Below are positions 1 through 64,000 of a stretch of 64,000 bases of DNA, piece after piece (position 1 is the first letter of the stretch; each line of letters begins with the position of its first letter). Location: assembly GCA_905160935.1 (NCBI GenBank), contig CAJHZI010000591.1:1-64000 (forward strand), given 5' to 3'. A program made the translations under genes and the position numbers. This DNA comes from Enchytraeus crypticus (lineage: Eukaryota; Annelida; Clitellata; Enchytraeida; Enchytraeidae). The notes under the pieces were generated by a model that did not search any database, was not told where the DNA came from, and worked only from the letters and a program-made list of their open reading frames with translations.

Positions 1-125
1 TATATATATATATAGCCTATACATATAACAAACACATTATTATAAATATATTTTATTGTACTTATAAAAATTAATTTATATATATATATAGAATTTTAAA
101 TATATATATATATTTTATGCACATT
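1..125. repeat. AT-rich (TA)n low-complexity DNA
   Basis: Runs of TA dinucleotides with short interruptions fill the left edge of the window. No coding sequence or conserved motif is seen. Confidence 0.8.
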
Positions 126-410
126 ATATTGTATTTATAAATTAAATGATAATATCGCACTTGATAGAAACAGGGACAGTAGAGCACTCCACGCTGTTAG
201 CGAGGCAGGCTGGTGCTGGTGTGCCGCTTGTATCACTACTACTCCACCTAGGCCAGTCTCTGGCTGGCGCTACAGAGCATGCTGTGTGGATGCCTCAGGG
301 ATGTTACTAGATGTAAGACTGGTTGTGTTCAGATGCTTTACGCTGCGTTGATTTGGTGGCCTTGTTAATAGTGGAGTAACTTATGCCGCTTAAAACTTGG
401 ATAATGGTAG

Positions 411-456
411 GGGTTAGTGCGGGGTTTAGTGCGGGGTTTAGTGCGGGGTTTAGTGA
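411..456. repeat. 12-bp tandem repeat, about 4 copies
   Basis: The unit GTGCGGGGTTTA is repeated head to tail. It is a short local minisatellite inside otherwise featureless intergenic DNA (126-1680), in which I see no other gene signal apart from the foldback at 739-932. Confidence 0.75.
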
Positions 457-738
457 ACAGTGCGGTAAGAATTTTATGAGAGGTAGTTAGATTGAATGAA
501 GTTTATGAATAATTAATCTTGAATATACCCATGAAATATTCGAAGCTTAGTTTATAATTAACTATTAATAATTAATTAATAACTAATTAATTACAAATTA
601 ACGAATTAATAAGTAACCCGCAGCAATTAATTGGTAGTAGACAACCATTTCATTTGACAACGTCACTTTGTGGAAATGGAACTCACTCAGCTGTGGTTGA
701 GGTGGCTGGAAGGATCGTTTTCGTATGATTTTTCATTT

Positions 739-932
739 GCCTACTTTCAATTACTCATTGAAAGCTAATTACTCACTTATAGCTGAAATTTATGCGAATG
801 TTCAAAATTAATTATCGATAAACTTTATCAAACCGAATTCGAGATCGAGTTATCGATAATTAATTCTGAACATTCGCATAAATTTCAGCTATAAGTGAGT
901 AATTAGCTTTCAATGAGTAATTTAAAGTAGCC
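739..932. repeat. Foldback element: about 83-bp inverted repeat
   Basis: The stretch 739-822 is repeated in inverted orientation at 850-932 with only a few mismatches. A loop of about 28 bp lies between, so a transcript or single strand would form a long hairpin. There is no ORF. It could be a MITE or a local inverted duplication. I see no target duplication at its edges. Confidence 0.8.
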
Positions 933-1715
933 AAACTGTTAATTTTACTTTGTCAATATACATGTATGTAAATGAACTCGTTTTGAGTTATAGTTGACGC
1001 GGTAGACAAGAGTCTGGACCTCTTAAATGTATCTAGCAAAAGACTAACATCATCTGCTTTCAATGCGGAAATTACCACGTGTGTAATTTAGCGCTTTTCT
1101 GTTTGTACTACATATATAATCGTTTTTAGATAATATTTTTCTTCAATTACTTTTGATAATAAAAAGATAGTTAACGCTGTTATATTAAACATGTGCAGTT
1201 CGTTCATAGGTTTATTGTAACCAAGCAAAGAGGGTCGTAGTTTTTCGGATAAGTATTTGCGCACCGATCAGGAATTAATTTGACGTTAAAATTACACGTC
1301 GCTTTATAGCTTTTTAATAGGATCAGCATGGGTTCAAAACCACTGATTAGATTTAATTAACCATGTTGTCAAGTACTACTGTAGATTTGTAATAGGCGTA
1401 AAGAAGTAGTAGGCTATTGTGGCATGATTATAAATGTAATTTGTCGGTTTTATATTTGCTAAATGAAGTCGGAACATCTTTGTTTAAATCCAAACTTAAA
1501 TGTTTTTATTTAGTGGAGTGGATTGGAGTACATGTAGTTCACAGTTTTGCTACATTATTTCATTGTAGTTACATCAGCATGTTTACTATTGGATTGCTCT
1601 AAATAAACTAATTAACTAAATAGACTAGATGAGCAACAATAGTTAAATTAGAGTGTTACTATAATCTACGACAACATCTAGCACCGTTAACATTCCCAAC
1701 AGGCAGCATAAAGTC

Positions 1716-4700
1716 ATGGAAACGTCAGTGAGGAAATCATCTCGACGCAAGCGACTGGTCTTGTTTCTACTTCTTCTGCTCATCATCGTTATCATCGCAC
1801 TGGCGGTAGCTGTGGCTGTGCTGCACAAGAAGCTGAAGCACCGAGTGGACGAGCCGTGTGACACAGCAGAGTGCGCAGTGGTAGCGGGCGAGATGATATC
1901 TAGGATGGACCTCAAAGCTGACCCGTGTGTGGATTTCTACCAGTACGCGTGCGGTACCTACTCCAGCGCTTCCACTCGTCCGCCGGACGTCAGTCACATG
2001 TTCACTTTTGGAGCTCCGAGCGTCATCACAGCTCAACAGCTGGCGGCAGTCCTTTCTTCTCCAGGTACAGTTATCTAACTTTCCATGCAGTCACTTCACT
2101 CTATCCACGCCTCAAAACTTTCTTCTCCAGGTGTAGTTACCTCACTCTCTCCACTGAACAAAACTCTCTTCTCCAGGTGTACTCACCTCACTCTGTCCAC
2201 GCCTCATTTGACCAAGCAATTTAAGTCTTTTTTCAAAGAAATGTTCAATTTTCTACCTTTTAATCGGAAGTAAATAATTTGAAAACGATTATTTGTATTT
2301 TTAAAACTAACTAATAGGTCAATAAATTAACAATGCAACAACCGTATTTGCAAACAGCGCCGTTCGAACATCATCTTGTGTGTCTATGTAGGCCTACTCA
2401 TTTTCTATTAGCAATACTGTTTCACCTCGGAAATCAGACGTAACACTCGTAGGTATATACGAAGAAGATACACCGCAGCTAATAAAATGATAGCAAATTT
2501 TCACTCACTTCCGGTTCGATGAAAGCTCACTGAAAGCCTATTAAAAGCAATGGTAAATGAGATCGCCAACTATTTTTCTAATATATCAACTAAATTACTA
2601 ATATCAGCTAAATTACTTATTTGCTGCCAGATGTAATACATGACCCATTGCGACTCCATGCCTGCTTGATAAAAAGAATATATATACAGCAGAACAGAGA
2701 TATAGCAATAAAATTTTATGAATCTTTTGCATTGCTATTTTTAGCTACACGGTAGTAGTTATGTAGTTTAGAAGATAGAAAGAGAGAACAATGGTCATCT
2801 ATTTGTAACTGAATCAAAATATATACGAAGCGCATACAACGAGACAGAATACAAATAAGACGGCCGTCAGAAAGAGCCAATTGAGCTCTATCTAGCTGAC
2901 TAACGGAAGAAGAATAATAGGCCTTATATATTATATTTACAATGATCATTAGGCTACGTAAGCTTCCTATGACAAACTATGCGTAATGGTGAAAATTATA
3001 TTAATATCACTAATTAAAGTTTAATGAGGTATTATCAGAGTTTCATCAAAATTTCACGTAAACAAAAAAGTTTATTTGTTACCATGGGAATACATAGCTG
3101 TTCTTGTTACTGAAACTTCTAGTTCTCTCTAATACTTCATTGGTCACACTATTATGGCCTATTCAATATCAATTAACTTTGATCAGGTTATGAATACAGA
3201 GGTCGGGCATCAACAGCTGTTGCCAAGGTCAAGGAGTTCTATTCTGTCTGTATGAACGACAAGAACGACGACAACAAGGGTAAAGAGATCCTGTTAAAAG
3301 TTATCAAAGGACTCAACTACTGGCCTCTTTCCACTGAGCCTGCAGCCTGGAATCCTTCTACGTGGGACCTCCAGGATGTCATGGACAGAGTTGTCCTGCA
3401 GAACTTCCCAGCTCTGCTCGGTGTTGGGCTGATCAACCACCCAGCTGACTCTGATAAGTACGTGATGGGGATGGTGGCTCAGGGGTTGACACTGCCCCGC
3501 CCAGAGTACTACAATCTACCGAGAGCTGAGCGGGCGTATAGAGGCTTAGTGGAGACTGTATGCAAACTTCTGTATGGTTAGATCTGTCTCGATATTCACA
3601 TTTATATGTCTGTCTCTCTATCTTTATCCTCCTCTCTCTGTCTCTCTATTGCATTTATTTGCCCACTCAACCTGTTTATAAGGACAGTACTTTGGGGCTT
3701 GGACTAAGAAATTTCAAATTCACTTATAAATAAGAATTCTGAGCATCAAGCTTTTTTTTCTTTTTTTCAATTCGGTCCTTTCCATTTGCATGTACAATTT
3801 CGCTCTTCTTGCTTCATTATCAGGCACGACATAGCGACTAACTGCAAAGTGCATAATATTATTTTCGTGAGAGACGGGAAATAGAAAACAATAGGGAAAC
3901 TTGCAATCTCGTGTCAGTGATTACTGTGCTAAATGCTACTTCGAACAAACCAGAACATTCAAGATAATATCTATAATTTTCAGATCTACATGTACATTTC
4001 TTTACTATTTTCAAGGAATTTCGATAATTATCTATATAGTGGTGCAGTCATTTGAAACTTCATATTACAATCAGTTAATCTACACAATCTCTATAATACT
4101 GTGCTATTTTACACCTTATTATGTAACTCGTTCTATATCTCACTCGTTACACTACAGGCAACTCAGAATTAGCACTCTACAGAGAATGGTCAGAGAAGCT
4201 TTGGTTGTTTGAGAAGTCACTGGCCGCCATCTTCCCTACAGCAGCTGAGCTAGCAACAGTACACAGCGTCTCTCACATCATGCCCATCTCTGAGGCTCAA
4301 CAGAAACTAACGTTCCTCAACATCACGCAGCTGCTCAACAAAGCCTTCGATGAAACAAATGAAACCATTACTCAGGACAACGAATTACTTGTAGGCACCG
4401 CCAGATATTTTGAGAGATTGAGTGCCCAGATCAGCAACCTAGGAGATGACTCGAAGAGTACGCTCGCTGCCTATATCGTCTGGACTGCCATGTACAAGGT
4501 ATCATACTCTGCTGGTGTGTCGTTTGAAAGCGCCCATCTCGTGTTTGCGCAGACCCTCCTAGGTTCTGCTCCGACACATTCTTCCGGGTGGAAACGTTGC
4601 ACGGCGGAGACCATCGAAGCTCTGGGATTCGCAGCTGGAGCTGTTCACGCTCAAGAGCACTTCCAGGCAGAGGATAAAGAGAGAATAGCGAAGTTTCTTC

Positions 4701-5605
4701 AAATCACCATAGACGAGTTTATAGACAGACTTCCCCAGGCAGATTGGTTGAAGACAGAGACGAGAAAGAAAGCGGAAGAGAAGGCTAGAGCCGTTGTCTG
4801 GCAGATTGGATATCCTGAAGTGTTCGACGATCCTAATAAATTGGATGAATTCTACGAGAGCTTCACCGTTTCTAGAACTAGATGCGAAAACAAACTGGAA
4901 TTCCTAAAGTTTCAGCAGAGGTATAGCGCTAAGAAATATGGTCGACCTGTTAATAAAAAAGAATGGATGAAGATGCCAACGGAAACAAATGCTTACTATT
5001 TTTCGCCAGGAAATCAGATTGTGATATTGGGAGGAATCCTGCAGAAACCAATGTACAGCAGGGACTTCCCTCTCTCAGTATTCTACGGCGCTATGGGTTC
5101 AGTTCTTGCTCATGAACTTATTCACGGCTTTGACACCAACGGCCGGAAGTACGATTTAAATGGAAAGGTTTTCGACTGGTGGGATTCAGAATCAGCACAG
5201 GCCTACGAAGAGCGAGCTGCTTGTTTCCGTGACCAATACAACAAGCAGACCTTTCAAGGTCATCCGGTTAACGGTAACCTATCCATTGGTGAGAACATCG
5301 CAGATGCAGGTGGTGTTGGGCTCGCCTTCAGTGCCTACACCAAAGCGTCTAAAGTAGGAGATGCAGATAGGATTCTGCCTGGAATGAAGATGACCGGAGC
5401 CCAGCAGTTCTTTTTAGCCTTTGCGCAATTGTGGTGCCTCAATATAAATGATGCCCTTGCTGGGAGGTTAGTCGTTGAGGACGAACATTCTCAGGGACCT
5501 GTCAGAGTAAACACCGCTTATAAAAATACACCGGCGTTTGCTCAAGCATTCAGCTGTCCTAGTTCATCTCAAATGAACCCAAGTAAACGATGCACCATCT
5601 GGTAA
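1716..5605 (+). CDS. M13 family (neprilysin-like) zinc metalloprotease, gene A
   Basis: Type II membrane zinc endopeptidase that would cleave peptides outside the cell. I read three exons, 1716-2064, 3187-3576 and 4158-5605, joined in phase 1; the sum is 2187 bp, or 728 residues, near the usual 700-770. Visible order: basic cytoplasmic tail, one membrane helix (about residues 14-36), the M13 N-terminal cysteine motif DPCVDFYQYACG, the helical domain, the substrate-binding NAYY (about 524), the zinc site HELIH (about 565-569), the third-ligand motif ENIAD (about 625-629) and the family C-terminus with a Cys four residues before the terminal Trp. All catalytic residues are present. ATG 1716 is chosen because it precedes the anchor directly. 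A possible acceptor (CAACAG) lies 13 bp upstream of it, so a 5' UTR exon may exist. Substrate unknown. First of three tandem paralogues. Confidence 0.9.
2051..2190 (+). repeat. Tandem copies of the exon 1 splice donor of M13 gene A
   Basis: The exon 1 end CTTCTCCAG|GT recurs about 70 and 120 bp into the intron, each time with a pyrimidine-rich lead and similar following sequence (TAGTTACCTCACTC-like). Each unit could serve as an acceptor and as a donor. Only the first copy keeps the reading frame; beyond it the frame stops within 5 codons. Confidence 0.75.
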
Positions 5606-5790
5606 TAGATGATCATAGTGACAGATCTAATTTGTTGCCCGTTTAGTGTTTTATAATAGTCAAGTTTACGAGACGGCTTAGTTTTATTAATATGTTCATT
5701 AATAACTTTTAAATATGCACTAGGTCATGTACTTTATACAAACGATATAGGATAATTTTAAAACACAAAGTTTGTTTATTCAATTTTTCA

Positions 5791-6154
5791 TAATACAATG
5801 CGCTCCATATTTAAACAGGTGGGATATAAGCAAGTTCCTTTTATTTTCCTACTCCCGTTCAATCTCGAGCCAATGCAAATGTTTGTAATTTCTTTTAAAC
5901 ACCAGCGATATAACGACATACGACCATTTGGTTCTTAAAAAGTATGTAAAGTAAAGTAAAACACGCATTTTAGTGAAATTATCAATGCGTATTTTCCTTT
6001 ACTTTACATACTTTTTAAGAACCTAATGGGCGTACATCGCTTGTTTTCAAAAGAAATTATCAGCATTTGAATTTGCTTGAGATTGAAATGGAATATAAAG
6101 ACAAAAGGAACTTGCTTATATCCCACCTGTTTATAAATGGATCGCATTGTACTA
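5791..6154. repeat. Long diverged inverted repeat (foldback/MITE-like)
   Basis: The arm at 5791-5970 is matched in inverted orientation by 5984-6154, with scattered mismatches along roughly 170-180 bp. The spacer is only about 13 bp. No protein is encoded. It lies about 190 bp after the stop codon of M13 gene A and could fold within its 3' transcript if that extends so far. Confidence 0.8.
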
Positions 6155-6489
6155 CTAAAAACAATGTCTGCGGAGCCGTTACTATTTATCAATCTTAATA
6201 GTCAAAAGGCTTATCTCACGCGCTGTGCTACTGCGGCTTAAGCTTAGCAACAGCCTGTAGAGTTAGTCAGGCTCCAGTGTCTACATCGTCAGCATTCTAC
6301 GTGCGCACAGTAGGGCTACACACAGGGGTAGTAGAGACAGCAAGGTTCAGCTGCTGTGTTAGGACTTTGTCAACTGTCCTGATTCTTTTAAGTGAAAGTT
6401 TGATATCCAGCTGTTCTGGAGAGAGGTGGTACAGATAGACCGTTTATAGATGGGTTAAGAATTAGGGAGAAGAGTTGTCTCTCTTATTC

Positions 6490-6715
6490 TCTCTTATCTC
6501 TCTCTTAGTCTCTCTTAGTGAACTGCCTATTGGCAGGTCCATGGTATATAACGCCACCACTCTCCTCTGTCTTCAGTTTTCCATGTCATGCCCACATTTG
6601 TGTGGATATTAAATCATTTAACATTTCTAATCTCGACCTGCCTCTGCCTCTATTTCCTTCTATGACTTCTTTTAATAGACTCCCCCCCCCCCTTAGCATG
6701 TGGATAGAACACATA
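6490..6715 (+). repeat. Interspersed repeat family R1, copy 1
   Basis: This roughly 200-bp block (CTGCCTATTGGCAGGTCC near its start, then TATAACGCC and TCTGTCTTC) recurs at about 50215-50445 and, shorter, at 47955-48120. All three are in plus orientation. It does not encode a continuous protein. It may be the 3' end of a longer retroelement. Confidence 0.65.
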
Positions 6716-7011
6716 GAAATAAGTTGTTGCAGCATCGGATTCAATGGTTCCAATTGAACGTAAACAAATTCAGATTTTGCGCATATATTCATGTGTGTGG
6801 CAATGAAGCAGTATCGAAGATGATTTATTTGTTTAAAGCAAATAAAATATACAAGTATGACGCATTGCGAAAGTAAGAATGGAGATTTTGAATCAAATTG
6901 CTTGCCAATTTATTTGGTCTTAGGAGAGCCATAATGTAGTATACATTATATATTAATTAATATATTGGGGGGAATCTTTGAAGACTATAGGCCTATGTTG
7001 ATAGTCTTATC

Positions 7012-7071
7012 CGTGACACCATCCTTGAATGAGGAAACGGACGTTAAACCTTTATTACTATTATTATTATA
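7012..7071 (+). repeat. SINE-like 3' end with (TTA)n tail, copy 1
   Basis: The core GAGGAAACGGACGTTAAACC is followed by a TTA/TTAC microsatellite tail. The same core and tail occur at 41249-41312 and, inverted, at 60511-60572. Only the 3' part of the element is recognisable here. Confidence 0.65.
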
Positions 7072-7394
7072 GAAGGCCTATAATTGCTGCATTGGACAAG
7101 AGAGTCAGATATTTATTCGCTGCCATTTAAGCGTAACAAATATTCCAGTTCAAACATTTAGTTATGGTCAGGGTTAAACTTCCTAAATAGTTTGAGTCTT
7201 CGTGAATTTCTACAATGCAAATAACGTTTATTTAGTTTGATTTATTTTGATCCATTTTTAATTATATGAGACGTACAGTTCAATTAATTTTAATCTTCTG
7301 TACTAACAAGGAGCGTATAGTCTTCAAGAAAATTTCAGACATTTCATAGAAAACCTCATAGAAGCGAACTGCTTGAACAAACTACGACGAACAG

Positions 7395-7625
7395 AAAGTA
7401 GGCTACTAGAACGAGACGTTCAAGAACAAGAAGTACAAGAACAGAAAGTACCAGAACAAGAAGTACTAGAACAAGAAATCAAGAAATACAAGAACAGAAA
7501 GTACAAGAACAAGAAGTACTAGAACAAGAAATACAAGAACAGAAAGTACAAGAACAAGAAGTACAAGAACAAGAAGTATAAGAACAAGAAGTATAAGAAC
7601 AGAAAGTACAAGAACAGTAAGAAAA
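7395..7625. repeat. Minisatellite of AGAACAAGAAGTACA-type units
   Basis: Degenerate units alternate AGAACAAGAAGTAC and AGAACAGAAAGTAC. The minus strand is open in one frame (Leu/Val-rich), which follows from the repeat and not from a gene. Confidence 0.8.
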
Positions 7626-8219
7626 ACAAGACTTTCATTTCTTGATGACCGCGTCCATGTTTGTTTTTTTATAAATTGAGAGTTCATCATTGAAACTCAG
7701 TCAGTTACTGAGAAAATATATATTTACAAAATATATGATATATAGAATAATGAAGGAGAAAATAGAAAATAATGACAGAAATGGCTATAAGATAGATAGA
7801 TACATTTAGATAGAGAGAGAGAGAGAGAAAGAGAGAGAAAAAGAGAGAGATAAACAAGGAAAGAGTGAAACTTGAGAGAGCACTTCAGATGTACACGCAT
7901 CCTTTCTCCATCGTCTACTAATTAGACAATTAAGCAGAATATTATGTTCATTTCAATTAGGCAAGTCTTGATTAATTATATGGCATACAATGTTGCAGCA
8001 TGTGTGGACACAGTAGACCCTTGCTATACCTTATACAGTAACATTCTGTAATCTGCCACTAAACGCTGTTATGCAGAGAAATGAAGGGTTCAAAGTTCAT
8101 TTAAATAATTACCAGAAGACTCAGCAAGGATCGAACACATGACTGAAGAATCAGTTGAAGTGTAAGGTCCGTGTAGGACGCACTACGGTGTGTTATAGAA
8201 ACATTAAAACTTAACGAAG

Positions 8220-8640
8220 TAACAGTACAGTAGGCGATTAGGAACAGTACAAAAAGTACAGTAGAATATCAGGAACAATACAGACAGTACAATATAAGGA
8301 ACAGTGCAGATAGTACAGTACAAGATTAGGAACAATAGGCCTACAGACGGTACAGTACAATATCAGGAATAGTACAACAGTACAGTACAAGATAAGGAAC
8401 AGTACAGACAGTACAGGAAGATAAGGAACAGTAGAGACAGTACTGTACCGTTGATATGGAACAGTACCGTACAGTTGATAAGGAATAGTAGAGACAGTAC
8501 AGTAGAAGATTAGGAGCAGTACAAATAGTACAGTAGATAAGGAACAGTACATACAGTACCGTACAGTAGATAAGGAACAGTACAAACAGTACTGTAGATA
8601 AGGAACAGTACAAATAGTACGGTAGATAGGGAACAGTAGA
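8220..8640. repeat. Minisatellite built on AGGAACAGTACA/GTACAGTA units
   Basis: Irregular tandem units of about 20-30 bp share GGAACAGTACA and ACAGTACAGTA. Long minus-strand frames (CSLSTV-type) are by-products of the repeat. The array stops about 15 bp before a possible orphan exon at 8657. Confidence 0.75.
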
Positions 8641-8656
8641 ATACCTAGGACTCATC

Positions 8657-8731
8657 ATGGTTAGCCAGCCTCTAATGAGTCAACGTAGTGAGGAGCCAAT
8701 GAGAGAAGAGTATGAGATGCTCAACAACCAG
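8657..8731 (+). other. Possible orphan first coding exon
   Basis: An ATG opens 25 codons rich in Glu, Gln, Arg and Ser and ends at a strong donor, CAG|GTGAGA, in phase 0. I find no downstream exon in matching phase: the 5' edge of the M13 gene B exon needs phase 1 or 2. The composition would suit a cytoplasmic N-terminus, but this could be chance or a lost exon. Confidence 0.25.
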
Positions 8732-8741
8732 GTGAGAACCT

Positions 8742-8812
8742 TATTCATTTCATTCATTCATTAAGAATTTAACCTACGGCTCCTCGACATAACGTAATGT
8801 CAGGGACGTCTC
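8742..8812 (-). repeat. Short retroposon fragment ending in (TGAA)n
   Basis: On the minus strand GACGTCCCTGACATT is followed by a GAGGAGCC block and a TGAA simple repeat. A related copy, with TTATTGATTGATTG at its end, lies at 23603-23664 on the plus strand. The GACGTCCCTGACATC start is also seen in the (TTA)n-tailed group at 41249. Confidence 0.5.
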
Positions 8813-8904
8813 TTGCAGACTCTGCAAAAAGGCGCCAAAGCACCACACGATGACGACAATTCTTGTGTTAGTTAGATAGGTAACGTAAACATCGTTATAG
8901 TGAT

Positions 8905-9091
8905 CAACTATGTTGATATCTATCACTTTTTATAACACATGTTTAAACCGTTAGGCAATTTTTTTTCCATTTTCCGTATAACCAGTCCAGTAAATGTCCG
9001 AGATTTTACTCCCAGATTAGCGCGGCTAGGATTGAGAACCCACCCATTCACCTCAGCATTTGTCATTTAAAACTTCATGAAGTTACCCCTA
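8905..9091 (-). repeat. tRNA-derived SINE, family B, copy 1
   Basis: Read on the minus strand this matches 29884-30080 over most of its length, through TCTGRGAGTAAAATCTCGGAC and the tail block GGTTTAAACATGTG. The pol III B-box region is degraded here (GGTTCTCAATCC) but intact in the other copy. Confidence 0.7.
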
Positions 9092-9429
9092 CGCTATTAA
9101 GATATTCTAACATTTAACTTTCCGTTAGTAATGTGCTTAACGTCAAGGTTCAGAAGCTAATTTCTTTGCTATTGAACTACTCGGCTTGCTCGAACAACAG
9201 AGGTAGATATTAATTATTACTCTCTGCCCTTGTTTGTTACATTCATATTTGTCATTGTATTACTGTAGATATGAATAATTGCAATTATTGTGTCGTGAAC
9301 TGATTTCTAATTAATTGTAACCTTTATGGGCATGCGTCAGAGCCTTCGGGCCTGTATGGCCTTTTTCACGTCGTTCTATGCATTATTTGCAATGTAATTG
9401 TGATTTTTGTGAAAACAAAAGATACCTAT

Positions 9430-12400
9430 CATGTGTTGAAACACTGATGATGTATTGACACACTGATGATGTATTGACACACTGATGATGTATTGACACA
9501 CTGATGATGTATTGACACACTGATGATGTATTGAAACACTGATGATGTATTGACACACTGATGATGTATTGACACACTGATGATGTATTGACACACTGAT
9601 GATGTATTGAAACACTGATGATGTATTGACACACTGATGATGTATTGACACACTGATGATGTATTGACACACTGATGATGTATTGAAACACTGATGATGT
9701 ATTGACACACTGATGATGTATTGACACACTGATGATGTATTGACACACTGATGATGTATTGAAACACTGATGATGTATTGACACACTGATGATGTATTGA
9801 CACACTGATGATGTATTGACACACTGATGATGTATTGAAACACTGATGATGTATTGACACACTGATGATGTATTGACACACTGATGATGTATTGACACAC
9901 TGATGATGTATTGAAACACTGATGATGTATTGACACACTGATGATGTATTGACACACTGATGATGTATTGACACACTGATGATGTATTGAAACACTGATG
10001 ATGTATTGACACACTGATGATGTATTGACACACTGATGATGTATTGACACACTGATGATGTATTGAAACACTGATGATGTATTGACACACTGATGATGTA
10101 TTGACACACTGATGATGTATTGACACACTGATGATGTATTGAAACACTGATGATGTATTGACACACTGATGATGTATTGACACACTGATGATGTATTGAC
10201 ACACTGATGATGTATTGAAACACTGATGATGTATTGACACACTGATGATGTATTGACACACTGATGATGTATTGACACACTGATGATGTATTGAAACACT
10301 GATGATGTATTGACACACTGATGATGTATTGACACACTGATGATGTATTGACACACTGATGATGTATTGACACACTGATGATGTATTGACACACTGATGA
10401 TGTATTGACACACTGATGATGTATTGACACACTGATGATGTATTGACACACTGATGATGTATTGACACACTGATGATGTATTGACACACTGATGATGTAT
10501 TGACACACTGATGATGTATTGACACACTGATGATGTATTGACACACTGATGATGTATTGACACACTGATGATGTATTGACTCACTGATGATGTATTGACA
10601 CACTGATGATGTATTGACACACTGATGACGTATTGACACACTGCGATGTATTGACACACGCGTATGTATGACACACTGATTATGTATTGACCACTGCTGA
10701 ATGTTTTACACACTGATGATGTATTGACACACTGTGATGATGTAGATTGACACACGATGATTAGTTACACACTGATGATGTATTGACACCGATGGAATGT
10801 ATTGACACCCTGATGATTTTGAGAAACCCTGAATATGTATGACACACTGATGATTATTGACCCACTGAATGATTATTTACACACTGAGATGTATTGACAC
10901 ACTGATAGGTATTTGGCCACAACTGATTATGTATGACACACTGATGAGTTTTACCCATGATGAATGTATTGACACACTGATGATGTCTTGACACACTGAT
11001 GAGTATTGAAAACACTGATGATGTATTGAACACTGATGTGTAAATTGACACCTGTTATGTATAGACACCTGTGATTGTATTGACACTACTGATGATGTAT
11101 TGACACACTGATGATATATTGACACACTGTGATGATTATTGACACACTGATATGTAATGGAAACACTGATGATGTATTGAAACCTGATGATGTATTGACA
11201 CACTGGATGATGTATTGACACACTTGATATGTTATTGACACCTGATGATTATTGACACACTGGGGGGGGGATGCGTAGTGAAACCTGATGAGGTAAATTG
11301 ACACCCTATGAATGTATTGACAACACCCGATGAATGTATTGACACACTGATTATGTATTGAGCACACTGATGATGTATGACACTCTGATGATATTGCCAC
11401 ACTATATTATGGACACACTGATGATGATTGAAAACACTGATGATGTATTTGACACACTGATGATGTATTGACACACTGATGATGTATTGACACACTGATG
11501 ATGTATTGACACACTGATGATGTATTGACACACTGATGATGTATTGACACACTGATGATGTATTGAAACACTGATGATGTATTGACACACTGATGATGTA
11601 TTGACACACTGATGATGTATTGACACACTGATGATGTATTGAAACACTGATGATGTATTGACACACTGATGATGTATTGACACACTGATGATGTATTGAC
11701 ACACTGATGATGTATTGAAACACTGATGATGTATTGACACACTGATGATGTATTGACACACTGATGATGTATTGACACACTGATGATGTATTGACACACT
11801 GATGATGTATTGACACACTGATGATGTATTGACACACTGATGATGTATTGACACACTGATGATGTATTGACACATTGATGATGTATTGACACACTGATGA
11901 TGTATTGACACACTGATGATGTATTGACACACTGATGATGTATTGACACACTGATGATGTATTGACACACTGATGATGTATTGACACACTGATGATGTAT
12001 TGACACACTGATGATGTATTGACACACTGATGATGTATTGACACACTGATGATGTATTGACACACTGATGATGTATTGACACACTGATGATGTATTGACA
12101 CACTGATGATGTATTGACACACTGATGATGTATTGACACACTGATGATGTATTGACACACTGATGATGTATTGACACACTGATGATGTATTGACACACTG
12201 ATGATGTATTGACACACTGATGATGTATTGACACACTGATGATGTAGTGAAACACTGATGATGTATTGACACACTGATGATGTATTGACACACTGATGAT
12301 GTATTGACACACTGATGATGTATTGACACACTGATGATGTATTGACACACTGATGATGTATTGACACACGGATGATGTATTGACACACTGATGATGTATT

Positions 12401-13225
12401 GAACACACTGATGAGGTTGACACACTGATGAGTGTATTGAACACAACCCGATGATTATTGACACACGCTGATGTATTGACACCCTGATGAGTATTGACAC
12501 ACTGATGATGTTTGAACACACTGATTAATGTATTGACACACTGATGAGTTATTGACACACTGATTATTTTATTTACAACGATGCTGTATTGACCACTGGG
12601 GGGGATGATGTCTTGAAACACTGATGAGTATTGACACACTGATGATGTAATTGACACACTGACTGTGTATTGACACACTGATTATTATTGAAAGCACTGA
12701 TGATGTATTGACCACTGATGATGTATGGACACACTGATGATGATTGTCGCAACACACTGATGATTGAAACACTGATGATTGATTGACACACTGTTGATGT
12801 GTGACACACTGATGATTATGACACACTGAGGATGTAGTGACACAACTGATGAGGTATTGACACCCTGATGATGTAGTGACACACGGATGATGTATTGACA
12901 CACTGAGGATGTATGACACACTGATGATGTATGACAACACTGAGGATGTATTGACACACTGATATGTAGACACACTGATGATTTATTGACACACTGATGA
13001 ATTTATTGACACCTGAATGATGGATTGACACACTGATGATGTATTGAAACACGATGATGTATTGACACATGAATGATTCTTGACACACTGATGATGTATT
13101 ACACCCTGATTATGTATGAACACGGATGATTTATTTGTACACACTGATGATGTATTGACACACTGATGATGTATTGACACACTGATGATGTATTGACACA
13201 CTGATGATGTATTGACACACTAACT
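9430..13225. repeat. 19-bp satellite/minisatellite array, about 200 copies
   Basis: The monomer is ACACTGATGATGTATTGAC. From about 9533 to 10293 one monomer in four carries GAAACAC in place of GACACAC, giving an exact 76-bp higher-order period. Clean blocks (9430-10620 and 11450-12400) alternate with blocks full of single-base insertions and deletions (10620-11450 and 12400-13140). All three minus-strand frames are open because 19 bp carries no stop in any frame, so the long repeat ORFs are not genes. Confidence 0.97.
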
Positions 13226-13271
13226 ATGTATTGATATTGACGATGTGTTAATATATTGATTATGCATTGAT

Positions 13272-13410
13272 AGAAATTGGCTGAAGCCAGTGACAATGTC
13301 GGTTGGATATTCGATCGCGGATCAGTATGTGCGGGGTTCAAATCCTGAGCTCGCCTGTCATTGACATCGCTTTCAAGTGAGGAAACTGACGTTAACATGA
13401 GCTGTTTAGC
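13272..13410 (+). repeat. tRNA-derived SINE, family A, copy 1
   Basis: The pol III A-box-like GTGACAATGTCGG is followed by the B-box GGTTCAAATCC and the core GACATCGCTTTCAAGTGAGG, ending GAAACTGACGTTAAC. Copies of the family are at 14033, 32112, 47466, 50534, 51134, 56766 and 61515. This one adjoins the right end of the 19-bp array. Confidence 0.85.
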
Positions 13411-13679
13411 TGTTATATGATGTTTGTTTGTAGCGCCCTCCTGCACCAAGCGAGGAACCGTCGACCAATGAAATATCACAGGCACCGAGTCCTGCTACAG
13501 GTTGGTTGCTCTTTTAACTCATTTCTGCCATAAATCTTTTTATAGGATCTATTTTCAACCACAGATAACACTACCCATGTACTTCGCTTGCTTATTGCTA
13601 TTAGGCGCTAATTATAAAATTTCCTGGCGTAAAAATTCTGTATTTAGAAATAAGCCAGTAAAATTAATGCTTACTTTCT

Positions 13680-13943
13680 CTCTCTCATTTACTCTCTCTA
13701 AATCTCCTTCTCTCTCTCTCTCCCTCTCTCTCTCGAGCGCGTACTCTCTCATTATTATTATTTTTATTTTTATTATTATTATAATAATTATAATGATAAT
13801 AATAATAATAATTATTATTATTATTATAATTATTATTATAATTATAATTATAATTATAATTATAATTATAATTATAATTATTATTATTATTATAATTATT
13901 TTTTGATAATTTAAACAGTTTCTAAATATTTCTAATTAATAAT

Positions 13944-13974
<31 letters not shown>

Positions 13975-13978
13975 GTAA
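13680..13978. repeat. (CT)n then ATT/AATT array at the 3' side of the retroelement
   Basis: A short CT-rich tract (13680-13750) leads into about 220 bp of ATT and ATAATT units. The array closely resembles the one at 20396-20520 on the other side of the retroelement. It may be the microsatellite into which the element inserted. Confidence 0.85.
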
Positions 13979-14032
13979 TAATCGCGTTCAGTGACGCATC
14001 TCTTGTTCTTCGATATCATGTATACCCGTTCT

Positions 14033-14125
14033 ACGACGTCAGAAAGTGACGTCAGTGACGGGAGAGCCCAGGACTCGAACCCCGCACACACTGATCCGCA
14101 GTCGGATATGCTGTCGATGAAGGTT
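14033..14125 (-). repeat. tRNA-derived SINE, family A, copy 2, overlapping the retroelement ORF end
   Basis: On the minus strand CTGCGGATCAGT, GTGCGGGG, the B-box GGTTCGAGTCC and GTCACTGACGTC match the family in order. The last codons and stop of the frame ending at 14052 lie inside this match, so the SINE may supply the current C-terminus. Confidence 0.65.
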
Positions 14126-14925
14126 GATGTAAGTGCGATTCTTCACCACCCGGGGAGGTAGAAGTGCGCTCAGATTCCCCTCCCATCTCGCACATCTCCG
14201 AATCCGATAACAAAGAAAATTGCTCCCCGCCAATCAACTGACTGATGCGCTCCTGCTTCATTCCCGTAGCACCAGGCTGTAGTTGATGTAGCAGTGGCGG
14301 ACCAAGCTGCTGCAGATCAGATCTCGTGGGAGCAGACTGAGCTCTACCGAGAGGTTGTATCAGAGCGTTGAACTTTAGACTGGACGGACGGTAGACGTGG
14401 AACGGAGAGAGCAGGTCAGCCGTGGGTTGAGCGAAGCCAGCCTGCGGCGGCTGAGCGGTGGCGGAGACAGGACGCAGATGAACCGGAGAGGTGAACCCAG
14501 CCGGTGAGCCGATCGGGTTCTGCCGCACGCGACCCATGAACATCCACGTGGATTGCCTCACTGCGGAGTCACCACTCACAGTGGCCAGGCTTGAGAGCTG
14601 AGGCCCTGCCCCTTGCAGAGGTATGTGGGTTGAGGAATGCGGTGGGGGCAGGGAGCCAGAAGATCCAGGTGGGCTCACGGTTAACACGATACGCTGTCGA
14701 TCAAAGCCCTGATTAAGATGTTGTTGCTTCAGGAGATTGAAATGAAGCACCGGCTGAATCTGAAGGCACGACGACTGCAACTTCTTCTTCTGTATCTTAT
14801 GAAGTGTCTGACGGCGGCGGTTAACAATTCGGTCATGCGTCTCATACTGTTGACGATGATTTTCAGCACCGTGATGTTCATGATGATTTTCATCACACTG
14901 CAGATCATGATGTTTCCAGCACCGA
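14052..14925 (-). pseudogene. Frameshifted C-terminal part of the retroelement ORF
   Basis: Past about 14925 the main frame loses its His-His-Glu repeat and runs 60 odd codons to a stop at 14729. A neighbouring frame continues the same repeat (HDLQCDENHHEHHGAEN) and stays open to 14052, adding a basic segment, a Gln-rich segment and a Pro/Ser-rich tail. The simplest reading is one indel near 14915-14925, either a real mutation or a sequencing error. Its last residues fall in SINE-like DNA. Confidence 0.7.
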
Positions 14926-17900
14926 GCGGTTCATAATAACTTTCTGCACCGAGCTGTTCATGATGAACTTCAGCACTAAACTGTTCATAATGACCTCCAG
15001 CACAATGCTGTTCATGATGATATTCGGCACCGAGCTGTTTATGATGATCTACAGCACCGAGCTTTTCATGATGATCTATAGCACTATGTTGTTCATGATG
15101 AACTTCAGCACCGAGCTGTTCATGATGATCTTCAAAATCGAGCTGTTCATGATGAACTTCAGCACCGAGCTGTTCATGATAATCTTCAAAATCGAGCTGT
15201 TCAAGATGATCTTCAGCACTATTCTGAACATGATGACTTCCAGCATCGTGCTGTTCATGATAACCTTCAGCACCGAGCTGATCAAGGCGATCTTCAACAC
15301 CGAGCTTTTCATGATGATCTACAGCACTATGTTGTTCATGATGAACTTCAGCACCGTGCTGTTCATGATGATATTCAAAATCGAGCTGTTCATGATGATC
15401 TTCAGCACCAATCTGTTCATGAAGATCTTCCCCTTGCTGAACATGAACAGCACAGCGATGTTCATGATGTACGTCAGCACTATATTGTTCAAGATGTTCT
15501 ATAGCACCATATTGATTAGGAACACTTTCATGAGTTTCCGTTAATTGTTTTACTCTCACTTTTCTCTTGAATGCTAGCAGCTTATCGCTTTGTTCTATGC
15601 AAAATTTCGTACTTCCCTTGATCTTCTCGTCAGATACACTTACCGCGGACCCTGGAGTTAGATACGTGAGGTTGCTACCTTGACTCTCTCCCAGAACTGA
15701 CTTGATGCAGGTAACAGCCGCCTGAGAGGCCGTTAAGTTGTCCTTGAAAGGGTAGATTAAACTCAATTCTGACTCACGTAGCATTGGCTTCATTCCAATT
15801 TCTAACCCTGACGCGCCGAGCACAGTTGGCGTACCAAAAAGAGGTGACTGCTCAAAAATTGAAATCGGAGTGTCTCTCCCCACCTTAACTTCTGAGGAGT
15901 TATCGAAGAACAGGGATATGCAATTACTATTAGACTGGTTGACTGGGATAGAACCGGCAAATCCAGACTTTCTCTTGTCGGACAAGGATTCCTGTAGGAT
16001 CAGTTGATTGAACTGATGATCGAAAGATCGACTAGGGGAGTCCACCTCCAGGTCAGCATTAGAAACAAACGTAAGAGCTGAGTTGACTACCACAGAAGCC
16101 TGGACGACGTAACATATTTCAGAGTCCTTGACAAATACGTTTTTGGGATAATCTTCCTGGTAGGATTCAGTTTTCGGTATGTTTGTGGAAACTCCAGCGG
16201 CCCCATTAGAGGATTCTCTGGAAAAATCAGAGGTTCTGCAGCCAGGTGGCGTCAGATTCAGCACTATCTCCCGAATAGGGGACTTTTCTGTATCAACACT
16301 CTGAACTACTAAATGAAGCTTCTTCCTCGACACTGCATCCTCCTCATTCAGAGCTTTCCTCAGCCCCTCCATCACCCTTGAGCTGTCCCCTACAACCTGC
16401 AGTCCTTCTGATCCAGACTCCTCGTCCTGAGCTTTCCTCAGTCCCTCCATCACCCTTGAGCTGTCCCCTACAACCTGAAGTCCTTCTGTTCTAGACTGCT
16501 CGTTCTGAGCTTTCTTCAGCCCCTCAATCACCCTTGAGCAGTCCCCTACAACCTGCAGTCCTTCTGATCCAGACTCGGAAGGGACGTGGATTGGAGCTGG
16601 ATTAGAGGAACCGCTAGGAGCTTTCGGACCCGGAAACGGAAGGCCAGAGTTTGTATTAAAGATTTCTGAGTTTATCAAAGCCTGCTCAGTCTCGATAGAA
16701 AACAAGAAGGGTCTTTCGCCAGAATAGGAGGGTAACCCTGTTGCGCCGAGGTTCTCGAATTCGCCAAGCAGGAGCGAAGGGGAATGAGCAAAGATTTGGG
16801 AATTCATGGGAAGTGATGTTGAAATCCTGGAAGGAGACTCATGGAGTATGTTGGATCTGCTCGACATAATTTCGTCAGAAGAAGGAGGCGAGTAGGGACG
16901 GAAGCAGGATTGATAGGGAACCCCCGGAGACAGGATGGGTTCATAGCTGGAGAGCAAGGAAGGTGAATCTGGAACATCCACTGGAGAAACCGACGATCCC
17001 TGCGAGGATGACGACGACCCTGGCTTCATCGTTAGTAATGATAGAGGAAGAGCCTTCGAATCTTGAACATTGAATCCAGCTGTAGTTGCAGCATCTCTGG
17101 GACCATAGTACTCACCTTGAGAATTAAATGTACCAATTACACAGATGGTATTGAATCGCTGCACACAGATAGACAATCTCTGTCTTAGGAAGCAAGTTTC
17201 ACGTTTTTCACCTGTCAAGGAAGAAAGTTTCTTGCCTAAAGAGGAGATGAATTTATTGCCCTCAACATTCATTGGGCCTAACGTCTCAAAAGCCAGAGGG
17301 ATAAAACAGTAGCTAGTACAGAGTTCACTGTACTTGGCCGTTTTCCTATCTGCAGCCAGTTCAGCTACTTCACCCGCTGACATAGATGAAAGATTCAGGT
17401 ATGATTTGGCTAGGGAATCAATCACTGTGACGTCCCACAGCAGCGATTTACCTTCAGCCCACGGGATCAGGGAGAGGCCATCTGGTCTCTTACCATCTGA
17501 TCTAGACAAGCCTGTTGGTTCCTTAATGGCTGGACATCCAGCTTTATTCAGCGCATGCCACACAATGTCATTAAGATTATGATGTCTGAGGGTCCTACCT
17601 GCACTCTTGCGACAAGAAAGTCCGTGATATCCTCTGGCATCAACTATGCTGCCACACTTACATTTATGGGGTTCACATAACTTTGTGCCTAACCGTAGGC
17701 CAACAGCTATCCTTACAGCCTCGTCTTCAAGACGCAAACCACAAGAAGCTATTGGGAGAGCATGAAGCCAGTCGCTGCTATTTGGAGCGGACACAGCAAG
17801 AAGGCGTGCTTTCTCTAAGGGCTCCGATGTAGAATTTAACAGCTGTGCGAAGCTTTCTTCTACAATAGGGTTGTCCCAGTTTTTCTGGAAACAGGCAGCT

Positions 17901-20164
17901 TCACCGATAGGAGCTATCACATCGAATTTTGAGCTCCACAAAGCCTTAGCTTTTACGAATTCCGGATCAATGGGAGAGGTGACATTACCGAGTATTTCCA
18001 ACTGAAGCGCCCGCGTAGAGTGGTATGAAGCCAGGAAGGCTGACGGAGCTAGTTGCGAAGTGCTGCGAATACCAAGACCTCCATTGCGAATAGGGAGTAT
18101 CGCCTGTAGCCATTGTCGTTCGGTTAGGTCGACATTTAACAGGCTACACAGACATTCTCTGAGTATCTTGTCATAAGTCTGTAGTAGGGGATGTTGAGAG
18201 CACGGAGATGAACGGAGAGTGTGCATCACTTTAGGCGCACTTAGAGAATGGCGAATCAAGATCAGAGCGTCGTGACGGCTAATATCTCTCAACCGCGTAG
18301 CGGCCCTCCGGAGGTCAGCAATGAGTTTCTCTAATTTACTGTCCATTGCTCCACCCACAACTAAAGGAGCACCTAGAAGATCTGCATCACTACTGTTCTT
18401 TTTCTGAAATGAGTTTAGTATTGGATCATCGTGCGATAGGGCCGAAGAGATGATCTCACATTTGTTAACATTATTCTTAAGGCCAAGTTCTGATCCCTTA
18501 TCGATGACCATCCTGACATCATTAGCTACTGCAGCATCTAAACCTCCAATCGTAAGGTCATCCAGGTAACTAATTCGGAATGAACTTATCAGATCTTTAA
18601 GAAGTGGTTGAAGAGTCAGACTAAATAGTAGTGGGCCCAATGGATCACCTTGTTGAACGCCCTCACTGGAGAGGATAACTCTTTCGCCATATTTGAGGAG
18701 AGATGATTGACAATAAGCAGATGAACAGAAGTCATAAATTTCCGGAAGGAAACTGTGAACAGCTCGCAACATCTTAACTCTGCTTATACTGTTGAAAGCA
18801 TTGGCAAAATCCAGTTTGACCAAAGAAGAACCCGAAGGCATACGTGTAGCAAACTGACGCGTCGCATGGACAGCAGCTTCACAACCACCTGATCCCCCAA
18901 CACCTAACTGAATAGGACTGAGATAATCAGAGACTAATGGCATAGCGTACATATTTAGACATTTAGCTGCGAGTCTTCTCCATGTATAGCCAATGGCGAT
19001 AGGACGTACGTCATCATTCTTTTTCTTAATTGCAATTAAGTTGCCACCGAAAAGTATAGGCCTCACCTGTATGGGACAGTCTCCTCTTATCAAACAATTG
19101 ATAAAGCCAGTGATAGCTGTAAGCAACTGGGCACCTGCCTCCTTACATTTAATTAAATCTTTGAGGTGTTGGGGACGTAAACCATCAGGGCCGCCTGCGG
19201 TGCCGGATATGAAACTATGCAGAGCTTTCAAAACAACATCTTCCTGTACTTGAACGGCTGGTGAGGAATTATGTACTTGATTGTCAGGAGACTCAGCAGC
19301 AATAGGGTGCTTATCCTGTAACTGTTTAAAAGTCTTCTCATTGTTTTCCGCTAAATATTCATCGGAACACAGGATTCTGACAGCGGCGCGAATGTTCCCT
19401 TCTTCTAACTTTGACTGCACCAAAGAGGGAATAGAAGACTTAGGAATATGTCTTTTAGAAACAGATTTGGCCTTATTAGATGTTTCCAAGTTTTCAGAAT
19501 TAGAAACTTTAGATAGACGATTTCGAATGATGCCAACTACACTAACTTTCTTTCCCAACTTGACAGGAACAGTTAGAGTAGCAGGAGCAAAATTAAGAAG
19601 TTCAATCCAATAAGTTAACTCTTCAGAATTATTAGAGATCTTGTTAAGCACAGTGGTCAAAGCCCTAGCACAGGGAGCTCTAGCTGATCTCGGTATGTGT
19701 TTGATGATGGGATCTGTCAGAGTGGGATGTTGAACGGCTAAATTATGAGATATTGAGCAAACATTGACGTTGCTTTCACGGCTGCTGTCAACAATGGTGA
19801 CAATTGAGTTTATGCTAGCAGCACTGTTTTTGCTTGTACTACTGTTTTTAGGCTTGCAATTAGCTGGATGACTGGAATCTGAAAAATATCCATCTACATG
19901 TTCAAAGTGGACGCAGCTTCCATCTGTGTGAGTGACTGACTGGTTGGGAATAGGTTGATGAGATGTGGAAGTAGCATTACGAGTGTTGAGAGAAAGGTTT
20001 TTATCAAGAGGAGGTTGACCAGAACCGGGACAAGGAGATTTACGAGGGCCATGTCGGTGGATTAGGCCATCTCGCAGATGGACCTGTCGTAAAGCTAGAC
20101 ACACCCGGCAGATTCCGCTTTCCTTGCCCGCAGTTTGGGAGAGAGACCATTTCTGTCGAGACAT
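14729..20164 (-). CDS. Reverse transcriptase / restriction-like endonuclease polyprotein
   Basis: Retrotransposition enzyme of 1811 residues in one exon. In order: an N-terminal Cys/His cluster (about 19-48, CRVC then HRHG and C), a Ser-rich linker, the RT domain with KLDFANAFNS, GVQQGDPLGPLLFSL and the active-site YLDD (about 533-536), a CKC...H...C zinc knuckle (about 833-850), then RPDG followed by LLWDVTV (about 890-915), which fits a PD-(D/E)xK endonuclease. After about residue 1018 comes a tail of nearly 800 residues rarely expected in such elements: Ser/Pro-rich sequence, three 26-residue repeats (EGLQVVGDSSRVMEGLRKA) and many 10-residue repeats around HHEQLGAE. The tail ends at a probable frameshift. 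No stop breaks the RT or endonuclease, so the element may be young or still active. ATG 20164 is the first in frame. Confidence 0.85.
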   Translation of the reverse strand: MSRQKWSLSQTAGKESGICRVCLALRQVHLRDGLIHRHGPRKSPCPGSGQPPLDKNLSLNTRNATSTSHQPIPNQSVTHTDGSCVHFEHVDGYFSDSSHPANCKPKNSSTSKNSAASINSIVTIVDSSRESNVNVCSISHNLAVQHPTLTDPIIKHIPRSARAPCARALTTVLNKISNNSEELTYWIELLNFAPATLTVPVKLGKKVSVVGIIRNRLSKVSNSENLETSNKAKSVSKRHIPKSSIPSLVQSKLEEGNIRAAVRILCSDEYLAENNEKTFKQLQDKHPIAAESPDNQVHNSSPAVQVQEDVVLKALHSFISGTAGGPDGLRPQHLKDLIKCKEAGAQLLTAITGFINCLIRGDCPIQVRPILFGGNLIAIKKKNDDVRPIAIGYTWRRLAAKCLNMYAMPLVSDYLSPIQLGVGGSGGCEAAVHATRQFATRMPSGSSLVKLDFANAFNSISRVKMLRAVHSFLPEIYDFCSSAYCQSSLLKYGERVILSSEGVQQGDPLGPLLFSLTLQPLLKDLISSFRISYLDDLTIGGLDAAVANDVRMVIDKGSELGLKNNVNKCEIISSALSHDDPILNSFQKKNSSDADLLGAPLVVGGAMDSKLEKLIADLRRAATRLRDISRHDALILIRHSLSAPKVMHTLRSSPCSQHPLLQTYDKILRECLCSLLNVDLTERQWLQAILPIRNGGLGIRSTSQLAPSAFLASYHSTRALQLEILGNVTSPIDPEFVKAKALWSSKFDVIAPIGEAACFQKNWDNPIVEESFAQLLNSTSEPLEKARLLAVSAPNSSDWLHALPIASCGLRLEDEAVRIAVGLRLGTKLCEPHKCKCGSIVDARGYHGLSCRKSAGRTLRHHNLNDIVWHALNKAGCPAIKEPTGLSRSDGKRPDGLSLIPWAEGKSLLWDVTVIDSLAKSYLNLSSMSAGEVAELAADRKTAKYSELCTSYCFIPLAFETLGPMNVEGNKFISSLGKKLSSLTGEKRETCFLRQRLSICVQRFNTICVIGTFNSQGEYYGPRDAATTAGFNVQDSKALPLSLLTMKPGSSSSSQGSSVSPVDVPDSPSLLSSYEPILSPGVPYQSCFRPYSPPSSDEIMSSRSNILHESPSRISTSLPMNSQIFAHSPSLLLGEFENLGATGLPSYSGERPFLFSIETEQALINSEIFNTNSGLPFPGPKAPSGSSNPAPIHVPSESGSEGLQVVGDCSRVIEGLKKAQNEQSRTEGLQVVGDSSRVMEGLRKAQDEESGSEGLQVVGDSSRVMEGLRKALNEEDAVSRKKLHLVVQSVDTEKSPIREIVLNLTPPGCRTSDFSRESSNGAAGVSTNIPKTESYQEDYPKNVFVKDSEICYVVQASVVVNSALTFVSNADLEVDSPSRSFDHQFNQLILQESLSDKRKSGFAGSIPVNQSNSNCISLFFDNSSEVKVGRDTPISIFEQSPLFGTPTVLGASGLEIGMKPMLRESELSLIYPFKDNLTASQAAVTCIKSVLGESQGSNLTYLTPGSAVSVSDEKIKGSTKFCIEQSDKLLAFKRKVRVKQLTETHESVPNQYGAIEHLEQYSADVHHEHRCAVHVQQGEDLHEQIGAEDHHEQLDFEYHHEQHGAEVHHEQHSAVDHHEKLGVEDRLDQLGAEGYHEQHDAGSHHVQNSAEDHLEQLDFEDYHEQLGAEVHHEQLDFEDHHEQLGAEVHHEQHSAIDHHEKLGAVDHHKQLGAEYHHEQHCAGGHYEQFSAEVHHEQLGAESYYEPLGAGNIMICSVMKIIMNITVLKIIVNSMRRMTELLTAAVRHFIRYRRRSCSRRAFRFSRCFISIS
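14930..15490 (-). repeat. 30-bp coding repeat (HHEQ-type decapeptides)
   Basis: About 18 tandem units encode variants of HHEQLGAEV in the retroelement tail. The unit length is a multiple of three and substitutions keep His, Glu and Gln at the same places, so the repeat has been shaped as protein. Other frames across it are also open, but that is a consequence of the repeat. Confidence 0.8.
16340..16575 (-). repeat. Three 78-bp coding repeats in the retroelement tail
   Basis: Three consecutive 26-residue units begin EGLQVVGD and differ at a few positions. They lie between the endonuclease and the HHEQ repeats. Confidence 0.8.
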
Positions 20165-20395
20165 TAAATGATCGTGAACAAGCCCTACTTAGAGTAAAAC
20201 CTAACTAAAGCGAAGAAACCATAGGATAATCCATCAGATTAAATAACCGAATCAGAATTTACGAAGATATTCGAATGAAGAGAGACCCTAATTGATATAC
20301 ATGTAAATATATCGTTGAAAAAGAAAAGTAATTTAATAACGGTGTTTATATTAAAAAATATAAACATCCGCCATTTATCATGACGTCATAAACAA

Positions 20396-20520
20396 TTATT
20401 ATTATAATTATTATTATAATTATAATTATAATTATAATTATAATTATAATAATAATAATTATTATTATTATTATTATTATAATTAATCTTATTATTATTA
20501 TTATTAATATTATTATTATT
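20396..20520. repeat. ATT/AATT array at the 5' side of the retroelement
   Basis: This copies the arrangement at 13755-13978: ATTATTATTATAATT runs, then repeated ATAATT, then ATT. Matching arrays on both sides suggest insertion into one microsatellite. Confidence 0.85.
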
Positions 20521-21524
20521 TGTCAGGAACCTGATTCTAGAATTTTTAATCTGAAGTAAAATGAGGACCTGACATCAAATGGTTCAGGATTCAAATTCCT
20601 AATAAACTGCCTCTAATAATTATTTTGGAATCTTTACCTGTCCTCGATTTGACTGAATCTAAATATCTTACTTTACGATTGATAACTTCAACGACTGTAT
20701 TAAATTAAATATTAATTTAATACGAAAAGAAATAAAATAATACGCAGGTATATAGTAGAACGAAAATTAAAACGATTTCAGAATAGCACGTACACGCGAA
20801 ATTCATATAACTTGAAATTATACTTTTGTATCTAATTACAGTTCACTTTAAATATCGTCAAAGTAAGTACTTTATATTTCATACGATTACTTCTGACATA
20901 CAAATTACTAATGCGCTCTCTAGCATAAATTCCTAGACTTTACTCCAATTTCTTCTCGACTATTCGCCTACTAGGATCCTTTCTAATATAATCCCTAGGT
21001 TAGAATACTTCGAAGGAACTCTCTTCCCTCTTCGATCTTCTACAAAATCACTTCTCATCGACTTCTTCCTACCTTCTTCTTCCGACCTTCTCATCGACTG
21101 TTCGTTGGACTACAAATTAGTTCGAATAAGCGAACCCTTCGAATTGCTCTCAATTCGTCTACTCTTGAGATTCTTAGAATCTCCTAGATCACTTTTCAAC
21201 TTGGCACGTTTTACGTCCGTGTTGTCACTCTTCCATCTTATATCTCCCCCCCCCCACTTCCTGTTTAGGCATGCCCTCATTGATCACTTGCCCTAGCATA
21301 ACTACCGCCTAGGATCTCACTTTAATAAAACTCAATACTTTAAATCACATAACTTACTTAATCTTAACTTTACTTATCCAGTAGTATTATTAAATACTTT
21401 ACTACAAATACAATTACAAATACACTCAAAATATGTATCAAATCGAGCCTTGACGCTATTATTATTATTATTATTATTACTATTATTTTTATTTTTATTT
21501 ATATTACTTAATACTAATTACTAG

Positions 21525-21568
<44 letters not shown>

Positions 21569-21666
21569 CCACAGTTTTATGCCAATGTCTCATTGCTATC
21601 AGACAAGTGCGTTATCTCTGTTATCCTACAGTCAGCAGCGAAGATCCCCCTGCTCGCAAATTGTGC

Positions 21667-22554
21667 ATGAAACCTATCTCATCATGCATCGTGGTAGTTA
21701 TCAGCATCTGCACCTTCCTTCTCGTCATCCTCCTGCCCTATCACATCTCTCTACTGGCGGCCAAGTGCAGGAACGCGACAGAGAATGTGACTTGTGAGGC
21801 TAGTGTACCGTACTGTGACACACTGGTGTGTGTGGAGCTAGCGTACGAGATGATGTGTAGGATGGACGATAAGGCTGATCCGTGTGATGATTTCTACCAG
21901 TACGCGTGCGGTACCTACTCCAACGCCTCCGCACGTCTGGGAGACCTCAGTCATTTGTCCACTTTCAGAGCTGCCAGTCTGGGCACAGAGGTGGAACTGG
22001 AGCCGCTACTAGTTACTCCAGGTACTCTATGGTTCTAGCGTTGTGCGGTCGTTGTGAGGTCGTTGTGAGGTCGTTGTGCGGTCGTTGTGCGGTCGTTGTG
22101 CGGTCGTTGTGCGGTCGTTGTGAGGTCGTTGTGCGGTCGTTGTGCGGTCGTTGTGCGGTCGTTGTGCGGTCGTTGTGAGGTCGTTGTGCGGTCGTTGTGC
22201 GGTCGTTGTGCGGTCGTTGTGCGGTCGTTGTGAGGTCGTTGTGCGGTCGTTGTGCGGTCGTTGTGCGGTCGTTGTGCGGTCGTTGTGCGGTCGTTGTGCG
22301 GTCGTTGTGAGGTCGTTGTGAGGTCGTTGTGAGGTCGCTGTCATTGATAATTTAAACAAAATTTATTTGTTGCTATTATAGACGAATGGAGATCGCAAAT
22401 TTGTTTATAGTAAACAAAAAAGTTGTATTGACTATTGACATTTATGCCATTAAATTAAGGGCAGTACATTAACTACTTTGAACTCTGGATTTAAAAATTT
22501 TCTGAAATGCCATAATAAATTATGAGCGCACACTTTCTATTTTTAATAGACACA

Positions 22555-22612
<58 letters not shown>

Positions 22613-23347
22613 TCTCTCTTTCTCTAATGCATGTTACTGCTGCTCATAATGTAAAGTTTAGAAACTAACGTGTGAAATTAACGAACCAGTAATATTTAAC
22701 GTAAGACAAAAATCAGTGATATTTTGCATCTTTATCTGTCCACCAACATGAACTGACTAAGATCTGATATTTATCATAATAATACTAATTAATTGTAACC
22801 TGATATCGATACATTAGAAATAATAATACAATAAAATTGTATAATCAATTAATAATTATTGATAAGGTTACGAAAAGCTCACAATAACCTAACTATTACG
22901 AGATTATTAACAACTACCTTTGATCAGGTTTTACATACAGAGGTAAACCATCAACAGCTGTGCAGAAGATAAAGGAAGTCCACAGGGTCTGTTTGAACGA
23001 TCCGGGAGACGATAACAAGGGTCGAGAGATCCTATTAAAAGTTATCAAAAGACTCAACTACTGGCCTCTTTCCACTGAACCTGGAGCCTGGAATCCTTCC
23101 ACATGGGACCTCCAGGACGTCATGGACAGAGTGGTGCTGCAGAACTTCCCTGCTATGCTCGGAGTTGGGCTGATCAACCACCCAGCTGACTCTGATAAGT
23201 ACGTGATTGGGATGGAAGCTCAGGGGCTGACACTGCCCGGGGCTGAGTACTACAAGCTGCCTACAGCTGAGCAAGCGTTCAGAGAACTAGTGGAGGCTGA
23301 TTGCTTCCTTCTGTACGGTTAGATCTGTCTCGATGTTACTGTGCAAC

Positions 23348-23386
<39 letters not shown>

Positions 23387-25911
23387 TTCTCTCTCTTTCT
23401 CCTGGATATTTATAGTTGTCTATTCTTATTAACTTTCGCCCTATAATATACTTGATCATTAATTCTTTAGAAATCATGGTTTGTGGACAAGACCAGTTAA
23501 TATGGATTGTATGCTACTCAGATCATCATGATCCAATCAATGTACCGTCGACTTTCCCATCAATTTATAGGAATATACTAGATATAAGCATTGTATTGCA
23601 AGTGACGTCCCTGACTTTGCCTTATGGCAAGGAACCGGATTTTAAAGTCTTATTGATTGATTGTTTTATGACCCATTCTGGATGAAATTTACTCGAGAGT
23701 AATACAACGCATCAAAATGTCATTCTCTAAAAATGATAAAATACATAATAAATCTATGCCTATATACCGAACATTGCCTGCCGTCAATATAAACACTCAA
23801 CACTCTTCACTCCTCCACCACTGCCCCACCTAGCTTTGTTTATTATCTGCGCACAGCTACCACTGCACATTACAAGAGGTCTATAAAATAACTACAGTAA
23901 ACTACTCTATATCACGAATACTCTCAATATAAATCAAGCAACGTGTTTAATTTAATATTATACGATCAATGAGTTCGATCTAATGTATTCCTTACAAGAG
24001 AACTTGCGCGAAGCATAACACTTGATAAAATCGTTCATTTAAAGTCCGACTTCATTAAAATTCGTAACAAAGGAAGATGTCAAGAGTTTTATAAAATCTG
24101 CTGGATCATAGCGCTTGCTATAGTTGACTTTCTTTTCTGTTTCATATCGTTTATTCGTTCACCTCAGCGTGGATTGTAGAAACAATAGAACGTTCATGGT
24201 GGTTAAGGCATAGACTTTGTGAAGGGATTAACTTGTTGATCTAAGGACTGCTTTTATGGAGTGAGAAAGCAGACCTTGAGTATTAATAAGTATGTACCTT
24301 GAACCTGCCACTTGGCAATGCACTGAAGAAGAGAAGAACGTTCATGCAGACAAACTAAACAAGCAAAACGAAATAGTAATACTAATATAACTATGACACT
24401 GTGCTATATTACACTTTATAATGTAACTCGTTCAATGTAGGCCTATCACTCGTTACACTACAGGCGCCTCGCATGCACCACTCTGCAGTGATTGGTCGGA
24501 GAAGCTTTGGTTGTTCGAGAAGTCACTGGCCGCCATCTTCCCTACAGCCGCTGAGCTAGCAACAGTACACAGCGTCTCTCACATCATGCCCATCTCTGAG
24601 GCTCAACAGAAACTAACGTTTCTCAACATTACACAGCTGCTCAACAAAGCCTTCGAAGGAACCAATGAAACCATAACCCAGGACAACGAAGTATTTCTAC
24701 GTACTGTCAACTACTTCGAAAGATTGAACAACCTGATTAAGAACCTAGGAGATGACTCTAAGAGCACTCTCGCTGCCTATATCGTCTGGATGGCGGTAAA
24801 CAAGGTATCGGATACGGCGGGTGATTCCTATCAGCGGGCTCAACTCTTTCTTACCCGGACTCTAATCGATCCGGAGACATCTCTGCCCGCCAGGTGGCAG
24901 ATCTGCGTGGCGGAGTCAGTTCAGACTTTGGGATTCGCCGCCGGAGCAGTCCATGCTGAGAAATATTCGAAAACACTGGAAAAAGATAGAATCTCGAAGC
25001 TGCTTCAAAGCATGGTTGACGAGTTTTTAGACAGACTTCCCCAGGCTGATTGGTTGAAGACGGAGACGAGAAAGAAAGTGGAAGAGAAGACTAGGGCCGT
25101 TGTCTGGCAGATTGGATACCCTGAGGTGTTCGACGATCCGGAAGTGTTAGACAATTATTACCGCGATTTCTCTCCTTTTAACACTCGATGCGAAAACAAA
25201 CTGGAATTCTTAAGGTTTCAGCAGAAACTCAACGCTAAGAAATATGGTCGTCCTGTTGATAAAAAGGAATGGACGATGATGCCAACGCAAGCAAATGCTT
25301 ATTATTCCCCAGCAGGCAATCAGATTGTTTTATTGGGCGGAATCCTTCAGAAGCCAATATACAATCGTGGCTACCCTATCTCAGTATTCTACGGCGCCTT
25401 GGGCTCAGTGCTTGCTCATGAACTTATTCATGCTTTTGACACCAACGGCCGGAAGTACGATTTAAATGGAAATGTTGTTGATTGGTGGGACTCAGAATCA
25501 GCGCAGGCCTACGAAGAGCGAGCTACTTGTTTCCGTGACCAATACAACGCCCAGACCTTTCAAGGTCATCCGGTTGATGGCAACCTATCAGTTGGTGAGA
25601 ACATCGCAGATGCAGGTGGAGTAGGACTCGCCTTCAGTGCCTACACCAAAGCGAGTAAAGTCAAAGCCTTAGGTGAGATTTTACCAGGAATGAGGAAGAC
25701 CGCGGCTCAGCAGTTCTTCTTGGCCTTTGCTCATCTGTGGTGTCTCAACATAAGTGACGACCATGCTAAACAACTACTGATGGAGGGTAAACATTCTCAC
25801 GGTCCTATTAGAGTGAATACAGTGGTTAAAAATACACCGGCATTTGCCGAAGCCTTTAGCTGTCCCAGTTCATCTCGAATGAATACAGGTGAACGATGCA
25901 CCATCTGGTAA
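21667..25911 (+). CDS. M13 family (neprilysin-like) zinc metalloprotease, gene B
   Basis: Predicted cell-surface or secreted peptidase, closest paralogue of gene A. Exons: to 22021, 22928-23317 and 24464-25911, joined in phase 1. From ATG 21667 the product is 730 residues: very short cytoplasmic end, membrane helix (about residues 7-30), DPCDDFYQYACG, helical domain, NAYY, HELIH (about 567-571), ENIAD and a C-terminal Cys close to the final Trp. All zinc ligands and the catalytic Glu are intact. An acceptor-like CCTACAG at 21625-21631 lies upstream in an open frame, so an extra 5' exon could add a longer N-terminus; the start is therefore uncertain. Exons 2 and 3 have exactly the lengths of gene A. 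Some stretches are almost identical to A and others very different. An AATAAA lies at 26013, about 100 bp after the stop. Confidence 0.9.
22035..22340 (+). repeat. 11-bp minisatellite beginning just after the exon 1 donor of gene B
   Basis: About 28 copies of GTTGTGCGGTC, some with GTTGTGAGGTC, start within about 15 bp of the splice donor at 22022. Open frames on both strands are by-products. Confidence 0.95.
22557..22625. repeat. (CT)n microsatellite in intron 1 of gene B
   Basis: Nearly pure CT dinucleotides. A similar CT run at 23350-23400 lies just after the exon 2 donor. Confidence 0.9.
23603..23664 (+). repeat. Short retroposon fragment with TTATTGATTGATTG tail
   Basis: GACGTCCCTGACTTTGCC, then GCAAGGAACCGG, then a TGAT simple repeat; related to the copy at 8742-8812. 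It lies in intron 2 of M13 gene B. Confidence 0.5.
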
Positions 25912-26180
25912 TAGATGGGCGTAGTGACAGATCTTTATTAGCACATTCAGGGTTTTATATTGCGTAGGTTAAATTTAGATGTGTACTGATGATTTTAGAG
26001 ACAGTTTTTATAAATAAATAAATTAGAGTAAAGTACATTTATAACTGCACTCACTGAATATCGTCTTCTGGCATTTTTTTCGTATCATGCACTATTTTAT
26101 ATTTTTATATTAGATTTAGATAAATTCAGATCAAGGATAAAAGGAATTTTCGTAATTACATGCATCTAAATATCCCCTTG

Positions 26181-26410
26181 TTGTGTCCGTGTTGCTTGAA
26201 GAATAGACCAACCGTGTAACTATGCACGTGTCGTAGAAGGCGATATAGAACAAGATTCAAACCAACGGCAGAAAGGGTATTCGGTTGGTGAGCGCCTAGG
26301 ATCCAGAAATTTCTACAAATATAAACGAATGGAAAAACTTCAAAGTAATAATTCGTATCCCGACCCTAGTTAAACTGAGATTTAAGGGAAGATGATGTTG
26401 ATGAAATGCA
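26181..26410 (+). repeat. Interspersed repeat family R2 with (GAT)n end, most complete copy
   Basis: Shared blocks are TAGACCAACCGT, GCACGTG, GGTGAGCGCCTAGG, the CCAGAAATT block and a terminal AAGGGAAGATGATG. Partial copies lie at 45515-45600 (+), 55455-55655 (-) and 63495-63950 (+, interrupted). No coding frame. It could be a SINE or a small DNA element. The rest of 25912-27330 shows nothing I can name. Confidence 0.65.
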
Positions 26411-27339
26411 TCTAAATGTAACAACAACAGATATAAAGATTCCATTCTAATCCAAATACAACCAAATATTCTTTAGTAGACCTAAATCTCGGGTACCAAA
26501 CTACAAAAGTGTGCAATAGGCCTAAAACCTTTTCATAATGGCCAAACCTAAGTCAACTCATTAAATAAGTTTTAGTTTAACGAGTTTGTCTTTCTCAATA
26601 AACTCACATGTATACATTAATGAGATAATGAGATATGAAATAACTACGACAGGGTAAACCTTAGGCAACAAGGTACCTAGAAGGACCCTCAGAAATTCTA
26701 TAAATTAGTAAGCTTTATAAAATAGGCAGTATTAATGTCGATATAGCTGTATTTAGTTACAATCTGTGGAACATACGTTGCCAATACAACAATACAAGGT
26801 AGTGACGGTCTCTAACATACTACAAGTGGGTTGTTATAACGAAATAATTTTTTAAAGTTTCGCTGAGATCAAGTTGCCCGTCGAGTAAGCGATTTTAGAC
26901 GACGTACTGCATTATAGTGAAACACTTGGCTGGACTGCATCCCTGTTACAAGTGGGCATCGAGTCAGCAAACAATATAAGAGGTTAGTCAAAGTCAAGCC
27001 AATTATTCCAGTTCAGATCAGCACAAGCTCAGTTCAAGACCTTTCTAATATTCGTGTAAAAATTGTGTCAATTTAATTGTTGTATTTTTCTTTTTTTTCC
27101 TGGAATTTAATGTATTTTTACATAACTAAGTACATTCGGCTACAATCAGCACATTTAAAAACTGACACTATTTCTAATGATTGAGTATCGGGTGGTAAAA
27201 ACTGTTCTTTTATAATTTGCTGTACTTTTCTTTGAACAATAAAAACACTGCTACTCTTTTCTAGTCTTTTGTTGAAGCAATAGCATTAATTACGACGATT
27301 GAGAAAAATCAAGTCAGGCAGACAGACATTAATAAATAA

Positions 27340-27395
<56 letters not shown>

Positions 27396-27415
27396 ATATA
27401 TATACATTATATATA
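27340..27415. repeat. (TA)n microsatellite
   Basis: Pure TA runs with a TTTA break. Confidence 0.9.
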
Positions 27416-27874
27416 CATTATAAAAGTTTTTCTTGAAATGCTATTCAAAAGTGTACACTGCAATGGTATTCATCAGTTTATGTTCCTGATGTCAATGGAT
27501 ATTAAAAGTGGTTGCTATGCCAACGACGTGTTGTCTAGGCAACCGTATCAGGGTAGGCCTACTCTTGTTTCACTATAGCCTAACTTTTCGATGACAACAT
27601 TTAACCTGTCATTTAAATATATCAGACGGCAATCAGTAGACCTTACAAACTCTTAGGCTGGAGATAGGCCCTATAGGTAGACCCAGGCCTATAAAACCTT
27701 TCCCAGGGGAGTAGCTAGCCCCGTACTCCCCCAGCCTTGGCCTATGCACTTACACAATTCGTCTAAATTCTAAGAGATTTTCTATATGGGGGGGGGGGGG
27801 GGTACAAAGACAGTTGGGTTAATGTAAACCAACAAATATCACAATAAAGATTTGACATCAGATTCCTCACCGAG

Positions 27875-27989
27875 GTATGCATGTATGCATGTATGCATGT
27901 ATGTATGTATACGTATGTATGTATGTATGTATGCATGTATGCATGTATGTATGTATGTATGTATGTATGCATGTATGTATGCATGTATG

Positions 27990-28021
<32 letters not shown>

Positions 28022-28025
28022 TGTA

Positions 28026-28057
<32 letters not shown>

Positions 28058-28461
28058 TGTGTGTGTGCATACATGCATGCATGCATGCATGCATGCATAC
28101 ATACATACATACACATGCATGCATGCATGCATGCATGCATGCATGTGTATGCATGTACGTATGTACGTATGTACGTACGTACATACGTACATACGTACGT
28201 ACGTACGTACGTACGTACGTACATACATACATGCATGCATGCATGCATGCATGCATGCATGCATGCATGTATGTATGTACGTACGTACGTACGTACGTAC
28301 GTATGTACGTACGTACGTATGTACGTATGTACGTATGTATGTATGTTTGTATGTATGTATGTATGTATGTATGTATATGTATGTATGTATATATGTATGT
28401 ATATGTATGTATGTATATATGTATGTATATATGTGTGTATATATGTTTGTATATATGTGTG

Positions 28462-28492
<31 letters not shown>

Positions 28493-28540
28493 ATATGTAT
28501 GTATATGTATGTGTTTATGTATGTGTTTATGTAAGTGTTC
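27875..28540. repeat. Compound tetranucleotide array (ATGC/ATGT/ACGT)n
   Basis: About 660 bp of blocks of GTAT, GCAT, GTAC and GCGT tetramers. Alternating purine-pyrimidine order holds almost throughout. Several frames on both strands are open (Tyr, Met, Cys, His, Val) only because of the repeat. Confidence 0.95.
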
Positions 28541-29117
28541 GTGTGAGTGTGTGTGGAATTGTGAACGACACCCCTCTCCATTGAAAAAACTATCTACGCC
28601 CCTGACCTTACCTACCAGCCTTATTAATATTATTTTCTTACCTATCCTATCCTATATTATCTTTGTATTCTTTTCTATCCTAACTTATTTATAGTCGTGT
28701 ACGTATGATTCATAAAACTGAATTTAACCGCTCACTTGTAATTGCAAAAAGCCAGGAAATTTACAAAGTTGATATATCTTGACCTAACAGATAAGCTGAA
28801 GACCTGTGCTGACATAATCCACTTAAATGAAGCGATCAAGTATGTAAGTAAAACGGAAGACAGTAATTGCAGTCTATAGCGTTACTGTCTATAGTTGAGA
28901 AAACAGACAATACGACATTCAACTTTGTATAGAAACATATAGCAATTAGAACTGCAACACAATTTGTTGTCACAGAACAAAAGTTAAATATTAGCAGTAG
29001 AGTACGAATACACGACGTATGATAAACTGTCACAGGCAAACAGGCAAATAAATTGACTTGATACACAAGTACAGTATGATAGATTCAAAGTTTGTTCAAG
29101 CTCTACCAGACATTGGT

Positions 29118-29272
29118 TCAAATTGTACAATAGATTGGTTCAAAGTGTACCAGAGATTGGTTCAAAGTGTACCAGAGATTGGTTCAAAGTGTACCAGAGA
29201 TTGGTTCAAAGTGTACCAGAGATTAGTTCAAAGTGTACCAGAGATTGGTTCAAAGTGTACCAGAGATTGGAT
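29118..29272 (+). repeat. 22-bp minisatellite, about 7 copies
   Basis: Unit TGGTTCAAAGTGTACCAGAGAT in tandem, slightly degenerate at the left end. Confidence 0.9.
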
Positions 29273-29314
29273 CAAGCTCAGCCAGCGTGAAGCAATAGTA
29301 CATATACACGTAGG

Positions 29315-29316
<2 letters not shown>

Positions 29317-29363
<47 letters not shown>

Positions 29364-29399
29364 CCTATATATATATAAATATATATATATATATACATG

Positions 29400-29432
<33 letters not shown>

Positions 29433-29474
29433 ATATATATATATAGGCCTATATATATATATAAACATATATAT

Positions 29475-29512
<38 letters not shown>

Positions 29513-29524
29513 TATGGGATTATC

Positions 29525-29582
<58 letters not shown>

Positions 29583-29610
29583 CAGTATATATATATAGGC
29601 CTATGTTTAT
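29317..29610. repeat. (TA)n array punctuated by TAGGCCTA
   Basis: About 290 bp of TA repeats in which the palindrome TAGGCCTA appears three times (29360, 29444, 29596). Confidence 0.9.
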
Positions 29611-29782
29611 TTAAGCATCAATTCGATACAAATACTGATACAAATAAACATTTAAAAAGAAATAAAATATTTTAAGATTTACAGTGCATCAAATAGCTTG
29701 TAAAATAGGAATAGCGGAGTATTGAGATTAATAGAAAGCTATCAAATATATCATCCAAAGTGTCATGTCTCTATCTATTCAG

Positions 29783-29836
29783 GGAAGTTTCCCAGACTCC
29801 ACAGATGCGCCACTTCATGAACTCTTCAACACGTCG
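29783..29836 (+). other. Possible 5' coding exon of M13 gene C
   Basis: A good acceptor (CTATCTATTCAG) and a strong donor (CG|GTACGT) bracket 54 bp. In one frame an ATG at 29805 gives an 11-residue basic start ending in phase 2, which would join the acceptor at 31539 in frame and yield a basic cytoplasmic tail before the membrane helix, as in gene A. Only splice signals and phase support it. Confidence 0.35.
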
Positions 29837-29883
29837 GTACGTTCTAACATTATGCTACTAATTTTTTAAATGTCTAAATAATG

Positions 29884-30080
29884 TAGGGGTATCGTCATGA
29901 CGTTTTAAATGATTCATCCTGAGGTGAATTGAATTGAACCCTCGTGGGTTCGAATCCCAGCCGCGCTGATCTGAGAGTAAAATCTCGGACATTCACAGGA
30001 CTGGCTACACGGAAAATGGATTAAATTACCTAACGGTTTAAACATGTGGTATTAAAGGGATAGATATCAATATATATGTA
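29884..30080 (+). repeat. tRNA-derived SINE, family B, copy 2
   Basis: A perfect B-box, GGTTCGAATCC, follows a tRNA-like head. The body TGAGAGTAAAATCTCGGAC and tail GGTTTAAACATGTG match 8905-9091 in inverted orientation. Confidence 0.75.
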
Positions 30081-30529
30081 GCTTAGACCTACAAGAAGTT
30101 GATCAATTCACTATAAGGCGTGTCTCCTCTACAGTGTATCCATGTTATCCATGTTATCCATAATATCTAATACATTCAGTAGGCCGTATACTGTAGGTGC
30201 ACCGTCACTGAATATGTACTTTTAAAATATTTTTTCTTCCATTTTCTAACCAAGGAGGGAGTTATATTTATATGTTCCACGATAGTGCAGTGTTTTAATC
30301 GCGCACTACATGAAGTATTTCTAGAGATTGGTCTAGAGTAGATAGCAAACTAACCCGGTCATTTAGCAATCAAATGCTACAATTACTAGAAATAATTCGC
30401 AGTTATGCTATGCATGCAGTAAACTGTCCGCCTATAATCTGATAAATAAACCTACAACAGTATGTCTACTGCAAATCATGTCAAACTATCAACCCATGAG
30501 TTTGGAATAATAAATAATTATTTGCTGTC

Positions 30530-30632
30530 AATTAGCAAATCAGCTGATTGCTAATTAAACAAATCAGCTGATTGTTAATTAAACAAATCAGCTGATTGTT
30601 AATAAAACCAATCAGCTGATTGCTAATTGCCT
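30530..30632 (+). repeat. Four tandem copies of a unit with palindrome AATCAGCTGATT
   Basis: A roughly 25-bp unit carries the 12-bp palindrome centred on CAGCTG (an E-box core), flanked by ATTAAAC. A second tandem repeat of about 36 bp (TTCATCNNNTTCAGATA-like, three copies) follows at 30690-30775. Both lie between the possible first exon and the main exons of M13 gene C. Confidence 0.8.
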
Positions 30633-31525
30633 GGTATTTGTAGAGAAACCCCACAGAAAACGACCAGGCAAAGCTATTGGACAAAGAAACTACATTCATC
30701 ACTTCAGATAGTTCATCTGCATTGATCACGTCAGGTAATTCATCTACATTCATCGCTTCAGATAATTCATCTAAACTTCTATTGGAGTTGCTGCACGAAA
30801 CTTTTCCTCCTAGCCTCCTAACCTTGTCGATATATATGATTTAAAAATCGCTTGCTTCAAACATCCTGTCACTACAGACTTTGAGTTCAGTACCTCTAGT
30901 TAAATTCTAGACTAGTTCTAATAGACTAATTCTAGGGGCAGGATTTAGCGCACTCCGTTAAGCTGCGCGTCAATTTGAACTAAGTTAAACTCCATTGCGC
31001 CGGTTAGTACTTTGTGGGCGACCAAGTTGGAAGACAGTAGGTTGACAGCATTGAAAAAAAATCTCGCGGGTGTTGGAAGGTTATTCTTAAATCCGCGCCG
31101 GCTGCAAAAGATGCGCCAACAAAAAGCAACGATTGCTAAATAACTGTGGAGAGGAATGGAGGAAATAACGAAACTACAAAAACCGCAACCATAAGAAAGG
31201 AAACTGTGTAAAAACATGCGGTATGTCATGTATGTAACTATACGAACGAAAAAAGTAAACCAGTGCGTATTAAAACTGCTAATGTAATCTAGAGCTTCTC
31301 AGCTCAACAATTATTGCATCAACAGCAACTGCATGTAGAATGCTACTGAGACTGCAGAGTTTTCACAAGTCATTTTAAATTATCGTCTCTATAGATTCCG
31401 ATACAGTTTCTTAAAATTCATTTAAGCCATCGATCTCTGTTGCCAATGCCATCATTCGGCTTTTCACGCGCATAAACTGTCGCTAGATCTACTGATTGTA
31501 TGATTCAAGTTTTCAATGTTGCGCA

Positions 31526-33890
31526 GGTGAAGAGATCAGAGGAATTGATAGAAGGTCGAGATGCTCCTGCAATTCCTTAAAACTCTACAAGATCTGGTCG
31601 ATCATCACTACAGCGACGACACTTGCGCTGATTGTTGCTATCAAAGTCACGAACACGAGCCAATACGACGAGCATGGGGCTCAGAACATCTCACAGACAA
31701 CAACAACATCAGGACCAGTGGAACTGAGATCAAGTTCTCCGGTAGTAGTAGCAACGACGTCACCTCTAACAGATACGACACGGAAGGAACTTGCAGATCT
31801 CGTGGACCAGTCGCAGCTCTGTCTCAGCGCTGAGTGCATAAAGACAGCGGGAGAGATGTTATCTAGAATGAGTCCGGATGTCGATCCATGTCAGGACTTC
31901 TATCAGTACGCCTGTGGAGAATTTATGAAAGCAGAAAATCTACCCCCGAACACTGATTTGATAACAACATCAAGTATGGCGTATGATAAGATTCTTCTTC
32001 GATTACGATTCCTGCTCCAAAAACCAGGTGGAGAATTGTCATAGTGTTAATTGTATTTAGGCCTAATTTAATTGCAATTGATTTGATTGCTGAGTTAATT
32101 GTTTTAGATTTGGTAAGGCTAATGTTAACATCAGTTGCCTCACTCGAAAGCGATGTCAGTGACGAGCGAGCCCAGGATGTGAACCCAACACATACAGTGA
32201 CATACTGATCTGCGGTCGAGTATCTTACCGACATCGCCACTTTCTCCAGACACATCGCCACTGATTCCAGCCTTGAATTTAATTGTCATTCGTTATTATT
32301 TACATTTTTCACATTCTAGTCAATGTACCGATTCATTACAAATACAATACCTTGTGTTATGGATTTACAGTAGTAGTTATAGATTATTTTTAGTAGGCCA
32401 TTTTTAGTCTTGATTTGACCTTATGATTAATTTCTGGATCGAATAACTATAAATTCCACATAGAAAGATTCTTTAAATCATTCTGGAATGATTTTAAAAA
32501 ATTGTATAGGCCAATGTAACCAGCTGCGCAATGTCTAGCATTACCATGTCCTGACTACACACAGCTTGTATTACCTCATACCACTAATTTTGTGAATACA
32601 ACTGAATATGTATTCTACTACCAATCAACAATATAGGTCTTAGTTGTTCATATACCAACTATAGGTCACGACTACAAGGGTCAACCTTCAACCGCCGTGA
32701 GGAAAGTCAAGGACTACTACTCAGCTTGTATGCGAGAGAAGTCTGCAGACGAAGACATCGACGATTATGAAGTCAACTATCGCGAATCTGTCCTTTCCTT
32801 GCCTAAAGATCGACGTTACCCGCTCAGAACGACCTTGAACTCTGGTGTTCTCGGAATGACCATGGAAAGGCCACAGTGGAAGAACTGTGTGGAGAGCACC
32901 AAGCAACGCATGGATTACGTAGCCAATGCCCTGTATGAGGAGAGATACTTAGAGACGGGGGATTTAGAGAGAGTAGTGGCAGCTATCCAAGTCATAACTC
33001 AGCAGTTCCTCGAAACTTTGCCAACCAGTGGCTGGCTTGCAGACGAAGTCGTCGGTAGGCTTGAAGAGTTAGCAAGAGCAGCTCTTTGGATTACTGGTAA
33101 TCCTGAAACTCTGAATGATTCGAGCATGGATGAATACTACGAGGAACTTAATATCACAAACAGTCATAGAGTAAATGTTCTCAACGCTGAAATATTTCAA
33201 TCAAGACATCCGACGTTGACTTACCATAATAGAAGTGTTCCTTCAGATATGTGGGCTAAACAACTTCAAGTGAATTCTTTCTACCATCCTATGTCCGATA
33301 CGATATTTATCCTGTCCGGGATATTACAAAAGCCATTCTACAACAGATTCTGGCCGTTGTCTTTGTTCTACGGAGGTATTGGCTTCGTTCTTGCTCACGA
33401 ATTTCTTCACTATGTCGACACGAATCAAAGAAGTAGCAGCTTCAGGCAACACTTCAGCGGTTGGGTGGAAAGAAACCTAACTGAGGAATATCAGAAGCGT
33501 CTCGCGTGTTTTCGGGAAGGATATGAAAGCTTAAAGTTCCAGGGGCACAACGTGGATTACAATTCATCGATTAATGAGAACCTAGCAGACAACGGTGGAA
33601 TAGCCGTAGCATACAGAGCGTTTATGAGAGAATCAGAGAATAGAAATGGGAACAACGACTTGCTGCCTGGACTCAACGTCACAGCCACCCAGCAGTTCTT
33701 CCTGACGTATGCTCAAATAAGGTGCGCCAATATGAACGAAAATGGCGCAAAGCTTATTCTACAAGATAGCCACGCACCTCCAATTCACAGAACAAATGTG
33801 GTTTTAAGAAACATGCCCCAGTTCTCAGAGGCATTTAAATGTCCTCAGAATTCACCCATGAATCCCCGGCAGAAATGTAAGCTGTGGTGA
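31526..33890 (+). CDS. M13 family metalloprotease-like protein, gene C, short form
   Basis: Third tandem M13 paralogue, with two exons visible: 31526-32027 and 32665-33890, joined in phase 1. The 5' end is open; acceptors at 31525 or 31539 imply an upstream exon. About 575 residues are visible: membrane helix, Thr/Ser-rich stalk, DPCQDFYQYACG, then a shortened helical domain, VNSFY, HEFLH, NENLAD and the C-terminal CKLW. The zinc ligands, catalytic Glu and Asp are kept. Between the CM of the YYSACM motif and the conserved WKxC there are about 50 residues, against about 253 in gene A, so roughly 200 residues of the lid-forming half are absent. The frame is intact, which argues against simple decay. 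It could be an active enzyme with an open cleft, an inactive binder or a young pseudogene. Confidence 0.8.
32112..32256 (-). repeat. tRNA-derived SINE, family A, copy 3
   Basis: On the minus strand: GTGGCGATGTCGG (A-box region), GCGGATCAGTATG, a degraded B-box, GACATCGCTTTCGAGTGAGG and a tail that ends near AGCCTTACC. It lies in the intron of M13 gene C. Confidence 0.85.
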
Positions 33891-33914
33891 CATCAGAGTG
33901 GCGTCAGCTAGATG

Positions 33915-34015
33915 CATAGGTGTAGGACTAGGTGCATAGATATAGAACTAAGTTCATAGATATAAGGCTAGGTGCATAAATATAGGGCTAGTTGCATAGA
34001 TATAGGATTATGTGC
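33915..34015 (+). repeat. Tandem repeat of about 23 bp after gene C
   Basis: About five degenerate units of the type TAGGTGCATAGATATAGGAC begin about 25 bp after the gene C stop codon, so they would fall in its 3' UTR. Confidence 0.75.
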
Positions 34016-34504
34016 CCAAACCTCCTATTTTTTAATTTTCATTATTTTGGACTGATTTTCTATATTTTGGAATACGCACCGTTTTTGAAAATTCCTTTTG
34101 CTCGCAAGCTTGATTCTGACTCAATAGTGCTCGATGTTGTCATTGATGACTGTAGCACTTTAGTTGTTATGTTACGTTAGGTGCCTAGATAGAGAAATGT
34201 TTATATTTAATTCTATGACTATGAATACACTTGTACTTATCTGTGATAACTGATGAAAACTGCAGACTTAGCGTAACTACCTCAACCGTTTCATACCTGC
34301 CATAAGATTTCTCAGGCATAACGAAGGTATAACAGTATCTTTTTGTATACTACTGTGTGTGTTAAGCTTTCTAGAGGAGAAGAATTATATGTGGCAGTGA
34401 ATGGCTTAGTGCTTTGTTTATATATATCAACCCGCACCTAGGCAACAACTATTTCTGTTAAATGAAGACTATATTTCATATATATTCAAATTAAACACTG
34501 CGAC

Positions 34505-34730
34505 ACCACCAGCCACTGTTAGTGTTAGTAGTGTTAGTGTTAGTAGGGTTAGTGTTAGTAGTGTTAGTGTAACTAGTTAGTGTCAGTAGGGTTAGTGTTA
34601 GTAGTGTTAGTGTAACTAGTTAGTGTCAGTAGGGTTAGTGTTAGTTTTGTTAGTCTAAAGTGTTAGTGTTAGTAGTGTTAGAGTTAGTAATGTTAATGAA
34701 AGTAGTGTTAGTGTTAGTGGTGTCGGTGTT
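34505..34730 (+). repeat. GTTAGT-based minisatellite
   Basis: Degenerate repeats of GTTAGTGTTAGTAG, with AGGGTTAGTG variants. It resembles telomeric sequence only loosely and contains no TTAGGG run. The rest of 34200-35600 shows only AT-rich DNA and a threefold repeat of about 33 bp at 35245-35340. Confidence 0.8.
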
Positions 34731-35613
34731 GCACTGTAGAGAATTCTCTAGAAATGCTACGCCGTTATAACGCTAAATTATTCTCTGTCAACAGTTAGAG
34801 AATGATTTAGTGATCTTTGAAGATATAACACTTTGTGACTTCAGCTTTTTGTTAATTTCAGCTTTTCATCATCTGTCAATAATAACCCGTTAAAAGTAAA
34901 TTTCCTAGATATTAATATATAATAAATAATAATAATAATAGATATTAATTAATGACAAATTTTAATTTTCTTAATAGGTTCCTAAAATATTATTAGACAG
35001 AAATCCTATGATAGTGTTTGCAAATTCAATTGACCGAATGAACATTAGCAAAGGGAGATTACGGCTTCTGAATCTTCACATTTGTTTAGCTTGAAGAAAG
35101 AATGAATTCTGTTATTATTAATATTTTAGTTATACAGTAGATTAAATTTTCATTACTAACATGCATTCTTTAAATTTGAGCTTTGCAAATCTATTCATTT
35201 AATACGAATGACAACACTGCTTGTCGACTATAATTTAAATTGATTTTACTGAATGGCATTTAATTTTACATAATTTTACTGAATGGCATTTAATTATGCA
35301 TAATTTCACTGAATAGCATTTAATTATGCATAATTTATACATACAAGTATGTAAAGTATGTAGATAATTGTATTGTATGCAATTGTACTCAATGTATATT
35401 ATTATGCTGTTTAAATGATCGAAATTTACTCATCCATGCGATGTCGGTAAGATATGATTGCTTTGGATTAAGAAACATATTTCTCTCTATTCAAGACCAT
35501 AGATTCTATAATATATGAATAGACAGGAACGCGTGATATTTAGTACAGTGGATTTAATTTCAATTATCAATCTGTAGTCTGAGGAATAGGCCAAGTGTTC
35601 TAGAGAGTTCTGA

Positions 35614-37894
35614 TTAGAAGCCTTTTTCAATGAGGAACTGAGAAATAGTTTCTAAATGTGAGCCTCGCACCCAAAGCTTGCAGCAGACCTCGTCCACCTT
35701 TGTGTACGTCTTCTTGCCAGTTCTCTCTGTTAGATACAGCTTGAGATCTTCGTCCAGGGCCTGCGAGCAATGAAACAACACACCACCGTTAAACACCGCT
35801 ATTACTTATTACCAAGAATATGAAGTGAAAAACACACAACAGTTAAACAAATAAACTATTCACATACGACATTTCAAGTGGATTCCAAGTCCAAACCAGA
35901 TAATGATATGGCTAAAGAATCATCTTGTAAAAATAATTTAGTAGACGAAGCATGAACATAGGACAGGATATAGTGGTGCTCGGTATTTCTTATTACACAG
36001 TTTATTACACTGGTCTTGTCGAACTTAGATAAATGAGAAATCTGTATAAATAATTCTAGTATCATTATTCTAGTATCACTATTCTAGTATCAATCACTCT
36101 AATATCATTATTCTAGTATCAATCACTCTAGTATCATTATTCTAGTATCATTATTCTAGTATCATTATTCTAGTATCATTATTCTAGTATCATTATTCTA
36201 GTATCATTATTCTAGTATACAATCATCATAGTATCTTGGCGCTAAAATGCCACAACCGGTGTCACTGCCTAGACTCAATGTACGGCTAAGAATCTAAGAG
36301 AAACTAAGAAACTGAGAGATTATTAAAAGAGACAAAATCTAGAAATTAAGAGAAATAAAAAATCAGACAATAAAGAGCAAATTACAAAAAAATAAGTAAA
36401 ATTTAAAAAGGCCATAAATCACAAGAATGCTCTTTAAACTCAACATATACAATTAATTTAATTATTTATAGTTTAATTAATTAACACTATTTACAATGGC
36501 ATATTCCGAATACAACATCTCATAAGCTACATACCCAGATATCTCCATTGACTTTTCTGATAATAGTAAATATTCTGTTTCCACCGTTCATGCGTTTGAA
36601 GTAGATGGGAAAGTTGTAGAAGCGTGTTCGGCTCACGTGATAGGCTGCATCGGCTGGCAGGGCTGTTACATAAACATAACATATTATGCCTCATGTTACA
36701 GTATCAGCACCTTGTAGCACAAGAAGTACAAAAACAGAAATGTCCATTTCTGCTTTTGTACTTTTAAATGTAAAGTTTTACAGAAACTTGAACAATCAAT
36801 CTCAGATAGTACACAGAGGTAACTTATCACAGTACAATTCTAAAACAAAAAAACAATAGTAAAATAAACTTTTAGGAATAAAGAGTTACTATGTTGCTAA
36901 CATGTTGTTAATATGTTGTTAATATGTTGCTAACATGTTGTTAATATGTTGGTAATATGTTGTTGAGTTAATTGAATAATAAATTTATCAGAATGCCGGC
37001 CAAAGGTTTCAGCGAAGATGACGATACAAATAATGCGTAAAAAGCTGGTATAAAGCTGCAAGTAAACAGTAGTAACAAAATCAGCTTCTAATTTCATGTT
37101 ATCTTTGACGTCTCTCCAAGGTAAACATGAAATCTTTCTGCAGAAGCTGGATAGAGAGAAAGCTGGATAGAGAGAAAGCTGGATAGAGAGAAAGCTGGAT
37201 AGAGAGAAAGCTGGATAGAAAGCTGGATAGAGAGAAAGCTGGATAGAGAGAAAGCAGGATAATAATAATAGTAACAGCAATAATAGCTACAAGCTAACAA
37301 AACCGTACATACGTTTAGGAGGTGTCCAGCCTGATGGTGTAGGATAGACGGAATGCTGGGGGGGAGGGGGAACTACCTCACTGGACAACAGTCTCTCCAC
37401 TGCCTTCCATTTCTCAGCATCTCTGCTCTCAACCACATCCGTCAACCTGGGCTGAGCCCTCTTCACCACAGGTATACCACCAGCTACCGTCCTAATGTCA
37501 TCAGGTTGTGGCTAAATACATGACAACAAAGCGCGGTATACCTCCAGCTACCGTCTTAATGTCATCAGGCTGCGGCTAAATACATGTCAGATTTATCTAA
37601 CATTCTGTAATACTTTCATTTACTAATTTCAGTTCTTTCCTCATACCATCAATCTTTTCGTAAACCAATAAAGCACGCTAATAGAAACCATACAGTAAGT
37701 ACTCATTAGAAATTCACAAAGCACAAATAAATGACCTTGAAATCATCATGGATAAGGTAAATCAATTTACTATTAGGCATTAATAAGATGCATACCTCGT
37801 TGAGTATTTGGTAATATTTAAATGCAGACGTTGATCTAATTGTCTGCCGGACAGGAGCGTGTAGAGAAAGCGTCAACAGACGTCTTAACAGCAT
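35614..37894 (-). CDS. MRPL49: Mitochondrial large ribosomal subunit protein mL49
   Basis: Structural protein of the mitochondrial large ribosomal subunit. Four exons read on the minus strand: 37894-37796, 37511-37313, 36662-36535 and 35760-35614, total 573 bp, 190 residues; all junctions are GT-AG and the phases agree (0, 1, 0). The first exon is rich in Arg and Leu without acids, as in a mitochondrial targeting peptide. The third encodes SRTRFYNFPIY and then GGNRIFTIIRKVNGDIW, and the fourth ends FLIEKGF; these match the conserved blocks of MRPL49 (human ends LLEKGF) by memory of the family. An in-frame ATG at 37927 could extend the N-terminus by 11 residues. A copy of the exon 2 start and its acceptor lies upstream in intron 1. 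Head to head with COX16. Confidence 0.88.
36060..36220. repeat. 14-bp minisatellite in MRPL49 intron 3
   Basis: About 11 copies of ATTATTCTAGTATC, some as CACTCTAGTATC. Confidence 0.9.
37145..37262. repeat. 16-bp minisatellite in MRPL49 intron 2
   Basis: About seven copies of AGCTGGATAGAGAGAA. A further AT-rich tandem (GTTGTTAATATGTTGCTAACAT) lies at 36895-36965. Confidence 0.9.
37467..37590 (-). repeat. Tandem duplication of MRPL49 exon 2 start and its acceptor
   Basis: The block 37467-37525, which contains the first 15 codons of exon 2 and the TATTTAG acceptor, recurs at about 37537-37590 with few changes. The upstream copy keeps a usable acceptor, so a second partial exon start lies inside intron 1. 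Confidence 0.8.
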
Positions 37895-38787
37895 GACTGC
37901 AGATATACTAAAATATGACCTGCGCAAACTGAAATATTTCTAAAAGAAATCATTTAGCTTAAATTACTATAATTAAAAAATCATAATAAATCAATGCATA
38001 AATTCAAAGATTTGCAATAATATAAGGTGTATACTTAACACTATTTTAATTCATGATTTCAAAGCCACTTAACTATGCGTCTAAGCAATTGAAAATTCAC
38101 TACAATTTTCAGCGTTCATTATCGACTTATTCAGTACTATTTTCAGCGGTCATTAAGTTTTTAAATTACAAATGTCCTCCAATTAGTTAAACTATCCCAT
38201 AACATACATTTACTCTATATAGAAATAGCCATCGTCGGTATGCAAACATAAGTTACAGAGAGAAAAAGATATCTGGAAGTTAGCATACAAACTAAGAAAC
38301 GTGTATACACACGAAAACTGTAGATTACAAGTAACAAGTTATTTAACTAAATTAAATACCTTCTTACAAAAATTAAATGAGCGATATTAAAAATGTTAGA
38401 ATCCAAATAAGGTTATTAACTTATCTGAAACCTGCGATCCCATTCGTTCAATTAAGCATTCCTCTAAAATTTAACGTTTCTGTTTTATTAAAATTTTAAA
38501 TGATGTTATATGAATATCTATGAATAAAAATTCTTAAATGCTAAAAGTATCCATTATTATTGTGTAATTTCGAATCTAAAACTAATTCTAAGCTATTTTT
38601 ATTCAAGTTTTTATATTCTGATTTTTACAGAAAATCAAAGCTCTTAGAAAACTTTTAAATCAAGAACTATAACGGGATTTGTTTACTAGTTATAATTAAC
38701 CTTGACATTTATGCCTAAACATTGAGTTTTTAAGCTCATACTTCTACTTGTAATTTTAACGTTTTAATTGCGCCGGTTATTGTCAAT
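37895..38787. promoter_or_regulatory. Shared divergent promoter region of MRPL49 and COX16
   Basis: The start codons of the two genes face away from each other across about 890 bp of AT-rich DNA. No clear TATA box or CpG cluster stands out. The arrangement itself suggests a bidirectional promoter for two nuclear genes of mitochondrial function. Confidence 0.45.
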
Positions 38788-40959
38788 ATGGCATTAACTC
38801 GCAGTACTAAATCCTTTATTTCATTCGGAATACCTTTTCTGGTTGGTATGTTTTTAAATAGATCTATAACTTTTGCGATTCTTCTTGCTCTTTAAATTAT
38901 CATTCGTCGCTGTTGAGTGTGCTTATCTCGTAACCTCTCACCTCCCACCGTGCACACACGTTTACGAGATATCTAGCGAATTCGCGTACACGATGTTGTC
39001 AAGCAATTTGAAAGAAATATTGTCTAGGTTTGGTCTTATAGTCCTGTCAGTAGGCCTAATGAGCACTTCAACACTCGCAGGTTTGACAGTTTCATACTTT
39101 TTTGCTAGTTATTTGACGACGGACTAAAGATTTAAACTGTTTAAATGGGGGGGGGGGGGTGGGACGGACTAAAGATTTAAACTGTTTAAATGGGGGGCTT
39201 CAGCATTTACTTGTGAACTTGTTTATAAATATAAATTTTTGAAGCATCAGTTGGTTGTTGAGGGGTCGAATTTAGTACAGTCGCTTTAACTGCTTGTTAA
39301 CTGAACGAAGTTCAGCTACATTGGACTCGGTTAGTACATGTTTGGGTGGCCTTCTTTGGAAGACCAAATCTTTGCAGCTTTGAATGAGAAAATACTCTAG
39401 GCTCCCAGAGCACAGGTTCAACATACAAAACTCTGGACGTGCTCAGCCGAAATATGACATGAATATTGATGGCATAGTAGAACCTAACAGTCGGCCGTAT
39501 TTTATTAAAAGAATCGCAGCCATCATTTCTACCACCACGTGTAGTAGTTAAATGATTGTGACATACACAAAGAAGTTGATAATGATATAAGGTGATAATT
39601 TATTACGGTAACTTGTTATTCATTGTGGTTGTGATTTGTGTCACTAGGTGCTGCTGGTTGGTGGTTCATTTGCCCTGAAGGAATTCGCTCAGATACGATA
39701 CACATTCAGGAAAAAGAAAACGGTAGCGAGAATTTTTTAATAGATTTAATTTTCTATACTTTATTTCTTTTCTGTTTGATAGAATTTTCTGATTGATTAT
39801 TGATACATAAAAGTTCAGATTTCAGGGTTCAGTTTGGATTTGGTTCATTTTTCATCTCATCGACCAAACAAACCCCTAACATTGGCTAAGCCGTTGTTAG
39901 GGGCAACAACTTGTTTACTACTGCTGTCATATCCTGTGACAGCTATAGCCTAAAAGTTGGTTTCTTCTCAATAGCTGGACTTGTTAGTGCATGTGATAAC
40001 TTTTTCAATTGATTAGTTTAATTGCGATGGTTTACAAGTTAAGAAATCGCTTGCTATAGTACAGACATAATTATATTCTGACTAGTAATAATTCCTAGGT
40101 ACATATTCTTAATCGTATATATCAGCATTGACTATAACATTTGATAATGAGCACTCCATAGACCAGTGAGTTGTTATTGTTACAGATGGTATCTGTTAAC
40201 AAAGCCTTAATTTAATAAATAACTTTAAAATGGCTCGGAGATGGATTGTTAGTGCATTCGTCAGTATCGGCTTTAGTTGTTCCTTGCTGAATATATACAG
40301 TTTGCGATTTTTTCCGTTTTGATTCTAAGTTTCACAGAAAAACCAGGGAAAGCAATCAATATACTGGCTTATATTGTTGCGATGCATAAAGTTCTATATA
40401 TTGTATAAATTATGCGTACTTGTGATATATGCTAAATTACTGCATATTGCACACATATTGTATATGAGCAGTTAACAGAAGCTGAGGGGGAGGCTTTATC
40501 TAACAAGATGAAATCTGACAAGAGTAATACGATAGAGTCTGAATATGAGGTATTTCAACGCATCCTGATTTTGTTTTGATTAATGTTTTCTTTCCTTGGA
40601 TGTTTACTGCATTGAATGGCCTGACAGTCTTCATTTACTGGTAAATCATCATTAAAACTCTTTTAGGATTTTTGTACAAAGTAGCCCAGTAAAGTTGTTT
40701 GACTAACTGATTGATTAATTCAGAGGTTGGCTGACTCATTGCTACGCTAATTGTTTTATTGATTTATTGATTGATTTATTAATTGATTTATTAATTGATT
40801 GATTTATTTATTGATTAATTGATTGATTGATTGATTGATTGATTTGCTTAGAGATTACAGAAAACAGATCTAAACAGTTGGACAAACATCAGAGGTCCAC
40901 GACCTTGGGAGGACTCGAGATCAATGCAGGAGCAGCAGAAACGAGAGCAAAAGACGTAG
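38788..40959 (+). CDS. COX16: Cytochrome c oxidase assembly factor COX16
   Basis: Inner-membrane factor that takes part in assembling cytochrome c oxidase through its copper-carrying subunits. Four exons, 38788-38841, 39648-39722, 40472-40549 and 40852-40959, all in phase 0, give 104 residues; human COX16 is about 106. The product reads FGIPFLVLLVGGSFALKEF, QIRYTFRKKKT, an acidic middle ending IESEYE, then WTNIRGPRPWED, the signature of the family. One membrane helix is at about residues 10-27. The exon 1 donor is CTG|GTTGGT; a stronger GTATGT 4 bp later would break the frame. Exon 4 is preceded by a GATT simple repeat. AATAAA lies 19 bp after the stop, so the 3' UTR is very short. Confidence 0.9.
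39128..39210. repeat. Short direct duplication in COX16 intron 1
   Basis: GACGGACTAAAGATTTAAAC followed by TGTTTAAATGGGG occurs twice about 45 bp apart, separated by a G run. Confidence 0.7.
40725..40848. repeat. GATT-rich simple repeat abutting COX16 exon 4
   Basis: (TTGA)n and TTTATTGA units run to within a few bases of the exon 4 acceptor (TTGCTTAG). Confidence 0.85.
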
Positions 40960-41248
40960 CAACAACAACAACAGCCTAATAAACGTCAGACTTGAGTAGA
41001 GAGCAACAGTCGTGTGGTGGCACTGATGTATATTGTTGTAAATTAAATGTGCCAGGCCCTACTCTCACAGTTAATACTTGTGAATATTTTATATGCCTCA
41101 ACCATTCAATCCTTTTCTACATTTATAGCCGTGTCGTCGTATGAAACGCACGTCGCGCACAGTGCACAGTGTGTGTACTTACTTTCTCCTCAGCACATTT
41201 ATTTTGCAGATTGGTCTGGGTGAATTGAGCTGTAGTGATGTGTGCTGT

Positions 41249-41312
41249 GGTGACGTCCCTGACATCATCCCTGGATGAGGAAACGGACGTTAAACCTTTA
41301 TTATTATTATTA
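41249..41312 (+). repeat. SINE-like element with (TTA)n tail, copy 2
   Basis: TGACGTCCCTGACATCATCC leads into GAGGAAACGGACGTTAAACC and TTATTATTATTATTA. On the minus strand the tail provides AATAA-type sequence downstream of the GPCR-1 stop. Confidence 0.7.
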
Positions 41313-41462
41313 GAAGCCTAGCGATTGATGATCGAATATCATGTAGTTGTCTGCATGATCTCTGCAGATCAAAAACTACTTTATCTCTGCATGAAATCTC
41401 CGACATGTTTAACTGATTTGGCACACTGGTTAGAGTGAGAGATTAGTAGTAGCAGTGTGCTG

Positions 41463-41685
41463 CAGCTGGTGTGAGATCAGCTGCTGTGAGATCAGCTGCT
41501 GTAAGATCAGCTGCTGTGAGCTCAGCTGCTGTCAGATCAGCTGCTGTCAGAACAGCTGCTGTGACATCAGCTGTTGTGAGATCAGCTGCTGTGAGATCAG
41601 CTGCTGTGAGGTCTGCTGCTGTGAGATCAGCTGCTGTAAGATCAGCTGATGTAAGATCAGCTGCTGTGAGATCAGCTGCTACAGC
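41463..41685. repeat. 15-bp minisatellite with CAGCTG in every unit
   Basis: About 15 copies of GTGAGATCAGCTGCT; nearly every unit contains the E-box core CAGCTG. It begins 16 bp after the stop of GPCR-1 (minus strand), so it is probably in its 3' UTR. Plus-strand frames rich in Ala, Val, Arg and Ser come from the repeat. Confidence 0.9.
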
Positions 41686-41700
41686 TACTCAGTCTATTTC

Positions 41701-44700
41701 TCAGAGTGACACCTCAGTAGTACACGTGTGCTGGTGCTGGGGCATCGGCTGCTGGGAGCTCTGCAGCTGTGACGTTTGCAGCTGCTGTGAGTCCTGCAGC
41801 AGCTGCTGTGAGCTCGGCTGCTGCGGGAGTTTGTGGCGACAGGACTTCCAGCACCTGAGCACAAACAGCTCAGCAAAGGTTTGTCTGAACTGATGACTCA
41901 TAGCGCAGTAGATGAAGAAGTTGACCGGGTAGCTGAGGATGATGAGAAAGTTAGCGACAACCGATGCCTCGTCTTTCTCTCTCTCGTTCAGCATCGGCTC
42001 CATCGTGGGAAATATTCTCTTCAAAGCTGAGGCCGTGTAAAATACAACGAGTGGAAATTCCACCAGTAGGAAAACCCCCACGACAGTTACAAGCAGAAGA
42101 GTGGTCATGTTGGTTTCTGCGAGTCGCTTACTTTCTGTCTTCCTGTCGAAACAAACAATTAGAAGTCTTCTAGAGTTTGCGTACAACTGTTGTTGACTGA
42201 CGACCAATTTGCTAAAGTGTAATAAACTGTTGCTAAGTTAAGCTAAGTGTTCTATTTTGTGATAAATAATGCCATTATGGTTTATTTAATATTGACTTAA
42301 ACTGTGATCGCAATTTATCGCTGCGCCAGCAGCAGTAACTGTCCCACCTTAATGCGACAGTTCATTAAAAGATGTTAAAGTGTCGTACTTTACTAGAAGA
42401 GTTGATATGTTGCCTCGTCAAATGACTTCGTTCTTGATAACTCATTTATATCTGCTGGTCTGAATTCATTATTAGAAACTTACTTAAAATATTCCGTTGA
42501 CATTAGTATGAACAACAACACTAAAATAGATGTAATAATGCAATTTAATCATAATGATGCTAGCACAGTTTAACGCTAATAGTGTTAAAGACTTTTGTAT
42601 GTCAGTTTACTTGGTTGAGGAATTTGTTAATTCCTGCTAATGTTGTCTCTCACTTGACTAACAAAAATAGCCTATTGAGAAATACCAAATATTGTCCTAC
42701 ACCAGATGCAGATCTATCGAGACGTCTTAAATCAGAGAAATGTAAAATCTGAAATCTTCCACTCTGTAATATAATTTAATTCTGTATTAACAAAAGGGTG
42801 TTTTATCACTAACTTGTTTTGACGCAGGAGCAATGTTCGCTTGTGCTGCGCCAGCCACATGGCTCTACAGAGCAGAGCGTTCAGGACGACCAGTGATACG
42901 CAGGGTATGAGATGAATGAACAGGGCGCTGAAGCCGAAGTAGAAGCTGTAGTAGACGGCGGCGTGTCGTTCAACACTAGCTCGAGGCCGATGAGCGCAGC
43001 CAATGATTGGACCTCTCTTGTAGCCGTCCAATAGTTCTAGCGAGCTAGGGTCGTCCAGCTCGGCGTAGTCAATGTGCTCTTTGTCCGCAATGGCCAGAAG
43101 CTGAAATAAATCTAACTTATTCAAGGTCTGTTTCTCTGCTTTACAGCGATAGGAAATAGTTCATAACATTATTAGATCTGTATCACATTTCCATGAGATT
43201 TTTCTAAATTATCAGTAAATGAAGTCATGCGCTCAGTGTGATCACTGTTATAGGCCTACTACTATATTGAAAAGTTTTGCTACTTCCGTGATTGATTGAT
43301 TGACTGATTGATTGGCTGATTGACAGACTGACTGATTAATTGATTGATTGGTCGATTAATTGCCAGACTGATCGATTGAGTGATTGATCGATTGATTGAT
43401 TAAGTCTCACCTGCACTAGAAAGGCGAGACTATACACTAGAGCGATAACGTTGACCATACTCCTGTGTGTGGAGAATCTGCTGCCCTGAGTGGGGTGACA
43501 TACATAGAGATACCTCTGGACTGCCAAAGACACGGTCAACCACACAGACACCGTGTGAAATACCATCGGCAGATACTGTGATATGAAATAGTAGAAGTAG
43601 CACATACCTGTAGCACAAAATAATAGCACGTACCTGTAGCACAAAATAATAGCAGGTATCTTTAGCAAAAAATGATAGCTCTTATCTGTAGCCAAAATAA
43701 TAACACATATCTATAGCACAAATAATAGCACATGCCTGTAGCACAAATAACCGCACATATCTATAGCGTAAACAACAGTTATTCGTAGCACAAAATAATA
43801 GCACACACAGGCGGCAGTGTAACACTAGTATCACATATCTGTAGTAAAAGTAGCACATACATGTAGCATTTATTAGCATCGCTGATTTCTCTCAACAGAT
43901 TTGTTAATTGAAGGATTGCTTGATAAATCCAATGATTGATTTATTGAATGAATGCTTTATTTATTGATCCACATATTTGAAGAATATTATTCACTCATCA
44001 ATCAATATCATTCGTTTACATTGACTATAGTATAGATAGTTATAGGATAGAGATGTTGACCCGTTGACGTTGACTGCACTTGTCTGTAGAGCCCGCTACT
44101 GTAGAAGTGCAGACAGTAGGGAGTGGGACATAGTGCTGTGAGAGTGCCTGATATAGACAGGGCTACCAGCAGACTGTTTGTGGGGCTGCAGTCATCAATC
44201 AATCAATAAGACATATATGTTGTCCGCTTTGTCACCTCTGTAATATTATAGTCTTCGTCATGGACGTATAGTAGAGCCTGCCAGTCTCAACAATTTACAA
44301 CAATCGATAGGCTATACCGAGAATCTCCCAATACACTGACTGCCTACTGTAATTATCAAGAATCTCTAAGATACTGAATCACTGATACTCTAATATACTT
44401 TAGTCTAATCAAGATACTCTAATATACTCTAGTCTAATCAAGATATTCTAATATACTCTAGTCTAATCAAGATACTCTAATATACTCCAGTCTAATCAAG
44501 ATAATCTAATATACTCTAGTCTAATCAAGATTCTCTAATATACTCTGGTCTAATCAAGATACTCTATTATAGGGCCTACTTATACTCTAATCAAGATACT
44601 CTAATATAGGGCCTACTTATACTCTAATCAAGATACTCTATTACAGGGCCTACTTATACTCTAATCAAGATACTCTAATATCGGGCCTACTTATACTCTA

Positions 44701-45348
44701 ATCAAGATACTCTAATATAGGGCCTACTTATACTCTAATCAAGATACTCTACTTACTGACACTCTAATCAAGATACTCTAATATAGGCTTACTGACACTC
44801 TAATCAAGATACTCTAACATACTTAGGCTACGCATATAGGCCATATATGCACCCTTAGGGGTTATGGGTTAGTGCTGCGGCGACAAGGCTACACAAAATT
44901 TACTCGATTCTATATGAAGCGCTAAGAACCAAATTAGATCCATTTACTGTGAATCTAATTTGGTTCTCTAGGTGGGCCTACTGTATAGGACTACTGTCTG
45001 TTTTGTCAAATATACAGTGTACAAGTAGTATAATAAATGGATACTATTATACATTTCAACATCACACCAGTAGGTCATTCACAGCTCAACATACGTGCGC
45101 ATGCTTGGCTGCAGCAGAACGGAACAGAAGAGAAAGTTGTTGACGACAGCTAGAAGTGCGACAATGGGTGTGCAGTAGCCGTATATCACTCGGTTCACGT
45201 CACCGATAGTGCCTTCGTTCCCTCCATACAACATAAAACTTCTAACAACAACCTCTTGCTCTGGCATTGTATACAAGTCGTGAGTCACAAGCTGAGCTCT
45301 GTCGATGCCGGTGAGCTCGTCAGCCATGACAATATCTGATTCGTTCAT
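41701..45348 (-). CDS. Class A peptide GPCR, sex-peptide/myoinhibitory-peptide receptor-like, copy 1
   Basis: Seven-helix neuropeptide receptor. Minus-strand exons: 45348-45095, 44185-44061, 43607-43411, 43100-42814 and 42142-41701; the sum is 1305 bp, 434 residues, with phases 2, 1, 0 and 2 matching copy 2. TM1 begins VIYGYCTPIVALL; TM2 lies in exon 2; exon 3 has the TM3 Cys, [17 protein letters not shown] with QRY in place of DRY, and YVCHP; exon 4 carries the loop-2 Cys and TM5; exon 5 has TM6, TM7 with YPVNFFIYC in place of NPxxY, and a Gln/Ser-rich tail. The QRY and HTxSxWLT forms recall insect sex-peptide receptor, whose ancestral ligands are myoinhibitory peptides; by analogy a Gi/o-type peptide receptor is likely. 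The real ligand is unknown. Related families such as the FMRFamide/myosuppressin receptors remain possible. Confidence 0.85.
43285..43405. repeat. GATT simple repeat next to the exon 3 donor of GPCR-1
   Basis: GATTGATTGACT-type units end within a few bases of the GTGAGA donor at 43405-43410. Confidence 0.85.
43590..43870 (-). repeat. Tandem copies of the exon 3 acceptor of GPCR-1
   Basis: On the minus strand, units of about 26-28 bp read TTATTTTGTGCTACAG followed by GTATGTGCTA. The real exon 3 begins in the last unit, so CTACAG|GT is repeated upstream about ten times with decay. Each unit carries an acceptor-like and a donor-like site. Confidence 0.85.
44370..44825. repeat. Minisatellite of about 29-38 bp in GPCR-1 intron 1
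   Basis: Units contain TCTAATCAAGATACTCTAATATA. Left copies end ACTCTAGTC and right copies end GGGCCTACTTATAC, so two sub-families lie in separate blocks. Confidence 0.9.
44922..44966. repeat. Short hairpin in GPCR-1 intron 1
   Basis: AGAACCAAATTAGAT and its reverse complement ATCTAATTTGGTTCT are separated by about 14 bp. It may be a small foldback or a relic of a MITE. Confidence 0.65.
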
Positions 45349-45514
45349 ACTCGTCGTAGCTGTTGCTGACGTGATTGACTGGATTTCATAGGAGAATCTC
45401 TGTTATATTTGAACATAATCAGTTATACAGTTTGTAAGCTTTACGTTATTGTAAAATCATAACACAGCTCGTCACACACTGAGCTATGTCATGTTCGTAA
45501 TCCATATATAATAC

Positions 45515-45600
45515 CTTACTGTCCGTGTTGTATCCGGGCCACTTAATAATAGACCAACCGTAAACTGCACGTGCCGTAAATGGTGACTGAGAAAAAACCG
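45515..45600 (+). repeat. Interspersed repeat family R2, 5' fragment
   Basis: GTCCGTGTTG, AATAGACCAACCGT and GCACGTGCCGTAAA match the left part of the copy at 26181-26410. Confidence 0.55.
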
Positions 45601-45696
45601 AGGAAGTCAACGTGAAAACATGTCCGAAGCCGTAGTATCTCCAAGCTATAGGCTACACAATAAGGTGTGAGTAAGCATATCTTATGAAAAGATCGA

Positions 45697-45825
45697 TCGA
45701 TTATCCAATTAATCGATCGATTATCTAATTAATCGATCGATTATCTAATTAATCGATCGATTATCTAATTAATCGATCGATTATCTAATTAATCGATCGA
45801 TTATCTAATTAATCGATCGAGTGCT
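45697..45825. repeat. 20-bp array with palindrome TAATCGATCGATTA
   Basis: Six nearly perfect copies of CGATCGATTATCTAATTAAT. Each pair of units forms the 14-bp palindrome TAATCGATCGATTA with TAAT cores. It lies about 350 bp upstream of the GPCR-1 start codon. The rest of 45830-47460 shows no gene or named repeat. Confidence 0.9.
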
Positions 45826-47465
45826 CTTTACTAACCGCTAAGGCAGAATGCGATTAGGAATAGCCAATGTACATTTAAGTCTTGGCCTACCACTTAATTG
45901 GCAGAACACTATAGCGAGAGGTATATAAGACCTTACATTAGAGCTATAATCAATTAATTAAGCTACGCTTACTCTGTTAGAAATTAAAACTAGTCTCAGT
46001 ACATTCATTAATACTAGGCTACTTCTGCTACTAATTACTAATACTGATAAGCCTACTACAATACCAATTCTTGCTACTATTAAACTACTAATACAAATAA
46101 ACAATTAAATGTTCCGCCAGTTAGGCCTATAATGTAACAATAGTGACTTTAGGAAATACACTAATGCATATTTAGCATTTAAAGGACTGGACCTTCAAAC
46201 AGCTCCTCCTAAGTTTTCTAGATCTGCCTAATGTAGGCCTGACTGTACTTTCATCATAATTTATGTGAACTAAATAGTCGATGAGACTCACATAAAATAA
46301 TATAATCTTAATAATATAATCTTAATAATATAATCTTAATAATATAATTATTAGGCCTGAGGTAAATTTTCCAACTAAAATTGCGCATTAAAATTTAAGT
46401 AAACTGTTTCTATAAAATCACTAAAGAACATAAATGCGAATTGTTGAAGTCACTAGCGCTAGAATATTTTCACAGAATTCTCTAAGTTTTAAACCTCAGC
46501 TGTTTTCAATCAGGAATGACTCACGCCATGAACTGATGTGGTCTAGCGCGCCCACGAGAGCATGCCCGCCCGCACGGGTGTGGCTTATCGTGGAGGTTAT
46601 CGCCATGTTGCTCAGCTAGTTCAGCGGCTGTTGCTCCAGTGAGCGGCTGTTGCTCAAGTGTTACAAAACAACCAATCATAAACCATCGCGCAGCATCAAG
46701 ACTTACGTTATCGACTTGTTGGTCCTAACTGCTTGGATTACTGAGGATTTTATATTCTAGGCTGCATGAAAATTGTTTGCTACAAATATGAGCCCCATAC
46801 CACATCTATAGGCCTACGCTATAATAGTTAGATTGATTGATTAATGAATTAATTAATTGAGCCATGTAGTGTTTGCGTTATGAAGGATTGTCATGCGGTA
46901 ACCCTGACTATTTTCTTAATAAACTGATAGCGGAATGACTGAATGATTGGGAGGTAAAAATATAAATAACAGAAGCCGGGGTTAATATGCTGAATCTACG
47001 CTCCTATCTATCAGTTAGGCCTTTAGCACTCTTCATCTACTCGTTTTTATTTCGCTCAGTCATAAACAATACACTTTTATCTAATAAATCTCGGTGCAGC
47101 TATAAACATGGACTAGTAGCTTACAAGTATAAATCGATATACAAATGTACTGCATGGCTTTAAAGCATTCTTCTCGTAGTCAATAAGTTAAAAGCTGTTA
47201 CTGTGACATCTGCTTCTCACACACTTACATATTTATTTATTTATCACATCGTTGAAAACATCATAATAATGTATAAGCCAATTCTACAGTCATATTAAAT
47301 ATATTTTGGGTCGACTTAATCCATGTGGTTCATTTAAATCAAATATATTTTAACAACTGCAAAGAACACACAACATCCATAATCGAAACTACCTCATCCA
47401 AATAGGTACAAAGCCTAATGTCTTGCGTTAGCCTACGTAGCATAGCTGTGTCAAGCTGGGAAAGC

Positions 47466-47556
47466 TGGTAAAGCTAAGGTTAACGTCAGTTTCCTCACTC
47501 GAAAGCGATGTCAGAGGCGGGCGAGCCCAAGTTTTGAACCCGCACAGCCAGTGAAG
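47466..47556 (-). repeat. tRNA-derived SINE, family A, copy 4, truncated
   Basis: On the minus strand a B-box-like GGTTCAAAACTT, GACATCGCTTTCGAGTGAGG and GAAACTGACGTTAACC are recognisable; the tRNA head is largely missing. Confidence 0.75.
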
Positions 47557-47686
47557 CCAATAAATACATTCTAATTTTCTTCTGTGAAGGCGATGAAAAG
47601 TATTTTAACACGCACATAAATAGTAGGACTAGGTGCAGTGGCGTAGCCAGCATTTAATCTTGGGGGAGGCACTTGTGTGTGTGTGT

Positions 47687-47701
47687 GTATATATATATAT
47701 A

Positions 47702-47762
<61 letters not shown>

Positions 47763-47797
47763 CAGTGTATATATATATATATATATATATATACAAT

Positions 47798-47831
<34 letters not shown>

Positions 47832-47834
47832 ATT

Positions 47835-47882
<48 letters not shown>
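47687..47882. repeat. (TA)n microsatellite inside the hAT-like element
   Basis: About 190 bp of TA repeats with a few breaks, preceded by a short (GT)n. Confidence 0.9.
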
Positions 47883-47954
47883 ATACTGCACAAATATTTT
47901 TTTCTGATTTCTGGTGCATATATACATGTATATATATATATATATAATTATAAA

Positions 47955-48120
47955 TATATATCCTATCTTAGTGCGCTGCCTATTGGCACGTTCCTGCTAT
48001 ATAACTCCTCAACATACTTTTGTCCTCCGCCTCGTCCTTCATATCAACATACGAATTATAGTTATCAAATCATCCAGCATCCCAAGTCTCGGTCTTCTTC
48101 TCAGTGTCGCCCATATAGGC
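47955..48120 (+). repeat. Interspersed repeat family R1, copy 2, diverged
   Basis: GCTGCCTATTGGCACGTTCC and TATAACTCC, followed by a weaker match to the R1 body. It is nested in the hAT-like element. Confidence 0.55.
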
Positions 48121-50214
48121 CTACGACTAAAATGATGGAGATGCGAAAATTTGATTGAGCTGTTTGAACATCTAGGTTTTTCAGACCCACTTATTCCACT
48201 AATGGAGGGATATTAAAAATCAGTAATCCATATAGGAAAGATATATATATAAGAAAGGAATCCATATAGGAAAGAAATATATTTATTCCGCTATGGGTCT
48301 TTATCCTCGCAATGAAAAACATTAGTTAAAACTTATTAATCCAAGCTAATATATGCTAGTATAGTGTACAGGCCAACTTTCAGACAATTAGGGCCTAACC
48401 TTTTTCAGATTCAATAATGATTTTACTAAGTAATGACTTAGCCTATATCTTCAATAATAAGGTATAAACTTACATAATCTTATGCTTACATTATACATCA
48501 ATTGTTATTCTGATTGCTTGAATTAGGCCCTACTTAAGCGCATTAATTATTGACCAAACGATTTAAGCGGTACTAGTTAAACAACCTATAGTATGCTAAT
48601 GTTGTTCTAATAAAATATAGTTCATATTTTTGACCGACATAACTTTTTAACTGAAAAAATCAGACTGAATGCAGATTGACGCGGCAATACATACAACTAC
48701 ATGTACATCCCTGGCCTCTTAATTTTGTCTTGTGCCTCGCTACAGTCCGTTAGTGCTGTACAGAGTCTGAATCCAGACTAATTACACGACATTACGATAA
48801 GGGATTCGACTGAATGACAGGATTGACGGTTAGGGTAGGGACTATCTGACGTCAGATTGAATTGACATCTGATTTGAATTAAATAGGCTGCTTGTTGGAC
48901 ATTTGGATTTACACTGTATTATTTTTTCTTAAATCTGTCAGCATGAAATAGTGTTAGCATGTTTCCTTATCAGGATACAACCTGCTGTCTCTGAGAAAGT
49001 GAAGCTGTGTCTTTGATCTTCGCACTCACAGGCTTGCTTCCGTATTTCTTCTTTACTGTTATTATAAACAAATGTCTAATCTCATTAGATATTTTTGCTC
49101 GTTGACACTCAATTCTCTTCAGAACAATGTATAACAGCCACACAGTCGTTTTGTGTAGCTGCTAGTGGCAGTGAGGGTGAATGAGAGGAGGAGCATTGGG
49201 AAGGGAGGGGGCGGGGGCGATTGTAAGAGTTTTGTGAGCGGTTGAGTCAAGTGGGTAAAGAAGAGAGTAATGTCTCATGGGAGGATGTGAGCAGTAGGTG
49301 TGACTGTGACCATCTTGAGATCATCATTAAATTTGTATTACCAATTGGATCGCCTTCATTTTGAACAACCATCGACAGCTTTTACCTCCTGAATTCCCAA
49401 TACTTACTAGAAGCGGGACAGATTGTCTTTTCATTATCATATGATTTTCACGCACAGCACTCGATGATTCTGTCATATTTAAACCATCCGAGCTCAAGAA
49501 AAAATCATATATGAATTATGAATAAATAAACATAAATATGCTCAAATAAATGAACGAAGACGAATTAGCACACATAGCACTAAGCTCAAACTTTGAACAA
49601 TTTGCGCACTTAAATTTTGGGCTTGATAAAATTTTTACATGACATCTGGGGGGGGCACATGCCCCCCTGCCCCCCTCGCTACGCCACTGCCTAGGTGGTA
49701 TCCAGTTCTACAATATGTTTTACTATAGTCTTCAATCGGCCACTACATGTAGAGGCCTATAGTCCACGTACATGTGTACCTTACGGAAGGTTTAAGTCAG
49801 CACATAATTGCATTGGATTAGCTCTGACTTATAGAGGTCATCTAATGAAGGCTGATGAAATATAATACGTTTATCTACGTGTATGCATAACGTTGACCGG
49901 ATCTCATCAAAGTCGACAAAGAGATCAACTTTGACAGCTAGCTGAAGATAGAGAGGATAACGCCACGAAGATATTATATACCCGGATATCAGACCTCAAA
50001 ATTCACTGAAAATTGAGACCCAACTGCACACCACAAATGTCTAATGAATTTATGGACTACTAAGAATTATTTTACTACTAAAAGTACTTACTAAACCGAT
50101 AAGATGGTAAAGGTTTTAATTTAAGAGAACGTGATATATAGATACAGATCTCGGCTACTGACGTATGCTAGTGATTTTAAAGTAGACTGAAGTTTATAAT
50201 TGAGAGTTAGGCCT

Positions 50215-50445
50215 ATATTGTGGCCATCTACCTCTATCTCAGTCTACTGCCTACTGGCAGGTCCAAGATACATAACGCCTCCACTCTTCTCTGTCTTCCC
50301 GCTTTCCTCTTCATATCCACATATGAGTGGATCTTTAAATAATCTAACATTCATAATCTCGGCCTGTCTTTGCCTCTATTTTCTTCCGTATTCTACCTTT
50401 ATGACATCTTTCTGTAAATTATAGCCCGCCCCCTCCACTCAATAT
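50215..50445 (+). repeat. Interspersed repeat family R1, copy 3
   Basis: CTGCCTACTGGCAGGTCC, ATAACGCCTCCACTCTTCTC and GGCCTGTCTTTGCCTCTATT align with 6490-6715 over more than 200 bp. Confidence 0.7.
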
Positions 50446-50533
50446 ATACTCTATCCCTTTTTCATCTTTGAAATATTTGTCTTCTTGGCGCAATTCAAGG
50501 CACATTGTACTGAATATTGTGCTGTAACCATCT

Positions 50534-50673
50534 ACTGGCTGGAGCCAGTGGCGATGTCGGTAATATATTCGACCGCGGATCAGTATGTGCGGGGTTAAAA
50601 TCCTGGGCGCGCCCGTCACTGACATCGCTTTCGAATGAGGAAACTGACGATAATTTTAGCTTTATTAGCTTTT
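50534..50673 (+). repeat. tRNA-derived SINE, family A, copy 5
   Basis: Nearly complete: head GGCTGGAGCCAGTGGCGATG, B-box GGTTAAAATCC, core GACATCGCTTTCGAATGAGG and the tail TTTAGCTTTATTAGC. Confidence 0.85.
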
Positions 50674-51133
50674 TTACCGAAGATTATTAAAAGAATCGTT
50701 GAAACTTGAATTAGTTCAACCGCCCCTATCAAACACAAAACAGGCTGAGAGGTTATAGGCTACGACGGCTAATGTGACTAATACTGTATGCCTAACAAGA
50801 ATAATATTAGAGATTCCATTAAATCAGGACCAGAGTTCGATTCTTGATTCTTCTCCTTTTTCTTTGTCTTAATCCCGTTTTCTGCAGGGTTCGCTTGGCG
50901 ACATTCCTGCCTCCATTTGCCGCCTTCGTGAACGCGGTCAAATTCGAACTTGATTAGAACAGCGATTTGCTTTGCCAGCTTGGGGGGATGTTGTAGAAGT
51001 AGTTTATACGGCAACGTAACTTTTCCCACTTATAAGATATCGCAAGCTTTTATTACTACGCAAAACTTTAATTACTCCGCAAAATCTGTTTCACTGTAAC
51101 TAACGGCGCATAATTCCTCTATCAATAGTTCTT

Positions 51134-51275
51134 GCAGGCTGGAGAAAGAGGCGAAGTCGGTAAGATACTCGATCAGTATGTGCGGGGTTCAAATCCTAGG
51201 CTAGCCCGTCGCTGACATCGCTTTCGAGTGAGGAAACTGGCGCCAACCTAAGCTTTACTAACTTTGCTTTATCGA
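51134..51275 (+). repeat. tRNA-derived SINE, family A, copy 6
   Basis: Head GCAGGCTGGAG, A-box region GCGAAGTCGG, intact B-box GGTTCAAATCC, the core, and a tail with AAGCTTTACTAACTTT. A roughly 13-bp block found in other copies (GACCGCGG) is missing. It ends about 30 bp from the GPCR-2 stop codon. Confidence 0.85.
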
Positions 51276-51307
51276 CTGCGCATGAGGGACAATGGAATAG
51301 CCGGAAG

Positions 51308-54300
51308 TCACGGCGAGAGATCCGTGGTGGACGTCAGCTGCTGCTGAGGCACAGCCTTGTGGCGGCAGCACCTCCAGCACCTGAGCACGAACAGCTCAGC
51401 GAAGGTTTGTCTGAACTGATGACTCATGGCGCAGTAGATGAAGAAGTTGACCGGGTAGCTGAGGATGATGAGGAAGTTGACGATGACGCTGGCGATGTCG
51501 TACTGGTCGCTCGTCAGTAGGGAGTTCATGCTGGGAAATATGAAGTTCAGGGTTTTGTCAGTGTGGAGTAGGGCCAGGGGTAATTCCACCAGTATGAAGA
51601 TGGTCACTACCACCACCAGCATCCTCGTGGTAGCATTGGTCTCTGCCAGACGTCGGCTCTCCGTCTGTCTGTAACAACAACAGAGTTTACTTCAGAATGC
51701 AGTAATAACAACAACAACAATAGAGCTTTCTTCAGAATGTAGCGATAACAACAACAACAAGAGAGTTTATTTCAGAATGCAGCGATAACAACAACAACAG
51801 ATTTTATTTCAGAATGCAGCAATAACAACAACTACAACAAAGTTTACTTCAGAATGCAGCAATAACAGCAACAGCAACAACAAAAATAATAAATTTATAA
51901 ACTATCTATCAGTACCAAACTCTCTCCAGAATTTCCTCATTTGTAACCTTTTGAGAAATACTAAATATTTTCCTACACCAGATGGAGATCTATCGAGAAG
52001 TCTAAATTGAGATATGTAAAACCTGAAATCTTTCACTCTGTAATATAATTTAATTCTCTACTAACAAAAGGGTGTTTTATCACGTACTTGTTTTGACGCA
52101 GCAGCAGTGTTCGCTTGTGCTGCGCCAGCCACATTGCTCTGCAGAGCAGAGCGTTCAGCACGACCAGTGCTACGCAGGGTATGAGATGAATGAACATGGC
52201 CCGGAAGCCGAAGTAGAAGCTGTAATAGATGATTGGATGGTCGGCTATCCCTGGTCTCATCATGTACGAGCATCCGATGATCGCTTTGTCTATGTAGTCA
52301 CTGGAGGTCAAGGCCGGGTCAACTGATCCTGCTGCCACGTGTTCCTTGTCCACAAAATAACTCATCTGTTTAAACGTCAACAAATCGGCAGAGATAACAA
52401 TAGTGCTGGATAACAATAGCGGTAGATAACAATAGCAGTAGATAGCAATAGCGGTAGATAACAATAGCAGTAGCTAACAATAGCGGTAGATAATAATAGC
52501 AGTAGATAACAATAGCGGTAGATAACAATAGCGGTAGATAACAATAGCGATAGATAACAATAGTGATAGATAACAAAAGCAGTAGATAACAATAGCAGTA
52601 GATAACAATAGCAGTAGATAACAATAGCAGTAGTTAACAACAGCGGTAGTTAACAATAGCGGTAGATAACAATAGCAGTAGATAACAATTGCGGTAGTTA
52701 ACAATAGCGATAGATAACAATAGTGGTGGATAACAATGGTGATAGTTAACAATGTGAAGTGATAATAATGTGTAGAAAGAATAATATGTTGAGATAGCAA
52801 TGTGCAGAGATAGCAATGTGCAGAGATAGCAATGTGCAGAGATAGCAATGTGCAGAGATAGCAATGTGCAGAGATAGCAATACACTAGACTACGTGTAAT
52901 TTTACCTGTACTATGAAAGCGACTTGTACTATGAAAGCGACTGTGTAATTACCTGTACTATGAAAGCGACTGTGTAATTACATGTACTATGAAAGCGACT
53001 GTGTAATTACCTGTACTATGAAAGCGACTGCGTATATGACAGCGATGATCTTTCCAATGTTACTGTGTGTGGAGAACCTTCCGCCATGACTGGGGTGACA
53101 CACATAGAGATACCGCTGGACTGCCAAAGACACGGTCAACCACACAGACACTGTGTGAAATACCATCGGCAGATAGAGGGCGTAAAAGTAGTGGAAATAG
53201 CACCATGCTGCGGATAACAGATAACACAAATAACAATCAACGATGTGGATAACAAATAACAAAAATAACAATCAATGATTTGGATAACAAATAACAAAAA
53301 TAACAATCAATGATTCGGATAACAAATAACAAAAATAACAATCAATGATTTGGATAACAAATAACAAAAATAACAGTCAATGATTTGGATAACAACTAAC
53401 ACAAATATAACACAGAGTACTGAGATACAGAGAAGATTGACTCCAGGTTTGTTCCGTCTCCTATGCACGGTGATAATTCATCAGAAAATATCTAATAAGT
53501 TATCTATACTTCGTCTCTGTTGTCCACTTGTGTACTCCAGGCATCATAGATAGGTTTTTCTCCATACTGACCGATATAATGACCCATATACTGACCCATA
53601 ATATTATACTGAAGTACCTGCTATTTCTAACGCAAGGATCAGGGGTAAACGGCTTCATCAGAAAAGAAAACTGAACTGCTGACAAATATAATATAGGACT
53701 GGAGTATTGATACAGATTGTGATATATAACTGGAGTATTGATACAGATTGTGATATAGAACTGGAGTATAGATATGGATTGTGATATATAACTGGAGCAT
53801 TGATACAGATTGTGATATAGAACTGGAGTATAGATATGGATTGTGATATATAACTGGAGCATTGATACAGATTGTGATATAGAACTGGAGTATAGATATG
53901 GATTGTGATATATAACTGGAGCATTGATACAGATTGTGATATAGAACTGGAGTATAGATATGGATTGTGATATATAACTGGAGCATTGATACAGATTGTG
54001 ATATAGAACTGGAGTATAGATATGGATTGTGAGAGATAGATAGATTGAGACATAGATTGGATGATATACAACTGGAGCATTGATACAGATTGTGATATAG
54101 AACTGGAGTATAGATATGGATTGTGATATATAACTGGAGCATTGATACAGATTGTGATATAGAACTGGAGTATAGATATGGATTGTGATATACAACTGGA
54201 GCATTGATACAGATTGTGATATAGAACTGGAGTATAGATATGGATTGTGATATACAACTGGAGCATTGATACAGATTGTGATATAGAACTGGAGTATAGA

Positions 54301-54697
54301 TATGGATTGTGATATATAACTGGAGCATTGATACAGATTGTGATATAGAACTGGAGTATAGATATGGATTGTGATATACAACTGGAGCATTGATACAGAT
54401 TGTGATATATAACTGGAGCATTGATACAGATTGTGATATAGAACTGGAGTATAGATATGGATTGTGATATACAACTGGAGCATTGATACAGATTGTGATA
54501 TAGAACTGGAGTATAGATATGGATTGTGATATATAACTGGAGTATTGATATACATGTACATGTAGATTGTGATACAGAACTGGAGGAGCAGCATATTTAA
54601 GATGTAGGAAATGTCAATACAGTAGAGTTACTGTGAAATGTCTGTAAGATCTTAGATACAACAGGAGCACTCTAATCGTATTATTGTTGTTGTACAG

Positions 54698-54736
<39 letters not shown>

Positions 54737-55398
54737 TATGCTTAATGACATTATCATCAAAGCACGAAATATAAAATTGCACATACAAACGGGTCATCAA
54801 AGAGGATAAATAAATCCTATCTAGTTGACAGCCTACAATCATAAGCAAACATACACAGACAACAACTCATAATAGTACGCCAATTAATGCAGATTACAAC
54901 ACAGCAGATTCTCACAAAGTTGTTACTGGAAAATACGGTTAAGTGATCAAAATAGAAGTATAGTATAGTACAGGTTGTCGTCATGTTGTTGTTGTTATCT
55001 CACCAGTGGGTGTAGAGAGAACGGTACTGATATAGATTGTGATATTGTTATGTTGTTTTTGTTGTTGATGTTGTACAGTTTGACGCTATGTTGTTGTTGT
55101 TAGCTCACCAGTGGGTGTGGAGAGAACGGTACGGTAGCGCTCAGTGGAGTAGAAGTTGATGAAGTACGGAGTGGGACAGAGTCCGGTCAATGAGGCGGAT
55201 ATAGCGAGTGCCACCAGCAGTAGATTAGTGGCACTGAAACATAAGCACCGAACAAATACCACTAACCTTCCAGTGTATCGATAAATTTAAAGGCTACTGT
55301 GGAGCCTGATGATCAATAAATTTACTAAATTATTTGGAATGATATGACTATAACCAAGGTCATTGTAGAAAATGTATCCATATAGGCCAATATACATG

Positions 55399-55459
<61 letters not shown>

Positions 55460-55653
55460 CCTCATCATCATCATCATCTTCCCTTAAGTGTCACGTTGGC
55501 CAGGATCGGGATACTAATAGGCTGACAAGTTTATCCATTCGTTTAAGTTTTTGTAGCAATTTATGGAGCCTAGGCGCTCATCAACCGAATGCTTTTCTGA
55601 CGATGGTTTGGATCTAGTTTTTATGTCGCCCTCTACGACACGTGCATACACTT

Positions 55654-55705
<52 letters not shown>

Positions 55706-55750
55706 GTATGTATATATATATATATATATTTATTTATATATTTATGTATA

Positions 55751-55781
<31 letters not shown>

Positions 55782-55822
55782 GATATATATATATAGATAT
55801 CTCTCTCTCTCTCTCTCTCTCT

Positions 55823-55890
<68 letters not shown>

Positions 55891-55929
55891 GTGTATATAT
55901 ACTGTATATACAATATATATATATATACA

Positions 55930-55975
<46 letters not shown>

Positions 55976-56228
55976 AGGTAAGGGCCTAGGGTTCAATGAT
56001 GCAATAAACGCATTAATGAGTGGATTTTGGTGAATCATAATCAGTCATTTCTATTTATCTAAGCGCCTATCTACGAGTTAATGCTCGTCTAATTGCTTCA
56101 CTAGTGTTAATTGATTGTCGGGACAGTCTCTGAATTCATAGGATGCCCTTTACATGGAATAATCTCTTTCTCTCTCTCTCTCTCTCTCTCTATCTCTTTC
56201 ACTATCTCTCTGTCTCTCTGTCTCTCTG

Positions 56229-56299
<71 letters not shown>

Positions 56300-56330
56300 C
56301 AATCTATCTATCTATCTCTCTCTCTGTCTC

Positions 56331-56410
<80 letters not shown>

Positions 56411-56675
56411 GGGCACCATTAAGAGACAGTGTCAGGGCATAAATCCCTGACTGAACAGATCGATATATTCATCGATCTGTTATGATCTGATTCTGTCCAG
56501 GTAAACATTCATCTACCCATTTCATCACATCATCATCAAATCTTCGTTCACATTCATCTGTAATTTTACCTCATTTTAATCATTTTAAATTATTTTTTAT
56601 ATATTTAATTTAAGTAAATTTAAATTTAAATTAGTTATATTAAATAAAATTAAATTTTAATTATTATTATTATTG

Positions 56676-56724
<49 letters not shown>

Positions 56725-57039
56725 TCTCACTCCCCCAATGACGTCCAACAGTGAGAGTTCAAGGAAAATCACCCGTCACTGACATCGCTTTCGAGTGAGG
56801 AAACTGACGCTAACACTAGTTGTTAGCAGCACATACGAGCGCATGTTTGGCTGGAGCAGCACGGCACAGACGAGCAGGTTGGTGAGTAGAGTAAGGAGTG
56901 AGACGAGGGGGGTTAGGTACCCGTAGATAACCCTGCTTACGTCCCCCACTGCCCCCTCGTGCCCCCCGTAGTTCATGTAGGGGTGGGGCAGAGCCACGGG
57001 GGGCTCCTCGTAACTGCTCAGATTTATACTGGAGCTCAT
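51308..57039 (-). CDS. Class A peptide GPCR, sex-peptide/myoinhibitory-peptide receptor-like, copy 2
   Basis: Tandem paralogue of copy 1. Exons on the minus strand: 57039-56837, 55233-55109, 53207-53011, 52365-52088 and 51668-51308, total 1164 bp, 387 residues. Exons 2 and 3 are 125 and 197 bp, exactly as in copy 1, and all phases agree. The protein shows [10 protein letters not shown] (TM1), [12 protein letters not shown] (TM2), [17 protein letters not shown] (TM3), [19 protein letters not shown] (TM5), [15 protein letters not shown] before TM6, and [21 protein letters not shown] (TM7 and helix 8). The C-terminal tail is shorter than in copy 1 and lacks its Gln-rich stretch. The N-terminus is short and has no signal peptide. 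Introns are crowded with tandem repeats that adjoin or copy the splice sites. Ligand unknown. Confidence 0.85.
51675..51890 (-). repeat. Tandem repeat adjoining the exon 5 acceptor of GPCR-2
   Basis: About five units of roughly 50 bp contain TTCAGAATGCAG and (AAC)n. The pattern starts within 10 bp of the acceptor, and the acceptor's own pyrimidine tract is one unit. Confidence 0.8.
52378..52885 (-). repeat. 16-bp minisatellites upstream of the exon 4 acceptor of GPCR-2
   Basis: About 24 copies of AGATAACAATAGCGGT, then about six of GATAGCAATGTGCAGA. On the transcribed strand this is TTGTTATCTACCGCTA, a long pyrimidine-rich lead to the acceptor at 52366. Confidence 0.9.
52900..53035 (-). repeat. 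Tandem copies of the exon 3 donor of GPCR-2
   Basis: A 29-bp unit holding the last 13 or so exon bases and the donor (GTACAG|GTAATT on the minus strand) is repeated about four times. Intact extra donors lie near 52953 and 52906; one copy has GTACAT. Use of a later donor would run into TAG within eight codons. Confidence 0.85.
53212..53400 (-). repeat. 34-bp minisatellite adjoining the exon 3 acceptor of GPCR-2
   Basis: About five copies of a unit with GGATAACAAATAAC and AACAATCAATGAT. The unit nearest the exon carries the real acceptor (TATCCGCAG). Confidence 0.85.
53690..54570 (-). repeat. 62-bp dimeric minisatellite in GPCR-2 intron 2
   Basis: Two 31-bp half units alternate: ACTGGAGTATAGATATGG... 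and ACTGGAGCATTGATACAG..., each ending TTGTGATATA. About 13 dimers are present, with one interrupted near 54030-54060. Three open minus-strand frames are by-products. Confidence 0.95.
54996..55137 (-). repeat. Duplicated exon 2 end and donor of GPCR-2
   Basis: The last bases of exon 2 with its donor (55103-55137) recur at 54999-55033 with two differences, about 105 bp into the intron. GTTGTT-rich spacers precede both copies. Confidence 0.75.
55390..55970. repeat. (TA)n arrays flanking an R2 fragment
   Basis: TA-rich arrays at 55395-55460 and 55660-55970, the latter with a (CT)n block at 55800-55822, sit on both sides of a minus-strand R2 copy (55455-55655) whose AAGGGAAGATGATGATG end faces left. 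All are in intron 1 of GPCR-2. Confidence 0.8.
56165..56405. repeat. (CT)n microsatellite
   Basis: CT repeats with CTGT and CTAT blocks in GPCR-2 intron 1. Ser/Leu frames are by-products. A (TTA)n run lies at 56660-56720. Confidence 0.95.
56766..56820 (+). repeat. SINE family A 3' fragment, copy 7
   Basis: CCCGTCACTGACATCGCTTT, GAGTGAGGAAACTGACG and TAACAC match the family. It ends about 10 bp from the exon 1 donor of GPCR-2, so it was inserted next to that splice site in opposite orientation to the gene. Confidence 0.8.
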
Positions 57040-57710
57040 AGCTGAGGAGAAAGACCAAAAGTTGAGCGAAGATTAGCAGATCAGTCAGTCACGTTGATTT
57101 CTTTACAGCTGTTAACTTAATTAAACTGGCCAAGGTAGTCGCAAGACCTGTGACACCAGTTGAGCTGTTGCAGACGTTTGTATAGCCTAGTGGATAGTAG
57201 AGTCAATAACATTTATCGTTCGTTACATCTGGTATTTCTGCACAAATTAAACAGAATACTAGTTACTATGTCCAGTTTCATGACAGACGAACAAGTTTAC
57301 TGACAGGTCATATGTTTAATGACTGACCACTGCATGTATCGCACGTGATGATGCATACCTTATAATTAAAATCTCCCAGATTTTGGCTTGCACCGTTGGA
57401 CCCCACACTCTGCTCATCGGATTGGATTGGGTACCAGAGTTCACAATGTTGTCATGGACGACAGTAACACTCTAATTCTGTTGTTGTTATTGTTAAAACG
57501 TAATTAACAGTGTCCATACCACCGCACTGCCGGCCAAGCCTCGAGAATTTGATTCGAATGAACATCAGCTACGGACCGGGCGAGTCTCGTCTTGGAGCCT
57601 TGCACCTGTTAGTTCACAGTGGAGCGCTTAACCTACAGGCCACGGGCGGCGATAAGTCAATAGCAAATAATTCTGATTTGTTGAGAAAAATTTTGAAAAT
57701 CTAAGACTAT

Positions 57711-59583
57711 TTAACCCATTCCAGCCCAGCGTCCCTTTTTCTTTGTTATAAGTCACTAAATTAAAAAGTTGTACTTGGAGCTATGTAATAAGTGACTTAT
57801 ATGTTGTAAAACTGATAAAGGTAACATAGAAACATAAAAGAACAATTTGATATAAAAATAAGGTAGCGTGACTTGAAATAAGCTGTATTTAAAAAATGGC
57901 TGCAAGATACAAAGACCTGTAAGTAACCATCCCTATTTTATTTTATTTATATTGTATATATAATTTTTTGCATAAACTCGTTTATTACATGCATATCTTT
58001 ATTTCTAATTAAATACAGTTGCAATTCTTGGAATTTTTGGTTCATGGAAAAAGTTGTTTGAATATTTGTGTCCCTTTTAAGGGACGCTGGGCACTAGCCG
58101 TACTAAAAATTTCATAATTTCACTATAGTTGTGGCGAAACTTTTAGCCATAACTCTGCTGTTATATGAATCTTAAACCCTAACTAAGGCTATATTGTCTC
58201 ATAATATCGACTCTGACCATTAAATTTGTAGTACTCTTGACGTATAAGTTGTGTTTTTGCACTACAGTGGCACAAATTCCTCAACTTCTGGCTGAATGAA
58301 CAAACGATGAATTACCAGTTGACATCTGCAAACAACCCCTAGCGGATGCTCATGGTATAACAGACGAGGATAGAGCGACATATGCATCATATAGCTTTCT
58401 AATAAACTTGAGTGCCTGTGGATTTCAAGCCATTGGAACAGTTAGAGAAAAACGGACATGGCATGCCCTGTCCCATGAAGTCATTGACGACAGTGAAGAA
58501 AGAACCTGGACGTTCATATGATCACAGAAACAGCGATGAAACACTGATGATCCGATGGAGTGATGGCAGTGTTGTGACGCTAGGAAGCAAATTCAACAAA
58601 TATGACGATGGTTCAAAGATGATCTCAGGCAGTCAAGCCCAGGATATTTGTTCCTCAACCAACAATATTTGACGTCTACAACTCAGGAAAGGGTGGCCTT
58701 TACGAGCTGGATCAGCAGGTTCTGCATGTTGCACTCAGATTCGTCAGCGTAAGTCGTGGTGGCCAATAGTTATCTACCTCACTTACGTTACAGTTGTCAA
58801 CTCATGGTATCTTGGCCCCTGCATCGGGGTATACATTTGATAGTCTCCTCGCATTCCTACGAACTCTGGCGATCGATCTTCTCAGATGCTATGGAATATC
58901 GTCCTTACAATCGTTCAGCGATCTCGAGTAACGGGGTGCGCTACGATGGGCTATGCCACTGGATTGGGAAGAACTTCCCCAACGTCGCTTCAAAGCCTGC
59001 GGCCTAAGGTCGTACTATAAGTGCAACAAATGTGACGTAGCGTTTCATGTGGAATGATTCGAGAACTATCATGCACTGTCATGAACCTACATTTATAGGC
59101 TAACATGGCAACAAGGCGAATATGTGCCGACTCAAGACTCTTAACTCTACTAGGATATGTGTATTTGATATGTTTATTCAGCCTGAAAACCTCAGTAGTT
59201 GCCAAGATTTCGAACAAAAAGACTATTGGCGTTGTTTTTGAACCATATGATTTGCAACAATTCTCTTACAAATAATTTTAAATTTATAACTTTTCATAAA
59301 TTTAGAGTATTATTGGTATTTTTACTCTTATTGTAAGAATTATTGTAAGAATAATAAATCATTTTCACGATGTCAATTGTGAGTTACTTCGTTTTAAATG
59401 TTGAACGTTTTTCGTTAGGCTAGTGCCCAGCGTCCCTTATAAGGGACATAATTTTTTTCCAAAATGGTGAAATGAGAGTTTAATTTTCAAATTGGACATC
59501 ATTTCTGAGCACCAAATGATGAAAAAATTGTAAAAAGTTTCATGCTTATAAACAAAATTTAACTTTGGGCGCTAATGGGTTAA
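57711..59583 (+). mobile_element. Decayed piggyBac-type transposon
   Basis: The element is bounded by TTAA on both sides, the piggyBac target, with terminal inverted repeats starting CCCATT and related inward (GCCCAGCG against GCGCCCA). A 30-bp subterminal inverted repeat lies at 58070-58099 and 59418-59447, with one mismatch. The interior holds broken transposase sequence. It is about 670 bp upstream of GPCR-2. Confidence 0.88.
58380..59065 (+). pseudogene. piggyBac transposase remnant
   Basis: Pieces in different frames follow the order of piggyBac transposases: LEQLEKNGHG, KKEPGRSYDHRN then MIRWSDGSVVTLGSKF, next frame VPQPTIFDVYNSGKGG with LDQ, then WWPIVIYLTYVTVVNSW, and finally a Cys-rich end YKCNKCDVAFHVE followed by a stop and FENYH. 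Several frameshifts and stops break it, and the N-terminal part is lost. No function is expected from this copy. Confidence 0.85.
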
Positions 59584-60219
59584 TTAGGCTTTAGCACGTT
59601 TGTCTTGACAGAGTCTAATCTATAATTTTTCTCTCTATACTTATAGTTTACTTTTATAAAATTTATAGTAATTTCTTTAATTTTTAAATCACTTGAGAGC
59701 TCGCTTCATGATTGGCTTACTTTATTTACGTTTTGACATTTGTCTACATGTAGCCTAGGTAGAATTACTGGGCGTAGGCACACTATAGGCCTATACGTGC
59801 TTTCTTTACTATTAATTGAATGTCATAGGCCCACACGAATAAATAAAATTAAGAATATTACAATGATATAAACTATTCCCTGTTTACACCGATATATACG
59901 ATATAGACTATACCCTTTGATTATATATAGGCCTACTATACCCACAGTGATGATGATGATATACTATATGATGCTGATATATACTAAATACACAATGATA
60001 TACACTGCACCCTATTTATACCCTAGTAATATCCAATGTTATTATCTCCAGTCACTCCAATGCTTTCACTCTGACTGGATGCATCCAGACTTCATAGTAT
60101 CGACGACCTCTCGCTGTTTATTGAGTTCTACCTCAGGCGGTTATATAATCCTTCATAACACACTTCATCAGGGCTTCCTTCAAGGTGTTGTAGACTTCAT
60201 CCGGGCTTCCTTCAAGGGA

Positions 60220-60284
60220 GAATTAAGGAGAGATAGAGAGAGGCAGAGACTGCCAGAGAGAGAGCGAGAGAGAAATAGATAGAG

Positions 60285-60315
<31 letters not shown>

Positions 60316-60362
60316 CAGAGAGAGAGAGAGAGACTGAGAAAGATAGAGAGAAAGAGAGAAAG

Positions 60363-60412
<50 letters not shown>

Positions 60413-60415
60413 CGA
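60220..60415. repeat. (GA)n microsatellite
   Basis: GAGA runs with CAGA and AAGA interruptions. Just before it GGGCTTCCTTCAAGG is duplicated (60170-60215). Other GA tracts are at 7810-7850 and 54700-54735. Confidence 0.9.
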
Positions 60416-60510
60416 GATCTGTGGAATCTATAAACTATAAAACTTTATTAAAATGCTCAAGATATGTTTCTTGTTTATTTAATCATATCATAACGACGAA
60501 GAGCATCGGA

Positions 60511-60572
60511 ATAATACTAATTATAAAGGTTTAACGTCCGTTTTCTCATACAAGGATGATGTCAGAGAAGTC
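60511..60572 (-). repeat. SINE-like element with TTA tail, copy 3
   Basis: On the minus strand GACATCATCCTTG, GAGAAAACGGACGTTAAACC and a short TTATAATTA tail match the copies at 7012 and 41249. Confidence 0.6.
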
Positions 60573-60786
60573 AAGAAAAGTCCAAGGTTGTATCCTACCG
60601 TTATTGGCGCATAATTTCGACCCCTCTGTAGTATATACGCAATGCGCTCAGTAGCCACGCCCATGTTTAGAGTCAGAGCGATGAAGCATTTTCAGCAGCT
60701 GTTCTCTCTGCCACACATTAATATCTAGAAAACTTCTGATTGTTGTTGTTTTACTGACAAATCATTCCTAGAACATTGTCTGTCAG

Positions 60787-60890
60787 TCTGGCAGCGCTGT
60801 AAGCTTACACTCCGCCCATTGATCCGAGTTCAATTTCCAGGACTTTCTCATCACTGATGCTGCCTTCGACCGACGAAACAGGCGAGGAAT
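60787..60890 (+). repeat. Diverged tRNA-derived SINE
   Basis: TGGCAGCGCTGTAAG resembles an A-box region, GAGTTCAATTTCC a B-box, and the following CTGATGCTGCCTTCGACCGA and GAAACAGGCGAGG recall the family A core. It is a distant relative or an old copy. Confidence 0.45.
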
Positions 60891-61284
60891 TTAATTTTCT
60901 AAAGTATGTTAAAAATCCGTGCTAAATAATAATGTATTCAAATATTTTGTTTCTATGTGATTCTTTGTGTTATTTCAGAGTTATTTCTCTATGTTATTTG
61001 TATTCGTTATTTCTGGATTACTTCTATGCGATATTTATTTTTATTTCTATGCATTACTTCAATGTGTTATTTGTAATACTTTCTGTTTAATTTCTTAATA
61101 ACTTAATATATGTCAAGATAACAGAGTTCTATATTTATATTTAATATTTTGAGAATGACTTTGCGTCTTCGTGAAATCTAGGCGTTTGTCAGAAGCCTTC
61201 GTATCATAAAATAGATTTTTAATAAATAAGTAAAAATGTCCCATATAGGCTAAAATGCTTCACCTCAGTTGAGCCTAAACGAAA

Positions 61285-61345
61285 TTATAAGGTAGAAGTA
61301 AAGCCTTCGGCATTAATCTACTTTACTTCTACCCTATATATTTTA
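61285..61345. repeat. Short inverted repeat GGTAGAAGTAAAG / CTTTACTTCTACC
   Basis: The two 13-bp arms are about 22 bp apart and could form a hairpin. No further structure is seen. Confidence 0.65.
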
Positions 61346-61514
61346 AAGTTTTCAAGATAGGACCCACCACTTGACCTTAGGGCCCATGACCTATGAGGCT
61401 ATACGAACAAGCAGCCTATAGGCCTAACGATGAAGCTAAAAGTATAAAATCCTCTAAAAGCTCAGTCGTAGCCAAGCTAGGTCTCCTGCAGTGATCTAAA
61501 TTACTTCTACAGTA

Positions 61515-61655
61515 AAGCTAAAAGCTGGTAAAGCTAATGTTAACGTCAGTTTCCTCACTCGAAAGCGATGTCAGTGGCAGGCGAGCCCAGGATTTGAACC
61601 CTGCACATACTGCTCCACGGACGAGTATCTTATCGACATCGCCACTGGCTCCAGC
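61515..61655 (-). repeat. tRNA-derived SINE, family A, copy 8
   Basis: On the minus strand: GGAGCCAGTGGCGATGTCG, GGGTTCAAATCCTGGGC with a perfect B-box, GACATCGCTTTCGAGTGAGG, GAAACTGACGTTAACATT and AGCTTTACCAGCTTT. It is the most complete copy and can serve as the family reference. Confidence 0.88.
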
Positions 61656-61779
61656 ACTTCTACCCTATACAATAACGTTTTAAAGTCGAGACACAGAGCT
61701 GGACCTTTGAAGTCATGAGCAATTAAGTAGTCAGGCAATCATGTTAAACGACGACTTCTCTATTAAAGACACCAGTAGG

Positions 61780-61852
61780 CCCAGTCAGCCTGGGATTTCA
61801 ACCCGTGGCCTCTTCATCTCCACGTGTTCTAACAACTTCGCTACCTGTTAAA
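61780..61852 (-). repeat. tRNA-like sequence, probable tRNA-derived SINE head
   Basis: On the minus strand TAGCGAAGTTGTTAGA fits a pol III A-box and GGGTTGAAATCCCA fits a B-box and T-arm, about 40 bp apart. Folding into a functional tRNA is not convincing by eye. Confidence 0.45.
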
Positions 61853-62964
61853 CACATTAGATTTACACATGTGAAAAATAAAGCTTCACAGCACCAAGAA
61901 TTTCATATAATCAGACATTAAGATTATAGAGAAATAGCGACGAGTGAGTAAGCTCACACATATGCAGAAGATAAGTCCGTATAAACAACGAGTAACTCTA
62001 TCCACGATTGTCAATTCTTCTCCAGGTAACTGACTGCGTCAGAGTTTCTTTTAACTCGCGCTTCCACAAAACACACTAGCGCTTTCTTCAAATGTGAAAG
62101 AAGAAAAAACTCCGTACCTCGTTATCTGCACATCTGCGCCATCTGTTTCATGAGAGGTTTGTTTACAACTGCAGACAGCCCACGCGCAGAAAGTTTCGTG
62201 CATGCATCTGGAAAACGTTCAGCATTGATACACGAATCCGTCAAAAGCTTGTCTTTGATACAGAAATACGCAGACAGAGTTACAATGTACCAGGAAGTAG
62301 AGTAGGTCTGCTGCAGAGGTCTGGTGTATTAACTGTGGATGATTTGATATTAACATTTTATAATGTAAACAAAAACCTTCATGAACCTAGCTCTTTAAAC
62401 AAACTCTCGTTCCTATACATTGAACCACAGAGACCGTAAGAAGCAGATTTGCTCTAATTCCAGTTTGTTCCATTTCCAGGTAAGTTGTGGACGCACTACT
62501 ATGTCTCTGTCAGCACCTTTTAAAACAGAAACTAACTTTAAACTTATCTATAGATCATACAAATCAGTCTAAAGAAAGTCAAGCAATGCAGTAGCCGTAA
62601 GATGTTTTAGATGAATAATAGCTGTCATAAGATGCATTGGTCATATAGTTGTAATAAATCTGTAATGGTCGTATAATAGTCATAAGATGTGTTGATCATA
62701 ATATAGTTGTCATAACAAATCAAAAGAAATAAACACCTGAAAGAATCAATTCTCCAAATAGTCGTAATACACATTTCATACCCCACAATACCCCCAGTTC
62801 AAGTCTATACAAACATTCTGTGTTATAAATCTAGAGAACACGGCAAAATAAGGTAACAGAGTTCTAATCTATACATATATAAACAACAAACAGAACAAAA
62901 CGGAAAACAATTCATGCAATATTTTGTTAAAGAAATAATTAGTTAATCCGACATTTGTTTTTGT

Positions 62965-63260
62965 AGTTAGTTACTAAATAAGCTTCCAGTATTAATAAGT
63001 GATTATAATATAGTTAGGTACTAAATAAGCTTCCAGTATTAATAAGTGATTGCAATGCTAGTAACCAATCAGCTTCTTGCTTACACAAAGTTACAATGCT
63101 AATAACCAATCGGCTTCATGATTACAATGTTAATTATAGCAATTAATTTTCTTATTTACATAGTTAGTAACAAATTTTTCTGTATCTTACATAATTAATA
63201 ACCAATCAGATTCTCGTTTACATCGCTAACAACCAATCACCTACTTGCATACAATGTTAT
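62965..63260. repeat. Direct repeats with CCAATCAGCTTC units
   Basis: A unit of about 53 bp containing TAAGCTTCCAGTATTAATAA occurs twice, followed by degenerate TAACCAATCAGCTTC units. No gene is seen in 61860-63490. Confidence 0.7.
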
Positions 63261-63494
63261 AATAAACCTACTTGCATACAAACTTGGATACACTCTGAGT
63301 CTTTAACGTCAAGAACAGAAGAACAGGGCTTTGTATCAGCATATCAACTGCTTAAAAACCAGTGAAAAGATGGCTAATCTTGTATTATATTACATGGCAT
63401 ATCTATACAGGGACAGCCAGTGAGAAGAAGGCTATTAGTATGCTATTCATTGTTTATTTCTTGTGTTGTTATTCTATTGTCCCTATTCTATTAG

Positions 63495-63950
63495 GCGACA
63501 TAAAAACTACATCCAAACCAATGTCAGAAATGGCATTCAGTTGGTGAGCGCCTAGGCTCCAGAAATTGCTTCAAAAACTTAAAACATATCGTTCCGTTAA
63601 CTGTTTCAATACTAATCTTCGTCAGTACTTGTTAAATAGTTATTAATGATACTGATCTTAAATGTATAATTATGCCTACCTATTATCATTAATTTTCTTT
63701 ATTTTGAATTTCTTTATTTCAATTCTTTAATTTCTACTTTATATTTTCGTTTTAAGTTCACCATGGTTCACATTTAAATTGTGCTCACTTATTGCATTTA
63801 CTTGTTTGTTTGCATTGCTTGTGAACTGTACAGGGTTGAATGACCCTTTTTGGTGATCTAAATAAATAAAATAAAATAAATAAATAACAGTCTATTCGTA
63901 TTCCAACCCTAGTTAAACTGGGATTTAGGGGAAGAAGATGATGACGATTG
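63495..63950 (+). repeat. Family R2 copy interrupted by an A-rich-tailed insertion
   Basis: The left part (to about 63590) has GGTGAGCGCCTAGG and CCAGAAATTGCT; the right part (from about 63890) has TATTCGTATTCC, CCTAGTTAAACTGGGATTTA and GGGGAAGAAGATGATG. About 300 bp between them have no match in other R2 copies and end in (AATAAA)n, as a retroposon 3' end would. Confidence 0.6.
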
Positions 63951-64000
63951 TTATTCTACTGTCCCTGTACAGCTGTTCTACGGCTCATCAGACGGCGATG

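Follow-up and report, generated by a model that had tools for sequence, protein, structure and literature searches.

Tandem duplications across exon-intron junctions in the annelid Enchytraeus crypticus resemble the mirages of amphioxus

The window analysed here comprises the first 64,000 nucleotides of Enchytraeus crypticus contig CAJHZI010000591.1. Seven genes were rebuilt in it (M13-A, M13-B, M13-C, MRPL49, COX16, GPCR-1 and GPCR-2), with 19 introns and 38 splice sites, which matches the count of about 38 in an earlier sequence-only reading; splice-site use in all models of this study is predicted from open frames and homology only. That reading had listed eleven splice sites touched by tandem repeats, and we found a tandem repeat within 26 bp of 11/11 and within 17 bp of 10/11. 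The junction was said to lie inside the repeat unit at five sites or more, and five such units were confirmed among the 38 window sites: at the M13-A exon 1 donor, the MRPL49 exon 2 acceptor, the GPCR-1 exon 3 acceptor and the exon 2 and exon 3 donors of GPCR-2. The M13-A donor is lost at stricter scores, leaving 4/38. At the six remaining listed sites, the repeat adjoins the junction without containing it, across a gap of 3–26 nt. The eleven sites fall in six of the seven genes, not in five as had been stated, and the list, although every entry is present, is incomplete in that it omitted a (GATT)4 run at the GPCR-1 exon 2 acceptor. The features are as follows.

2052..2206, forward strand: array containing the M13-A exon 1 donor (2064/2065); 46-bp unit, TTCTCCAG/GT three times, the copies lying at distances of 66 and 112 nt
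22039..22341, forward strand: 11-bp array (CGTTGTGCGGT) starting 17 nt past the M13-B exon 1 donor (22021), junction outside
37471..37586, reverse strand: acceptor of MRPL49 exon 2 (first exon base 37511) inside a duplication; it recurs 64 nt upstream together with 41 exonic nt (90% identity, AG intact)
40748..40845, forward strand: (GATT)n array ending 6 nt upstream of the COX16 exon 4 acceptor (first exon base 40852)
43288..43403, reverse strand: (AATC)n array, as read on the gene strand, starting 7 nt past the GPCR-1 exon 3 donor (43411)
43597..43803, reverse strand: 26-bp array that includes the acceptor of GPCR-1 exon 3 (first exon base 43607), its unit carrying GTGCTACAG/GTATG
44194..44209, reverse strand: (GATT)4 run 8 nt upstream of the GPCR-1 exon 2 acceptor (first exon base 44185)
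51673..51880, reverse strand: 40-bp array ending 4 nt upstream of the GPCR-2 exon 5 acceptor (first exon base 51668)
52392..52881, reverse strand: 16-bp array ending 26 nt upstream of the GPCR-2 exon 4 acceptor (first exon base 52365)
52902..53034, reverse strand: 29-bp array that includes the donor of GPCR-2 exon 3 (last exon base 53011); the exon end is present in four copies, full or partial, with GT after each
53211..53407, reverse strand: 35-bp array ending 3 nt upstream of the GPCR-2 exon 3 acceptor (first exon base 53207)
54968..55132, reverse strand: donor of GPCR-2 exon 2 (last exon base 55109) duplicated; 24 exonic nt and GTGAG recur 105 nt downstream

The copying of exon edges, together with their splice signals, into the adjoining intron held up in genes outside the window as well, namely in M13 genes, CCT4 and CCT5. 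In the combined set of 157 introns, a local duplication included 29 of the 314 junctions, with periods of 24–257 bp; 20 were acceptors and nine donors (P 0.06 for the acceptor excess taken alone), and ten acceptor and three donor duplications included at least 20 exon nt. The 29 cases were found in 14 of 23 gene loci and were unevenly spread, as locus C386 alone held six of them and nine loci held none. Among the first 132 introns, a strong copy (score of at least 20) was present in the adjoining intron for 9/264 exon flanks versus 0/528 controls, for which reverse-complement and mismatched flanks were used. Each of the nine copies extended exactly to the junction. The same introns gave 21 duplicated junctions out of 264, which were listed with their sequences; the partner copy kept the splice dinucleotide in 19/21. 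Likewise, of the 40 copies whose alignment reached the exon edge base, 36 kept the dinucleotide, a tally over 19 junctions chosen from those with duplications, two of which (CCT5 intron 3 and C386 intron 8) had no copy at threshold. The paired copies were 80–97% identical, and most therefore look recent. The matched parts were separated by at least 12 nt in 13/21 pairs, with further copies occupying the gap in some, so simple slippage may not explain everything. A preference for frame-preserving periods was sought among the 21 junctions (8/21) and in the combined set (12/29), and none was found.

In every pair compared, close paralogues lacked the duplication at the same junction. Specifically, the intron 1 donor is duplicated in M13-A and not in M13-B, the intron 2 and 3 donors in GPCR-2 and not in GPCR-1, the intron 2 acceptor in GPCR-1 and not in GPCR-2, and a duplication is present in C777d and absent from C777e. 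The 99.8% identity between contig C777 and the window reflects an overlap at a contig end, not a second haplotype. The M13 loci were selected by family rather than at random, and the splice models of the larger sample were built on a single human query, so that some junctions may be off; in a check on M13-A, the second intron was placed 5 and 25 bases from the manual model. Unreliable M13 introns (C743 introns 1 and 5, C455 intron 2) were excluded before counting, as were both C777a introns and C777c intron 2 from a set of ten introns.

The annelid pattern is that of the amphioxus "mirages", now seen in a very distant animal. The idea of tandem duplication was earlier put forward for these mirages in PMC3087553. 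As described in two reports (PMC3087553, PMC3902484), mirages are minisatellites that span exon-intron boundaries in Adh3, troponin C, the globins BflGb6 and BflGb9, and PGBD5; they affect donors and acceptors, many copies keep AG or GT, the units measure 10–72 bp in Adh3 and 150–160 bp in the globins, the clusters evolve in concert, and BflGb6 carries three and six units in two haplotypes. The annelid units similarly straddle splice borders at both boundary types, and most copies carry AG or GT. They differ in occurring in unrelated genes of an annelid, with up to ten exon-head copies per intron, more acceptors than donors, a coupling to (GATT)n tracts and counts set against controls. Additionally, the amphioxus cases are backed by RT-PCR and two haplotypes, whereas the annelid case is known from the sequence of one genome. 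Under the name "mirage", the open-access literature yielded the pattern for amphioxus only, which is not proof of its restriction, and the word is used for other things in PMC3188502 and PMC7960049.

Since about a quarter of intron sequence is in tandem repeats, some arrays must reach junctions by chance overlap. Across the window introns, tandem repeats covered 9.5% of bases at 0–10 bp from a junction versus 40% beyond 250 bp, and 5/38 junctions lay inside a duplicated unit versus about 30% of interior intron points and 1–2% of coding points. When window arrays were shuffled wholly within introns, junction touching was far above chance. A second shuffle permitted an overhang of one unit into the exon, and the outcome varied with the overhang length. 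At up to 20 nt, five arrays spanned a junction versus 2.2 expected (P 0.04) and nine lay within 10 bp versus 3.9 (P 0.003), which speaks against chance; at up to 45 or 150 nt, the five spanning arrays compared with 2.7–3.0 expected (P 0.10–0.14), as chance would allow, and the nine within 10 bp with 4.3–4.6 (P 0.006–0.007). These P values are optimistic because the window was picked for showing the pattern.

An independent sample of 113 introns separated the two boundary types. Measured against shuffled positions, as the sequence-only reading had proposed, the excess was clear at acceptors and weaker at donors. Array ends fell within 10 bp of the acceptor in 30/113 introns versus 11.8 expected (0/1500 shuffles) and of the donor in 18 versus 11.9 (P 0.024). 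Arrays reached into the exon at 15 acceptors versus 7.5 expected (P 0.0013) and at nine donors versus 7.6, the latter being near expectation. With GATT arrays and the two hottest genes removed, the acceptor excess persisted (12 versus 4.5 within 10 bp, P 0.002). Chance overlap is thus already disfavoured for acceptors, and as the only explanation of the pattern we regard it as improbable.

The proposal that junctions seed intron growth survived in part, as exon edges are copied and array ends cluster at acceptors; special seeding, decay and growth found partial support at most. Only 13 of 226 junctions lay inside a duplicated unit versus 19.2% of interior intron points, and coverage by duplicated units in the independent sample decreased from intron interior (19%) through junction (6%) to exon (1.7%), as constraint on exons predicts. 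Outward copying followed by decay was rejected as a general rule, as no consistent gradient with distance ran through the surveyed junctions. C386 intron 1 carries ten copies, full or partial, of a 51-nt exon head, which lie 79–813 nt out with 84–96% identity and no trend with distance, AG being intact in 8/10, and in C386 intron 6 the most distant donor copy is the best match. Three exceptions fall with distance: CCT5 intron 7 (0.94, 0.81, 0.81), C386 intron 5 (0.97, 0.95, 0.92) and CCT4 intron 9 (0.97, 0.90). As for growth, median length was 748 in the 41 introns whose arrays are anchored no more than 10 bp from a junction versus 763 in all 113, and no consistent length difference was found between anchored-array introns and paralogue introns at the same position. 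Anchored arrays make up at least half of the intron length in 15 introns. Intron elongation through tandem repeats is mentioned for worm F-box genes in PMC8665587.

A second and possibly new pattern concerns repeat orientation: read away from the exon, the tract is (AATC)n at both donors and acceptors. GATT occurred in the last 30 nt of 23/157 introns versus 9.5 by within-intron rotation (maximum 17 in 2000), and AATC in the first 30 nt of 11/157 versus 3.4 (maximum 8); the opposite orientations were rare at intron ends (1 and 2). The GATT runs end 1–8 nt from many acceptors, and CCT4 has GATT at six of ten acceptors. The tracts are also linked to the duplications: a GATT tract accompanied 6/10 acceptor duplications with at least 20 exon nt versus 18/147 other introns (P 0.001).

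These observations would suit an explanation in which splicing itself places or keeps the repeats and the exon-edge duplications are a by-product of favoured arrays. The (GATT)n tract might act as an array of branch-point-like TTGAT words, and (AATC)n after donors would offer no competing GT and AG. Against this, 17 of the 24 acceptors with GATT in the last 60 nt come from three genes, without which 7 remain versus 5.0 expected (not significant), and branch-point-like words show a weak excess or none in introns without GATT; the AATC donors still number 9 versus 3.5 when these genes are removed. We consider a primary role of splicing a minority possibility. With similar reserve, the outward rule may link splicing and repeat growth: the splicing machinery would maintain the tracts, at acceptors as branch-point arrays, and tract instability would repeatedly copy the exon edge into the intron. 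Entire introns would then turn into series of exon heads that have no function yet bear intact-looking splice sites, which the spliceosome has to disregard.

The arrays could alternatively be tails left where mobile elements inserted at exon edges. One retroposon, whose tail is (ATTG)n, is present in about 5000 genome copies (3' end plus tail: 2504 matches forward, 2500 reverse, control 0). Its body adjoins the array at C743 intron 7 and C584 intron 10, two of the 11 AATC donors among the first 132 introns. However, the body was found beside 0/16 GATT acceptors checked, eight CCT acceptors being outside the covered sequence, and we rejected an origin of the acceptor arrays from retroposon tails; insertion also does not account for exon-edge copies, which makes this origin of the pattern quite unlikely. 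A flanking body common to many tracts was rejected too, as a search for one gave scattered matches, of which the strongest were those inside the gene C672 and those linking two AATC donors.

Lying at opposite intron ends, (AATC)n and (GATT)n complement each other exactly, and pairing between them in the pre-mRNA could draw the splice sites together. Both tracts occurred in the same intron in 1/157 cases versus 1.8 expected; as the complementary tracts almost never co-occur, a stem between intron ends was rejected and has a negligible probability in our assessment. In fish, complementary AC/GT repeats at intron ends reportedly act in this way and can replace U2AF2 (Lin and colleagues, 2016). 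The likeness lies in directional simple repeats at donor and acceptor ends; the annelid unit differs, and the two tracts hardly ever share an intron.

Taken together, the junction repeats are probably mirages that arise as local tandem duplications tolerated at exon edges and then undergo array turnover. The genome would frequently make short tandem duplications in non-coding DNA, while those within exons would be purged. At the border, where a unit with copies 24 to 257 bp apart straddles exon and intron, the redundant exon piece would become intron, provided that splicing keeps to the exon-proximal site, which we infer from the models to be the site used. Arrays may later expand, contract and homogenise as other minisatellites do, and the predominance of acceptors would be aided in some genes by unstable (GATT)n tracts 1–8 nt before the acceptor, in which slippage or template switching presumably starts duplications. 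A plain tolerance model does not predict the array-end excess at acceptors.

Tandem duplication could also create new introns, as in the Rogers model of AGGT duplication, and the copies do carry AG and GT signals. Tandem duplication was put forward in this sense by the amphioxus authors for the globins (PMC3087553). In PMC4974935, a potato RdRp gene is described with a tandem duplication across an intron-exon boundary that, as here, copied splice signals. Similarly, according to PMC2812944, human segmentally duplicated genes have internal tandem repeats at exon-intron boundaries, where minisatellite variation alters gene structure; these repeats are tied to coding change and said to form novel introns, whereas the annelid copies are intron-side and keep the frame. 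In contrast to the potato case, the three M13 duplications that could be placed (C672 intron 3, C386 introns 5 and 12; positions 218, 285 and 534 of the human MME query) sit at intron positions common to 7–8 M13 paralogues. These positions are old and are not new introns, and the creation of introns seems a very improbable account of the pattern.

The occurrence of mirages in a distant phylum, at about one in eleven junctions examined (29/314), argues that they are a recurrent outcome of high tandem-duplication rates and not a lancelet oddity. They provide many natural test cases of how the spliceosome chooses among near-identical sites with intact AG in a row. Should the directional GATT/AATC rule be true genome-wide, microsatellite evolution would be tied to splice-site function.

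The mirages had at first raised the suspicion of an amphioxus genome; a search for the GFP family gave no hit, although this does not prove the family absent. A 4.3-kb part of the mitochondrial contig has the order nad3-nad2-cox1-cox2-atp8-cox3, the gene names being read from frames. This partial order fits two changes that PMC2639372 describes as restricted to annelids and their kin.

Tandem Repeats Finder returned 101 rows for the window. At a looser score, tandem repeats made up 24% of the window as a whole; their share was 32% in the rebuilt introns and 7% in coding stretches. The models of the three M13 peptidase genes and the two GPCR genes were built by paralogue comparison, and those of COX16 and MRPL49 with the human sequences. 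The sequence-only reading had described seven genes with about 38 splice sites; the same seven were rebuilt, with 38 sites in 19 introns and GT-AG modelled throughout. A spliced alignment of human neprilysin reproduced the exon 1 donor and exon 2 acceptor of our own M13-A model, and in the second intron it ended 5 and 25 bases off that model. All eleven splice sites previously reported to be associated with a repeat proved to be real. At least five of the units had been said to contain the junction itself, and we found five in the window (four at stricter scores):

M13-A exon 1 donor, junction inside the unit
MRPL49 exon 2 acceptor, junction inside the unit
GPCR-1 exon 3 acceptor, junction inside the unit
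GPCR-2 exon 2 donor, junction inside the unit
GPCR-2 exon 3 donor, junction inside the unit

The arrays at the remaining six sites stop 3 to 26 nt short of the junction. The affected genes number six of seven, not five, and a site absent from the earlier list, a (GATT)4 run ahead of the GPCR-1 exon 2 acceptor, was also present.

Repeat coverage in the window introns drops approaching the junctions; five of the 38 junctions (four at stricter scores) lie inside a duplicated unit, where the share was approximately 30% for points in intron interiors and 1-2% for points in coding sequence. When the shuffled arrays were confined wholly to introns, junction touching far exceeded chance. When an exon overhang of up to 20 nt was allowed, five junctions were spanned against 2.2 expected (P 0.04), and with 45 or 150 nt the expectation was 2.7-3.0 (P 0.10-0.14); arrays touching within 10 bp of a junction numbered nine against 3.9-4.6 expected (P 0.003-0.007). 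The verdict against chance in the window depends on the exon overhang permitted, and the window had been picked for showing the pattern; therefore, a sample from outside it was needed.

Human neprilysin was aligned through the introns of ten other M13 loci, and 113 of the 116 introns were kept. Junction-spanning duplications (6 nt required on each side) were present at 13 of the 226 junctions; the corresponding share was 19.2% for points in the intron interior and 1.7% for points in exons. Repeat coverage was lowest at the junction itself (in the 0-5 bp bin, 9% for donors and 11% for acceptors), reached a maximum of 24-33% at 30-80 bp and was approximately 18% deep in the intron. Array ends, in contrast, fell within 10 bp of the acceptor in 30 of the 113 introns against 11.8 expected, a count equalled in none of 1500 shuffles, and within 10 bp of the donor in 18 against 11.9 (P 0.024). 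Arrays ran into the exon at 15 acceptors against 7.5 expected (P 0.0013), and the nine doing so at donors did not differ significantly from the 7.6 expected. With the GATT arrays and the two richest genes removed, array ends at acceptors were still in excess, at 12 against 4.5 expected. In these 113 introns, the proposed link of repeats to splice sites was supported for array ends, strongly at acceptors, but not for unit coverage, in which junctions lay below the intron interior.

Exon edges were themselves copied. A strong copy of the exon flank was found in the adjoining intron for nine of 264 flanks (132 introns) and for none of 528 controls, and all nine extend exactly to the junction. The acceptors of CCT4 carry exon-head copies at introns 9 and 10, with a shorter copy at intron 7, and those of CCT5 at introns 1, 6 and 7, with a shorter copy at intron 3, which confirms exon-edge copying in two unrelated genes. 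Over 157 introns, 20 acceptors and nine donors were duplicated, spread across 14 of 23 gene loci; ten acceptors and three donors had duplications taking in at least 20 exon nt. In the M13 locus C386, a 51-nt exon head recurs ten times within intron 1, in full or in part, and intron 12 holds seven copies of 26 nt. The AG or GT was kept in 36 of 40 copies aligned to the exon edge base (19 junctions). Exon-edge repeats crowd in C672 (also an M13 locus), C386 and CCT4 (contig C345), and other genes of similar intron number are nearly free of them.

A directional repeat accompanies some of these copies. On the gene strand, 24 of the 157 introns had (GATT)n within 60 nt of their 3' end and 12 had (AATC)n within 60 nt of their 5' end, against 12.4 and 4.5 expected from rotation within introns; the opposite placements were rare (GATT at three donors, AATC at one acceptor). 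All three window arrays of either type of at least 16 bp lie at exon edges. C672, CCT4 and C386 account for 17 of the 24 GATT cases; with these left out, GATT acceptors fell to seven against 5.0 expected, and AATC donors still numbered nine against 3.5. GATT tracts accompanied eight of 20 acceptor duplications, compared with 16 of the 137 other introns (P 0.0035), and six of the ten taking in at least 20 exon nt, compared with 18 of 147 (P 0.001). GATT and AATC almost never occurred in the same intron (one of the 157 against 1.8 expected). Separately, introns 3 and 6 of C672 (locus L028) have 148 bp in common at 94% identity beside GATT tracts, as if sequence had been copied from intron to intron.

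A retroposon ending in an (ATTG)n tail has approximately 5000 tailed copies genome-wide. It was beside none of the 16 GATT acceptor arrays checked and beside two of 11 AATC donor arrays. Its window copies are as follows:

8765-8857, reverse strand, 3' end of the retroposon (..GAGGAACCGGACGTTAAATTC) with a tail that is degenerate or (ATTG)n
23597-23646, forward strand, retroposon 3' end with the same kind of tail

Elsewhere in the window, an 1819-aa open frame at 14729-20188 (reverse strand) has a reverse transcriptase domain, marking a LINE-like element, and contains 27-bp and 78-bp tandem repeats, and an 86-aa frame at 58412-58672 (forward strand) presumably resembles part of a piggyBac-type transposase.

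The sequence-only reading had also suggested that junctions may seed intron growth, with copies moving outward and decaying. Copy identity showed no consistent trend with distance among the junctions compared: it fell in CCT5 intron 7, C386 intron 5 and CCT4 intron 9, as outward copying with decay would have it, but was flat in C386 introns 1 and 12 and rose in C386 intron 6. Of the bases in the 113 introns, 9.5% belong to arrays anchored no more than 10 bp from a junction, and such arrays fill at least half of 15 introns. Growth from junctions was not borne out, as the 41 introns with anchored arrays were no longer (median 748, against 763 for all 113). The three duplications that could be placed were all at intron positions common to paralogues. 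Arrays therefore seem to turn over and replace sequence within old introns, without visible lengthening.

The exon-edge feature is a mirage system in a probable annelid. PMC3902484 adds PGBD5 to the mirage cases, citing Adh and troponin C, and PMC2812944 describes human duplicated genes with tandem repeats at exon-intron boundaries and possible novel introns; in the open-access literature on this theme, we found no mirages so named outside lancelets. In the best-supported mechanism, local tandem duplication, frequent in the genome, would be followed by filtering through exon constraint, a reading that also includes a link to the directional GATT tracts. This mechanism leaves the acceptor excess of array ends unexplained.

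The genome comprises 524 Mb in 802 contigs. Part of the mitochondrial contig reads nad3-nad2-cox1-cox2-atp8-cox3, and since, according to PMC2639372, moves of atp6 and nad3 are confined to annelids and their kin, the genome is most likely that of an annelid. Cox1-like fragments with stops at C361:258458, C424:1323530, C796:266917 and C373:1509293 (loci L037-L040) may be nuclear insertions of mitochondrial origin. At 9431-13234 of the window, a 19-bp unit forms an array of 3.8 kb; contig C777, which overlaps window 426-10425 at 99.8%, starts within this array, indicating an assembly break there. M13-C (31496-33890, forward strand) matches the start and end of the M13 N-terminal domain, the reported matches skipping approximately profile positions 47-292, and may be a shortened paralogue.
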